64,000 bases of DNA from Ziziphus jujuba (taxonomy: Eukaryota > Streptophyta > Magnoliopsida > Rosales > Rhamnaceae): the NCBI RefSeq assembly GCF_031755915.1, contig NC_083379.1:20904001-20968000 (forward strand), in the 5' to 3' direction. Within the stretch, counting starts at the first letter, position 1. Each line of letters begins with the position of its first letter. The notes beneath the pieces are model-generated. The model had not been told where the DNA came from, did no database searches, and was given only the letters and a program-made list of their open reading frames with translations. Of this stretch, positions 1-64,000 are shown one piece after another. Made by a program: the position numbers and the translations under genes.

Positions 1-565
1 TGTATGGCTTAAAACAGGCTCCACTTGCATGATTTGATAAGCTCTTTAAAAGTTTAATACAACAAGGTTTCTTTGCAGCATGGCCAATCAGTCCTTGTTT
101 ATTTACAATGTTGGTAATCATGTTGTACCCATATTAATATATGTTAATGATGTAATCATTACAAAATTTGATTCAAGAATCATGCAAAAATTTATCCATC
201 GGTTAGGAACTCAATTTGCTCTAAAAAACCTTAGATCCATTCATTATTTTCTAGGCATTGAATTAAAGCCATTTAAATGAGGTCTCATTTTGTCTCAATC
301 AAAATACATAAAAGATCTTCTTAAACATGCACATATGATTTACACTTCATCAAAGAATACACCCATATCTATCAAGCCTAATATTTTATCAGATTCTAAT
401 GAACCTATTGAAGCTGTTGAGTTTTGAAGTATTTTTAGATGCTCTTCAGTACGTGACCTTCACTTGGTTTGATATCCAATATGCAGTAAATCAAGTATGT
501 CAACACTTCCAAAATCCCAAGAAAATTCATCTCATTATTGTGAAATGAATTCTGCATCATCTTCG
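1..565 (+). pseudogene. Old Ty1-copia pol relic, RT part (left half)
   Basis: Broken reverse transcriptase of a Ty1-copia element. The first bases encode YGLKQAP-like residues, and 80-280 encodes a 66-residue open stretch ending FLGIELKPFK. The RT catalytic motif, normally YVDD, reads YVND at about 140-151, so one catalytic aspartate is lost. Stops and shifts follow. The last bases (about 547-565) encode ILHHLR, and this reading continues after 7597 as GTTDHGL, the usual RT/RNase H connection. The relic was therefore split at this point by the copia element starting at 566. Its upstream part lies outside the window. Not functional. Confidence 0.85.
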
Positions 566-1071
566 TGTTGAATTAAATTAATATTTGTGGACTTGGCATA
601 ATCAATTACTCACTTACAGGGCCTATTTATGCCATTAATGGGACTGGCTTATTTTATTATTTTGTAGTAGGGCCCTTGGTCACACACTCTTTATAAGACT
701 CCAGTTGGCCCATTGGACTGGAGGACCAACTCTCTTTATAAGCCCAATGACTTATCCATATTTTTCCTAGTATAATTATATTATCAAATTATTATTATTT
801 TATGTGTGTCAAAATTAATGGATAAGTCTGACTTGCAGAGATTATTTAAAGGGTCTAGGGCAAGCAGATAATGATATACCATACAGTATTTGGAAATTAG
901 GGTTTTCAGAAATCTGAGAGTGGTTTGAGAGTAGTGTGTCCATAGGCACTACTTTACGTTGTTTCTATTTTGCAGGATTAAAGATCTAATTTATCAATGG
1001 CTGCATTTGGAGGTTAGTAATTTATGATCTATGGAATTTATTATGTATATTTAGATCCATAAAATCTAACA
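566..1071 (+). repeat. 5' LTR of copia element
   Basis: Direct repeat of 7101-7597. It begins TGTTG and ends TAACA. It carries a 9-bp extra stretch near its start relative to the 3' LTR. A TATA-like TATTTAAAG lies at 843-851, a plausible promoter. A short ATG-initiated stretch at 997-1012 (Met-Ala-Ala-Phe-Gly) ends at a GT dinucleotide that looks like a splice donor; see the predicted intron. Confidence 0.95.
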
Positions 1072-1073
1072 AT

Positions 1074-1085
1074 TGGTATCAGAGC
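1074..1085 (+). other. Primer binding site (initiator tRNA-Met type)
   Basis: TGGTATCAGAGC lies two bases after the LTR end. It is the standard complement of the 3' end of plant initiator tRNA-Met, used to prime minus-strand DNA synthesis. Confidence 0.95.
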
Positions 1086-1694
1086 ACATGGTTAATATGC
1101 ATAGTAAATTTCTTTGTAGTTTATCGCAGTTAGCATGTGAATATTGATCTGTGTTTTGGCCATTATTATCAGTGTTCTAGATATATATATATACGTTGCT
1201 TTACATAAATTTTTCTTTTCTTTTCTTTTCTTGAATTGTGTACATATGTAAATTTTGAGATTCAAGATTATGTATTCTATTAAACATATTTACGTATATA
1301 TATATATATACTCATGGTCGATTTTTGTTTGTTCTAAAAAAAAAATAATAATAATAATAATAAAATTAAAAAAAAAAAAACTGGGTTTTCGGCCATTGAA
1401 TTTCACATGCTAATTTTCTGGGTTTTGGACCAAATTGATTTGGGGAAAAAGTTTCCCAAGAGTACACGAAACAAACGGCACCAATTTTGCCTAAAATTTG
1501 CTGGAATTTCTTGTGTTTCATGGGTGTTTGTTTGTGTTTTTGCCGAATATAAACCTTGCTTGGATGTTTATTTTGGGTTGATTTTTAATCAAATTTATTT
1601 GTGGGAAACGTTGCCCAAGGGAAGACGAAACTAACGCCGCCGGTATTGTCGGAAACGGTGGCCGGAACGGTAAGTTATGGCCGGGTCAGACTAG

Positions 1695-1744
1695 CGGGTC
1701 GCGTGACCCGTTTGGACTGGAACCGGGTCACCCGTGACCCGGTT
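1695..1744 (+). other. Two GC-rich hairpins in the copia leader
   Basis: 1695-1710 is CGGGTC-GCGT-GACCCG, a 6-bp stem. 1721-1744 is a perfect 10-bp stem, AACCGGGTCA and TGACCCGGTT, around the loop CCCG. The two share the GGGTC/GACCC core. They stand out in an AT-rich leader and could form RNA structure in the genomic transcript (packaging or dimerisation), though no function is shown. Confidence 0.7.
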
Positions 1745-2436
1745 AGGTGAAGAAGAAGAGACAAACGACGTGTCGTTTTGGGTGACTGCTGACGTCAGCA
1801 GGCCAAAAAAAAAAAAAAACTTTTTTTTATTGATTTATTTGTTGTTTATTTATTAATTAATTTTTCAATTGTTCAATTTATTATTTATTGTTTATTTATT
1901 TGTTTAATTATCACATTCTAATTTTATTAAATTAAATTAAATATTTGTGGTTGGAAAATTGGATTGTGTGAGCTTACCCAAAGAGGCTTTGTGCCTAGTT
2001 GGTATAGTAGTGTGGGATTTTAGGTACTCACCTGTCGTGAGACTTATTTTATCTGCATTATGTGTACCAATGTAATGTATATTGGCATAGTGGATGGGAT
2101 GTTTTATATTTGCCTATTTCATGAAATTGCCAATATGTTATTTTTCTCCCACTTATTAACCAGGGTCTATACGGGCAATTAAGCTACCTGTCGGTAGTTT
2201 TAGTTGCTTTGTATGACGCCTGGAATGACAGTGGAAGTTAATTAAATGCCATGTATAGCAGGTTCTGAGTTGCCTTGTCGGTGATTCAGTTCAATGCATT
2301 TGATTATGGTTATTTGGTTGACTGTCCCTGGCCCGCGTAAGGGTATCTTTAGTGCTACAAAGACCCTAAGCGATATTTATGTTTGTGTTTTTGTGTTGAG
2401 GGGTTGGAAAATAGTAATTGAATTGTCTTAAATTTT

Positions 2437-3246
2437 TTGAATGTCTTGTTGTTTACTATTTTTACAGCTAGTAGCACCCCAAATCTTATGCCCATGACTG
2501 CCATGATGAAATTGGATGGGACAAATTATCAGAAATGGAAGAAAACCTTAGTTATGAATTTGACTTTCATGAAATTGGATTTGGCTTTGGAGATAGATCC
2601 ACCAGAGATACCGACTGATGAGAGTACTGCAGCAGCTAAGAAACTTTATGAGGATTGGAAACACTCTAATAAGTGCTGTATGATGATGATGGAGAATTAT
2701 ATGGATGAGGCCATATATGCTAGTATTCCTAAAGTGGATACTGCAAAGGGACTTCTTGAGGAGATAGGAAAGAAGTTTATCAAGTTTGATATGAATGAGA
2801 AGCATCATTATTTGGACCTATTGAATAATACCAAGTATGATGGTATTAAAGGAGTAAGGGACCATATTATGCTACTTTCTTCCTATTATAATAAGCTGAA
2901 GGATCTTAAGATGGACATTGGAAAGGAGTTCTTGACCTATTCTATAATGAGGAGTCTTCCATCACAGTTTGATAATATAAGGTCGAGTTTGAATACTAAG
3001 AAAAAAGGTTGTAGTTTGGAGGAATTGACTACTATCCTTGTTAAGGAAGAGGATGATATTAAATTAAGTAAGTCTAGGTCTGTTGCTATGGTTTCACATC
3101 AGGTAGATAAGTCCAAGAAGTTTTTCCAAAAGAAGGGACAAAGATTTAAGCCAGGACAAGGTTTCAAGCCTGGGCAGGGTTTTAACCCCAATAGGAAGAA
3201 GTTTTCTGGTATGAAGCCTAAAGGGCCGAGGGATGGTGGTTTTTAG
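2437..3246 (+). pseudogene. copia Gag (UBN2-type), ended by an in-frame TAG
   Basis: Capsid protein of the copia element, 269 codons from the ATG at 2437; real translation may start in the LTR through the predicted intron or at a downstream Met. The core KLDGTNYQKWK is the usual copia Gag N-terminal motif (tryptophan replacing the common SW). The C-terminus is basic, with GQGFKPGQGF-like repeats. A TAG at 3244-3246 stops it just before an in-frame zinc knuckle, CGYC-x4-H-x4-C (about 3281-3322), which is followed in the same frame by protease. The knuckle belongs to this Gag, so the TAG is probably a mutation, although regulated readthrough cannot be excluded. Confidence 0.85.
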
Positions 3247-5397
3247 ATTAGAGAAAGGAAAGAGTACTTCAATGGAAGGTGTGGATACTGCAATAAAGTT
3301 GGGCACAAGAAGATAGACTGTTGGACCTTAAAGGGAAAGCAAGAGAAAAAAGGTAATATTTTAATGATTGAGACCAATATTATCGATGTGCCTATGAATT
3401 CTTGGTGGTTAGATACTGGAGCTACAATTCATGTTACTAATACTTTGCAGGGGATGATAAGCCGAAGGGGCCCAACCAATCTTGAGCAGCATGTTTATAT
3501 GGGAGATAGCTCAAGAGTGAAGGTGGACATTGTGGGAACAATCAAGTTGAAGCTTGCCACTGGATATGTTTTGGAGTTGCAAGAAGTTTCTTATGTACCT
3601 TCAATAAGAAGAAACTTGTTATCTATTTCTGTTTTGGATAGTCAAGGTTATAGTTTTTTGTTTGGAAATAACAAAGTTGAATTATTTAAGGATGGTAAAG
3701 TTATTGGTTTTGGAACTTTATGTGGCAATTTATATAAGCTTGATTTATTTAATAATGGTCTCAATTTCTCTGTTAATTCTATTGTTGCTTCCAAACGCCC
3801 AAGAGTTAATGACAATTCCTCAATGTTATGGCATAAACGTTTGGGACATATTTCTAGGCACAGAATGGAAAGGTTAGTGAAGGATGGGATACTTCCTAAT
3901 CTTGATTTCTCTGATCTGTTGACTTGTGTTGAATGTGTGAAAGGGAAGTTAACTGCCAAGGTAAGAAAGGATAAGTTAGCTAGGTGTGGAGATGTTTTGG
4001 AGTTAATCCACACTGACCTATGTGGACCTTTTACACCAACTGCTTTGGGTGGTTATAGATATTTTATTACCTTCATTGACGATTACTCTCGTTATGGACA
4101 TGTTGAGCTTATTCGTGAGAAGTCAGATTCTTTAGTTGCCTTTAAAGAGTTTAAGGTAAAGATGGAGCTTCAAAAGAATAAGAAAATAAAAGTTGTAAGG
4201 TCTGATAGAGGTGGTGAGTTTTATGGTAGATATGATGAGACTGGAAGGAACCCAGGGCCTTTTGCTATTTATTTGCGTGAGTGTGGCATTGATGCGCAAT
4301 ATACGATGCCTGGTACACCTCAGCAAAATGGCATAGCTGAGAGAATGAATAGAACTTTGTTGGATATGGTGCTGTCTATGTTGGCAAATTCTAGGTTGCC
4401 AGATTATTTGTGGGGAGAGGCTTTAAGGACGGCGGCTTATATTTTGTATCAAGTTCCAAGTAAGTCCGTTCCTAAGACACCTTTTGAGTTGTGGTCAGGA
4501 AGAAAGCCTAATTTGCACCATTTTCGAATATGGGGTTGCAAAGCTGAAGTAAGGATTTATAATCCCCAAATTAAGAAGTTGGATCCTAAAACCATTAGTG
4601 GATATTTTGTTGGCTATTGTATAGAATCTAGGGGTTCAAGATTCTTTTGTCCTTTTCACACCACCAGGATCGTGGAATCAGACAGGGCCATTTATTTTGA
4701 AGATGATTTTGGGTTTGGTGATAGTAATGGTCCAAGGGAATCTCAATTTAGAGAAGAAAGTGTTTTCATTCCCAGTATAGTTGTTCCTAATAGAGATATT
4801 GTTGATCCAGTAGTTGATGAACCAGTAGTTGGTCAGAATGAACTCATTGTTGAAGAGCAGGATATTCCAGCTATTGCAGACGCTGATGTACCCTTGAGGA
4901 GGTCACAAAGGACTAGGAGATCAGCTATTCCTGATGACTATGAGGTTTACTTGCAGGAGCATGAGTTTGACATAAGTGATAATTCAGATCCAGTCACTTA
5001 TGAGGAAGCCATAAGCAGTTCAAATTCAAATTTTTGGTTGGATGCAATGGAAGATGAAATGAAATCCATGGCATCAAATGGAGTTTGGGATTTGGTTGAG
5101 TTACCAGAGGGTAGCAAGCCTATTGGGTGTAAATGGGTCTTTAAGACTAAAAAGGACTCCAATGGTCAAGTGGAGAGGTATAAGGCTAGACTTGTAGCTA
5201 AAGGGTTTTGCCAGAAGGAAGGAATTGATTATACAGAGACTTTCTCTCCTGTATCCACAAAGGATTCTTTTAGAATCATTATGGCGATTGTGGCGCATTA
5301 TGATCTGGAGTTGCATCAGATGGATGTCAGAACTGCTTTTCTGAATGGTGATTTATATGAGGATGTATATATGGTTCAACCAGTTGGTTTCCAATAA
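3247..5397 (+). pseudogene. copia zinc knuckle, protease, integrase and start of RT
   Basis: In the same frame as Gag; open from 3247 and with its first ATG at 3364. Order: Gag zinc knuckle; aspartic protease with WWLDTGA (DTG at 3412-3420); integrase HHCC zinc finger (HKRLGH...CVECVKGK) at about 3831-3950; DDE core with [16 protein letters not shown] and [10 protein letters not shown]; a long acidic linker with RRSQRTRR; and RT start with [21 protein letters not shown] and [17 protein letters not shown]. It ends at TAA (5395-5397) inside RT, where the family normally continues into EGNGNLVCK-type sequence. All catalytic residues up to the stop are present. The stop separates it from the RT catalytic YIDD. 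Confidence 0.9.
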
Positions 5398-6180
5398 ACG
5401 GGGAATGGTAATTTGGTTTGTAAGATTAAGAAATCTATTTATGGTCTTAAGCAAGCTTCAAGACAATGGTATCTTAAGTTTGATGAGGTTGTCACCCAAA
5501 ATAGCTTTAAGGAGAATGTCGTTGATAGATGCATATATATGAAGGTCAGTGGGAGCAGTTTTATATTTCTGGTGTTGTATATTGATGACATACTGTTGGC
5601 TACTAATGACACTGACCTATTAGCTGAGACAAAGCAGATGTTGTGCAACCATTTTGATATGAAAGATCTTGGTGAGGCTTCTTTTGTTTTGGGCATCAAG
5701 ATTGTTCGAGATAGGACTAATTATGTAGTGCAATTGTCTCAGAGAGCTTATATTGATAGAATCCTTAAGAGATTTGATATGCATAATTGTTCTCCTGGAA
5801 GTGTACCGGTTACGAAAGGTGAAAAGTTTTCTAAAGATCAGTGTCCCAAGAATGATAGAGAAAGGATGGCGATGAAAAATGTTCGCTATTCTTCAGCAGT
5901 AGGTAGTTTGATATATGCTCAAGTATGTACACGGCCTGATATAGCTTTTGCTGTGGGTGTGCTTGGTAGATTTATGAGCAATCTTGGTCCTATTCATAAC
6001 CAAGCAGTTAAAAAGGTCTTTAGGTCTCTTCAGGGTACTAAAGATCATATGTTGACATATCGTCGCACCAACTCTCTTGAAGTAGTGGGTTATAGTGATG
6101 CAGACTATAAAGGTTGTGTGGATGATAAGAAATCTACCACTGGTTATATATTTATCATGGCAGGAGGTGCTGTGTCTTAG
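5398..6180 (+). pseudogene. copia RT catalytic part and RNase H start
   Basis: Continues the pol frame after the TAA at 5395-5397. It reads KKSIYGLKQASRQWY, then the RT active site LYIDDILLA at about 5575-5600, the connection LSQRAYIDRILKRF, and RNase H from GYSDADYKGCVDDKKSTTGY. It ends at TAG (6178-6180), where the family has Trp (usual SWRSKKQ), so this is a TGG to TAG change. An ATG at 5413 is available, but independent translation is unlikely. Catalytic residues of RT and the first RNase H Asp are intact. Confidence 0.9.
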
Positions 6181-6555
6181 CGGAGTGCCAAGCAGTCAGT
6201 GACAGCATCCTCGACTATGGAGACAGAATATGTGGCGTGTTATGAGGCTACCCGTCATGCAGTTTGGCTACGGAATTTTATCCGTGATTTAGGAGTAGTT
6301 GACTCCATTGAGAAGCCTAGTATGATGTATTGTGATAATACTGCAGCGGTGTCTTTCTCCAATAATTTAAAAGGTACTCCTGGTGCGAAGTACATTGATG
6401 TGAAATATTTTGTGGTAAAGGAGAAAGTTGAAGAGGGCCTCATTACTGTTGTTCACACGCCGACTTATAGCATGGTGGCAGATCCACTGACCAAAGCTTT
6501 ACCGGTAGGCATATTTGAGGAGCATGTGTCCCGTATGAGATTGTTAGGCAGTTGA
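6181..6555 (+). pseudogene. copia RNase H C-terminal part
   Basis: Still in the gag-pol frame. Reads RSAKQSVTASSTMETEYVAC (catalytic Glu in the METEY motif), RHAVWLRNFI, CDNTAAVSFSNN (catalytic Asp) and the end motif VADPLTKALPVGIFEEHVSRM before TGA at 6553-6555. Length and motifs are normal for a copia RNase H end. With the two preceding pieces it shows that only point stops, not frameshifts, interrupt this polyprotein. Confidence 0.9.
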
Positions 6556-6771
6556 GACTGCTGTGGGTCAGTGGGAGTTTGTTATGTTTCCTGTAGTAAT
6601 ATCCATGTTGAGTATTATTTATTTCTTTGAATATTTTAATACATTGATGTATGTGGATCATTATTTATTTATGAGATGATTGATTACACATATTATTGCT
6701 CCTTATATTTATAGGCCTGTTGAGACTATTAGTCTATGTATATGTGTATGTTGATCCACAAGTGCCATGGT

Positions 6772-7045
6772 GAATCCCTACTATCTAGTTTGGGTATATT
6801 GTTGTATCCTGTCGATACGCAATGTGGTTGAATGAAATGGTTTTGTGTGTTGGGAGATTGCACATGGTTTGGTAAATCTCTACTACCTAGACTGAGTTTA
6901 TGGCATGCAAAGTACTTGGTTGAAATGGTATAATGTTTTGGGAGATTTACTGAGAGAATCTCTACTGCCTAGTCTAGTATATTGTTGTGCCCTGTCGGTA
7001 TACTATATATTTGGATGAAATGGCATTATGGTTCGGGAGATTCTA
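6772..7045 (+). repeat. Three diverged tandem repeats between pol and the 3' LTR
   Basis: Units of about 82-103 bp start near 6772, 6874 and 6956. Each opens with AATC(C/T)CTACT(A/G)(T/C)CTAG, passes a TTG(G/A)(A/T)TGAAATGG-like stretch and closes with GGGAGATT. The second unit is shorter. They lie in the 3' untranslated part of the element. Confidence 0.7.
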
Positions 7046-7089
7046 TAGTAAGTGAGTTTGGATTTTATATGATAATGATTATGCAGTCC

Positions 7090-7100
7090 AAGTGGGAGAA
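7090..7100 (+). other. Polypurine tract
   Basis: AAGTGGGAGAA directly before the 3' LTR. This is the standard copia plus-strand primer. Confidence 0.9.
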
Positions 7101-7597
7101 TGTTGAATATTTGTGGACTTGGCATAATCAATTACTCACTTACAGGGCCTATTTATGCCATTAATGGGACTGGCTTATTTTATTATTTTGTAGTAGGGCC
7201 CTTGGTCACACACTCTCTATAAGACTCCAGTTGGCCCATTGGACTGGAGGACCAACTCTCTTTATAAGCCCAATGACTTATCCATATTTTTCCTAGTATA
7301 ATTATATTATCAAATTATTATTATTTTATGTGTGTCAAAATTCATGGATAAGTCTGACTTGCAGAGACTATTTAAAGGGTCTAGGGCAAGCAGATAATGA
7401 TATACCATATAGTATTTGGAAATTAGGATTTTCAGAAATCTGAGAGTGGTTTGAGAGTAGTGTGTCCATAGGCACTACTTTACGTTGTTTCTATTTTGCA
7501 GGATTAAAGATCTAATTTATCAATGGCTGCGTTTGGAGGTTAGTAATTTATGATCTATGGAATTTATTATGTATATTTAGATCCATAAAATCTAACA
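7101..7597 (+). repeat. 3' LTR of copia element
   Basis: Starts TGTTG and ends CTAACA. By eye it differs from the 5' LTR by six substitutions and a 9-bp deletion, about 98.8% identity. The LTR-encoded ATG and GT donor are conserved; the Ala codon is GCG instead of GCA. The target duplication CTTCG follows at 7598. Confidence 0.95.
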
Positions 7598-8170
7598 CTT
7601 CGTGGAACTACGGATCATGGCTTATGATTTTTAGCACAGATCTCCTCCACTCTAATTGGCTATTCTGATACCTAGGTGCCAACTGTATCTGTTGGTCCTC
7701 TAAGAAGCAATCCACTATCTCTCAATCAAGTGTTGAATCGGAGAATCAAGCCATGGCAGCTATCGAAAAAACTTATGCGACTCTCGTATATCCCTTAAGA
7801 CATTGGTTTCTCCTACACTAAACCAATTCTGTTACTATGTTACAATATTAATGAACCCATTCAGTTATTGTGGTACAATATTAATGCACTCTATATGATT
7901 ATTAATTCTGTTTTCCATAAGAGAACCAAGCATATTGCTTTAGACTACTATTTCGTTCGAGAAAAATTGCAGATGGCGCATTGTTTACGAGTTACTTACC
8001 TTCCAACCAGCAAGTTGCCGATATTTTCACTTACCACTCTCATATCAATTATTTTCTCAGTTTTGGTTCAAGCTAGGAGTTCATCCTATCCCACTTACCA
8101 GCTTGAAGGGGCTGATAATGTACATAATAAGTCATGTCTTAATACGGCTCATTATAGAGTGAAAAGTTAA
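7598..8170 (+). pseudogene. Old Ty1-copia pol relic, RNase H part (right half)
   Basis: Continuation of the relic at 1-565, reading RGTTDHGL directly after the target duplication. Recognisable RNase H pieces follow: a degenerate GYSD motif, SKKQSTISQSSVESENQAMA and, near 7905-8040, VFHKRTKHIALDYYFVREKLQ with a degenerate LADIFTK end. Frameshifts and stops are frequent, so it is older than the inserted element. A 3' LTR for this relic is expected downstream but I could not define one. Confidence 0.8.
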
Positions 8171-10790
8171 CAAAGTTTGCCATGTGAGCCAAAGAGAAAT
8201 CAAGAACAAATTTGTTACTAACAGATCATTCCAAGGATGAGTTTAGAATAGATATACTTCTAAAAGTATTAGTTGCTTGTAAAGCTATATCAACAGGGTT
8301 GCAATAAGATAGAGACTTCTAGCTAGATAAGATGTCTAGTCATTGCTCTCTAATTTGTTATTCCTTTCAATTGTCTAAATACATTAGTGTGCAAAATGCT
8401 TGTGTATAATAATATAAAAACAAGCAATAAAAAAGTGTTTTTATAGTAAAAAATAATGTAGTGTCACAAAACCCTTACTTTATTCAAAATTTTATTTTCA
8501 TCAAAACACATATAAAAATTCATTAATATGGGAAGGCATACGACATACGTACCCAAATGTTTTTTATTCACTGACAATATTCTCCTGTTATATAAACGCG
8601 ATATTATTTCGAGTGAGGAGTAAATCATTGGAACAAACAGACGGAGAGGACCAAAAATAAAATAGAATAAAGTAAAAGATACAATAAAATGTAACCAAAG
8701 TAAATATGTTGTAAAAGATAAATAGTTGGATACTTTTTCCCAAGATTTAAGATGAATGATTTCCCAATTCTTCTTTTATATAATTTGTTCTTCATCGATA
8801 AACTCTATAGTTAGGCTTTAATTAATTAATTTATTTATTTGGTTCTAAAACTTCAAATACAGAGTAATGTATGTTACATATTTTTGAAAATTTATTGATA
8901 TTGCTGACCTTTTATTATTGAGTTTCCTTATAGTACAAAAATATTACTAAAAAAATTAATGCAGATAGCAACCAAAACTCTACCTTTTCTTTTTCATAAA
9001 AGAAAAGTAGGGGAGTCCCTTTGGAATTGCATCTTGAATTTTTCTGAACTAAAACATTTTAAAATTTAAACTTGTTATTTTACCTCAGTGCCCTTATTTT
9101 GTTAAAGAAAAAAAAAAAAAAACTAATGAACTCTAAGCAGGGGTGTTTGAAACTATAAAAACCAAATTGTAATTTGAGAAAATCTAAGGGTTCTAGAAGA
9201 ATTTTTCTAACAACTTATTATATTTTTCATAAATAAATAAATTTCCCTAAAAATGTATATGGTATTTATTTGAAAGAATAATTCGAAGATCATCTTCTAT
9301 AGCGAATGCTCTTTTGCCACTGGCACTTATAAATTTTGCATTGCCATACCCTCTTCAATATAAATGTTAACGACAATGCCAATTATTTATATTGTCTCTC
9401 CAATTACGTATATCTTATTTAATCATATTACTATGTTAAAACTTTTATCACAATTATACATCATTACTTTTTCTTTACATTTAAAAATTTATTTTCTACC
9501 ATGTTTTATTTATCCACCAACATTTTTTTTTTTCACCTACCACTCTTTTTATTTATTTATTTATTTTTTTTACTATTCTATCTATATATCTACTATACTT
9601 ATAATTTTCCTTTTTCATCTACCACCTTTTTGTTTTTTTCCATCTACCAAATTGTGACGAATTCAATTTATATCGAAATTGACTATATAAAATATTATTT
9701 ATTTTATCATTACCGTTGTTGTTCATATATTAATATATATATATATATATATACACACACATTTTAATGACCGTTGCTTTTCGTTCCTTGAATGGGTAAG
9801 CATATCATCGTTGCTTTTCAATTTGATTTGAAATAAACGGCTTTAAGTTAAAAAATAAAATAAAATAAAATGTAGAAAGGTGTAGGAAATTAAAAAAAAA
9901 AAAAATTGGTGTAATGGGCTGCCAAGTGACAAAGTGTTGAGTTGGATCCCTCTCCCTTTAAAATTTTTTAACAATTAAAAAACTAAAATGAAAAATTATT
10001 ATTTAATAATGTGGATTCTACTGATTTTACTGTAGTGGGTTCTATACAAAAAAAAAAAAATGTCTATAGTATTTTCGATCTTAAATTTAAAACCAAGAAT
10101 GAAATTGGCATTTTCTTGTAATATGCCATTGGACAACACAAAAAACACATGTTATATTTTGGCACTGTCTAAGGCGTCAAGAAATTTACCAAAATGATTA
10201 GCAAATGACAAAATATTAATGTTTAATTGACATATATTTGATTACACATGCCCATTAAAGGATTCATTTACCAATATATAAATTATATTAAATTTTCAAC
10301 CAGTAAAATAAATATAACCTGTAATTTGAGAAGAGCATTTTTATTGGAAATGTGGATCATTATTTATATGACGTAAAAATAAAAAAGGTTTGTTGTTTAT
10401 AGATATAGATGTTTACTTAATAGACACAATCCAAAAATTAATCTCCAAATGGCTTTATCTGAATTGAAATTAATTAATGAAGTCAATTTTTTTTCTTTTA
10501 ACAAAAATAAAATTTTCTTGATAAGAGAATTGATTTTAAAATATTAAGCCAAAATATCCTCTATTTTGCAAATTGTTTCGTTTAAAGGACTATAAAAAAT
10601 AAAAAAATAAAAAAATTGACATTTCCTATTCTCTGTTACCAAATCTGTTAAATTTTGACAGATTCCATCAAAAAAATTAAAAGGTGTTACATATGCAACC
10701 AATAAAATACAATTTTTCATTTTTCTTCTATTTTTTGTATTTATTTTGAGAAAAATTAATCAGAAAGCCCAAAATTGTAAAAATAATGTT
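8171..10790 (+). other. AT-rich intergenic or decayed repeat DNA
   Basis: No coding region or element end is recognisable. Short open stretches here are low-complexity, especially the Phe/Tyr/Leu-rich ones at 9364-9767. An (AT)n run followed by (CA)n lies near 9727-9762. Confidence 0.6.
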
Positions 10791-11600
10791 TAATCAAATA
10801 CCTTTTTAACCCAAATGACACCACGCTCCACAACAAAGAAGAAGAAACCAGAAGAAAACGGGAAAAAAAGTGAAAGATCTAATTTTACAGGTACCTGCAC
10901 AATTGAATGTCCATTTCAAAGTTTCATAAGCTTCAAATACATGGAAAAACTACAATTAGTAACCTTTAGCATGTGAGATAGAGAGAGACAGAAACAGAGA
11001 TACCATGTTATTTCATTTCAAAGCTTGATTCTCCAGTATATCCATCAAAATAGACCCAACATGATCAATAGATTGCCTCATACATATTAAAATAATTATT
11101 CATTAATCAAAACTCAAATTTTAATTGTTGCATTATGACAACCAAAACAGAAGACCACAGTATAAATCAAAAAGAAATTTAAATAATCGAAAACCCAACA
11201 TATGTGCATAGACAATTCAGGAAAGAAATTGATGAAATCGATTGTAATAAGTCAGATGCGAAGAAAATTGCAATACAACAAAGCCAAAAAAATTTCAAAA
11301 TATGCAATTTATTTAATCATTGGAAACCAAGAAAATATGCGGACTTTTTACCAGCAATTTAAGGCAAGTGACGAGGTTCTAACCTAAGATGAAAATAAAA
11401 CACCAAAACATAGATTAGAGATGAAGCCAAGGTTTTTTGGGAGGAATTTGAGAACTCGATTTGAAGAGAAAAGAAGTGGAAGGAGATTTAGAGAAATAAG
11501 CTCACCCCAAAGGGAGGATCGGCAATGCGGGGCGGAATTGACAATGGAGCGAGGATTGATGCACGGTGCCATTTGGGTTCAAAGGGTATTTAATTAAATG
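10791..11600 (+). mobile_element. Possible small inverted-repeat transposon
   Basis: The sequence at about 10792-10833 (TTTAATCAAATACC, then AACCCAAATGACACC) matches the reverse complement of about 11559-11600 (TTTAATTAAATACCC, AACCCAAATGGCACC). Between them is about 720 bp with no convincing coding region. It could be a Mutator-like or other non-autonomous DNA element, but no target duplication was found and the outer limits are uncertain. Confidence 0.35.
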
Positions 11601-12279
11601 GCGTTAACACGACCGCTTTTAGGATCATTTTCCGAAATCCAAAATGGTCTGGTCAAAGAAAGCCCTTTATAAAACATCTAGTAAAATTTTCGTATGAACC
11701 AGGTATAAATCAACAGTATCAATAAAATTTTATAAATATTTTTAATATGGATCCTATATATTAGGTTAATCCATCCTAATAATTTGAAAAAAAAAATTTA
11801 ACAGTTTAAAGAGAAAAAAAAAAATACAATTAATAAACCCAGCCAAAGTACGCACAAAGGAAAATTACATCACAACAAAAATTCAGTAGTGATGAAGATA
11901 AGAAATTGATAATGATAACAAAGAATTCATAGATGTAGTTTGCGCAGTCTATTAGCTGAAACTTAGGGGAACAATTTGAAAAATAAAACTAGAAAACAAA
12001 TTCATTAAGTAGAATAAAATAATAATACAAATATAATAATTTGTTTTCAAAGCCTTTCTCTCAAAGCCCCTCTCCTACTCTTTCAAATGTTTCCTTTATA
12101 AAAATGCAATTTTCACAAAATCAATGAATTCCCATATAAATATAGCAAATCCCATATTTCATTTTGCAATTGTGATATTTGTCATAAATTCATGTTCTAA
12201 AATAAATAAATTATACTCTCAAAGATAATTCATAAAGAAAAATAATAGTTTTATAACTATAGTTAATATGATACCAAAA
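11601..12279 (+). other. AT-rich DNA without recognised feature
   Basis: I see no gene or element end. It may be the outer part of the long gypsy LTR that becomes recognisable from about 12280. Confidence 0.4.
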
Positions 12280-12456
12280 CCTATGTATCAATGCCCAATA
12301 CCAAATAGTGTCGTACGACCCTTGGTGTCCTAAGGCATCATAAAACAAATAGGGGAGGAGAAAATTGTCTTATAACCCTCACTGTACTAGAGGCGTTGTA
12401 GCATTAGAACCTCTCAACCAGCCTCTATATCACGTGATAATAACAGGGGTTGAATA

Positions 12457-12496
<40 letters not shown>

Positions 12497-14177
12497 TCTA
12501 GCTCCCATTAGAATATTCTTATGGAATTAGGTGCAGACTCCAACACCACGCAACATGTTGCGGGAGGATTTTCTCCTACCACATGTTGTGTGACTACGAG
12601 GTCCATATTAAATTTCATTAGGATGTCCAGATAAGAAATAGATTATATATTATATAATCATAATTATATCTATAATTATATCCATATTTGTATCCATAAC
12701 TATGGTATTGCTAAGCATACAATATTACAAATTCACATGTCACATGTATCCCATGACAAAAATATCATTTATATTTTTTATATTAATACTTAAAATAAAT
12801 AAGATAAAATGAACTATAAAATAATCAAAACATAAATATTCCTTTGACACCAAAAATATTATCATATAGCAAGTAATCAATCTAATTGCCAACCTTTTTA
12901 AATACTAAGATTCATAATTTCACCATGAATAAATTAAAATTTGGACACATTAAAAAAACTTCACAAAAATTACATAAAGTGATAAAATTATATATATTCA
13001 TATATATAAATATATATAATTTTATAACCATAATTTATCAAACTTCCATAAAACTTCAAAACCATGGATTATCAATTTAGCATGCTAAAAAATATTTATG
13101 AAAAATAAATCACTCACAGAAATACAACTCACTCCTGATCTAAATTTGAATTGCCTTCAGTCTTCATCCCGGTGCCTAAAAGATAAATAAAAATAGATCT
13201 CATGCTTTGAAAATTAAATAAAAGACACTGATACATATCAAATGTCTCAAAAATAACTTTTACAACTCCAAAATTATAAAACATGGATACTAAAGGGTTA
13301 TAATTATATTAGGAATCCTTAGGACCTCATACCTAAAATTGAGATTTTTCATCTAAAGACCAGTTTTTATGAAATTAACTCTCCATTAGATCATAATAAA
13401 CTCTAGAAACATAATTTCAACTTGAATTTGATTCTAAATTGTTCAATCATGGTCCAATATTACTCGTTATTAAAGTAAATGATCCAAAAACCAAAAAATA
13501 CTCAAAAAAATCCAAAAATTCACAAATTATATAGCAATCGAAAGCCTACAAGACGAATAATACATTAATGTGCACATCTTAGTCCAATTTTACTACCGAT
13601 GACCAAAAACCTTATCAAAAAATTCAACCAAAGTTGACATTTATGGATCTCTCAAATGGTGAGAAATCTTTACGAATAGAGAGGGATTCAATATTAGAAG
13701 GTCCAAAATAGGGGAGAGGTGTATGACAAGCTCAAAATGACCAAAAATCACTGACAATCTGAAATGATGCCACTGTGGCCTTCTAAGGATGATTTAGTCA
13801 CTATGAATTTTGCCGCCGACCCTTCTTGAGATGGGCAATGGTGTGGTTCAACACATGGAGGTCAAATCGATTCAAAAATTGGTTGATTTGATCTTGACCC
13901 AGTTGGCAGTAGTATCGGATTTGTAGGTTAGGTGGAGGCCAATGGAGAAGAATTAAATTGTGGGTTTGCTAAAATTTCGAGGATATTTTTGGTAATTTTG
14001 TTTTTTATTTTTTTCGAAAGATAAGATTTCTAATGTATATATAGGCCCTTTAGATCACTAAAAAAAAGAAAAAAGAAAAAAAAAGTTGGACTTGTTTGAA
14101 AATAGATAAAATACTAATGCTCCAAAATTCTCAAAATCATAACTTTTTAATCATAATTCGAAATTACATATGGCGCC
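12280..14177 (-). repeat. Degenerate long gypsy LTR, minus strand (main part)
   Basis: Read on the minus strand this resembles the long LTR at 25753-29225. A segment at 12300-12420 matches its middle (GGGCATTG and TTGGTAT-like words). Joining 20760-20702 to 14177-14080 across element A gives a run from GCTTTGACTC to AAAAGTTATG that parallels 25865-25960. Another part (about 13600-13730) matches 22950-23040. An (AT)n run lies at about 12463-12493. It appears to be an old LTR or solo LTR of a Tekay-like family, broken by element A. Confidence 0.5.
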
Positions 14178-14362
14178 TGATATGAACCTAAGTCAACTCG
14201 AGCCTAAACCCATATTATATTAGCCTGGATCGAAAAATTAAGTTTAAGTTCTTATGGTCACCTCAACCTCTAATCAAATGACTAGAAACCTTAGTATATC
14301 GAAGACGCCATAATACCTGATGGATGTCCTATTGATAAGTCAAACTAAAATACTTGATTTTA
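14178..14362 (-). repeat. Truncated 3' LTR of element A
   Basis: Matches the terminal 185 bp or so of the 5' LTR at 19628-19812 (TGATATGAACCTA, CGAAGACGCCA, GTCCTATTGATAAGTC in plus-strand sense). It is fused directly to integrase sequence, so the first 0.9 kb of the LTR, the polypurine tract and the integrase C-terminus were deleted. Confidence 0.8.
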
Positions 14363-15060
14363 GTTTGTCCTATTTACTATTTTAGTTTGTCCCTCAATTT
14401 GTGGATGACAAGTAGTTGAAAATAAAATTTTAGTTCCTTACTTAGCCCACAAAGTTTTTCAAAAATAACTTAAGAATTTAGCATCCCTATCCGAAATAAT
14501 AGTTCTAGGCATACCATGCAATCTCACAATTGCCTTAAGGAATAAATTAGCAACATTAGATGCATCATCGATTTTATTACATGCAATAAATTGTGCCATC
14601 TTAGAAAATCTATCCACAACAACAAAAATTGAATTCTTACCTGCCCTAGGCCTAAGTAAATCAAGAACAAAATCCGTAGACAAATTCATCCAAGGAATTG
14701 AAGGAATCGGAAATGGGAGATACAAATCGTGCGGTTTCAACCTAGACATGGATTTTTGGCATTTCAACCATCTTTCACAAATTATTTCCATATCTCTCTT
14801 CATGTTAGGCCAATAAAAATGTTCTCGCAGTAAGGATAAAGGTTTTAAGACACCAAATGACCCATTAAACCATTACCATGACCTTCCCTCACTAACAATT
14901 CCTAATGCTACAATTAGGCACACAAAGTTGATTTTCCCTAAAAAAAATATCCCTCAAAGATGTAAAATTTATTAAGATCATGTTTAGTATAGTTTCTAAA
15001 TATCTCTCCAAAGTCACTATTATGCTCATAAATTTCTTTCAATTGTTCAAATCCAAGCAA
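14363..15060 (-). pseudogene. Integrase of element A (core only)
   Basis: Minus-strand integrase core. The main open piece, 14459-14803, reads MKRDMEIICERWLKCQKS, then the first catalytic Asp in STDFVLDL, VVVDRFSKMAQFIACNK and the second Asp in IISDRDAKF. The CHPQ(T)DGQT segment follows in another frame near 14385-14420 and loses the usual catalytic context. Beyond it the sequence is deleted into the LTR stump. The HHCC zinc finger region (about 14800-14930) is frameshifted. Confidence 0.8.
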
Positions 15061-16260
15061 TCTAGCATCTGAGATAGAAAATATTGCATACCTTCGGGAT
15101 AATGCATCGGCAACCACATTTTCCTTTGGCCTTTGTTGTGCTTCAATGATTCATGATCTGTGTGAATCATAAATTCTTCCAGCATTAAATAATGCTGCCA
15201 CGTCTTCAAAGCCCTCACCAACACATACATCTCTTTATCATATATCGGATACTTCAATGCTGCTTCATTTAGCTTCTCACTAAAGTATACTATAGGTCTT
15301 CTTTCTTGCATTATAACAGCTCCAATACCTACCTTCGAAGGATTACATTCAATTTCAAAAGTTTTAGAATATTAGGCAAAACTAGTAAAGGATAGTTAAT
15401 TTCTCTTTCAACAAATTAAAAGATTTTTCTTGTGCTTCCCCCCATTTGAATCCAACATTATTCTTTACAAATTCGGTCAAAGGTGCTATGATGGTGCTAA
15501 AATCCTTGATAAATCTTCGATAAAAACTAGCCAAATCATGAAAGCTCCTCACTTTGGTAATAGATGTAGGTTTCGGCTACTCTTGGATTGCTTTCACCTT
15601 GGATTGATCAACTTTAATTCCTGCAGTACTTACAACAAATCCTAAAAAAACCAATTCATCTATACAAAAATAACATTTTTTGAGGTTTGTAAATAATCTT
15701 TCTTTCCTAAGTACTCCTAAAATTAACCTAAGATGCTCTACATGCTCATCTAAATGCCTACTATATACAAGAATATCATCAAAATAAACAACCATAAATT
15801 TTCCAATGAATGGGCACATAACATGGTTAATTAATCTCATGAAAGTACTAGGTACATTAGTTAAACCAAAATGCATTACCAATACAAACCATATTTAGTT
15901 TTAAATGCGATTTTCCATTCATCACCCTCTTTCATCCTAATTTGATGATATCCACTCCTAAGATCAATTTTAGTAAACATGCATGCACCATATAATTCAT
16001 CTAACATATTATTTAACCTAGGAATTGGATGTCTATATTTAATGGTTATATTATTAATAACTCTACATTCCACACACATGCGCCATGAACCATCTTTCTT
16101 AGGTACTAACAAAATAGGAACAGCACATGGACTCATGCTCTCATGAATATAACCTTTGTCAAGTAACTCACTTACTTGTCTTTATAGCTCCTTTGTCTCA
16201 TCGGGGTTACTCCTATATGTTGGCCTATTAGGAATTACAGCTTCTGATACAAAATCAATT
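15030..16260 (-). pseudogene. Reverse transcriptase and RNase H of element A
   Basis: Open pieces on the minus strand: 15876-16136 ([39 protein letters not shown]), 15577-15882 (FGLTNVPSTFM, catalytic VVYFDDILVYS, FTNLKKCYFC, FLGFVVSTAG) and 15039-15311 (RNase [47 protein letters not shown]). The YFDD motif is intact. Frameshifts at about 15880 and 15570, and between RT and RNase H, break it. Typical of gypsy chromoviruses. Confidence 0.9.
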
Positions 16261-17130
16261 TGATGGTCAATCCTCGGATAGGTGGTAAACCATTAGGAAT
16301 CTCCTTCGGGAAGACATCTTCAAAATCCTGTAAAAGAGAAGAGATAGAACTTGGCAATTAAAGTTATTCGGGTTTAACTTGATCATTTAAATAAACATCT
16401 TTATAAATCATGAACAGCAAGGGTTTGTGATTTAAGAATGCCTTTTTAATTTCCCAAAACTAAGATAAAAATTCTTCTTTTTCTTCTCTTTCATCTCTTT
16501 TTCTTTCTCACTCACGGACACCACTCCTTTACCCTCACTCTGGGCTTTTTCATGCTTTTTCTCACTTTCGAGTTTATCATGGTGGTTCTACTCAATTGGG
16601 GTTTTAGAAGACTTACCTTGGATAGAAAGTTTGGACCTACTTTCTTGGATGGATGGTGAAACTGTGGGTGCCATGCTTGCTTTCTCCTTAAGCCATTTGG
16701 TCTCCCTCCTTTGTTGCATTTGAAGTTGATCTCTAAGTACCTTATTTTGAGTTAATGGCTCCAGCTTAACCTTTTTTCCTTTAAATTTAAAAACAATGGA
16801 ATTCTCTCTTCCATAGTGTATGGCATTCTTATCAAATTGCTATGGCCTCCTCAATAAAATATGACCAGTATACATGGGAACAACATCACACAACACAACA
16901 TCGATATATTTATCAATGCTGAATTTTACTTTGGTTTTTTTTGTTTACTTTCATCTCACCACTATCATTAAGCCATTGTAATCTATATGCTTCTGGATGT
17001 TTAATGGTTTCTAAAACTCTTTTATCAACTACTACATTACTAATTACATTAGCTCAACTTCTATTATCAATTATCATACTACATATGTCATATTGAATTT
17101 CACATCGAGTGTGGAAGATGTTCTCGCTTT
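16261..17130 (-). pseudogene. Protease and linker of element A
   Basis: Minus strand. Around 17030-17090 a protease-like stretch reads MIIDN..ANVISNVVVDK, where the family has DSGSCTNVISN, so the catalytic DSG is destroyed. Downstream (about 16700-16900) come a GRPW-like loop region and KLEPLT, then a charged linker with one KNFYLSFG motif near 16440-16490. Only one linker copy is visible, unlike elements C and D. Confidence 0.65.
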
Positions 17131-18489
17131 GAATTTGGTCCTCATCTTTGTACAAAGTTAGAACCCTTATTGCCACCAAGCTCAATTCAGCCCTTGAAGC
17201 CTTGAGTATTTCAGATTCTTCATGTTCCTTACTTCCAATTTCTTCTTCTTAAAGTTTGGTTTCAGCCTCACTTTCTTCGCTTTTGGATTCCAAGTCTCCA
17301 TTACCTTTTAGCACCATGATCCTCCTATTCAAACATTGATTTGCAATGTGTCCTCGTCCTTGGAAAACATACAACGTCATGAGTTCTAGAAGGTTTAGGA
17401 TCAGTTTTACCTTCAATCTTTGGTGCTTGGATAGATTCGGCTTTTACTTCCTTCCTTGGCCGATTAAAACTTTCTTTTCTATGTTTTGGTTTTTTGTCTT
17501 GAATCAAAGGTTGGATTGCTTCTCCAAGCACTTGAATTAGACCTTCCACTGTTAGGAACACCTCTAAACCATGAGCTTGTACCCCTCCTTTTGAATTGAT
17601 TTTCAATCTTGATGGCCACATTAAGCATTTCCTCCAATTCTACATATTGTTGAAGCTTCACTTGGTTGGCTATCTCCCGATTCAAGCCACCCAAAAACCT
17701 TGCCATGGTCACTTCATGGTCCTCATTTATGCTCAACCTTATCATGAGCATCTCCATCTCTTTATAGTAATCCTCCATGGAACTACTTCCTTGAGTTAAT
17801 GATTGGAGTCTTTGAAGCAGCAACATATGGTAATGAGTCTGCACAAATCTTTTCCTCATGACCCTTTTCATTTGTCACCAAGTGGTAATCAATTCATCAC
17901 CAACTCTCCTTCGGGTACCTTGCTCATTTTTCCACCACTGGAATGCATAATGTCCAAACTCCAAAGTTGCTAATTTAACTTTCTTAGCCTCCGAATAGTT
18001 ATGACAATAAAAAATCATCTCCATTCGCTCCTCCCACTCTAGGTAAACTTTCAGATCACTCTTTCCCATGAAATGGAGAATGTTGACCTTAATGTTTCCA
18101 AGGTTATCATCTTCTTCACTACCATGCCTCCCATGGATTAGCTTTTATTGGTAAGCAAAAATATCATCGACCCCCTCTTCAAAATCATCTCCAAAATTTC
18201 CATCCCCGAATTCTTCTCTAGGTCATCCATGGCCTCCTCGACCTCGACCTTGGCCTCCATGTGCATCTAACCTAGTATTTGGCCCACCTTGAGAATTTTT
18301 CACTCTGTCCAATCTTTGATCTAGGTGATCAAAATGAGCATTCATTCTTTGGAGTTGTTCCAAGATTGCCATCATGTTGGTAAGTTCACCTCCACTTTCC
18401 GCTGCTCGGGAATCTCCCTTATATCCAACGGATTCCTCTTCATTAATTTTAAATGAACCATCTCTTTTCCTCATCCTTGAATCTGCCAT
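17131..18489 (-). pseudogene. Gag of element A
   Basis: Starts with MADSRMRKRDGSFKINEEES at 18489. Open pieces at 18223-18489, 17875-18069 (GKSDLKVYLEWEERMEMIFYCHNYSE, FGHYAFQWW) and 17479-17871 (MRKRFVQTHYHMLLLQRL, FLGGLNREIANQ, IENQFKRRG) give the standard capsid. The zinc knuckle near 17340-17400 is degenerate. An RGRGRGG-rich spacer follows the first 70 residues. Stops at about 18220, 18070 and 17870 disrupt it. Confidence 0.85.
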
Positions 18490-19627
18490 GTTAGTATAAA
18501 AAACACAAAAATCTCACAAAAATCACTCCCTCATGTATTTCACTCAAACAAGTTCTCGACACTTGTGTTTCCACACTAGATTCGGCTTTTACCCTCTTTT
18601 GAGCTCACACTCTTTTGTTTTTTTCCTCTCAAAGAATTATCTCAAAGTTCTAATTAAAACACACATAACTTATCAACAAAATAGCAACTAAAATGAATAA
18701 ATATCGAGTGAATTGTCAAAACCTATTCTCTGGCTAACTAACAAAAAATAAGGTCTAGTATCAATGAAATTTTGGAATCAATAAATACTGGTCTAGAATA
18801 TAAAGAAACCAAAAAGTTAAGGATAAAATTTAGGAAAAAAATTCAAACTAGAATAAGAAACAATTTGAACAAATATGGAGTAGTTGTTGGTTGTTGTTGG
18901 TTGTTGTTCTTGTAATTTAAGTGTTTGTATCAAATCCTTTACCAATTTTAATCTAAACAATTTTAGCACTCAAAATTCAATTTTCTAGCAGCCAAATATT
19001 GAATAAATAGACACTAACTTAGCAACGCCAACAATTTTCCAGCAAACAAATTCAAACTCCAAATTTCAACCAAAACCGGCCTTTTACAATATATCTTTTT
19101 TTAATCTTTGGCTTTTCTTTCTTTTCTCTTTTTTTTTTTTTTTCTAAACACTCGCAGAATATAAACTCAACTTCAGTAGCAATAATCACACCAAAAATTT
19201 CAATTCCAAATCCAAAAACTTCACCAAACCCGATCCACACTTCAAACAAGAAAAAATTGCACAATTTTTAGTTTTTTTTTTTTTTTTATGCATTATGCTT
19301 TCATATCTCTTTTTTCTTTCTTTTTTTTTTTTATATATGAATCCAACTAATTATGATTAAGATAGAAAATAAAATTGACAATTAACCACATTATTAAGCA
19401 CTAATATGCAAAACAACCAACAACTAAGAAGCAAAAATTTGGCTAAACAAAGAAACAAATTCGACTATGTAGAAAAATTGGTTTTTTTTTTTTTTTTTTT
19501 TGGTAATGCAGAATGTGAAGAAGATAGAGGCAACCTTAACCTAATGCTAAAATTATAGATTAATACAGAACAAAATAAAACAAATAAGATTTATCAAACT
19601 TGAACAAAATTCGGCTTTGATACTAAA
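18490..19627 (-). other. Leader of element A with primer binding site
   Basis: Non-coding leader between Gag and the 5' LTR. In the sense strand it carries several long A runs (seen as T runs near 19130, 19270, 19325 and 19482). The primer site, complement of GGCTTTGATACTA at 19613-19625, matches initiator tRNA-Met with two mismatches. Confidence 0.75.
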
Positions 19628-20701
19628 TGATATGAACCTAGGTCAACTCACGCTTAAACACACATTATATATTGGTGCAGATCAAAAAATTAAGTTCAAG
19701 TTCTTATGGTCACCTTAATTCTTAATCAACCAGTGACTAGAAACCTTAGTATATCGAAGACGCCACAATAGGTGATGGATATCCTATTGATAAGTCAAAC
19801 TAAGATACTTAATTTTTGGAATAATCTAAACTACCTTCTCATTGAAAAATAAGCTTTTAAATAGGCTTTGAAAGGACAAAATAAAACCCTAAAATAATAG
19901 TCAAAATCGGCCATAGAGATTAGGAAACCAAGATTGGCCGATTGTCACTTTCCTTTCCTAAACTAATTTGTATTAATTAATTCCTTTATTTTGATTTAGG
20001 AATTAATTAATTTACAATCAAAATAATAAAATTTTAACTTTCCTATGTTGATTTTTCCAGAAAATAAACAAATAAAAATCAAAATAAAAGATAGTTTTCT
20101 AAAACAAAAAGTCAAATTCAAATTAGGAAACTAGTTGACTTGTTTGACCACTAAGCTATCTTTGACTAATTTCCAGCTTGTAAAGGCTCCAAATCAACTC
20201 CCATATTCCATGTAGGATATCAAATAGGATTAATAATGATTTTTATACGTTGCCTTTGATTGGAACAAAGAGAAAATGCTTAATCACCAAAATACAGCAA
20301 AATCAGCAGTAAATATAGCAAATTCAGACAACAAGCCCTTCCATGTGCAAATGGCTTCTTTGGTTGCTTTTCCTTCTGAATTGACTTCATTCCATGACCT
20401 ATTAGTGATATCAAGTGAGTTCAAGAAGTGTTGAACCCATTCCTGGCTTCTTGGAGTCCACAAATGAACTAAAACAACTACCCGGGTCCATTTCGGCCTC
20501 TACCACTTGGATGCTTTAAACAAGATTTGACTCTTCGGATATTGACAAGCCCTTTTGAGAATTGATACCTCCTTGTACAAAGCCATCCAGGTTGTCCTTA
20601 AATCATTTGGCTTAAGCTCTAGTAATTGGCACTGTCTTCAACTATATAGGATCAGAACCCAGTGGGTTGTTGGTTGTATGGATACTGGGGAATTCTCATC
20701 A
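19628..20701 (-). repeat. 5' LTR of element A
   Basis: In sense starts TGATGAGAATTC and ends CATATCA, 1,074 bp. Belongs to the TGATGAGAAT LTR subfamily shared with E and F. The region near the sense start is related to the CR-like coding segment of the family but is degenerate. Confidence 0.85.
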
Positions 20702-20860
20702 GCACCATTCTTCAAACTTGTATCTCTTAGCTTTATGCTATGGAATAGGAGTCAAAGCCAAATTTTATTCATAAAAAAGTTAAACGTGGTCCTACATAAA
20801 AGTTTAATATGGTCAAACTTTGTCAATTTTGATCCAACCACTAAAAAAAAAAAAATTTCA
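20702..20860 (-). repeat. Degenerate long gypsy LTR, start portion
   Basis: Continuation of 12280-14177 on the other side of element A. In sense it contains TTGAC, ACTTTTATGTAGG and GGCTTTGAC words in the same order as 25790-25870 of the solo LTR. The exact LTR start is not visible. Confidence 0.45.
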
Positions 20861-22559
20861 TGTTGTTTTCTTGGAACAAGTTATTATAGGTGTCTCTATA
20901 AATTTTGAGTAACACGGCTTATTTTCTGTTTAAAGAAAATTTGGAAAAGTAAATTCCATAGTAATGTGAGTAGCACATGAAATTCCATAGTCATGTGAGT
21001 AGCACATGACCAATTTTTGACGAATTGTTAAAAATTAATAGATTTGAATTGATGTGTAACTTTTAGAAAATAGGAGATATCGGATGTCAAATTTTTTATG
21101 GCCTCCAAAATGACAATGTGCAAAATAGATAAACTGCATTTTGGCCTAAATATTATTTTACTAAGGCATAGCAACTTGATAGAGTCCATTAACAGTCCAA
21201 CTAAAGAGAATTTTTCTTTTTTTTATTAAATGGTGGCCAATATTTCCAATGTAGAAAAATATATTTAGCAATTCATATAACCATTGAAAATACTCTAAAC
21301 ATTCTTGTAGACTACTTGGTGCGCATATAATTACTTTTATTTGTAGAGGTAATGAAAAGATTTTTCAACCATTATAATCCATGTTTAGAGATTTCTTTTT
21401 CTAATAGCTTAAGGATTTTTTTTTAACCAAAAAAATAAAATAAATAAGAGCACATTTAGTACACAGAATAACCATTCTTATGGCATAGGATAAGAATAGG
21501 TTTAGTAATTATTAGTAATAAAAATATAAATGGACTAGAATGGTCATTCCAAATTTAAGTGCGGAGCAAGCAGTTAATTAAAATGTAGGAAGTGAAAAAA
21601 AAAAATTTTAAAAACAATATAAAGTAGCATGGTTTAAATTCTGTTGCTTTATTTTAAAGAATAAAGATTTTAAGGTTTTTAAAAGAAATAGTAATTTTTT
21701 GTTTCTAGAACTTGTTATTCTATAAATTAGCTCAAATTCAAAAATCTAACCAAAACAAAGAAATACCTAAATTTTAGGAAAAGGTCAGCTATTCCACCTT
21801 CTAATTTATATACCAAATGGGTTACAATAGTTTACATACATATATACAGTCATACTCAGATCAGGTTTTCAACATCATGATTAATATCATAATCATTTTT
21901 TTCAGCTCCTGGATCACAAATCAAGTGCTAAAATTTAAAATTATATATTTTAATCAATAGGTTTTAATAGGGTTCCGATTTCCTAAATAATATTTTCATA
22001 TGTCACCAAAGCACATTTGACCCATTTTTGGATTTTAAATTGAATTAATCCAAAGGCTAATATTAAAGGAAGACTCAATGTTAAAATCATCAGATATCCT
22101 TGATATGAGTTTGACTGTATATATATACATATGTATAGAGTTAGTTTTGATCTATTAGAAATCTAGTTCTCATCTTATATAGAACACTAAATGACATGAC
22201 AAGTATTAAGGATTACTACTTGCTCAATTAGGAGTTTTGTATATAAATCATGATGGGACACTCTTAGCATTTGACACCTCATCACAATTTTATTTTATGT
22301 TGATAACATGTTTCTAACATAACATTACTCTTTGTATATATATGTGATCACCCATCTCAAGATTAGAATTCTAAATTTAAATTTTATTTGGGTTGACTAG
22401 GATTGACTAATTAAATTTTGGATAGGCCCTACGTTTGATTTTTTATTAGTTAATAATTTTGGGTTGGCCCATACACCATAGCATTAAACTTATTTATATG
22501 AATACATAAACTAGCGACGATGCCTAATTTTAAGTTATAGTTAGCAAGTTGTGATTTTG
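20861..22559 (+). other. AT-rich DNA without recognised gene; small tandem duplication
   Basis: No coding region recognised. A tandem duplication of about 30 bp (AAATTCCATAGT(A/C)ATGTGAG and following) lies at 20951-21009. Otherwise decayed intergenic sequence. Confidence 0.6.
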
Positions 22560-23147
22560 GAAAGTTTATAAATGTTAGTATTTTATATTTGTCCTAACCA
22601 ATCTAGGTTTTTGTGTTTTAGTGGATACAAGGTCTATATGTACCTCAAGAATCGAGTCCTCAATGGACAAATTCAAAATTACTCAAAAATTCTTAAAGGC
22701 TTTTCCAGACCGCATTAACTAAACCTATTTCCACCGTTAACTGGGTCATCGCTAATTTCACATTTTCAAACTACCTTCTTACACAAGCCGTACCACCTTG
22801 TGACCTATAGTCTAGCTACCAAAGACCCCAATTTTCCAATCAATCGGCTCTCAGATGCGCAAGGATCTGCCATTTAAAGTCAATGGTGACAACTAATTGG
22901 GTTTAAGGTGGGTTGGCCTTTTTCTAGCCATTTAAGCTTATCCCATAGCTTTCTCCTCTTATTTTGGACCCTCAGAATCCATTGGCACCCTCTTCTTTTG
23001 TCAAAATTCTTCACAATTAGAGAGATCCATCAAACGCCAAGGTTAGCCAAAATGTTCAAAGTGTATTCAATCCTCTGGTGACATTTTTGGATCAAAGTGA
23101 GCTTAGATTCTTGTTATACATTCCATAAGATTTCCATTAATATAAAG
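22560..23147 (+). repeat. Fragment of the long gypsy LTR family
   Basis: About 22940-23045 (TATTTTGGACC, AGAGAGATCCAT) is homologous to the reverse complement of about 13600-13720, so it is a plus-strand piece of the same long LTR family. It ends at the insertion of CRM-like fragment B. The left limit is approximate. Confidence 0.45.
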
Positions 23148-24823
23148 TGATACGAACCTAGGTCGACTTGCTCCTAAACCCGTATTATACTAGTCTTGAT
23201 CGAAATTAAGTTTAAATATAATGGTCACTTTAACCTCTAATTAATTTATGATTAGAAACCTTGGTATATGATGAAGATGTTACAATAGGTGATGGATGTC
23301 CTATGATAAGTCAATCTAAAACACTCGATTTCTATTTGATGTTTTAGGTATTTAAAGAGAATAAAGAGAATTCTTTCTCTCAATTAATTTTCTATAGGAA
23401 TACTGTATTGTATATTATTGAGAAAAAAAAGCCCTCAAATAGGTTTGAATGAAAAAAATAAAACCCTAAAACAACTAGGTTAGAACTGGCCAAGGATAAG
23501 GAAACAAAGGTGTCACCAAATTCTACTACCTCTCCTAATCTAATTTGGATTCAATTCATTTATTTTGAATTAGGAATTAATTAATTTACAATCAAAAGAA
23601 TAAAATTCTAACTTTCCTAAAGTAATTTGTTTAGCAAATAAATAAATAAAAACCAGAGTAAAGACTATTTACTAAAACAAAAGACAAATGTTCAAATTAG
23701 GAAACTAGTTTACTAGTTTGCCGACTAAGCTAACTTTGTCAAATCACTAGCTAAATGGAGATAAGTTAGTAACATTAAATGTAGCACTCACATTATACTT
23801 ACCTGGTAAGTCAAGCTTCTAGGTGTTTTCATTAGCCCTCTCCAAAACTTGAAAAAGGTCCATCCACTCAAGGCATAAGCTTTGTCTTTCATTGTTTGGG
23901 GAACCTCTCATTCCTTAGGTGCAAACAAACCCAATCTCCGAGTTGGTTCTCATTCTTAACATATTCCTCCATCCTCCTTTCAATGTTTGCTTTTGTCTTC
24001 TCATGAATCCGCTTTAAAAAATCAGCTTTTTGTTTTTAATCTAGATTAGCACGTTCACTTAAAGACAAATATGTTAAATATAATGGAGTTAAAGGATTAA
24101 AAGCATAAATAATTTCAAATGGAGTATATTTAGTAGTTGAATGCATAGATCTATTATAAGCAAATTCCACATACAAACATTCCTCTCAAGTTCTTAAGTT
24201 TCTACTAATTAATGCTCTTAGTAATGTAGACAAAATTTTATTCACTACTTCAGTTTGTCCATTAGTTTGTGAATGACAAGAAGTTGAAAATAAAAGTTTA
24301 GTCCCTAACTTAGTCCAAATTTTTTTTCAAAAATAACTCAAGAACTTAGCATCCCTATCAGAAATAATTGTTCTAGGCATTCCATGTAGTCTTACTATTT
24401 CTCTAAAGAATAAATTAACTACATTGGATGCATCATCAGTTTTATTACACGCAATAAAATGTGCTATCGTAGAAAATCTATCAACAACTACAAAAATTGA
24501 ATCTTTTCCATTCCTAGACGTAGGTAAACCAAGAAAAAAAATCCATAGGTAAATCAACCCATGGATGTGATGGGATCGACAAAGGTAGGTACAATCTGTG
24601 CGGCTTCAATCTAGATTTGGATTTTCGGCACTTTAGACACTTTTCACATATCCTCTCCACATCTCTCCTCATGTTCGGCCAATAAATATGTTCTTACAGA
24701 ATAGACAAACTTTCTACAACTCCAAAATGACCCATTAAACCCCCACCATGACCTTCCCTAATTAATAATTCCCTAATGCTACAATTAGGCACATAAAGTT
24801 GACTTTCCCGAAACAAAATGTTA
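23148..24823 (-). mobile_element. CRM-like gypsy fragment B (LTR plus integrase)
   Basis: Minus-strand fragment. 23148-23755 is the terminal half of a 3' LTR (TGATACGAACCTAGG in plus sense) fused to the integrase C-terminus (about 23756-24050), followed by the integrase core. The fragment stops abruptly at 24823, where the minus-strand copia begins; the rest of the element is absent. Confidence 0.8.
23756..24823 (-). pseudogene. Integrase of fragment B
   Basis: The open piece 24327-24557 reads [23 protein letters not shown] and IISDRDAKF (second catalytic Asp). The first catalytic Asp segment at about 24540-24570 is shifted. Upstream (24600-24820) lies the zinc finger region ending in FRESQLYVPNCSI-like sequence; downstream (23760-24060) is the C-terminal domain. 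Same family as A and E. Truncated at its start by the copia junction. Confidence 0.8.
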
Positions 24824-24829
24824 GGCATG

Positions 24830-25574
24830 ATGTATAGCAGACTCCTAAGTTGCTAAAATCTCTCCTTTGACAATGGTTTCATAAGGATATCTGCAAGTTG
24901 ATCTTGCATAAGGTGATGAACCAAGTTTGTCTCCTTATTTCTTTCCGCCTCTCAAATGCTATGATACTTTACGAGAATGTGCTTTGTTCTCCTGTGTTGC
25001 ACTTGATTTTTGTCAATGGCAATGACTGAAATGTTGTCACAATGGATGCTTGTTGCATTGTGTTGCTTGCAACCCAAATCATCAAGCAATTTCCTTAACC
25101 AAATTGCTTGGTTTGATGATGCTACTACTGAAATATACTCAACCTTGGCAGTTGATTGTGCTGTGGTTCCTTGGACCTAAATTTAACATGAACAAGTAGC
25201 CATGGGTATTTTTCATGTCTTCAAAGCTACCTGCCCAATCATTATCACAATAGCCAGCGAGCTCATAGATTTTGCCATTCTTGTACAATACTCCATGGTT
25301 GGTCGTACATCTTACAAACCTTAGAATTCTTTTTGCAGCTTGGTAATGGTTCTAAGATAGGCCACTCATGAACCTTGATAATATACTTATAGCATACATG
25401 ATATCAGGTTTTGATGCACATAAATAAAGTAAGCTTCCTATCAAGCAAATCTAAAGCATATTTTTCTTGAGATAGAAATACACCTTTGCTTCTTTGCTCG
25501 ATCTCCAAGCCTAGAAAGTAGTTCATCAAACAAAGGTCGGACATCTCACAGGTTTGTTTCATCTTATCCTTGAA
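24830..25574 (-). pseudogene. RNase H of the minus-strand copia
   Basis: Recognisable pieces in sense: AGYCDNDWAG near 25230-25260, AEYISV and SSNQAIWLRKLLDDLG near 25070-25160, the Asp-bearing CDNIS at about 25040, TKHI..KYHSIRE, and QDQLADILMKPLSKERF near 24855-24905. Frameshifted in places. It ends at the junction with fragment B. Confidence 0.75.
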
Positions 25575-25752
25575 TTATTGGATATCTTTGACATTACAAC
25601 CTGTTATGAGCAAATCATCAACGTAAATAGAGATTACTATCTTGTTTTTATATGAGTTGGCTTTAATGCATAGGGTAGGCTCACTTACACTTCTTGGAAA
25701 ACCTTTATGAATCAAGAAGTCATCAACTCGTATAAAGTTTTGTGAAGCTTGT
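25575..25752 (-). pseudogene. RT (C-terminal part) of the minus-strand copia
   Basis: Reads VDDFLIHKGFPRSVSEPTL and the catalytic motif ISIYVDDLLITG near 25605-25640, so the active site is intact. The segment YGLKQA...WYSR is missing just before VDDFLI. At its start, sense residues KLHKTLY run from the edge of the solo LTR, and the matching EEDKVYK lies at 29231 on the other side. Confidence 0.8.
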
Positions 25753-28136
25753 TGTAACGTCCCATCCCGAAGCATTGAAAATTTTCATGTTGACCAAGGT
25801 TGACAGGGTTTAATCGTTGATCAAGTGGGTCAAAATATTGACTTTTTGCTTACATAGATTTTTGCTTTGACTCATATGTTATATAAAAGTGCTTGTCGAT
25901 ACGAGTTCGTAGACTAGTGGCACGTATAATTTGGACCTGTAGTTGAAAAGTTACGGATCTGTAAAGTTACATATATTTTTCCCGAGATTGATTTTATTGG
26001 GAAGTAGAAAATACAAAGGAGTCTTTAAATTATGCCACATGTCACCAATTGATATGTGCCATATGTCATGTTCAAAAAGTGCCACATTTCATCTTATTAA
26101 AATATTATATTACTATATTATTATATTAATAATTTATTTTATTTTATTTTATTTTTCTTTTCTTTTCCTTTCTTTTTTTTTTCTTTGCTTTTCCCGCTTG
26201 GGAAAACAGGGCTCCTTTCTTCTTCTCCCTTTTCTTCCTTATGGATCTTTCTCTTTCTCCCTCTCTCTTCCTTCCCGTTGGTCATCTCCTCCTCATTGTA
26301 GCGTCAACATCGACTGATCTGAGCATCACCGCCATGCCAAGTCAATGACCAATAATGGCGGCAATGCCATGGTGCTTGCCGTTCACTAAGACGGAGGGAG
26401 ACTCACTGGAAAACACCATAAAAGCTGGCGGCTGACTTCCTTTCAATGCGTTGGATTTTGGCCGTTTTCGACCAACTTCTGGTCTTCTCTCACTAATTTG
26501 AACCTTCTGAAGATGATGGTGACCCCCGTTTAGTCAATTCGAGCTCCTTCATGGCACACCAAGAGGACATACTTGATAGCATTTTTTAACAGAAATTCCG
26601 GCCACCACCAACTAGTTATGCTAAGTTAATTTAAATATTGGTAATCTATGTCTCTCAAGCTGCCATTTGATATATAATATGTCAATTGTTTATGGGTACT
26701 TAGAATTTTACTATTTCTGGGGTAATATTATAATTGTTGTGAAATTTGAATAGAGTATAAATATATGTAGACATGTATGTATATATATGTGTGTGCGTGT
26801 GTATACCAATGTGAGTTTTTGTCATCTTTTAGAATTCACAATGCTAAGGTGGTTTAAATTCTTGAGAATTTTGAGATTATAAATGCGAAAGGTTCCTATA
26901 TACATATATTTGAATACTCAATTAAAAGTTCACCAACAGAAATGGTGTATGGGTACCAGGAAGCTTTGGTTGGCATTTGAGTTTGGGTGAGTAATTTGAA
27001 CATTTGAAATGCTTGTATATTGTGTACTATAGTTATGTGATCATAATGCCCAACTTTAACTTCTTCTATTTATATATATGCATGTACATATACATTAGAC
27101 ATATATATGTATGTGCGTGTGTGTGTGTGTGTGTGTGAATATATATATATATACTTAGTACATAAAGATGTTCACACATATTATATTTTATATCATTCAA
27201 ATTTTTGAAGAATATTACATATGTTTCAAATTTAACAAGGAATTGTCATTTGATTTTAATGTGTTATCTTTATATGAGTTAAATATATTGGTTATATAGA
27301 ATTTATTATATTATAAGTGTTTAATATTTAAGAAATTGCTATTTAAATTTATGATGCTAACTTATCTTGGTTTAGTATATGTATTGCCTCAAATTTATAT
27401 TTTGGGCTGTTAAAGTAAGCATATTTTGTGTTAATTAAATATTTGGAAAATATATTTTATGTATTGGATATTTAATAAAGTTATTATTTATATTGAAGAT
27501 GCCAAATTGTGTTGAATAGAATTATTGTGGAAGAGATTAATTTTATGAAATTATGCTTTAAATTTTATTAAGGTTATTTTTTATTTAAATGTTGAAATTT
27601 TGATGCATAAATAATGCATTTATGTGATTTTAATTATGTATGAATTTTTATGTATCTTTTGTTATTGTTTTAATGTAAATTGATTTCATGGATTTGAAGA
27701 AAAATATTTATTTAAATTTTAGTATTTCAAAAAATATATTTATGCATTAATTAATTATTCATAAACTTTATTTTTATATAATTTTATCAAAACTCGTTAT
27801 TTTAATCATACTATAAAAATGTAGAGTTTTTTTATGCACCATACACATATCGATGTTCTGTAGTTGTGGATGTGATTAGTACACTGGCGGATTGTTATGA
27901 GTGCGCAGGTTTGTTTATTGGGTTGTCCTATGGCTGTCATCGGATCAAGGGTAAGCAGGGTATAATGCACAGTGAGCATCAGCCATCCCCTTTCATGGTC
28001 AGGATGACTGCTAGCAGCGGCACAGTGGGACGCCATGCAATCGTATACCGGTTTCTTTCTTTAACCTCCCTGTCAAGCGGTGCTTTGGGATGCTGGGCAT
28101 TGTCAGGCACTACTGGTATATAGTATGTGCATCAAG

Positions 28137-28182
<46 letters not shown>

Positions 28183-29225
28183 TATTATGTTATGTTTGTA
28201 TGTATCAAACCGCATGGGGCGACAATCCGATATGGTCCATGAAGAGCTAGCGTCATACCTATATTACCTACGAGTCCAGGGGATCGGACTGTCAATCTAG
28301 ACAACCACCTCAGATTGTATTGGTAGCAAAGTATAGCTTGAATCGTAGATCGCACGGCATATTAGAGCATATCGTTCGTACCTCCGATAAGAGTGTATAT
28401 TTTATAATATGTTTTAAATTTTAAAATATTAATCTGCTGATACTATCTTAACTACTAATAATTTGATTTTCTAACATTATACTTAATTGCCTTTATTGTC
28501 ATCACTATTGTTAATATTATTCTTGATATTAATATTGTTATTATTATTTATCATGATTTCGTTTACAATCATTTTCATTATTACTATTATTATTATCATA
28601 TGGAATCTTAGGACAATTGTCACACCCTATGGGCAAGAAAGCTAGCCATTGGGTAGGTGGGAGAGTCTTTGGGACAGCTATGATTATTTGATAGCCCTTG
28701 GACAGGTGAACATCCTCAGATAAATACAATAGCCCTCGAGCATGTATAGTAATATGGTAGCCTTCAGGCAAATTATATTAATACTATTTTTATCATTAAA
28801 ATGACTGCTTTTATTATTATTGTGATGTGGCAATTGTTTTGCTTTTCTGTCTATATTACGAATCGATATATTTGTAAAAATGATATTTGGAATGTATTTG
28901 AAATCCATGGCACTATGTGGGTGGTGAGGGCGGACGTGAACATCGAAAGGTATATTTTTGTTCTTACTTATTAGTTCATTTTATTGTGCATATGTTTTTA
29001 TATGGTTTAATATTTTAGTGCTGCAAATTGTAGAAATTATTATAGTAAGGTGGGAAGGATAAGGTGGTACCATATATGAGTATGTTTTCGTGCTGGTAAA
29101 ATTTGTGGTAAGCTCTACCCTTAGGGGAGATGCTGCCGGATTTTCCATTGGAAGGTTTAATAGTGTTTTCTTAGTATCAGGGCTTGTCTAGGGTTCCGAG
29201 AAAGGATCTTGAATGGGTCTTGACA
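25753..29225 (+). repeat. Solo long gypsy LTR (Tekay-like), 3.5 kb
   Basis: Begins TGTAACGTCCCATCCCG and ends CTTGACA. Flanks CTTGT (25748-25752) and TTTGT (29226-29230) form a target duplication with one mismatch. Removing it with one duplicate restores the copia RT reading EEDKVYK-LHKTLY. TGTAACGTCC starts and 2-4-kb LTRs are common in Tekay-type chromoviruses. No internal element sequence, primer site or second LTR is seen, so a solo LTR is the simplest reading. It includes an (AT)n run at about 28140-28176 and (GT)n near 27114-27137. Short open stretches inside it are not genes. Confidence 0.75.
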
Positions 29226-29740
29226 TTTGTACACTTTATCCTCCTCTCCTTCTTTGACAAAGCCTTTGGACTACTCAACATAGACTTCTTCATCCATTAT
29301 ACCATTTAGAAAGGTTGACCTCACATCCAAATGGTATATTTTCTAAGAATTGTTTGCTGCATATGCTAGAAGTATTCGAACAATTTCATGTCTTACCACC
29401 AGTGCAAAGGTCTCCATGTAATCCACACCATATTGTTGGACATATCCCTTTACCACCTGTCTTGCTTTGTCTTTGTTCCAGGTGCCATCAGGGTATAGTT
29501 TGGCTTTGAAAACCCATTTAACACCTATCACATGTCCATCTCTTGGACTTGGTATCAAACTCCATGTCTTGTTCTTTTCAATCATTACTAAACTCCATGT
29601 CTTGTTCTTTTCAATCATACAGAGCTCCTCTTTCATTTCAGCTTGCCATTCTTTATGTTGAGCTACCTTGTTCTTTTCAATCATATAGAGCTCCTCCATT
29701 TTAGATTGCCATTCTTTATGTTGAGCTACTTCACTATAAG
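29226..29740 (-). pseudogene. RT (N-terminal part) of the minus-strand copia
   Basis: The open piece 29343-29699 reads IGVKWVFKAKLYPDGTWNKDKARQ, VKGYVQQYGVDYMETFALV. About 29231-29340 continues with degenerate DVRS.FLNG and EVYVEQ, then EGEEDKVYK. The upstream part carries an internal duplication (MIEKNKTWSL repeated twice, and an EEL(Y/C)MIEKNK block repeated), from tandem repeats at about 29569-29740. Joined in the ancestral element to 25752 and below. Confidence 0.85.
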
Positions 29741-29744
29741 TTGC

Positions 29745-30900
29745 TGGTCATGTGTTGCCAAGCTTGCTCTCTTATAGTGTTTTACAATTGATTTGGTTCC
29801 CCTTTTGCCAACATAATTTTCATTGGCTGGATCATCATCTTCTTCGTGTTTGACAGCATTTAGATCACCTTGGTCTATGGAAGGAGTTATTGATTGAATA
29901 TAAGTGTTTCTTTGCACTTTGTGTTCTTTCCAATCCCATTGTGAATTTTCATCTACTATAACTTCTCTTGAGATAACAATCTACATCTTTGACACATCAT
30001 ATATTCTATAGCCCTTTGAAATTGAGCTATAGCCAACAAATATGCCAATGTTTGCTTTTTTTTCTAGCTTGGACCTCTTAGTGTCATGAACATGCATATA
30101 ACAAGTACTTACAAAATTTATTAGGAGTTTTGGAGTAAATTGCCATACTTGGAAATCTATCAAGGAGGTAGACACGTGTATTGGCAACTTCAGCCTAAAA
30201 TTTCTTAAATAGGCTTTTCTTGAACAGTAAGCATCTTGATGTTTCCATGATGGTTCTGTACTTTTTTTGTCTAACTCCATTTTTCTTTTTCTCTTTTGTG
30301 GTGTGTATGGAGTTGTTAGTTGATATATGATGCCACTTTACTTGTAAATGTCTTGGAAAGCACTTGAAATGTACTCACCATCATTGTCTATTTTAACTAC
30401 CTTGATAGTTGTTTGTGCTTGATTCTTCACAAGTGTTTTTAAATCTTGAAACGTGGTTACTACCTCTAATTTTTATTTGAGGAAGTAGATCCAACATTTT
30501 CTTGAATAATCATACAAAAAAATTACCAATTACCTCCTTCCAGCATGAGTTGTCTCATTCATCAGTCCACATAAATCCTAGTGCACTAGTTGTAGCTTTT
30601 CCTTTGCCTTTCTGAGAGATGTCAAGGGAAGTGGTTGCCTTTTGAGCATACCAAGTTGACATTTTTGGCATGCAACTTCAATCTCTAGGGTTTGCAGTAG
30701 ATTCTCAACAACTTGTTGAGTTTGCATTTGTTTTATGGTGGCATAGTTGTAGTGACCAAATCTTCTATGCCATAGCTCTGATTCTTCAAGGCTGATTGAT
30801 TTTATTGATTAAAATCAATCACAAGGCTATTATCCTTCATACAGAAAAATAATACAACTTTTTCATTCTTAGATATTTCATAACTTATATCCAAGAATTT
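29745..30900 (-). pseudogene. Integrase of the minus-strand copia
   Basis: Decayed integrase. 29981-30280 holds the C-terminal part ([19 protein letters not shown]..., [28 protein letters not shown]), the usual end of copia integrase. Earlier core motifs are recognisable only piecemeal near 30340-30760 (an IKVVKIDND-like stretch near 30390; HYNYATIKQMQTQQVVENL near 30710-30755). Multiple stops. Confidence 0.7.
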
Positions 30901-30909
30901 CTCAGTGCA

Positions 30910-31500
30910 TCATTCCTTCATAAGTTATGGCACACTCAATAAGTTCTCGAACAAGTTTGGAACATACAACATGTTTGTAATCAGTGTTGTACCTTTTCCC
31001 TGTGCCTGCATCATTATTCCATTTTCTGCCTTGATTTTTGTTCCAATTCTTGAGTCTAACTTCATAAATAGATCATGGTTGTTGCACATATGGTTAGTAC
31101 AACTGCTGTCCAGGACCCATGAGTCTTTAGTTATGCTTGCAAGGCTGCAAGTGGCTGTGAAGGTGTGTTCATGCTCTTCACTAGACTCCTCAAATTCTTG
31201 AGCTTGTCTTGCTTCTTGCCTTTGGTTCTTTCTCCTAGAAACTTTCTCCATGTGATCAAATTGCTTGCCAATTTTGCATTGAGCATTTGATTTCCAACAC
31301 TATAGTTTAGTCGTGTGTCCTTACTTTTTGCATATTATGCAAGGACTATAAAGTCTTCTTGTTCCCTCTTTGATTGGTGATGTCATTGCCTCTATTTGGC
31401 TTTGAAAAGGCTGAGCTTGCTAGATTGACTTGCCTTTATTATTGGTTGCAAAAGTTACTTTACTCGAATTTAGAAGCCGAAGATTCCTCCTTTGTTCCAT
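30910..31500 (-). pseudogene. Zinc knuckle and protease of the minus-strand copia
   Basis: 30925-31251 encodes the protease start: DSWVLDSSCTNHMC, where the catalytic DSG has become DSS, then NMLYVPNLFENLLSV. Upstream near 31310-31350 a CIIC-x4-H-x4-C zinc knuckle is visible but contains stops. Inactive. Confidence 0.75.
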
Positions 31501-31519
31501 GGCTTAAAATGCATTGATC

Positions 31520-32091
31520 AATTAAGTAAGTGAGATTTGTGAGAGATCTATTGTCTCTTCCAAAGATGAAATATTTGCTTCCTATTTCTCTGGAAGGCAT
31601 ATGAGGATCTTTTCAACAATCCTTTGATCTAGAAAGTCTTCACATTGTCACCAAATTTGGTTCATAATCTTCATGATTTTGTTTAACAACTCTTTCAGAG
31701 TTTCATATTCTAAACATTTTCAGATTCTCAAACTCTCTTCTAAAGTTGAGCAGCTGCATTTGTTTCGTTCTTATGGTTCTTTGGAACTCCTCTTAAAGCT
31801 TTCCCAAGCTTCTTTAGGTGTTATGCAAGTCATAATCCTTGTAAAGATCTCATCAGTAATAGCAGCTTGTATTGCTATGAGAGCTTTATAAGGTCTTGCA
31901 TTTTCTTCACTATGGAGCTTAATTTGGTTTATGGAAGCTCCTACCCTTAAAGGTTTTCGTACATAATCATATTTAACCAGTTCCCAAAGATTGTAAGCTT
32001 GAAGATAAGCTTTCATTTTGATTGACCGAATTGAGTAGTTTTGGCCATCAAACAAAGGAGTTGAAAGTGCTGAAAAATGTGAAGAAACCAT
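31520..32091 (-). pseudogene. Gag of the minus-strand copia
   Basis: Starts at 32091 with MVSSHFSALSTPLFDGQNYS, then KMKAYLQAYNLWE and IQAAITDEIFTRIMTCITPKEAWESF, typical of a copia Gag N-terminus. The open stretch ends at 31771; the frame is broken after that and the rest is degenerate down to about 31520. Confidence 0.8.
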
Positions 32092-32770
32092 TGAAACTGA
32101 TAAGTATTCTTTGGATTCTCACTTTGTTTTGGCAAAGGATTAAAGAAACAAAGCTCTTATACTAAATTGAAAGATTAGCACAAGGTTTATCTAAAGAGAA
32201 CAAGGGTTTAAAGATGATGGAAATTGATTTTGGAAGTGTTTTGAAGCGCTCGGCCTTGATGCTTTTGAATAAGGTGTTAAATTTTCTAGCAAGGCCAGTA
32301 TAGATGTTTCTCTTGTTCTCAAAGGGAAAACTGAGGTGTGTTACCAAAACCAAATTCAATTTATTCATTATAATGTTACACATATATATAGCTCGCAAAA
32401 ATTGTGTGAAAGTATACCATGGTCCAACCTAGGCACTGATAATTTCTAAGTGCTTCATGGTGAAGCAACTACAAGTGTGAATGCAACTTCATCACATGCC
32501 TCTTAAATTTTGATTAATGTTGTTGGCTTATTGAGTATTCAAATTAAAGTAGTCCTTATGCATGATGCCATATGTCTTCACATACATTGGATGAGAGGTT
32601 GGCCGAATTATAAGACTCCATATAACCAAGCAGCTGTCCATGTCATCATCCATGTCACCAAGGTACGTCCATTTCATTAAGGTGCTTAAGTTTTCTTAAA
32701 CCCTAATTTAGCTAATATACTTTAATTAAATAATTTTGGTATCTTTAAGCCAACTTAACTAGCCTAAATT
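32092..32770 (-). repeat. Leader and probable 5' LTR of the minus-strand copia
   Basis: In sense, a degenerate primer site (TAGTATAAGAGCT, complement at 32152-32164) separates Gag from a stretch of about 600 bp whose sense start is near 32770 (TGTGTACAAT). A TATATATA stretch lies at 32383-32392. There is no second copy in the window to fix the limits. Confidence 0.45.
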
Positions 32771-32838
32771 GTACACATAAAATTGGATGGAACAAACTAT
32801 CAGTTAAAATACAAAACAAGCTTGAATAGTAACCTTTC

Positions 32839-33985
32839 TGATGTGATTCCGCCCGAGCCTGCTCAACTGATAACCCGCTGGGGTGCTGACTCGACACGGA
32901 TGAATATTAGGCCAATCACAAGAGCTCAAATTAAGAGATTTAAGGACAACCTGGGAGTATTTATACAAGGGGTAATCAATCTCAACAGAGCTTGTCCATA
33001 CTTGAAGATACAAAGCCTATTCTAAGCATCCAAGTGGTGGAAGCCGATACGGACCCGGGTGACGGTTTTGGTACATTTTTGGAGTCCGGGAAGCATGAAA
33101 TGGTTTCAATGCTTTATGGGTTCAATACATATGCCTAAGAGGTCATAGAATCAATTTAAAGCAGCCTCAAATGCAATCAAAAAGGGCTTGTACGGACAGC
33201 TTCAACAATTTGGCCGAATTTGCTGTATTGCTTCCTGGCTTTACTGTATTTTACTGTATTAGCCTTTTCTTATTTTTTTCAAGCATGGGCAACGTGTGGT
33301 ACTTCATATTCAGCTTATTTGGCATCCTACAAAGCATCTAGAAGCTGATTTGGAGCTCAAAGAGGTCAAAGATTGGTCAAAGTCAAATTAATCAAAAAAG
33401 CTAGTATTATAGTTTCCTAATTTTATTCTACTTCTTGTTTTAGGAAACTACCATTACTTTTTAGTTTTTATTTATTTATTTTCTGGACAAATAAGTTTAG
33501 GAAAGTTATTATTTTATTATTTTCATTGTAAATTAATTAATTCCTAATTCAGAATAAATGAATTAATTAATCAAATTTAGTTTAGGAAACTTAGTTTAGA
33601 ACATATTAGAATTCGGTCAAGTTTCCTAATTCCTATAGGAGTCCGGTTTTCAATAATTTTTTAAGGGTTTATTTTGTTTCTTTCAAGCCTATTTAAAGGC
33701 TTATTTTTCAATAATAAAAAAACTTTGATTTGATTAAGAAAATACTTGTGAGATTAATTATCTCTTTGTTCTTTGAGAACACCTAAAACACCATTAGAGA
33801 ATTGGTTGTTTTAGCTTGACTTATCAATAGGTTTTCCATCCCCTATTGTGGCGTCTACATTATACCAAGGTTTCTAACCACAGGTTGGTTAGGGGTTGAG
33901 GTCAATTCCATTAGAACTTGAACTTAATTAAGATCCGGGCTAATATAATACGGGTTTAGGAGCAGGTCGTCCTAGGTTCGTATCA
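32839..33985 (+). repeat. 5' LTR of element C
   Basis: Starts TGATGTGATTCC and ends CGTATCA. TATTTAAAG at 33690-33698 is the best TATA candidate. The first 186 bp encode the last residues of the polyprotein when present as a 3' LTR. Confidence 0.95.
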
Positions 33986-35146
33986 TTTGGTATCAGAGCT
34001 AAATTTTGTTCAGGTTTGATCTATCTTTATTTGGTTGATTTGTTTTTGTGTTATTCTGCAATTTTAGCATTAGGTTAAGGTTGCATCCATCCCATACACG
34101 TTCTGCATCTTTAAAAAAAAAAAAAAAAAAAATTCATTCCTAGTTGAATTAGGTTTCCTAGTTTTATCGTATTTTTGTTTCCTAATTTGTTGGTTGTCTA
34201 TTATCATTGTTCTTGATAATTTTGGTTTTTGTTGATTTTCCTTTGCTGTTTTAGTCTTAAATATTTGTATTCATATATTAAAAAAAAAAAAAAAAAGAGT
34301 TTGCGGCAACATTAAAAAAAAAAAAAAAAAAAAAAACTGCACATTTGTGTTTATTTGGAGGTCACGGGTTTGGTGTTTGTTTTGGAGTTGGAATTGCAAT
34401 TTTGGTAATTATTCTTGCTACTACAGTTGTTTATGTTCTGTGAGTGAAAAAAAAAAAAAAAAAGAAGAGGTAAAGCCGAATAAAAAAAAAAACAAAAGAA
34501 AAATATTTCAGTTTGTTGGAGTTTGATTTGTTTGCTGGAAATTTGTTGGAGCTGCTGGTTTTTTTATTATTTATTCAATATTTGAGTTGCTGGAGAATTA
34601 TTTTTGCTGCTGGATATTTGGATTTTGGGTGCTTAAATTATTTGGATTAAAATTAGTTAAAGGAATTGATACAAAACTTAAATTACAAAGAATAACAACC
34701 AACAACTTTTCTATATTTTGTTCTCTTTGATTCTTGTTCATATTTGAATTTCTTTTTCTGGAATTTTATTCTTGAACTCATAATCTACTACCATCCGGTG
34801 CAGTTTTCAAAAATTCCAACGTTTTCCCATTATTTTGTGTTTTCTTGTCTAGAAAGCCGAAAAATTAGGATTTGTTGGATTCTTTCGGTATTGCCTACTT
34901 TTTGCTACTGTTTTGTTGATAAGTTTAATTAAAACATACTAGTGATCTAATTGCTGTTTTGTGGATGTTTTAATTAGAACTTTGAGATAATTCATTGAGT
35001 GGAAAAAGGCAAGAGTGTGTGAGCTTAAAAGAGGGTAAAAGCCGAAACTAGTGTGCAAACACGAGTGTCGAGACCTTGTTTGAGTGAAACACGTGAGGGA
35101 GTGAATATTGTGAGGATTTATTTTATTTTTGCAGTATTTTACTAAC
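33986..35146 (+). other. Leader of element C: primer site and five encoded poly-A runs
   Basis: TGGTATCAGAGC at 33988-33999 is a perfect initiator tRNA-Met primer site. The leader then holds A runs of 20, 17, 23, 17 and 11 at 34113, 34280, 34314, 34447 and 34482. Similar runs occur in the leaders of A, D and E. No upstream gene is evident; the short open stretch at 34744-34932 has no family match. Confidence 0.85.
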
Positions 35147-38100
35147 ATGGCAGATTCTAGAATAAGAAGAGGGGATCCACCCTTGAGGATCAATGAGGAA
35201 GAGTCCGTAGCATTCCATGGCGATGATCGAGCTACCGGGAGTGGAGACCAAGTGGACATGAGAGCTGTTTTGGAGTCAATACAGAGGGTTAGTGCTCAAG
35301 TTGAGCATGTGAATCAAAGAATGGGAAGACTAGAAGCCTCACAAGGAATGCCAAGTACAAGAAATAGGCAAGAATTCCATGGAGGACGAGGCCGACGACG
35401 AGGAGGTCGCGAGAGACCAAGAGAGGAATTTGATGAGGAGTCATTCGGTGGAGACTTTGAGGAAGGTATGGACGAAACTTTTACTGTCCAAGATAGAGCT
35501 GGCCATGGAAGATATAGGAGGGAAGAAACAGATGACAATCTTAGCAATATCAAGATCAACATCCCACCATTCATGGGAAAAAGTGACCCCGAAGCATATT
35601 TGGAGTGGGAAGAAAAAATGGAGATGATATTTGACCACCATAATTATTCAGAGGCTAAGAAGGTGAAATTGGCAGCAATGGAGTTTGGCCATTATGCACT
35701 CCAATGGTGGACCAATGAGCAAAACACCCGAAGGAGAGTTGGTGATGACTTGATTACTACATGGCGACAAATGAAAGGAGCCATGCGGAAGCGATTCGTA
35801 CCATCACACTATCATAGGTTGCTGCATCAAAGACTTCAATCTTTATCTCAAGGAACTAGGTCGGTGGAGGATTATTACAAAGAGATGGAGATGCTCATGA
35901 TGAGGTTAAACATGAATGAGGATAGAGAAGCAACCATGGAAAGATTTCTTGGTGGTTTGAATCGTGAGATAGCCAACCAACTAGATTTGCAACAATACTT
36001 GAAGTTGGAGGAGATGTTGCATGTTGCCATTAAGCTTGAGCACCAATTCAAGAGGAGGGGTGTAAGATCATGGTTTGGAGGTGTTTCCAACAATGGAAGG
36101 TCCAATTCAAGTGGCTGGAGGAACAATCCCATCTATGAAAGCAAGCTAAAGCCGAAAGTCAAAGAAGAAAGTTCAAACTGGCCAAGGAAGGAGACTAGAA
36201 CCAAATCTGTCCAAGCACCAAAGAATGAGGTAAAATTAGATCCTAAACCTTCTAGAACTCATGATGTTGTGTGTTTTAAGTGCCAGGGAGGAGGACACAT
36301 TGATAGCCAATGCCCGAATAGAAGAATCATGGTGTTAAAGGGCAATGACGAGCTAGAATCGAAAAGTGAAGAAAGTGAGGATGAAGCCAAGCAAGAGGAG
36401 GAGGACTTGGAGGATGAACCCGAAACCTTGCAAGCATCCAATGCTGAATTAAACTTGCTTTCTAGGAGAGTACTTGCTGTATACAAAGATGAGGATGAAA
36501 TTCAAAGAGAGAACATCTTCCACACCCGATGTGAAATTCAAGGTAAGATTTTTAGTATGATTATTGATAGTGGAAGTTGTACAAATGTAATTAGTAACAT
36601 TGTAGTTGATAAATTAGGCTTAATAACTATTAAACATCCAGAACCTTATAGATTACAATGGCTTAATGATGGTGGTGAAATAAAAGTGAATAAACAAGCC
36701 AAAGTAAAATTTAATATAGGTAGATATGAGGATGTAGTTTTATGTGATATTGTACCCATGATTGCTGGACATATACTATTAGGTAGACCATGGCAATTTG
36801 ATAAAGATGCTACTCATTTTGGTCGAGAAAATAGTATTGTTTTCATGTTTAAAGGGAAGAAGGTCAAGCTGGAACCATTATCTCCTAAAGAGGTTTACAA
36901 AGACCAATTACAAATGCAACAAAGGAGAGAAGCCGAAAAGCTTAAGGAAAAAGCAAGTATGGCACCAACGGCTTCACTATCCTTTCAAGAAGGTAAGAAT
37001 GAGGTTGCTGATCAAGGTAAGGTTTCTAAGACTCATATTAAGTGGAAAGATCAAGGAAAAACTGAAAGAGAGGGGAAAGAAAGTGGCAAACCCAAGAGCT
37101 TGGAGAAGGAAGGGAAATCCGAAGGTTTTCGCCAATCCGAGAGAGAAAAAGAAAAAGAAAGAAAAGAAAGGTCAAGCAGCAACTTTTATTTGAGTTTAGG
37201 GGATATTAATATGGTTATTGAGTGTAAGAAACCTTTGCTGGTCATGATTTATAAAGAAAATTATTTTAATGATCAAACTAACTTTGAAGAACTTGAATTG
37301 CCAAGTTCAATGATTTCTCTTTTGAAGGAATTTGGAGATGTCTTCCCAAATGAAATTCCAAGTGGACTACCATCCAATCAAGAGGGAAAAGGTGAGCTTG
37401 CTGTCCAAGGTAAGTATACTCAGGTTGTGTGGAAATATTTTACTAAAACCAAAAGTGAGAAATTTGGTGCAAAAGCCGAGAGTGAGGAAAGTGATATGGC
37501 CGTGAGTGGGAAAGGAAAAAGAAGACAAGAATGGAAAAATATAAATTTTTATCTTAGTTTTGGTGATGTTAATAAAGTAATTATAAATAAGAAATCATTG
37601 CTGACCATGAATTTGAAATATACTTATTTAAAGATGTCTTTATTGCATAGAACTTTATCTGCATTGTTGAGAGCTTTACTTAGTGGCAATTTGAAAATTT
37701 GGAAAATATTGTTTTCTAACCTTAAAAAGTGTAATTTTTACCATAATGAGCATGTATTTCTAGATTTTGTTGTAATAGTGTTTGACCCAGGAGAATTGGT
37801 TTGGTTGCACTTACGAAATGAAGGGTTTCCTAAACAAAGAAAGTCAAAGCTCATGCTGCCTGTGGATGGACTTTTTCAAGTTTTTGAGCCGAATAACAAG
37901 AATGCCTACAAGCTTGATTTACCGGGTGAGTATAACATGAGTGCTACATTTAATGTTGCTGATTTAACTCCTTTTGCTGCAGGTGATAATCTTGATTTGA
38001 GGACAAATCCTTTTCAAGAGGAGGGGAATGATGTGATTCCGCCCGAGCCTGCTCAACCGATAACCCGCTGGGGTGCTGACTCGACACGGATGAATATTAG

Positions 38101-38215
38101 GCCAATCACAAGAGCTCAAATTAAGAGATTTAAGGACAACCTGGGAGTATTTATACAAGGGGTAATCAATCTCAACAGAGCTTGTCCATACTTGAAGATA
38201 CAAAGCCTATTCTAA
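35147..38215 (+). CDS. Gag-protease polyprotein with scrambled pol relic, intact ORF
   Basis: One uninterrupted ORF of 1,022 codons from the MADSRIRRGDPP start, chosen because all family members start there; an in-frame ATG at 35129 adds six. Order: R/G-rich spacer; capsid (FMGKSDPEAYLEWEEKMEMIF, FGHYALQWW, RFLGGLNREIANQ); zinc knuckle CFKC-x4-H-x4-C near 36272; aspartic protease IIDSGSCTNVISN near 36560 with DSG intact; GRPWQFDKD; charged linker present twice (36985-37262 and 37377-37632). Then an integrase-core piece (RTLSALLRALLSGNLKIW, 37648-37702), an RT piece (FSNLKKCNFYHNEHVFLDFVV, 37711-37775) and the integrase C-terminus (DPGELVWLHLRNEGFPKQR to SATFNVADLTPFA). The last 62 residues lie in the 3' LTR and include RPITRAQIKRF, like the CRM-clade CR motif. 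RT, RNase H and integrase catalysis are absent. Confidence 0.93.
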   Translation: MADSRIRRGDPPLRINEEESVAFHGDDRATGSGDQVDMRAVLESIQRVSAQVEHVNQRMGRLEASQGMPSTRNRQEFHGGRGRRRGGRERPREEFDEESFGGDFEEGMDETFTVQDRAGHGRYRREETDDNLSNIKINIPPFMGKSDPEAYLEWEEKMEMIFDHHNYSEAKKVKLAAMEFGHYALQWWTNEQNTRRRVGDDLITTWRQMKGAMRKRFVPSHYHRLLHQRLQSLSQGTRSVEDYYKEMEMLMMRLNMNEDREATMERFLGGLNREIANQLDLQQYLKLEEMLHVAIKLEHQFKRRGVRSWFGGVSNNGRSNSSGWRNNPIYESKLKPKVKEESSNWPRKETRTKSVQAPKNEVKLDPKPSRTHDVVCFKCQGGGHIDSQCPNRRIMVLKGNDELESKSEESEDEAKQEEEDLEDEPETLQASNAELNLLSRRVLAVYKDEDEIQRENIFHTRCEIQGKIFSMIIDSGSCTNVISNIVVDKLGLITIKHPEPYRLQWLNDGGEIKVNKQAKVKFNIGRYEDVVLCDIVPMIAGHILLGRPWQFDKDATHFGRENSIVFMFKGKKVKLEPLSPKEVYKDQLQMQQRREAEKLKEKASMAPTASLSFQEGKNEVADQGKVSKTHIKWKDQGKTEREGKESGKPKSLEKEGKSEGFRQSEREKEKERKERSSSNFYLSLGDINMVIECKKPLLVMIYKENYFNDQTNFEELELPSSMISLLKEFGDVFPNEIPSGLPSNQEGKGELAVQGKYTQVVWKYFTKTKSEKFGAKAESEESDMAVSGKGKRRQEWKNINFYLSFGDVNKVIINKKSLLTMNLKYTYLKMSLLHRTLSALLRALLSGNLKIWKILFSNLKKCNFYHNEHVFLDFVVIVFDPGELVWLHLRNEGFPKQRKSKLMLPVDGLFQVFEPNNKNAYKLDLPGEYNMSATFNVADLTPFAAGDNLDLRTNPFQEEGNDVIPPEPAQPITRWGADSTRMNIRPITRAQIKRFKDNLGVFIQGVINLNRACPYLKIQSLF
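38016..38028 (+). other. Polypurine tract of element C
   Basis: AAGAGGAGGGGAA directly before the 3' LTR, embedded in the coding frame (QEEGN). Confidence 0.9.
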
Positions 38216-39174
38216 GCATCCAAGTGGTGGAAGCCGATACGGACCCGGGTGACGGTTTTGGTACATTTTTGGAGTCCGGGAAGCATGAAATGGTTCCAAT
38301 GCTTTATGGGTTCAATACATATGCCTAAGAGGTCATAGAATCAATTTAAAGCAGCCTCAAATGCAATCAAAAAGGGCTTGTATGGACAGCTTCAACAATT
38401 TGGCCGAATTTGCTGTATTGCTTGCTGGCTTTACTGTATTTTACTGTATTAGCCTTTTCTTATTTTTTCAAGCATGGGCAACGTGTGGTACTTCATATTC
38501 AGCTTATTTGGCATCCTACAAAGCATCTAGAAGCTGATTTGGAGCTCAAAGAGGTCAAAGATTGGTCAAAGTCAAATTAGTCAAAAAAGCTAGTATTATA
38601 GTTTCCTAATTTTATTCTACTTCTTGTTTTAGGAAACTACCATTACTTTTTAGTTTTTATTTATTTATTTTCTGGACAAATAAGTTTAGGAAAGTTATTA
38701 TTTTATTATTTTCATTGTAAATTAATTAATTCCTAATTCAGAATAAAGGAATTAATTAATCAAATTTAGTTTAGGAAACTTAGTTTAGAACATATTAGAA
38801 TTCGGTCAAGTTTCCTAATTCCTATAGGAGTCCGGTTTTCAATAATTTTTTAAGGGTTTATTTTGTTTCTTTCAAGCCTATTTAAAGGCTTATTTTTCAA
38901 TAATAAAAAAACTTTGATTTGATTAAGAAAATACTTGTGAGATTAATTATCTCTTTGTTCTTTGAGAACACCTAAAACACCATTAGAGAATTGGTTGTTT
39001 TAGCTTGACTTATCAATAGGTTTTCCATCCCCTATTGTGGCGTCTACATTATACCAAGGTTTCTAACCACAGGTTGGTTAGGGGTTGAGGTCAATTCCAT
39101 TAGAACTTGAACTTAATTAAGATCCGGGCTAATATAATACGGGTTTAGGAGCAGGTCGTCCTAGGTTCGTATCA
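38029..39174 (+). repeat. 3' LTR of element C
   Basis: Almost identical to 32839-33985. It contains the end of the polyprotein ORF (stop at 38213-38215), so LTR sequence is also coding sequence. Confidence 0.95.
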
Positions 39175-39179
39175 CTTTC

Positions 39180-40751
39180 AGCCTAAGTAACTAGGTCTCG
39201 AGTTTTGCTTATTATCATGTCTAACAATGCCATGCTTCTCTAACGCAAACTAGTAGACTTTAATGATTAGTGCTTCTAATCTTTTTTTTTTTTGGTAATT
39301 TCAATAAATTTTATATACCTGTCTCCAACAATAAAGAAATGAAAAATTAAATATCATGATATTTTTTCCCCCAGAAATACATTTTTGTGAATAAAAAAGT
39401 CATACCTTTGCCAATAAAATGACTGATGTTTTCCTAACAATTAAACCTTTGCAAGAAAATTTTGCTAATTTCATTGGCAATTGATGCCTTTGTTGAAGAA
39501 ATCTCAAAAGTCATAGATAAAAGTTGGATTAAGTCATAGATATATATTATATATATATATTGGATTAAGTACGTTTTCCTAATGGTAAAAAATTAATTGA
39601 CCTTAAGATCGAAACTGATGTATGTATGCTTGTTTTTATTTAATATATATTGAAAAAATGAAGTTGAAATAATATTACTAATGATTATAACATTGTATAT
39701 GTATATAGGTAGATAGAATAGCAATACCAACTATAAGGTTTTAATGAACGATGCATCTAATTCATTTTTTAACTTTTCGTAATGTCAATAAATTTTATAT
39801 ACATGTCTCAAACAACAAAGAAATGAAAAAAATCAAATATCATGGGATTTTTTCCCACAGAAATACAATTTTGTGAATAAAAAAGCCATACTTTTGCCAA
39901 TCAAATGACTAATTTTCTCCTCAAGTAAAACATTTAAAATAAAAAACCACTCATTTTGTTGGCAAAGGGTGCCTTTGTTAAGGAAATCTCAAAATTCGTG
40001 GGCAAAATTTTATTATATATAAAAAGCCATACTTTTGCCAATCAAATCGCTAATTTTCTCCTTAAAAGTAAAGCCTTTACAAGAAAAAACCACTAATTTC
40101 ATTGGCAATGGGTGCCTTTGCCGAGGAAATCTCAAAATTCATGGGCAACAGTTTATTATATATATGTACTAGATTAAGTAAGTTTCCGTCAAGGTAAAAA
40201 ATTAGTTATACCTTATGATTGAAACTGAGATAGAATAGTGATACCAACTACCAAGCTTTCATAATCAATGCATTTATTTTTTTTTTCTTTTCATAATGTC
40301 AATGAATTTAATATACATGTCTAAAATAACAAAAAACTGGAAAAATTAAGTATCTTGGGATTTGTTTCCCATAAAAATACATTTTGTGAATAAAAACTCC
40401 ATACCTTTGACAACCAAATGATTAATTTTGTCTCCAAAAGTTAAACCGTTATCGAAGAATTTTGTTAGTAATGTTAGACAATAGTTATAGTCGTCAATAA
40501 AAGATTTAACTTTTGCCCCATAAATGTTAATTTCAATTGTAAAAAACAATAATTCCTCATCGTCATTAAAAAATTATCCTTTACCTTGGAAATTTTATTT
40601 TCATCATTAAAGGTAAAACATTTGTTGGCAATTTTTATGTTTTGTTACAAAAAGTTAATCGGTGCCGACAAAATAGTTTTAGTTTCTAAAAGTATTTTTT
40701 GTCGAGGAGCTGATAAAAGTTTCATTAATAAAGGTTCATTTTCTTGTAGTG
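39180..40751 (+). mobile_element. CACTA transposon right end with subterminal repeats
   Basis: Ends at 40751 with TTTTCTTGTAGTG, the reverse complement of the standard CACTACAAGAAAA terminus. Inside are diverged direct repeats: the word AAA(A/G)(A/C)ACATTTTGTGAATAAAAA, then CATAC(C/T)TTTG(C/A)CAA, recurs near 39380, 39865 and 40380, with a partial extra copy at 40020. Repeats carrying TTGCC and GCCGA words are typical of CACTA subterminal regions. Tekay-like RT sequence begins at the next base. The other terminus was not found; element C is inserted at the left edge. Confidence 0.7.
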
Positions 40752-41566
40752 ATAGAGTGGGTTTCCTTAGATGTGTCAATTTTGCTTATAGCATCTATGC
40801 AGATCCTTAAAAGGTGGAAGCAATGTTCAATTGAAAGTAGCCTACTATAGTAACTGAGGTGTGGAGTTTATGAGTTTAGTAGGGTATTATGACAGGTGTA
40901 TTGAGGGGCTCTTTAAGATAGCAAGACCATTTCATTATTTGATCAAGAAAGCAGCTAAGTTGGTATAGACTTAACAATATGAGCATAATTTCCAAGAATT
41001 AAGGGGAAAAAAAAAGTTAACTTGTACGGAGCTACATTTCAAATCTAGACCCGACCATAAAAGCCTTAAGTATATGTTTACATAGAAGTTGAACTTAAGG
41101 CAAAGGAGATGGATAGAGCTACTCAACGATTATGATTGCAACATTAAGTACCATTCCAATAGGGCAAATATAGTAATTGATGCATTGAGTAGAAAGGCTA
41201 CAAGTTCATTGGCATACATGTAAACGGTACAAATTCCTTTGATGGTAAAGTTATGGAAGTTATGAGTTTTATTAAAGATGGATCTACAGGGTGTTGTTTT
41301 AGCTAGTTTTTGAATTCAACCTATACTTTTTGATCGAGTTTATGATGCCAACTTCATGATTTCCTTCTGATGAAATTGAGAGGCCTGGTTGTAAAGGGTT
41401 TGAGTACAACTTTCACAGTTAGCGATGGTGCAGCTTTGGTTATGGCTACTAAATTTTGTGTTCTTGCAAATGAAGGACTTGAGAGGAAATTTCTTTATAA
41501 GGCTCACAGCTCAGTGTATGTATCCAGGTAGTATCAAGATGTATGGTGCTTTATGAGGGTACTATT
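40752..41566 (+). pseudogene. Tekay-like gypsy pol relic (RT end, RNase H, integrase start)
   Basis: Immediately after the CACTA end the translation resembles RT (DP-KVEA, LGYYDRCIEGLFKIARPFHYL), then RNase H (about 41048-41215: [42 protein letters not shown]) and the integrase zinc finger region (KFCVLANEGLERKFLYKAHSSVY). Many stops and shifts. Tekay/Del lineage by motif resemblance. It is interrupted at 41566 by element D and resumes at 49711 with YYWWQRMK. It is the oldest layer of this part of the window. Confidence 0.8.
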
Positions 41567-42702
41567 TGATACGAACCTAGGACGACCTGCTCCTAAACCC
41601 GTATTATATTAGCCCAGATCTTTAATTAAGTTCAAGTTCTAATGGAATGAACCTCAACCCTAACCAACCTGTGGTTAGAAACCTTGGTATAATGTAGACG
41701 CCACAATAGGGGATGGAAAACCTATTGATAAGTCAAGCTAAAACAACTAATTCTCTAATGGTGTCTTAGGTGTTCTCAAAGAACAAAGAGATAATTAATC
41801 TCACAAGTATTTTCTCAATCAAATCAAAGTTGTTTTCTTATTGATAACTAAGCCTTTAAATAGGCTACAAAGCCATGAAATAAAACCCTAGAACATAAAG
41901 AAAACCAGCCACCACACATAAAGAAACCTAGTTGGCTGAAACTATACTTCCTTTCCTAATCTAAGTTTGATTAATTAATTCCTTTATATTAAATTAGGAA
42001 TTAATTAATTTACAATGGAAAAAATAAAATAAAAACCTTCCTAAAGTTATTTTTCCAGAAAATAAATAAATAAAAGCCAAAAAGTAATGGTAGTTTCCTA
42101 AAACAAAAAGTAAAAACAAATTAGGAAACTAAAAATGCTAGCCTTTTTGATCAAGTTGACTTTGATCAATCTTTGACCTCTTTGAGCTTCAAATCAGCTT
42201 CTAGATGATTTGTAGGATGCCAAATAAGCTGAATATGAAGTCCCACACGCTGCCCATGCTTGGAAAAATAAGAAAAGGCTAATACAGTAAAATACAGTAA
42301 AGTCAGCAAGCAATACAGCAAATTCGGCCAAATTCTTGATGTTGTCCGTACAAGCCCTTTTTGATTGCATTTGAGGCTGATTTAACTTGATTCCATGACC
42401 TCTTAGGCATATGTATTGAACCCATAAAGCATTGGAACCATTTCATACTTCCCGGACTCCAAAAATGTACCAAAACCGTCACCCGGGTTCATATCAGCTT
42501 CCACCACTTGAATGCTTCGAATAGGCTTTGTATCTTCAAGTATGGACAAGCTCTGTTGAGATTGATTACCCTCTGTATAAATACTCCCAGGTTGCCCTTA
42601 AATCTCTTAATTTGAGCTCTTGTGATTGGCCTAGTCTTCATCCGTATCGAGTCAGCACCCCAGCGGGTTATCGGTGGAGCGGGCTTGGGCGGAATCACAT
42701 CA
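41567..42702 (-). repeat. 3' LTR of element D
   Basis: In sense TGATGTGATTCC to CGTATCA. The polypurine tract (plus-strand TTCCCCTCCTCTT) lies next to it at 42703-42715. The CR-like coding segment RPITRAQIKRFKGNLGVFIQ is open at 42560-42700. Confidence 0.93.
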
Positions 42703-42766
42703 TTCCCCTCCTCTTGAAAAGGATTTGTCCTCAAATCAAGATCATCACCTGCAGCAAAAGGAGTTA

Positions 42767-44154
42767 AGAGGTTTTGGGTTGAAGATGGCCTTCTCTACAC
42801 AAAGGGGCATCGCATCTATGTACCAAGGTGGGGCAACATAAGGAAAAATTTGATCAAAGAATGCCATGACACCAAATGGGCTGGCCACCCGGGGCAAAAG
42901 CGTACGAGAGCTTTGTTGGAGACGAACTATTATTGGCCACAAATGCGGGATGACATCGAGATGTATGTGAAGACCTGCCTTGTTTGTCAACAAGACAAGG
43001 TGGAGCAACGACAACCCGCAGGTTTATTGGAGCCACTACCAACTCCGGAGAGACCATGGGAGAGCATCTCCATGGACTTCATCATTGGCTTACCCAAGTC
43101 CGAGGGATGTAGCACTATAATCGTAGTGGTTGATCGATTTTCTAAGTATGCTACATTCATTGCCGCGACAAAGGAGTGTCCAGCTGAGGAGACGGCACGG
43201 CTATTTTTCAAGCACGTGGTGAAGTATTGGGGACTCCCAAGATCAATTATAAGTGATCGAGACTCAAGGTTCACCGGAAGGTTTTGGACGGAGTTATTTA
43301 AGCTCATGGGCTCGGAGTTGCATTTCTCTACAAGCTTTCATCCACAAACCGATGGGCAAACCGAGCGAGCTAATGCGCTATTAGAGCTATATCTACGGCA
43401 CTTTGTGAGTGCCAATCAACATGATTGGGCAAAGCTGCTAGATGTTGCCCAATTCTCCTACAACTTGCAAAGGAGCGAGTCCACCAATCGAAGTCCATTC
43501 GAGTTAGCCACGGGGCAACAACCACTCACTCCACAAACACTTGTTACCAAGTATGGAGGAAGGAGTCCTGCCGCATTCAAGATTGCCAAAGGTTGGCATG
43601 AACAAGTGGACTTAGCAAGGTCGTACCTTCATAAGGCCACCAAGAAAATGAAGAAGTGGGCGGACACCAAAAGAAGGCACGTGGAGTATCAAGTGGGAGA
43701 CTTGGTGTTCATCAAAATCCTTTCATCCCAACACAAGTCTACCCGAGGACTACACAAAGGCCTTGTTCGCCGATACGAGGGACCGTTTCCAATCGTCAAG
43801 AAGGTGGGCAAGGTATCTTATAAGGTGGAGTTACCTCCTACACTCAAACTTCACCCGGTCTTCCATGTAAGTTGCTTAAAGCCATACTACAAGGATGAAG
43901 AAGACCAAACAAGAGGGGAGTCCAAGCGAGCACCAATAGGGGTCTACAACACTTATGACAAGGATGTGGAGAGCATCTTAGCTGATCGAGTAGTTCGTGG
44001 AAGGGATAACCATCCGAGTCATGAGTACTTGGTGAAATGGAAGGGACTTCCCGATAGCGAAGCAAGTTGGGAACCTGCTATCGCGCTTTGGCAATTTGAA
44101 GATCATATCAAGAGGTTCCATGAAGCAAGCTCGACGAGGACGTCGACGGCATAG
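42767..44154 (+). CDS. Chromodomain integrase of a Galadriel-like chromovirus (5'-truncated pol)
   Basis: Open frame from the truncation point at 42767 (first ATG 42850, 434 codons) to TAG at 44152-44154. It starts in the RNase H-integrase spacer (RFWVEDGLLYTKGHRIYVP), then the HHCC zinc finger (HDTKWAGHPG...CLVCQQDK), DDE core (SMDFIIGLP, IISDRDSRF, TDGQTERANALLELYL), C-terminal GPY/F-type domain (GDLVFIKI, RRYEGPFPIVKKVG) and a chromodomain (VVRGRDNHPSHEYLVKWKG, SEASWEP) near 43970-44130. Words such as DVAQFSYNLQRS and ELATGQQPLTP fit the Galadriel lineage. All catalytic residues are present and there is no stop, in contrast to its decayed neighbours. Gag, protease, RT and the 5' LTR are missing, so it is a fragment. 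Confidence 0.93.
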
Positions 44155-44678
44155 GTGGGGGAGAATGTCACGGTTGAAGCATTTCATCAAACACTTGGTG
44201 AGCATTCTCTCCATTTTGGGCCTTATAATCCACTTTGGGCCTATTTTGGGCCTTACAATGGGCCAAGCACCTAGAGTAGTGTAGAATTCTCTAGAACCTT
44301 GTGGAGAACTCTAGGTCAAGCCATGTACATATCCATTCTAGATGCTTCTTTAGATATTTTATGTAAAGGAGGTGGGAAGGATCTAGACACCCATTCTCCA
44401 CCGTAGGATTAAAGCAATTATAGCCGTAGGATTAGACTTTGTGTGCCTATAAATAGGTGGAGGCCTCATTTGGCTAAACCATCCAAGAATCCAAGCATCC
44501 AAGGATTCAAGAATCCAAGCTACTCTTGTAAAGCTCTCTTTTAAGCAATATACTTTCATTCTCCCAAACTCTCTTTGTGCTCTAGCTTTCTTTGCTTAAC
44601 TCTCTCTTTTTGTGAGCAAAAGGCTTACTTAGTTGCAACAAAGGGTCAGAATAGCAACTAAGGCCGCACGGCTTGACA
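44155..44678 (+). repeat. 3' LTR of the Galadriel-like fragment with polypurine tract
   Basis: Polypurine tract AGGTGGGGGAGAA at 44154-44166, LTR start TGTCACGGTTG at 44167, LTR end CTTGACA at 44678 (512 bp). A TATA box TATAAATA lies at 44448-44455. After it the CRM-like sequence resumes as TTAAATGCAGC. The left junction at 42767 has lost about nine bases of D relative to C, so the 5' part was removed by a deletion after insertion. Confidence 0.8.
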
Positions 44679-47509
44679 TTAAATGCAGCACTCATGTTAT
44701 ACTCACCCGGTAAATCAAGCTTGTAGGCATTCTTGTTATTCGGCTCCAAAACTTGAAAAAGTCCATCCATAGGCAGCATGAGCTTTGACTTTCTTTGTTT
44801 AGGAAACCTTTCCTTTCATAAGTGCAACCAAGCCAATTCTCCTGGGTCAAACACTATTACAACAAAATCTAGAAATACATGCTCATTATGGTAAAAATTA
44901 CACTTTTTAAAATTACCAAACAATATTTCCCAAATTTTCAAATTGCCACTAAGTAAAGCTCTCAACAATGCAGATAAAGTTCTATGCAATAAAGACATCT
45001 TTAAATAAGTATCTTTAAAATTCATGGTCAGCAAAGATTTCTTATTCATAATTACTTTATTAACATCACCAAAGCTAAGATAAAAATTTATATTCTTCCT
45101 TTCTTGTCTTCCTTTTCCTTTCTCACTCAATGCCATTTCACCTTCCTCACTCTCGGCTTTTGCACCAAATTTTTCACTCTTGGTTTTATTAAAATCTTTC
45201 CACACAACCTGAGTATTAGAATACTTACCTTGGATAGCAAGCTCACCTTTTCCCTCTTGATTGGATGGTAGTCCACTTGGAATTTCATTTGGGAAGACAT
45301 CTCCAAATTCCTTCAAAAGAGAAATCATTGAACTTGGCAATTCAAGTTCTTCAAAGTTAGTTTGATCATTAAAATAATTTTCTTTATAAATCATGACCAG
45401 TAAAGGTTTCTTACACTCAATAACCTTATTAATATCCCTTAAACTCAAATAAAAGTTGCTACTTGACCTTTCTTTTCTTTCTTTTTCTTTTTCCCCCTTG
45501 GATTGGCGCAAACCTTCGGATTTCCCTTCCTTCTCCAAGCTTTAGGGTTTGCCACTCTCTTTCCCCTCTCTTTTGATTTTTCCTTGATCTTTCCACTCAA
45601 TATGAGTCTTAGAAACCTTACCTTGATCAACAACCTCATTCTTACCTTCTTGAAAGGATGGTGAAGCCGTTGGTGCCATACTTGCTTTTTCCTTAAGCTT
45701 TTCGGCTTCTCTCCTTTGTTGCATTTGTAATTGGTCTTTGTAAACCTCTTTAGGAGATAATGGTTCCAGCTTGACCTTCTTCCCTTTAAACCTAAAAACA
45801 ATACTATTTTCTCGACCAAAATGAGCAGCATCTTTATCAAATTGCCATGGTCTACCTAATAGTATATGTCCAGCAATCATGGGTACAATATCACATAAAA
45901 CTACATCCTCATATCTACCTATATTAAATTTTACTTTGGCTTGTTTATTCACTTTTATTTCACCACTATCATTAAGCCATTGTAATCTATAAGGTTCTGG
46001 ATGTTTAATAGTTATTAAGCCTAATATATCAACTACAATGTTACTAATTACATTTGTACAACTTCCACTATCAATAATCATACTACAAATCTTACCTTGA
46101 ATTTGACATCGGGTGTGGAAGATGTTCTCTCTTTGAATTTCATCCTCATCTTTGTATGCAGCAAGTACTCTCCTAGAAAGCAAGTTTAATTCAGCATTGG
46201 ATGCTTGCAAGGTTTCGGGTTCATCCTCCAAGTCCTCCTCCTCTTGCTTGGCTTCATCCTCACTTTCTTCACTTTTCGATTCTAGCTCGTCATTGCCCTT
46301 TAACACCATGATTCTTCTATTCGGGCATTGGCTAGCGACGTGTCCTCCTCCCTGGCACTTAAAACACACAATATCATGAGTTCTAGAAGGTTTAGGATCT
46401 AATTTTACCTCATTCCTTGGTGCTTGGACAGATTCGGTTCTAGTCTCCTTCCTTGGCCAATGTGAACTTTCTTCTTTGACTTTCGGCTTTGGCTTGCTTT
46501 CATAGATGGGATTGTTCCTCCAGCCACTAGAATTGGACCTTCCACTGTTGGAAACACCTCCAAACCATGATCTTACACCCCTCCTCTTGAATTGATGCTC
46601 TAATTTAATAGCCACATGCAACATCTCCTCCAATTCCACATATTGTTGCAATTCTAGTTGATTGGCTATTTCACGATTCAAACCACCAAGAAACCTTTCC
46701 ATGGTTGCTTCCCTATCTTCATTCAAGTTCAATCTCATCATAAGCATCTCCATCTCCTTGTAATAATCCTCCACGGATCCATGTCCTTGAGATAAAGATT
46801 GAAGTCTTTAATGCAGCAACCTATGATAGTGTGATGGTACGAATCGCTTCCGCATGGCTCCTTTCATTTGTCGCCATGTAGTAATCAAGTCATCACCAAC
46901 TCTCCTTCGGGTGTTTTGCTCATTGGTCCACCATTGGAGTGCATAATGGCCAAATCTCATTGCTGCCAATTTCACCTTCTTAGCCTCCGAATAATTATGG
47001 CGGTCAAATATCATCTCCATTTTTTCTTCCCACTCCAAATATGCTTCGGGGTCACTTTTTCCCATGAATGGTGGGATGTTGATCTTGATATTGCTAAGAT
47101 TGTCATCTGTTTCTTCCCTCCTATATCTTCCATGGCCAGCTCTATCTTGGACAGCAAAAGTTTTGTTCATACCTTCCTCAAAGTCTCCACCGAATGGCTC
47201 CTCATTAAATTCCTCTCTTGGTCTCTCGTGACCTCCTCGTCCTCGGCCTCGTCCTCTATGGAATTCTTGCCTATTTCTTGTGTTTGGAATTCCTTGGGAA
47301 ACTTCCAACCTTCCCATCCTTTGATTCACATGCTCAATTTGAGCACTAACCCACTGTATTGACTCCAAAACAGCTCTCATGTCCACTTGGTCTCCGCTCC
47401 CGGTAGCTCGAGCATCGCCATGGTATGCTACGGACTCCTCCTCATTGATCCTCAAGGGTGGATCTCCTCTTCTTATTCTAGAATCTGCCATGTTAGTAAA
47501 ATACTGCAA
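44679..47509 (-). pseudogene. Gag-protease-relic polyprotein of element D
   Basis: Minus-strand counterpart of the C ORF, starting MADSRIRRGDPP at about 47491 (upstream ATG 47509). Same order: capsid, zinc knuckle CFKC-x4-H-x4-C, protease with DSG intact, doubled linker, integrase-core piece (RTLSALLRALLSGNLKIW), RT piece (FGNFKKCNFYHNEHVFLDFVV), integrase C-terminus. Three in-frame stops break it: TAA for the Gln in LLHQRLQ at about 46809, TAA near 45542, and TGA for an Arg after LAWLHL at 44816. No frameshift separates the pieces. The Galadriel fragment cuts the last part. Confidence 0.93.
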
Positions 47510-48573
47510 AAAATAAAATAAATCCTCACAATATTCACTCCCTCACGTGTTTCACTTAAACAAGGTCTCGACACTCGTGTTTGCACATTAGTTTTGGCTT
47601 TTACCCTCTTTTAAGCTCACACACTCTTGCCTTTTTCCACTCAATGAATTATCTCAAAGTTCTAATTAAAACACCCAAAAAACAGCAATTAGATCACTAG
47701 TATATTTTAATTAAACTTATCAACAAAACAGTAAGCAAAAATAAACAAATACCGAATGGAATGAAAATACCTATTTTCGATTTTTTCTAGACAAAATAAA
47801 GCAAATTAATGAGAAAATTTTGGAATTTTGAAGAACTGGACCAGATGGTAATAGATTATGAGTTCAAGAACAAAATTCTAGAAAAAGAAATTCAAATACG
47901 AACAAGAATCAAAGAGAACAAAATTATAGAAAAGTGTTGGTTGTTGTTGATCAAGCAGCAACTCAAATATTGAAATAATTCTTAAAAAAAACAGCAGCTC
48001 CAACAAATTTCCAGCAAACAAATCAAACTCCAACAAACCGAAATATTTTTCTGTTTTTTTTTTTTTTTTATTCGGCTTTACCTCCTTTTTTTTTTTTCAC
48101 TCACAGAATATAAACAACTGCAGTAGCAAGAATAATTACCAAAATTACAATTCCAATTCTAAAACAAACACCAAACCCGTGACCTCCAAATAAACACAAA
48201 TGTGGAGTTTTTTTTTTTTTTTTTTTTTTTAAATGTTGCCGCAAGCTCTTTTTTTTTTTCTCTTTTTTTTTTTGTGAATATATGAATGCAAATATCTAAG
48301 ACTAAAACAGCAAAGAAAAATCAACAAAAACCAAATTAACAAGAACAATGATAAAAGACAACCAACAAACTAGGAAACAAAAATACGATAAAACTAGGAA
48401 ATCCTAAATCAACTAGGAATGAATTTTTTTTTTTTTTTTTTTTTTGTAAGATGCTGAACGTGTATAGGATGGATGCAACCTTAACCTAATACTAAAATTG
48501 CAGAATAACACAAAAACAAATAAAGCAAATAAAGATATATCAAACCTGAACAAAACTTAGCTCTGATACCAAA
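47510..48573 (-). other. Leader of element D
   Basis: Contains the perfect primer site (complement of GCTCTGATACCA at 48560-48571) next to the 5' LTR, and in sense several A runs (plus-strand T runs near 48055, 48088, 48211, 48250 and 48426), matching the leader of C. Confidence 0.85.
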
Positions 48574-49710
48574 TGATACGAACCTAGGACGACCTGCTCC
48601 TAAACCCGTATTATATTAGCCCGGATCTTTAATTAAGTTCAAGTTCTAATGGAATGGACCTCAACCCCTAACCAACCTGTGGTTAGAAACCTTGGTATAA
48701 TGTAGACGCCACAATAGGGGATGGAAAACCTATTGATAAGTCAAGCTAAAACAACCAATTCTCTAATGGTGTCTTAGGTGTTCTCAAAGAACAAAGAGAT
48801 AATTAATCTCACAAGTATTTTCTCAATCAAATCAAAGTTGTTTTCTTATTGATAACTAAGCCTTTAAATAGGCTACAAAGCCATGAAATAAAACCCTAGA
48901 ACATAAAGAAAACCAGCCACCACACATAAAGAAACCTAGTTGGCTGAAACTATACTTCCTTTCCTAATCTAAGTTTGATTAATTAATTCCTTTATATTAA
49001 ATTAGGAATTAATTAATTTACAATGGAAAGAATAAAATAAAAACCTTCCTAAAGTTATTTTTCCAGAAAATAAATAAATAAAAGCCAAAAAGTAATGGTA
49101 GTTTCCTAAAACAAAAAGTAAAAACAAATTAGGAAACTAAAAATGCTAGCCTTTTTGATCAAGTTGACTTTGATCAATCTTTGACCTCTTTGAGCTTCAA
49201 ATCAGCTTCTAGATGATTTGTAGGATGCCAAATAAGCTGAATATGAAGTCCCACACGTTTCCCATGCTTGGAAAAATAAGAAAAGGCTAATATAGTAAAA
49301 TACAGTAAAGCTAGCAAGCAATATAGCAAATTCGGCCAAATTCTTGATGCTGTCCGTACAAGCCCTTTTTGATTGCATTTGAGGCTGCTTTAACTTGATT
49401 CCATGACCTCTTAGGCATATGTATTGAACCCATAAAGCATTGGAACCATTTCATACTTCCCGGACTCCAAATATGTACCAAAACCGTCACCCGGGTTCGT
49501 ATCAGCTTCCACCACTTGAATGCTTCGAATAGGCTTTGTATCTTCAAGTATGGACAAGCTCTGTTAAGATTGATTACCCTCTGTATAAATACTCCCAGGT
49601 TGCCCTTAAATCTCTTAATTTGAGCTCTTGTGATTGGCCTAGTCTTCATCCGTATCGAGTCAGCACCCCAACGGGTTATCGGTGGAGCGGGCTTGGGCGG
49701 AATCACATCA
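48574..49710 (-). repeat. 5' LTR of element D
   Basis: 1,137 bp, in sense TGATGTGATTCC to CGTATCA, close to 41567-42702. The open stretch at 49311-49706 is the CR-like coding segment read through with no start of its own, not a gene. Confidence 0.93.
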
Positions 49711-50619
49711 CTATTGGTGGCAAAGGATGAAGAATGAGGTTACAAATTATGTATCTAAGTGTTTGGTATGTCAGTAGACAAAGGCAAAGACAAAACATTT
49801 GCAACATTTGCCTATTCTAGTATGGAGGTGGGAATACCACCATTGACTTCTTGTTCAAGCTTCCTTATACTCAGTTAGGTCATTATGGTATTTGGGTGGT
49901 TGTTGACTGACTTACAAAATCCACTCACTTCTTGCTGATGTCATGAGCCATAAACATTATAGGGTTTGGCTAAGCTTTATGAATTTACATGGCGCTCCTA
50001 TGCCTATTATCTCAAATAAGGACATGAGATTCACATCCAGGTTTTGGAAGAGTTTGCTACCAGCTTTGGGTACTAAATTACATTTTAGTACTGCTTCCTA
50101 CACTACCTCCCATACAAGGCCCCCTATATATTGGAATGAGATTGGTGATCAGCAACCTAAAGGTCCTGATTATGTACGATGATAGTGGATAAAGTCAAGA
50201 TCATTTATGAGAGGTTAAAGGTAGCCAAGATAGACAAAATAGTTATGCAGATGTTAGAAGAAAAGACCTTGAGTTCGAGATTTGTGATGAATTGTTCTTG
50301 AATCTGTCACCTTAGAAATGAGTATTGCATTTTGGGAAGGGAGGGAAAATAAGTCCAAGGTACAATAGGACACATGAGATCATTGAAAGAGTTATAGTTA
50401 TTACCTATCGGCTTTCTTTACATATGGAGCTCTCTCATATTCATTTTGTTTTCCATGTGTCTATACTTCATAAGTATAGATTGGACCCCTCACATGTGTT
50501 AGAGACTCAGCAAATTCAGTTGAGGGAGGACTTATTATATTAGGAGCATTCCGTATAGATCTTTGATTGTAGAAATCAAAAGCATTATACCAAGACCATA
50601 CCCTTGGTGAAAGACATAT
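49711..50619 (+). pseudogene. Tekay-like integrase relic, continuation
   Basis: Resumes the pol relic of 40752-41566 after element D: WWQRMKNEVTNYVSKCLVCQ (zinc finger CxxC), IDFLFKLPYTQLGHYGIWVVVD (first Asp), then 49943-50182 with IISNKDMRFTSRFW (DRD changed to NKD) and a scrambled HPQTDG region. The C-terminal domain at 50325-50543 reads KISPRYNRTHEIIERV and FHVSILHKYRLDPSHVL. Ends at element E insertion near KTIPLVK. Inactive. Confidence 0.85.
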
Positions 50620-51758
50620 TGATATGAACATAGGTCAACGTGCTACTAAATCCATATTGTACTAGCGCTGATTGAAATTAAGTTTAGATTCTTATGGTCA
50701 CATTGACCCCTAATCAACTTATGATTAAAAACCTTTGTATATGATGAAGATACCACAATAGGTGATGGATGTCCTATTAATAAGTCAAACTAAAACACTC
50801 GATCTCTATTCGATGTTTTAGGTGTTCAAAGAGATTAAAGAGAATTCTTTCTCACAATTAAATTAACATATGAATAATGATCTAATCTCCCATTCCATTG
50901 AAAAATAAGCCCTTAAATAAGCTAAAGTTATAAAATATCAAACCCTAAAATAACTAGGTTAATTTCGGCCAACATAGAAAGAAATTGGAAAGTGGCTTAA
51001 ATTTACAGGTCATTTCCTAAACAATTTTGGGTTAATTAGTTCCTTAATTTTGAAAAATAAATTAATTAATTTACAATAAAATATTAAAATTTCAACCTTC
51101 CTAAATTATTTTTTCAAGCAAATAATTAAATAAAAACCAAAATAAAAGACTATTTCCTAAAACAAAAAGTCAAATTTTAGATTTGGAGAGTAGTTGACTA
51201 GTTTCTCAAATAAGCTGTCTTTGCCTAATCATCATCCAGTTTAAGCTCCAAATCAGACCTAATATGCCATATAGAATTCCAATTAGGATTAGAACTGGTC
51301 AGTACACATTACGAATGATTGGAACGATCAAAGCTTACTTGGATTACAGGATAGCTACTTCATAGCACCAAAATAGTGAAATTTAGCAATATTAAAGGCT
51401 TGTGCGCAAATGATAATTTTGATTCCTTTGATTCTGCGTTGTCATGATTCTATGGCCTCTTGGTGAGCTCAAATACATTCATAGGCTAACAAACCAGTCC
51501 CCTACTGCTCGGAGTCCATAGATGTACCAAAACAGCATTTAAGTCCATTTCTACCTTCATAACTTGGATGTACAGTAAAGGCTTTGAATCTTTGGGTATT
51601 ATCATGCCTTCTTGAGATTTAATAACACCTTGAATAAAAGTAACTAGATTTTTCTTAAATCTCTTCGCTTGTGCCCTAGTAAGTGGCCCTGTCTTCTGTT
51701 GCATGGATCAGCACCACCGGATGTAGTTGATTGTATGTATACAGGCGGATTCTCATCA
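50620..51758 (-). repeat. 3' LTR of element E
   Basis: 1,139 bp, in sense TGATGAGAATCC to CATATCA. The polypurine tract (plus-strand TTCCCCTCCTTTT) follows. GPLTRAQAKRFKKNLVTFIQGVI is open at about 51600-51700 and matches the CR-like motif of the family. Confidence 0.9.
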
Positions 51759-52015
51759 TTCCCCTCCTTTTAAAAAGGATTTTCCCTCAAATAAAAATCA
51801 TCACCTGTAGCAAATGGAGGTAAGTCAGCAACATTAAAGGTAGCACTCACCTGGTAAGTCAAACTTGTAGGCATTTTTATTAACCCTCTGTAGAACTCGA
51901 AAAGGTTCATCTCCTCGAGGCATGAGCTTTGACTTTCATTGTTCCAAAAACCTCTCCATTCTTAAATGCAACCAAACCCAATATTTGAGTTCAAACACTA
52001 GCTTTATTCGGCCTT
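51759..52015 (-). pseudogene. Integrase C-terminus of element E (left piece)
   Basis: In sense: LGLVAFKNGEVF-like, then PRGDEPFRVLQRVNKNAYKFDL, SATFNVADLPPFAT and the polypurine tract. Continues at 57534 across F; the join lies in the integrase core-to-C-terminus spacer. Short indels break it. Confidence 0.75.
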
Positions 52016-53123
52016 TGATGAGAATCGACTCGAGATAGTACAACCAAAAATCTGCTGGGGTACCGACTCGATACGGATGAAGATCGGACCAATCACTAGA
52101 GCTCAAGCCAAGAGGTTTAGGGAAAACCTTGCTGCATTTATCAAGGGAGTAATTCATTCTCAAGAGGGCTTGTCCATACATAAAGATCCAAGACCTGTTT
52201 TGAGCATACAACTGGTGGAAGCCGATACAGGCCCGGGTAGCAGTTTTGGTACATTTAAGGAGTCTGAGCAGCAAGAAATGGTTCCAACTCTTTATAGATT
52301 CAATAAATATCACTAAGAGGTCATGGAAACAAGTTAAGGTAGAAGTAAAACCAACTTGTACGGACAGCTCCAAAATTTGGTCGAAAATTGCTGTATTACT
52401 TGCTGGCTTTACTGTATTTTGCTGAGTTGGCTTTTTCTCTTTCCTCCAAGCAAGGGAAACATGTGGGACTCCATAAAAAGCTTATTTGGCATCTTAAAAA
52501 GCATATTGAAGCTGATTTGGAGCTTAAATTGGTCAAAGATTAGTCAAAGTCAACTTAGTCAGAAAGCTAGTATTTTAGTTTCCTAATTTAATTCTACTTT
52601 TTATTTTAAGAAATCACCATTACTTTTTTACTTTTATTTATTTATTTGCTAGACAAATAAGTTTAGGAAATTTTTCATTGGAAATTAATTAATTCCTAAG
52701 TCAAAATAAAGGAATTAATTAATCCAAATTAGATTAGGGTAGGAGGAGACTTTCGGCCATATTAGGATTCTTCATAGCATGGCCGGTTTTTCCTTTTTGT
52801 TTTAGGGTTTTATTTTGTTTTATCTTAGCCCATAAAAGGGCTTGTTTTGGAAGAAGAACACACCATTAATAATATTCAAAATTTATTTTGTGAGATTGAA
52901 TTTCTCTTTGTTCTTTTGAACACTTAAAACACCATTAGAGAGTGAGTATTTTAGTTTGACTTATCAATAGGACTTCTATCACCTATTGTGGCATCTTCAT
53001 TATATACCAAGGTTTCTAATCACAGGTTTGTTAGGGGTCAAGGTGACCATTAGAACTTGAACATAATTAGATCCAGACTAATATAATACGGGTTTAGGAG
53101 CAGGTCGTCCTACGTTCGCATCA
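52016..53123 (+). repeat. 5' LTR of element F
   Basis: Starts TGATGAGAATCG and ends CGCATCA. The primer site TGGTATCAGAGCC follows at 53126-53138. GPITRAQAKRFRENLAAFI is open near 52086-52142. Confidence 0.92.
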
Positions 53124-53913
53124 TTTGGTATCAGAGCCGAATTTTGTTTAGGTTTAATCTATCTTTATTTGCTTTATTTGTTTCTTTATGTTAATCTGCA
53201 ATTTTAGCACTAGGTTAAGGTTGCTTCTATCATTATACATGTTCAGCATTTTTAAAAAAAATACAAATAAAAAATTAATTCCTAGTTGAATTACGATTCT
53301 CTAGTTTTATCGTATTTTTGTTTCCTAGTTTGTTGGTTTTTTTTCATAATTGTTCTTGTTAATTTTGGTTTTTTTTGCTGCTGGATATTTGAATTTTGGG
53401 TGCTAAAAATATTGGATTAAAATTAGTTAAAGGATTTGATACAAAACTTGAATTACAAGAACAACAACCAACACTATTCCTTAATTTTGTTCGAATTGAT
53501 TCTTATTCAAGTATGAAATTCTTTTTCTAAATTTTTATTCTTGAGCCTTTAATTTCTTACCATCTAGTCCAGTTCTTATTGATTCCAAACTTTCTTGTTA
53601 ATTTGCCTTATTTTGCCTAGAAAAGCTGAAAACTAGGTTTCGCCAATTCATTCGGTATTGCTTGTTCTTGCTAATGTTTATTGATAAGTTTAATTAAAAT
53701 ATACTCATGATCTAATTTGTGTTTTGTGGGTGTTTTAATTAGAACTTTGAGATAAGTCATTGAGAGGAAAAAGACAAGAGGGTGTGAGCTCAAAAGAGGG
53801 TTAAAAGCCGAAGTTAGTGTGCAAACATGAGTGTCAAGTTCTTATTTGAGTGAAACGCGCGAGGGAGTGAATTTGGTGAGGCCTTATTTTATTTTTATAT
53901 TATTCATACTAAC
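53124..53913 (+). other. Leader of element F
   Basis: Primer site at 53126, then non-coding sequence related to the leader of C but shorter, with the long A runs mostly lost (one interrupted run near 53254). Ends at the Gag start ATG at 53914. Confidence 0.75.
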
Positions 53914-56415
53914 ATGGTAGATTCAAGGGTGAGAAAAAGAGATCCACATTTAAGAATTAATGAAGAAGAGTCTGCAGGATTCCATGGTGGTTCCTGAGCT
54001 ACGGGGAGTGGTGAGCGAATGGACATGAGGGCTATATTGGATCAATTGCAGCGGATGAATGCTCGATTTGATAATATAGATCAAAGGATGGACAGGATAG
54101 AAACATCAAAAGGAGGGCAGAATATAAGGCTAGATGCTCATGGAGGTCAAGGTCGAGGTCGAAGAGGCCGAGGGTGACCAAGAGAGGAATTCAGGGGAAG
54201 TAACTTTGGAGATGACTTTGATGAGGGGTTTGATGAAATTTTTGAACCTCAAGAAAGGCCAATCCATGGAAGATCAGCAAGGAATGAAGATGATGATCTA
54301 GGGAATATCAAGGTCAACATTCCACGTTTCATGGGAAAAAATGATCCAGAGGCATATTTGGAATGGGAGGAGAGAATGGAGATGATTTTTTATTGTCATA
54401 ATTATTCGGAGGCCAAGAAGGTGAAGTTGGCAGCAATGGAGTTTGGTCATTATGCACTCCAATGGTGGACCAATGAATAAAACACCCGAAGGAGAGTTGA
54501 TAATGACTTGATCACTACATGGCGACAAATGAAAGGAGCCATGAGAAAGCGGTTCGTACCATCACACTATCATAGGTTGCTGCATCAAAGACTTCAATCT
54601 TTATGTTAAGGAACTAGGTCCGTGAAGGATTATTACAAGGAGATGGAGATGCTTATGATGAGGTTAAGCATAAATGAAGATAGGGAGCGACCATGGCAAG
54701 ATTCCTTGGTGGTTTGAATCATGAGATAGCCAATCAACTAGAATTGCAACAATATATGAAATTGGAGGAGATGTTGTATGTGGCTATTAAGTTGGAGCAT
54801 CAATTCAAGAGGAGGGGTATAGGCTCACGGTTTGGGGGTGTTTCCAATAGCGGAATATCAATTCCAAGTGGCTGAAGAAACAATCCTACCTATGAAAGCA
54901 AGCTAAAGCCGAAGGTGGGAGACGAAAGCACCAATCGGCCAAAAAGGAAGCCTAAAGTCAAATCTATCCAAGCACCAAGGAAAGAAGGTAAATCTAATCC
55001 TAAACCTTCTAGAACTCATGATGTTGTGCACTTTAAGTGCTAGGGAATAGGACACATTGCTAGTCAATGCCCGAATAAGAGGACCATCGTGCTGAAAGGT
55101 AATGGGAAACTAGAATCTGAAGGTGAAGAAAGTGATGCTGAAACCGAAATTAATGGTGAAGAAGTTAGAGATGATGGGCATAATGAATCCGAAACTCTCA
55201 AGGCATCTAGGGTCGATTTGAGTTTAGTAGCAAGAAGATTTCTAAGAATCTACACAGATGAAGACCAAGTTCAAAGAGAGAATATCTTCCACACCCGATG
55301 TGAAATCCAAGGTAAGATTTGTAGTAAGATTATTGATAGTGGAAGTTGTAACAATGTAATTAGTAACATTGTGATTGATAAATTAGGCTTAACAACTATT
55401 AAACATCTAGAACCATGATAGTGCTGAGATGAAAGTGAATAAACAACCAAAGTAAAATTTAGCATAGATAAATATATGGATGTCGTTTTGTGTGATGTTG
55501 TGCCTATGCATGCCAGACATATTCTATTTGGTAGACTATGGCAATTTGATGAAGATGCTATTCAATATGGTCGGGAGAATTGTATTATTTTTAGATTTAA
55601 AGGTAAAAAAGGCAAGCTAGAGCCATTAACTTTTAAGGAAGTGTATAGAGATCAATTACAAATACAACAAAGGAGGGAGGCCGAAAAACTCAAGGAGAAG
55701 GCTAGTATGGTACCTACGGCTTCACCATCCATCCAAGAAGGTAAGTCCTAGCTTGCTGTCCAAGGTAAGCATTCTAAAACACAAATTGAATGGAGAAATC
55801 ATGAGAAAGACAAAAGTGGAGTGAAAAAAATAGAGAAAGCTAAGAGGCTCAGTGAGAAACTTGAGAGAGAGGAAGAATGTGAGGTGGCCAAGAGAGAGAA
55901 AGGAAAATAAAGAAAAGAGAGGAAAAGTAAAAAAATTTATTTTAGTATTGGGGATGTTAACAAGGCTATCTTGAGTAAGAAACCATTGCTAGTCATGAAT
56001 TATAAAAATGCTTATTTAAAGATGCTTTTGTTGTTTAGAACTTTATCTGTATTGTTGAGAGCTTTACTTTGTAGCAATTTGAAAATTAGGAAGAGATTAT
56101 TTGCTAACTTTAAAAGGTGTAACTTTTGCCATAACGAGTATGTATTTCTAGATTTTTTTGTAATAGTGTCTAACCCAGGATATTTGGTTTGGTTGCACTT
56201 ACAAAAGGAGAGGTTTCCAAAACAAATAAAGTTAAAGCTTATGCCACGCGTGGATGGACATTTTCAAGTTTCAGAGCGAATTAACGAGAGTACCTACAAA
56301 CTTGATTTAATAAGTGAGTATAGTGTTAGTGCTACATTTAATGTTGTTGATTTGACTTCTTTTTCTGCAGGTGATGACTTTGATTTGAGGGAAAATCCCT
56401 TCAAGAGGAGGGGAA
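53914..56415 (+). pseudogene. Gag-protease-relic polyprotein of element F
   Basis: Starts with an ATG aligned to the family MADS start (here MVDSRVRKRDP). Many stops (for example TGA near 53996, TAA near 54478 and 54607) and small deletions. Recognisable: FMGKNDPEAYLEWEERMEM, FGHYALQWW, FLGGLNHEIANQLEL, protease KIIDSGSCNNVISN at about 55325-55375, KGKLEPLTFKEVYRDQL. 55971-56438 is open and holds one linker end (KKPLLVMNYKNAYLK), the integrase piece (RTLSVLLRALLCSNLKI), the RT piece (RLFANFKRCNFCHNEYVFLDFFV) and the integrase C-terminus (FPKQIKLKLM to SATFNVVDLTSFS). A one-base shift precedes the LTR; in the correct frame the LTR continues with a CR-like EPITKAQGKRF. Confidence 0.9.
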
Positions 56416-57533
56416 TGATGAGAATCGACCCGAGCTAGTACAACCAACAACCCGCTGGGGTACCAACCCGATACGGATGAAGATCGAACCGATCACTAAA
56501 GCTCAAGGGAAGAGGTTTAGGGAAAAACTTGCTGCCTTTATCCAGGGTGTAATTCATTCTTGATAGAGCTTGTCCATACCCAAAGATCCAAGACCTGCTT
56601 TGAGTATACAAGTGGTGGAAGCCAATACGGGCCCATGTAGCGGTTTTGTTACATTTAAGGAGTCCAGCTAGAAAGAAATGGTTCCAACTCTTTATGGATT
56701 CAATAAATATCCCTAAGAGGTCATGGAAACAAGTCAAGGCAGAAGTAAAACCAACTTGTACGGATAGCTTCAAAATTTGGCCGAAAATTGCTGTATTGCT
56801 TGCTAGCTTTACTGTATTTTGCTGAGTTGGCTTTTTCTCTTTCCTCCAAGCAAGGGCAACGTGTGGGACTCCATAATAAGCTTATTTGGAATCCTACAAA
56901 GCATATTGAAGCTCAGTTGGAGCTCAAATTGATCAAAGATTAGTCAAAGTCAACTTAGTCAAAAAGCTAATATTTTAGTCTCCTAATTTGATTCCACTTT
57001 TTGTTTTAGGAAATTACCATTACTTTTTGAATTTTATTTATTTATTTGCTGGAAACATAAGTTTAGGAAAGTTATTATTTTATTATTTTCATTGGAAATT
57101 AATTAATTTCTAAGTCAAAATAAAGGAATTAATTAATCCAAATTAGATTAGGAAAGGAGGAGACTTTCGGCCATATTAGGATTCTTCATAGCATGGCCGG
57201 TTTTTCCTTTTTGTTTTAAGGTTTTTTTTTTTCTCTTAGTCTATAAAGGGGCTTGTTTTTTTGGAAGAACACACCATTAATAAAATTCAAAATTTATTTT
57301 ATGAGATTAAATTTCTCTTTGTTCTTTTAAACACCTAAAACACCATTAGAGAGTGGGTGTTTTAGTTTGACTTATCAAAAGGACTTCCATCATCTATTGT
57401 GGCGTTTTCATTATATACCAAGTTTTCTAATCACAGGCTGGTTAGGGGTCAAGGCGCCCATTAGAACTTGAACATAATTAGATATGGGCTAATATAATAC
57501 GGATTTAGGAGCAGGTCTCCTAGGTTCGTATCA
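56416..57533 (+). repeat. 3' LTR of element F
   Basis: Preceded by polypurine tract AAGAGGAGGGGAA. Starts TGATGAGAATCG and ends CGTATCA. The target duplication GCCTT follows. Confidence 0.92.
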
Positions 57534-58577
57534 GCCTTGGTTAGCAATCTTGGCATATCGCTCAGTCTTCCTCTCAGTGTTTGTTTTCGTCCTCTCATGA
57601 ATCTGCTTAACAAATTCAGCTTTTTGTTTTCCATCAAGATTAGCACGTTCACTTAAAAACAAAGGTGTTAAATCTAATGGAGTTAAAGGATTAAAAACAT
57701 AAACAATTTCAAATGAAGAATATCTAGTAGTTGAATGCATGGTTCTATCATAAGCAAATTCCACATGCTGCAAACATTCCTCACAAGTTCTTAAATTTCT
57801 ACTAATTAATTCTTTTTACAATGCAGACAAAGTTCTATTTACCACTTCAATTTAACCATCAGTTTATGGATGACAAGTAATTGAAATTAAAAAATTTGTA
57901 CCTAAATTAGCCCACAATGTTTTTCGAATATAGCTGAAGAACTTAGCATCCCTATCAAAAACAATTATCTTAGGCATACCATTAAGTCTCATCACTTGCT
58001 TAAAGAACAAGTTAGCTACATGAAATGCATCATCAGTTTTATTACATGCAATGAAATGTGCCATATTTAAAAATCTATCAACAACAACAAAAATTGAATC
58101 TTTTCTTGTCCTAGACCTATGTAAACCAAGTATAAAATCCATATATAACCCACGGATGAGAAGGAATTGGTAGCTGCATGTACAAACCGTGCGGGTTAAA
58201 CTTGGACTTGGACTTTTTACACATTAAACACCTTTCACACATCCTTTCAACATCTTTCCTCATGGTCGACCAAAAGAAATGTTCTTGCAATATGGACAAA
58301 GTTTTTGCAACACCAAGTGTCCCATTAAGCCCCCATTATGACCTTTCCTAATTAACAATTCCCTAATGCTACAATTAGGTAGACAAAATTGACTTTCTCG
58401 AAACAAGTACCCCTCAAAGATATCAAATTTATTATAGCCATGCTTAGGACAATTTCTATATATTTCACTAAAGTCACTATCATGCTCATAAAGTTCTTTT
58501 AATTGTTCAAAACCGAGCAATCTAGCATTTAAGGTTGAAAACAATACATACCTTTGTGATAATGCATCAGCAACCAT
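57534..58577 (-). pseudogene. Integrase of element E (main piece)
   Basis: Open pieces on the minus strand: 58260-58577 (RNase H to integrase: [48 protein letters not shown]), 58117-58299 (zinc finger [11 protein letters not shown]), 57864-58142 (first Asp segment shifted; [26 protein letters not shown], with DRD kept) and 57531-57773 (QHVEFAYDRTMHSTTRYSSFEIVY). Between the last two, [21 protein letters not shown] is out of frame. This NRTLSALL segment is the counterpart of the integrase piece kept in C, D and F. Confidence 0.88.
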
Positions 58578-59760
58578 GTTTTCCTTACCGTTCTTGTAAC
58601 GAATGACATAAGAAAAAGTTTTAATGAATTCAATCTATCTTTCATGCCTTTGGTTGAGCTTCCTTTGGCCTTTGATGTGCTTCAACCATTCATGATCCGT
58701 GTGAATCATGAACTCCTTTTGCATTAAGTAATGTTGCCATGTCTCCAAAGTTCTAACCTAAGCATACATCTCTTTGTCATAGGTTGAATACTTCAATAGT
58801 GCTCCATTCAACTTCTCACTAAAATAGGCTATAGGTCTTCCTTCTTGCATCAATATAGCTCCAATATCTACCCCCTCAAGCATCACATTCAATTTCAAAA
58901 GTTTTAGAAAAATTTGGTAAAACCAATAAAGGAGTATTTGTTAATTTTTCTTTCAACAAGTTAAAAGACTTCTCTTGTGTTTCTCCCCATTGGAATCCAA
59001 CATTTTTCTTGATAATTTTGGTCAAAAATGCTACAATAGTACTAAAATCTTTGACAAATTTCCTGTAAAAGCTAACTAAACCATGAAAACTCCTTACCTG
59101 GGTGATATTAGTAGGTTTCGGCCACTCTTGTATGGCTTTGATCCTGGATTGATCAACTTTAATTCCTGTAGCATTTACAACAAATCCTAGAAATACATGC
59201 TCATTTTTGTAAAAATCATACTTTTTAATATTAGCAAACAGTCTTTCCTTCCTAAGCACTCCTAAAACTAACTAAGATGTCCTACATGATCATCTAAGTT
59301 TCTACTATATACAAGAATATCATTAAAGTAAACAACCACAAACTTTCCAATGAATGGATGCATAACATGGTTCATTAGTCTCATGAAAGTGTTAGGTGCA
59401 TTAGTTAAACCAAAAGGTATAACTAACCACTCATATAAACCATATTTCGTTTTAAATGCAGTTTTCCACTCATCACCTTCTTTCATTCTAATTTGATGAT
59501 ACCCACTCCTAAGATCAATTTTAGAAAACATGTATGCACTATATAATTTATCAAGCATATCACCTAATCTTAGGAAAAGGATGTCTATACTTAATGGTTA
59601 TATTATTTATGGCCCTACAATTTACACATATGCGCCATGAACTATCTTTCTTAGGTACTAATATAATAGGGACAGCACATAGGCTTATGCTTTCTCTAAT
59701 ATATCATTTTTCAGACAATTCACTTACCTAGCTTTGTAGGTCCCTTGTCTCCTTGAGATT
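58578..59760 (-). pseudogene. Reverse transcriptase and RNase H of element E
   Basis: 59268-59558: [34 protein letters not shown], and [11 protein letters not shown], where the usual YFDD is YFND, removing a catalytic aspartate. 58876-59259: [67 protein letters not shown]. RNase H continues to about 58600 with [13 protein letters not shown] sequence. The [21 protein letters not shown] segment is the counterpart of the RT piece kept in C, D and F. Confidence 0.9.
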
Positions 59761-60530
59761 ACTTCTATATGTAGGCCTATCAAAAAATGCAGCTCCATAA
59801 ATAAAATCAATTTGATATTCAATCCCTTGAATAGGTGGTAAACCACTAGGAATCTTTTTCGAAAAGACATCATCAAATTCTTGCAAAAGAGAAGATATAG
59901 ATCATACATCATAACCAGCATAAGTTTATTATTCAAAAATGCCTTTTTAACCTCACCTAGGCTAAGATAAAATTTTTTATTTTTCTTCTCTTTCCTCTTT
60001 TTCTTTCCATCACTCTCGGCTTTCTCTCTTTTTTTCTCATCACCATTGGTTTTAGAAAACTTACCTTGGTTGTATGGTTTGGTCTTGTGCTCTTTGACAA
60101 TTGGTTAAGCTGTGGGTGGCATGCTTGTCTTCTCCTTTTTCCATTCGCCTCCCTCCTTTGTTGCATTTGTAATTGATCTCTAAACATCTCTCTTGGTGTT
60201 AATGGCTCAAGCCTTATCTTTTTTTCCTTTAAATCGAAACACAATGGCATGGCATTTTTGCAACCATAATATATAGTATCCTTATTAAATTGCCATAGTC
60301 TTCCCAACAAAATATGATCAGCATGCAGAGGTACAACATCACATAAAATCCACATATTTATTAATACTAAACTTTACCTTGGCTTGTTTATTTACTTTCA
60401 TCTCTCCACTATCATTAAGCCATTGAAGTCTATATGGTTTGGGATGTTTGATTGTTGTTAAACCTAATTTCTCCACCATAACACTACTAATAACATTGGC
60501 ACAACTTCCATTATCAATAATCATACTATA
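59761..60530 (-). pseudogene. Protease and linker of element E
   Basis: 60339-60524 reads MIIDNGSCANVISSVMVEKLGLTTIKHPKPYRLQWLN, so the protease DSG is DNG here. 59957-60355 continues with VVPLHADHILLGRLWQFNKD, RLEPLTPREMFRDQLQMQQR and the basic linker ending KNFILA; near 59935 the sense sequence runs into KKAFLNNKLMLVMMYD. Only one linker copy is present, as in A and F. Confidence 0.85.
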
Positions 60531-61736
60531 AATATTACCTTAAATGTCACGTATAGTATGAAAGATGTTTTCCCATTGCACTTGATCTTCATCCTTGTAC
60601 ATGGTCAATACCCTTTGTGCCACCAAACTCAATTCGGCCGTTGAACCTTTTAGAGTCTCGGGTTCATCATGCTCTTCATCTTCAATTTCTTTCTCAACAA
60701 CTTTGGTTTCAACTTCAAATCCCTCACTTTCAGGTTCCAATTCTCTATTGCCTTCCAGCACCATAATTCTTTTATTTGCGCATTGATTGAAAATATGTCC
60801 TCAGCCTTGACACTTAAAACACACAATATCACGGGTTTTAGATGGCTTAGGATCAGCTTTACCTTCGAATTTTTGTGTTTGTGCAGGTTCGGATCTTGTA
60901 TCTCTTCTTGGTCGAGAGGAAATCTCCTCTTCTAGTTTTGGTTTTGGCCTTGATTCAAATGCGAGATTGCTTCTTCAAACACTTGAGCTTGACATCCCAC
61001 TGTTTGAAACCCCTCCAAACCGTGAGCTAGTACCCTTCCTATTGAATTGGTTCTCAATTTTGATTGCCACATGCTGCATCTCTTCCAACTTCATATATTG
61101 TTATAATTCCACTTGGTTGGCTATCTCTCAGTTTACCTCCTAAAAACCGCAGCATGGTTGCCTCATGGTCCTCATTCATGCTCAATCTCATCATGATCAT
61201 CTCTATTTCCTTGTAGTAGTCCTCAACGGTCCTACTTCCTTATGATAAAGATTGTAGTCTTTGATGCAACATCCTATAATAATGGTTTGGCACAAATCTC
61301 TTCCTCATGGCTCCTTTCATATGATACATTGACTTTAATATTTTCGAGGTCATCATCCTCATCCCGAGCTTGTCTTCCAAGGTTTTTCCTTTCTTAAAGT
61401 GAAGATCTTCGAAATCCTCTTCAAGGTTATCTCCAAAGTTACCTCCTTCAAATTCATCCCTAAAACGTCTGCAGCCTCCTCGATCTTGACCACGGCCTCG
61501 ATGGGGTTCATGCCATGGGTTCAGTCCTCCTTGTGAATGTTCGAATCTATCCATCCTTTGATCAAGTTGATCAAAGAGAGCATTCATCCTTTGTAATTGT
61601 TCCAAAACCGCTTACATATCGGTAAGTTCACCTTCACTTTCCGTTGCTCTAGATTCTCCTTTGAATCCCATGGATTGGTCTTCAAGATTTCCTAATGAAT
61701 GTCCTCCTCTTCTTATTCTTGAATATTTCATGTTAG
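60531..61736 (-). pseudogene. Gag of element E, internally deleted
   Basis: Begins at the ATG at about 61731 (MKYSRIRRGG). The open piece 61240-61605 reads MEQLQRMNALFDQLDQRMDRF, RGRGQDRGG and jumps from an IKSM-like stretch directly to MKGAMRKRFVPNHYYRMLHQRLQ. About 75 residues of capsid (the EAYLEWEE...FGHYALQWW part of the family) are missing. The zinc knuckle (near 60800-60840) is degenerate. The acidic spacer at 60540-60764 is open. Confidence 0.88.
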
Positions 61737-62916
61737 TGAAATAATACGAGAAAATCTCACCGAATTCACTCCCTCGTGTGTATCACTCAAAGAAGGTGTC
61801 AAAACTCATGTTGACACATTAATTTCACCTTTTGACCTCTTTTAAGCTCACATTCTCATGCCTTTTTTCACTTAAAGAATTATCTCAAAATTCTATTAAA
61901 ACACACTCAAAATAACAATTAGAATACAAGTGTGTTCTAATTAAACCTATCAATAAAACAACTAGCAAACAATTTATGAGTGAATTGATAAAACATAGTA
62001 TCGGCTTTATCTAAATAAATAAGGAAAATTAACAAGGCAATTTCAGATTTAGCAAAGAAACAAACCAGAATATTAAGAAACTAAAATTTCAAGGATAAAA
62101 TTTAGAAAAGAGATTCAAACAACAAGCAAAAGCAATTCGAACAAAGTATGAAATAATTGTTGGTTGTAGTCCTCGTAATTTAGGTCCTTGTCTCAAATCC
62201 TTTAATTACTTTTAATCCATCAATTTAGCAAACAATATTCTAATATCCAGAAACTAAAATTGAATAGATAACAACTCCAACAAACATAATTAAATTTTCC
62301 AAATTCAAACAAACTCTTGCAATCTTTCAAATCGGCTTTTTACACTTTTTTTTTTTTTAAAAAAAAAAAACTCGGCTTTTTCTTCTTTTCTCCTTTTTTT
62401 ATTTTTTTTATTTTAGATCACAAGAAGAATAATATCACACAATCTCAAATAGCATAATCACCACAAAAATGCAAGCTCCAATGCCAACAAAAGTGTCAAA
62501 CCCGATTCTATCACAAATCGCACAATTTTAAGGTTTATGCAATATGCTTTTGAATTCCCTTCTTTTTTTTTATTTATTGAATATATGAATGCAACTAATT
62601 AAGATTAAAATAGCAAGGAAAAATAAAAAATAAACCAAATTCCTAAGAACTATTCTGTAAAACAACCAACAAACTAGAAAGTAAAAATTTTGTCTAACAA
62701 AAGGAATCAAATTCACTAGAAAGCAAAATTTTGTCTAACAAAAGAAATCAAATTCGGCTATGAAGAAAATTTGGTTTTTTTTTTTTTCTTATGCAGAACA
62801 TGAATGATTAGAGAAAAAACTTAACCTAATATCAAAATTGTAGAATAACACAAAACAAAAAATAAAAATAAAATAATATATATCAAACATGAACAAAACT
62901 TGGCTTTGATACTAAA
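61737..62916 (-). other. Leader of element E
   Basis: Non-coding; in sense carries A/T homopolymer runs (near 62348-62370 and 62774). The primer site (complement of GGCTTTGATACTA at 62902-62914) has two mismatches to tRNA-Met. An internal duplication of about 43 bp (AAATTTTGTCTAACAAAAG(G/A)AATCAAATTC) lies at 62684-62757. Confidence 0.75.
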
Positions 62917-64000
62917 TGATATGAACCTAGATTGACTTGCTCCTAAACCAGTATTATACTAGCCCGGATCAAAATTAAGCTCAGATTCTTATGATCACCT
63001 TAATCCCTAATCAACTTGTAATTAGAAACCTTGGTATATAATGAATACGCCACAATAGGTGATGAATGTCCTATTGATAAGTCAAACTAAAACACTCGAT
63101 CTGTATTTGATGTTTTAGGTGTTTAAAGAAAACAAAGATAATTCTTCCTTACAATTAAATTTCTGTATGAATAATGATATAAGCTCCCATTCCATTGAAA
63201 AATAAGCCCTTAATAGGCTAAAGTTACAAAATATCAAACCCTAAAAAAACTATGTTAATTTAAGCCAATATAGAAAGAAGTTAGGAAAGTGGCCGAAATT
63301 TACAAGTCTTTTCCTAAACAATTTTGGATTAATTAATTTATTAATTTTGAAAAAGGAATTAATTAATTTACAATCAAAATATTAAAATGTCAACCTTTCT
63401 AAATTAATTTGTTTAGTAAATAATTAAATAAAAAGCAAAATAAAAAACTATTTCCTCAAATAAAAAGTCAAATTTCAGATATGGAAAGTAGTTGACTAAT
63501 TTTCCAAATAAGCTGTTTTTGTCCAATCACCAGCTAGTTTAAATTTCAAATCAAATCTAATATGCCATATAGGATGCCAGTTAGGATTAAAACTGGTCCC
63601 CACATGTTGCCAATGATTGGAATGATTAAAGCTTGCTTAGATTACAAGATAGCTTCTTCCCAACACAAAAATAGTGAAATTCGACCATATTAAAGGCTTG
63701 TGCATAAATGATGATTTTGGATACCTTTGCTTCTGGATTATCATGATTCCATGGGCTCTTGGTGAGCTTAAACACGCTGATAGGCTAACAAACTAGTCTC
63801 TTGCTGCCTGAAGTCCATAGATGTACAAAAACAGCATCCCAGGTCTATTTTTACCTTCATAACTTGGATGCATAGTACAGACTTTGAATCTTTGGGTATT
63901 ATCATGCCTTCTTGAGATTTAATAACACCTTGAACAAAACTAACCAGATTATCACTAAATCTCTTAGCTTGTGCCCGAGTGATTGATCCCTTCTTCAGTT
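62917..64000 (-). repeat. 5' LTR of element E (cut by window end)
   Basis: In sense ends CATATCA at 62917. Follows 50620-51758 closely in order and content; the last 55 bp or so of the LTR (its sense start) lie beyond the window. Confidence 0.88.

What the first reader, a model, noticed from the sequence alone, without database searches (positions are those of the whole stretch)
32839..57533. Same scrambled joints in three elements (C, D, F): a replicating non-autonomous Gag-protease family
C (32839-39174), D (41567-49710) and F (52016-57533) each have their own LTR pair and perfect target duplication (CTTTC, CTATT, GCCTT), and all carry the same integrase-RT-integrase relic after protease. 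The scrambled form has therefore been copied and inserted several times. Its LTRs fall in two subfamilies and range from about 99.5% identical (C) to clearly diverged (F), so it has persisted for a long time and was active recently. A parasite that makes its own Gag and protease but borrows RT and integrase fits the sequence and resembles the reported non-autonomous elements that keep only gag.
Basis: partly seen in the sequence, partly recalled or inferred. Interest (0 to 1): 0.92.

Follow-up and report, generated by a model that had tools for sequence, protein, structure and literature searches.

The report
Thousand-copy parasitic retrotransposon family of jujube
A genome identified as jujube holds about a thousand copies of one scrambled joint that replaces the copying and inserting genes of a jumping element, so the element is inferred to spread with enzymes borrowed from intact relatives, with which its shell-protein genes have likely been exchanged repeatedly.

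Summary
C, D and F are separate LTR-element insertions with different 5-bp duplications that share three joints (protease linker to integrase, integrase to RT, RT to integrase tail), aligned without a gap. C and D carry a fourth joint (J0) that F lacks. The host is identified as Ziziphus jujuba by an exact contig-length match. Genome-wide, a 41-base word over one joint occurs 1,041 times (reversed control 0); the matching word of unscrambled relatives occurs 572 times. Of 20 sampled copies, 20 carry J0, 17 have parsed LTR pairs, and 13 have perfect, all-different duplications. Gag and protease are constrained (dN/dS 0.26 and 0.14; 0.31 and 0.45 in copies without helper-type tracts); the scrambled tail is not (0.92). 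New here: heads and tails have separate histories. In 7 of 16 copies part or all of Gag-protease is of the autonomous type, so parasite and helper RNAs have likely shared particles. Functionally this is a known kind (non-autonomous CRM elements of hop, wheat Quinta, coffee TR-GAG). The shared scar, the copy number and the visible head exchange make it an unusually clear case. Trans-mobilisation and particle sharing are inferred, not observed.

The parts
32839..33985 (+). element C, 5' LTR (TSD CTTTC at 32834-32838 and 39175-39179)
33986..33999 (+). C primer binding site TTTGGTATCAGAGC
35147..38215 (+). C single open frame, 1022 aa: Gag, protease, linker1, RT start, linker2, IN-RT-IN relic, IN C-terminal SH3 domain, end inside the 3' LTR
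   Evidence: no internal stop; Pfam Retrotrans_gag 76.5 bits, SH3_Tf2-1 51.1 bits, no RT/RNase H/integrase-core match
36446..36958 (+). C protease region (DSG motif near 36566)
   Evidence: (Asp_protease_2 19.8 bits, under the curated cut-off of 24.3)
36959..37381 (+). C linker1 and RT start up to joint J0
37382..37646 (+). C second linker copy (linker2), after J0
37647..37701 (+). C integrase fragment (between J1 and J2)
   Evidence: 78% to G 57838-57784
37704..37775 (+). C RT fragment (between J2 and J3)
   Evidence: 85% to G 59246-59175
37776..38028 (+). C integrase C-terminal region with polypurine tract 38016-38028
38029..39174 (+). C 3' LTR; its first 187 bases encode the ORF end with a CR-like motif ITRAQIKRFK
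48574..49710 (-). element D, 5' LTR (TSD CTATT)
44676..47509 (-). D Gag-protease-relic, same frame as C with three in-frame stops (one each in Gag, linker1 and integrase tail); J2 near 44931/44930, J3 at 44857/44856
42768..44675 (+). nested insert in D: 5'-truncated chromovirus (integrase, chromodomain, polypurine tract, 3' LTR); not part of the family
41567..42702 (-). D 3' LTR
52016..53123 (+). element F, 5' LTR (TSD GCCTT inside the integrase gene of G)
53900..56415 (+). F Gag-protease-linker-relic, frame broken; joints J1-J3 as in C and D, no J0; RT fragment about 56086-56163, IN tail from 56164
56416..57533 (+). F 3' LTR
50620..64000 (-). element G, full-pol relative (decayed), interrupted by F; LTRs 50620-51755 and 62917 to the window end, K 0.173
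14178..20680 (-). element B, full-pol relative (decayed), 3' LTR truncated

Best explanation
C, D and F are separate insertions of one non-autonomous Ty3/gypsy (CRM-like) family whose RT and integrase genes are reduced to one shared scrambled fragment, and which is therefore inferred to be copied and inserted by enzymes supplied by relatives in the same genome that keep intact RT genes. Shown: the shared joints, the separate insertions, about a thousand genomic copies of one joint, relatives with intact RT-RNase H in open frames of up to 1,735 codons, constraint on Gag and protease, no detectable constraint on the tail, and mosaic heads. Inferred: transcripts are packed into Gag particles, the helper's RT and integrase act on shared primer-binding, polypurine and LTR-end signals, and two different RNAs packed together let the polymerase switch templates. 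Template switching would explain the short microhomology at J2 and the longer imperfect match at J0, and why Gag-protease alleles of the autonomous type now sit in front of the old scrambled tail. The tail itself is predicted to be a passenger.
For: Same joints in C, D and F without gaps, present in 2 of 326 listed relatives (P0208, P0209). 1,041 joint words against 572 unscrambled words, reversed controls 0. Of 20 sampled loci 20 have J0 within 4 of 41 bases and 17 have parsed LTR pairs; 13 perfect duplications are all different. LTR divergence in the 14 copies kept is 0.0018-0.027. dN/dS over 16 copies: Gag 0.26 (0.20-0.32), protease 0.14 (0.09-0.21), tail 0.92 (0.59-1.57); in the 9 copies without autonomous-type tracts Gag 0.31 (0.24-0.40), protease 0.45 (0.26-0.85), tail 0.95 (0.61-1.74); tail without the sampled word 0.90. 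Segment distance matrices of Gag or protease do not correlate with LTR or linker2 (r -0.09 to 0.04), while 5' against 3' LTR gives 0.98. Autonomous-type tracts of two or more 100-base windows in 7 of 16 copies, and no relic-type window in 8 of 8 autonomous loci. Relic copies L022 and L023 have Gag 0.007-0.014 from the nearest autonomous Gag, against 0.16-0.24 for 13 of 16 and 0.077 for L020. 75 of 75 scored RT-RNase H matches (11,551 candidates) are 92-94% identical to P0224, 52 without a stop.
Against: No transcript, particle, extrachromosomal DNA or new insertion was seen. The sample was drawn from exact matches to the J3 word on C1-C5, which favours young copies and lowers tail diversity (tail dS 0.046, 0.050 without the word; linker2 0.083). 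Once the 7 copies with autonomous-type tracts are left out, protease and tail have the same synonymous divergence (both 0.048), and only Gag stays higher (0.131). LTRs (K 0.07) are also more diverse than the tail. Autonomous donors with C-type heads may exist (P0313), so constraint cannot be assigned wholly to the non-autonomous phase. Between C and D alone protease shows 1 synonymous and 7 nonsynonymous changes. For C-F, the transversion-only fourfold-site control for different head and LTR ages was not significant (p 0.25), and the capsid tree does not reject C+D+F (p 0.09). Some segment pairs do correlate (relic with 5' leader 0.62, Gag with linker1 0.55, relic with integrase tail 0.44, Gag with protease 0.37). 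The comparison set that defines relic-type windows was chosen after the distances were seen, and the 8 autonomous loci are the top matches to one query.
Confidence: 0.88

Rival explanations
1. Semi-mutualist rather than parasite: the scarred elements would feed Gag and protease to a common pool used by the helper, as proposed for wheat Quinta.
For: Gag and protease constrained, also in the 9 copies without autonomous-type tracts; longest frame of 950 codons or more in C and in 2 of 14 sampled copies; precedent PMC11302176 section 5.
Against: Nothing here measures helper benefit; constraint would look the same if Gag served only the element itself or arrived from autonomous donors.
Confidence: 0.3
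2. The scar arose by repair of a chromosome break with copied filler, and head exchange is gene conversion between DNA copies; particles play no part in the mosaics.
For: J2-J3 is a short piece of RT copied into a gap in integrase, which filler repair also produces (general knowledge); nested and tandem copies exist.
Against: Tract ends differ among dispersed copies with different duplications, and the 5' and 3' LTR distance matrices agree (r 0.98) while interior segments do not, as expected if the exchange precedes insertion. PMC5668417 (passages) reports only 5 of 32 new Onsen insertions with a single parent.
Confidence: 0.2
3. Segmental duplication or tandem spread of one dead locus, no transposition of the scarred form.
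For: Seven copies on C7 spaced 10,203 bases are such a case.
Against: No match between flanks of C, D and F, 13 perfect and different duplications among 17 parsed pairs, listed copies on several contigs.
Confidence: 0.02
4. The in-frame integrase C-terminal and CR-like tail is kept as a chromatin-targeting arm on Gag-protease.
For: Frame stays open through the tail in C, P0208 and P0209; SH3_Tf2-1 matches at 51-58 bits; several proteins of beech and other plants also join Gag to this tail (but the searches select for that).
Against: Tail dN/dS 0.92 (0.59-1.57), integrase-tail codons alone 3.65 on very few synonymous changes; the motif reads TRAQIK, not TRARAK.
Confidence: 0.05

Closest known systems
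noaCRM of hop, Humulus lupulus (PMC12371157, section 19 and passages read)
   Same: LTR elements without RT, RNase H and integrase, with Gag and protease implied to remain; outnumber autonomous copies (482 to 189 there; 1,041 to 572 words here); young insertions
   Different: section 19 reports no scrambled RT-integrase scar and no head exchange; hop elements are centromeric, the listed hits here are dispersed, some near contig ends
RLG_Quinta with RLG_Cereba, wheat (PMC11302176, abstract, sections 5 and 9 read)
   Same: Gag-coding non-autonomous partner of a CRM element, same model of borrowed RT and integrase
   Different: Quinta has Gag plus a domain of unknown function, and its Gag barely matches the helper's DNA; here Gag-protease is exchanged with autonomous relatives
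TR-GAG elements (PMC6022998 and PMC8704663, passages; coffee CRM TR-GAGs PMC5818461, passages)
   Same: two LTRs, Gag or Gag plus protease; one Arabidopsis TR-GAG was seen to transpose
   Different: here an integrase C-terminal domain and a scrambled relic remain in frame
Recombinant centromeric retrotransposons of grasses, including largely non-autonomous CR2-Sb-B (PMC4079200, passages)
   Same: recombination between autonomous and non-autonomous variants yields prolific mosaics
   Different: no shared scar marking the non-autonomous line in the passages seen

Membership tests
non-autonomous CRM (noaCRM) as in hop | lacks RT, RNase H and integrase core, keeps Gag and protease | tested here: met
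   Pfam on C ORF; protease match is weak by Pfam but the DSG motif is present
non-autonomous CRM (noaCRM) as in hop | primer binding site and LTR ends shared with autonomous partner | tested here: inconclusive
   near-match to old full-pol G and B; LTRs of young autonomous copies not obtained
CRM clade, group A (Neumann 2011, PMC3059260) | RT phylogeny places it in CRM | not tested
   no labelled CRM reference at hand
CRM clade, group A (Neumann 2011, PMC3059260) | LTR 299-1,225 bp, ends TGATG...T/CATCA, 5-bp TSD | tested here: met
   section 7 of the paper
CRM clade, group A (Neumann 2011, PMC3059260) | polyprotein runs into the 3' LTR | tested here: met
   C ORF ends at 38215, 187 bases inside the 3' LTR
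CRM clade, group A (Neumann 2011, PMC3059260) | CR motif (TRARAR/K) | tested here: inconclusive
   C has TRAQIK at that place; motif definition from PMC11302176 section 9
CRM clade, group A (Neumann 2011, PMC3059260) | concentration at centromeres | tested here: inconclusive
   the 100 exact joint hits listed of 1,041 are dispersed over C1-C5, several within 0.7 Mb of a contig end; no CENH3 data
TR-GAG (definition in Inpactor, PMC6022998) | only a Gag, or Gag plus protease domain | tested here: not met
   SH3_Tf2-1 integrase-tail domain also present in frame
TR-GAG (definition in Inpactor, PMC6022998) | two LTRs, no RT or integrase core | tested here: met

The most novel reading that the evidence does not exclude
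A one-tail, many-heads parasite: a defective tail, scrambled once, has persisted by repeatedly taking over its helper's Gag-protease through copy-choice recombination inside shared particles, so that the parasite stays packaged as the helper's Gag changes. The scar acts as a natural marker that lets parasite and helper recombination be counted genome-wide.
Probability: 0.5. Interest if true: 0.66.

Novelty: new variant of a known kind. Interest (0 to 1): 0.52.

Why it matters
How non-autonomous LTR elements stay compatible with helpers for millions of years is an open question. Here a shared, nearly neutral scar marks the parasite copies, a likely helper is present in many copies, and head exchange is visible in individual copies. 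That makes partner switching, co-packaging and the direction of gene flow countable in one chromosome-scale fruit-tree genome.

Tried and rejected
Segmental duplication: rejected for the sampled copies. Scar as an assembly artefact: rejected, since its word recurs 1,041 times and the joints occur in P0208 and P0209. The D insert as captured cargo of the family: rejected; it is a 5'-truncated chromovirus on the other strand, with 10 target bases missing. Selection on the tail as a targeting arm: not supported. Fifteen proteins of beech, Hibiscus and unnamed sources with Gag or linker plus integrase tail but without full RT were mapped: most show a simple deletion, P0007, P0125 and P0054 more pieces, and none has the joint peptides, so they are parallels, not members. 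The age argument from C-F synonymous rates is weaker than it first looked. In one search the tree over residues 611-749 is unreliable for P0208 and P0209, whose second linker was mapped there; it is not used. Centromere targeting: not supported by the dispersed listed hits. A count of the J0 word and a search with P0313 did not complete.
Full report
What was checked. The three elements are as described. LTR pairs, target duplications, primer site and polypurine tract were read directly. C has LTRs 99.48% identical, D 98.6%, F 90.3%, which is K 0.0053, 0.0143 and 0.1046. At 1.3e-8 substitutions per site and year (the rate quoted for coffee in PMC5818461, passages) this is 0.2, 0.55 and 4.0 million years; the rate is not calibrated for this host. 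F sits inside the integrase gene of the older element G, with GCCTT on both sides. Flanks of C, D and F do not match each other.

Anatomy. In element orientation the order is Gag, protease, a charged linker, then in C and D an RT start and a second linker copy, then 55 bases of integrase, 72 bases of RT, the integrase C-terminal region, polypurine tract and 3' LTR (lengths for C). Joints: J0 (RT start to linker2, C and D only), J1 (linker to integrase), J2 (integrase to RT), J3 (RT to integrase tail). At J2 the two parent sequences in element G share TGTTTGC; at J0, RT start of G and linker of F share 11 of 14 bases. C is one open frame of 1,022 codons that ends inside the 3' LTR. Pfam finds Gag and the SH3-like integrase tail, a weak protease match below its cut-off, and no RT, RNase H or integrase core.

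More copies. Among 326 proteins listed by three database searches (each lists its best 120), the four joints occur in 2: P0208 and P0209. P0209 is named Ziziphus jujuba and lies on a contig of 32,986,920 bases, exactly the length of contig C5 of the window's genome, so the host is identified as jujube. That genome has 393.8 Mb in 14 contigs. A first DNA search scored 40 of 5,175 candidates: the window's own place, 39 more long matches at 95-97%, and one piece of 138 bases. A 41-base word over J3 with up to 3 mismatches occurs 537+504 = 1,041 times, reversed control 0. The word at the same RT position in autonomous copies occurs 281+291 = 572 times, control 0. Both counts depend on how diverged the copies are, a word is not a whole element, and other full-pol subfamilies such as B and G are not counted.

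Sample of copies. From the 100 exact J3 hits listed, all on contigs C1-C5, every fifth was fetched: 20 loci, L009-L028. Drawing exact hits favours young copies. All 20 have J0 within 4 of 41 bases and J1 within 3 of 39; J2 is within 2 in 19 and 7 off in L021. LTR pairs were parsed in 17 of 20; 13 have perfect duplications, all different. L010 (fetched too short), L016 and L026 were not parsed; L011, L013 and L024 were dropped from later counts because of mismatched duplications or odd LTR spans; L028, with one mismatch in its duplication, was kept. In the remaining 14, LTR divergence runs from 0.0018 to 0.027, median 0.012; over all 17 it runs to 0.103, median 0.015.

Selection. With C and D the 14 copies give 16. 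Pairwise counts give dN/dS 0.26 (0.20-0.32) for Gag, 0.14 (0.09-0.21) for protease, 0.71 (0.48-1.11) for linker1 with RT start, and 0.92 (0.59-1.57) for the tail from linker2 to the integrase end. Leaving out the 7 copies with autonomous-type tracts, the other 9 give Gag 0.31 (0.24-0.40), protease 0.45 (0.26-0.85) and tail 0.95 (0.61-1.74); leaving out the codons of the sampled word gives tail 0.90. So Gag, and less strongly protease, look constrained in the scarred line itself, unless its heads came from autonomous elements not sampled here. In C against D alone, Gag is constrained (33 changes in 240 synonymous, 34 in 957 nonsynonymous sites), protease is not shown to be (1 and 7 changes).

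Heads and tails have different histories. Synonymous divergence among the 16 copies is 0.23 in Gag and 0.21 in protease but 0.046 in the tail. Without the 7 mosaic copies it is 0.131, 0.048 and 0.048, so the excess in protease comes from imported alleles. Distance matrices of Gag and protease do not correlate with those of LTR or linker2, while 5' and 3' LTR give r 0.98; some other pairs do correlate (relic with 5' leader 0.62, Gag with linker1 0.55, relic with integrase tail 0.44, Gag with protease 0.37). LTRs are also more diverse (K 0.07) than relic or integrase tail (0.03-0.04). A protease tree rejects C+D+F as one group (p 0.0006), the capsid tree does not (p 0.09). For C-F alone, a transversion-only control was not significant.

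The likely helper. The RT-RNase H protein P0224 matches 75 of 75 scored places (of 11,551 candidates) at 92-94%, 52 of them without a stop, with open frames up to 1,735 aa. Integrase and LTRs of these copies were not examined. Against 8 of these loci (L030-L037), relic copies L022 and L023 carry Gag of the autonomous type (K 0.007-0.014, against 0.16-0.24 for 13 of 16 and 0.077 for L020), and L017, L022 and L023 carry its protease (K 0.012-0.018). In 100-base windows, 7 of 16 scarred copies have autonomous-type tracts of two or more windows: L009, L015, L017, L018 and L020 with different tract ends, L022 and L023 throughout the stretch; L012 has one such window. None of the 8 autonomous loci has a relic-type window. 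The reference set for relic type was picked after seeing the distances, and the autonomous set is the top of one search. P0313 carries a C-like linker in front of intact RT (88% over 58 residues), so autonomous elements with C-type heads may also exist.

Reading. The simplest account is a non-autonomous family that makes, or until recently made, Gag and protease, depends on RT and integrase in trans, and recombines with its helper while the two RNAs are in one particle. The first two steps follow from the anatomy and the constraint; the third is inferred from the mosaics. Recombination of co-packaged RNAs is reported for Arabidopsis Onsen (PMC5668417, passages).

Known relatives. Hop centromeres hold 482 non-autonomous and 189 autonomous CRM copies, the former without RT, RNase H and integrase (PMC12371157, section 19). 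Wheat Quinta and Cereba follow the same model (PMC11302176, sections 5 and 9). Coffee has CRM TR-GAGs (PMC5818461, passages), and an Arabidopsis TR-GAG was seen to transpose (PMC8704663, passages including part of the abstract). Grass centromeric elements form prolific recombinants, some from largely non-autonomous variants (PMC4079200, passages). The jujube centromere paper (PMC12596083, abstract, sections 6 and 9, passages) describes Athila- and CRM-type families; a find for words beginning with 'autonomous' gave 0. Among the papers listed by searches I saw none on this jujube family or on this scar; the lists were capped and only openly licensed papers are held. CRM membership rests on structure (LTR ends, size, 5-bp duplication, frame into the 3' LTR; PMC3059260 sections 6-7); no RT tree with named CRM elements was made, and the CR-like motif is TRAQIK.

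Noticed in passing
window 580-7597: Ty1/copia element with LTRs 98.8% identical (K 0.012) and three long frames (2437-3246, 3364-5397, 5413-6180); duplication not resolved.
   Followed up: partly
window 42768-44675: 5'-truncated chromodomain chromovirus inside D, opposite strand, LTR TGTCACGG...CTTGACA, 10 target bases missing.
   Followed up: partly
window 39259-40447: Diverged direct repeats between C and D, including a 143-bp tandem pair at 39880-40164.
   Followed up: no
G000:C7:12500745-12563469: Seven scarred copies spaced exactly 10,203 bases: a tandem array whose unit holds part of the element in reverse (L029).
   Followed up: partly
window 36050 (+), 54807 (+), 46588 (-): A second copy of the polypurine word AAGAGGAGGGG lies inside gag in C, F and D; whether it acts as an internal plus-strand primer is open.
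   Followed up: no
proteins P0010, P0012, P0105, P0148, P0149, P0144; and P0011, P0158, P0007: Beech and unnamed JGI proteins join the RT start to integrase at one shared point (first six) or at another (last three), two parallel non-autonomous forms; some are gene models that may skip introns.
   Followed up: partly
window 23137-24837: 3' end of a further full-pol relative, minus strand, cut off.
   Followed up: no
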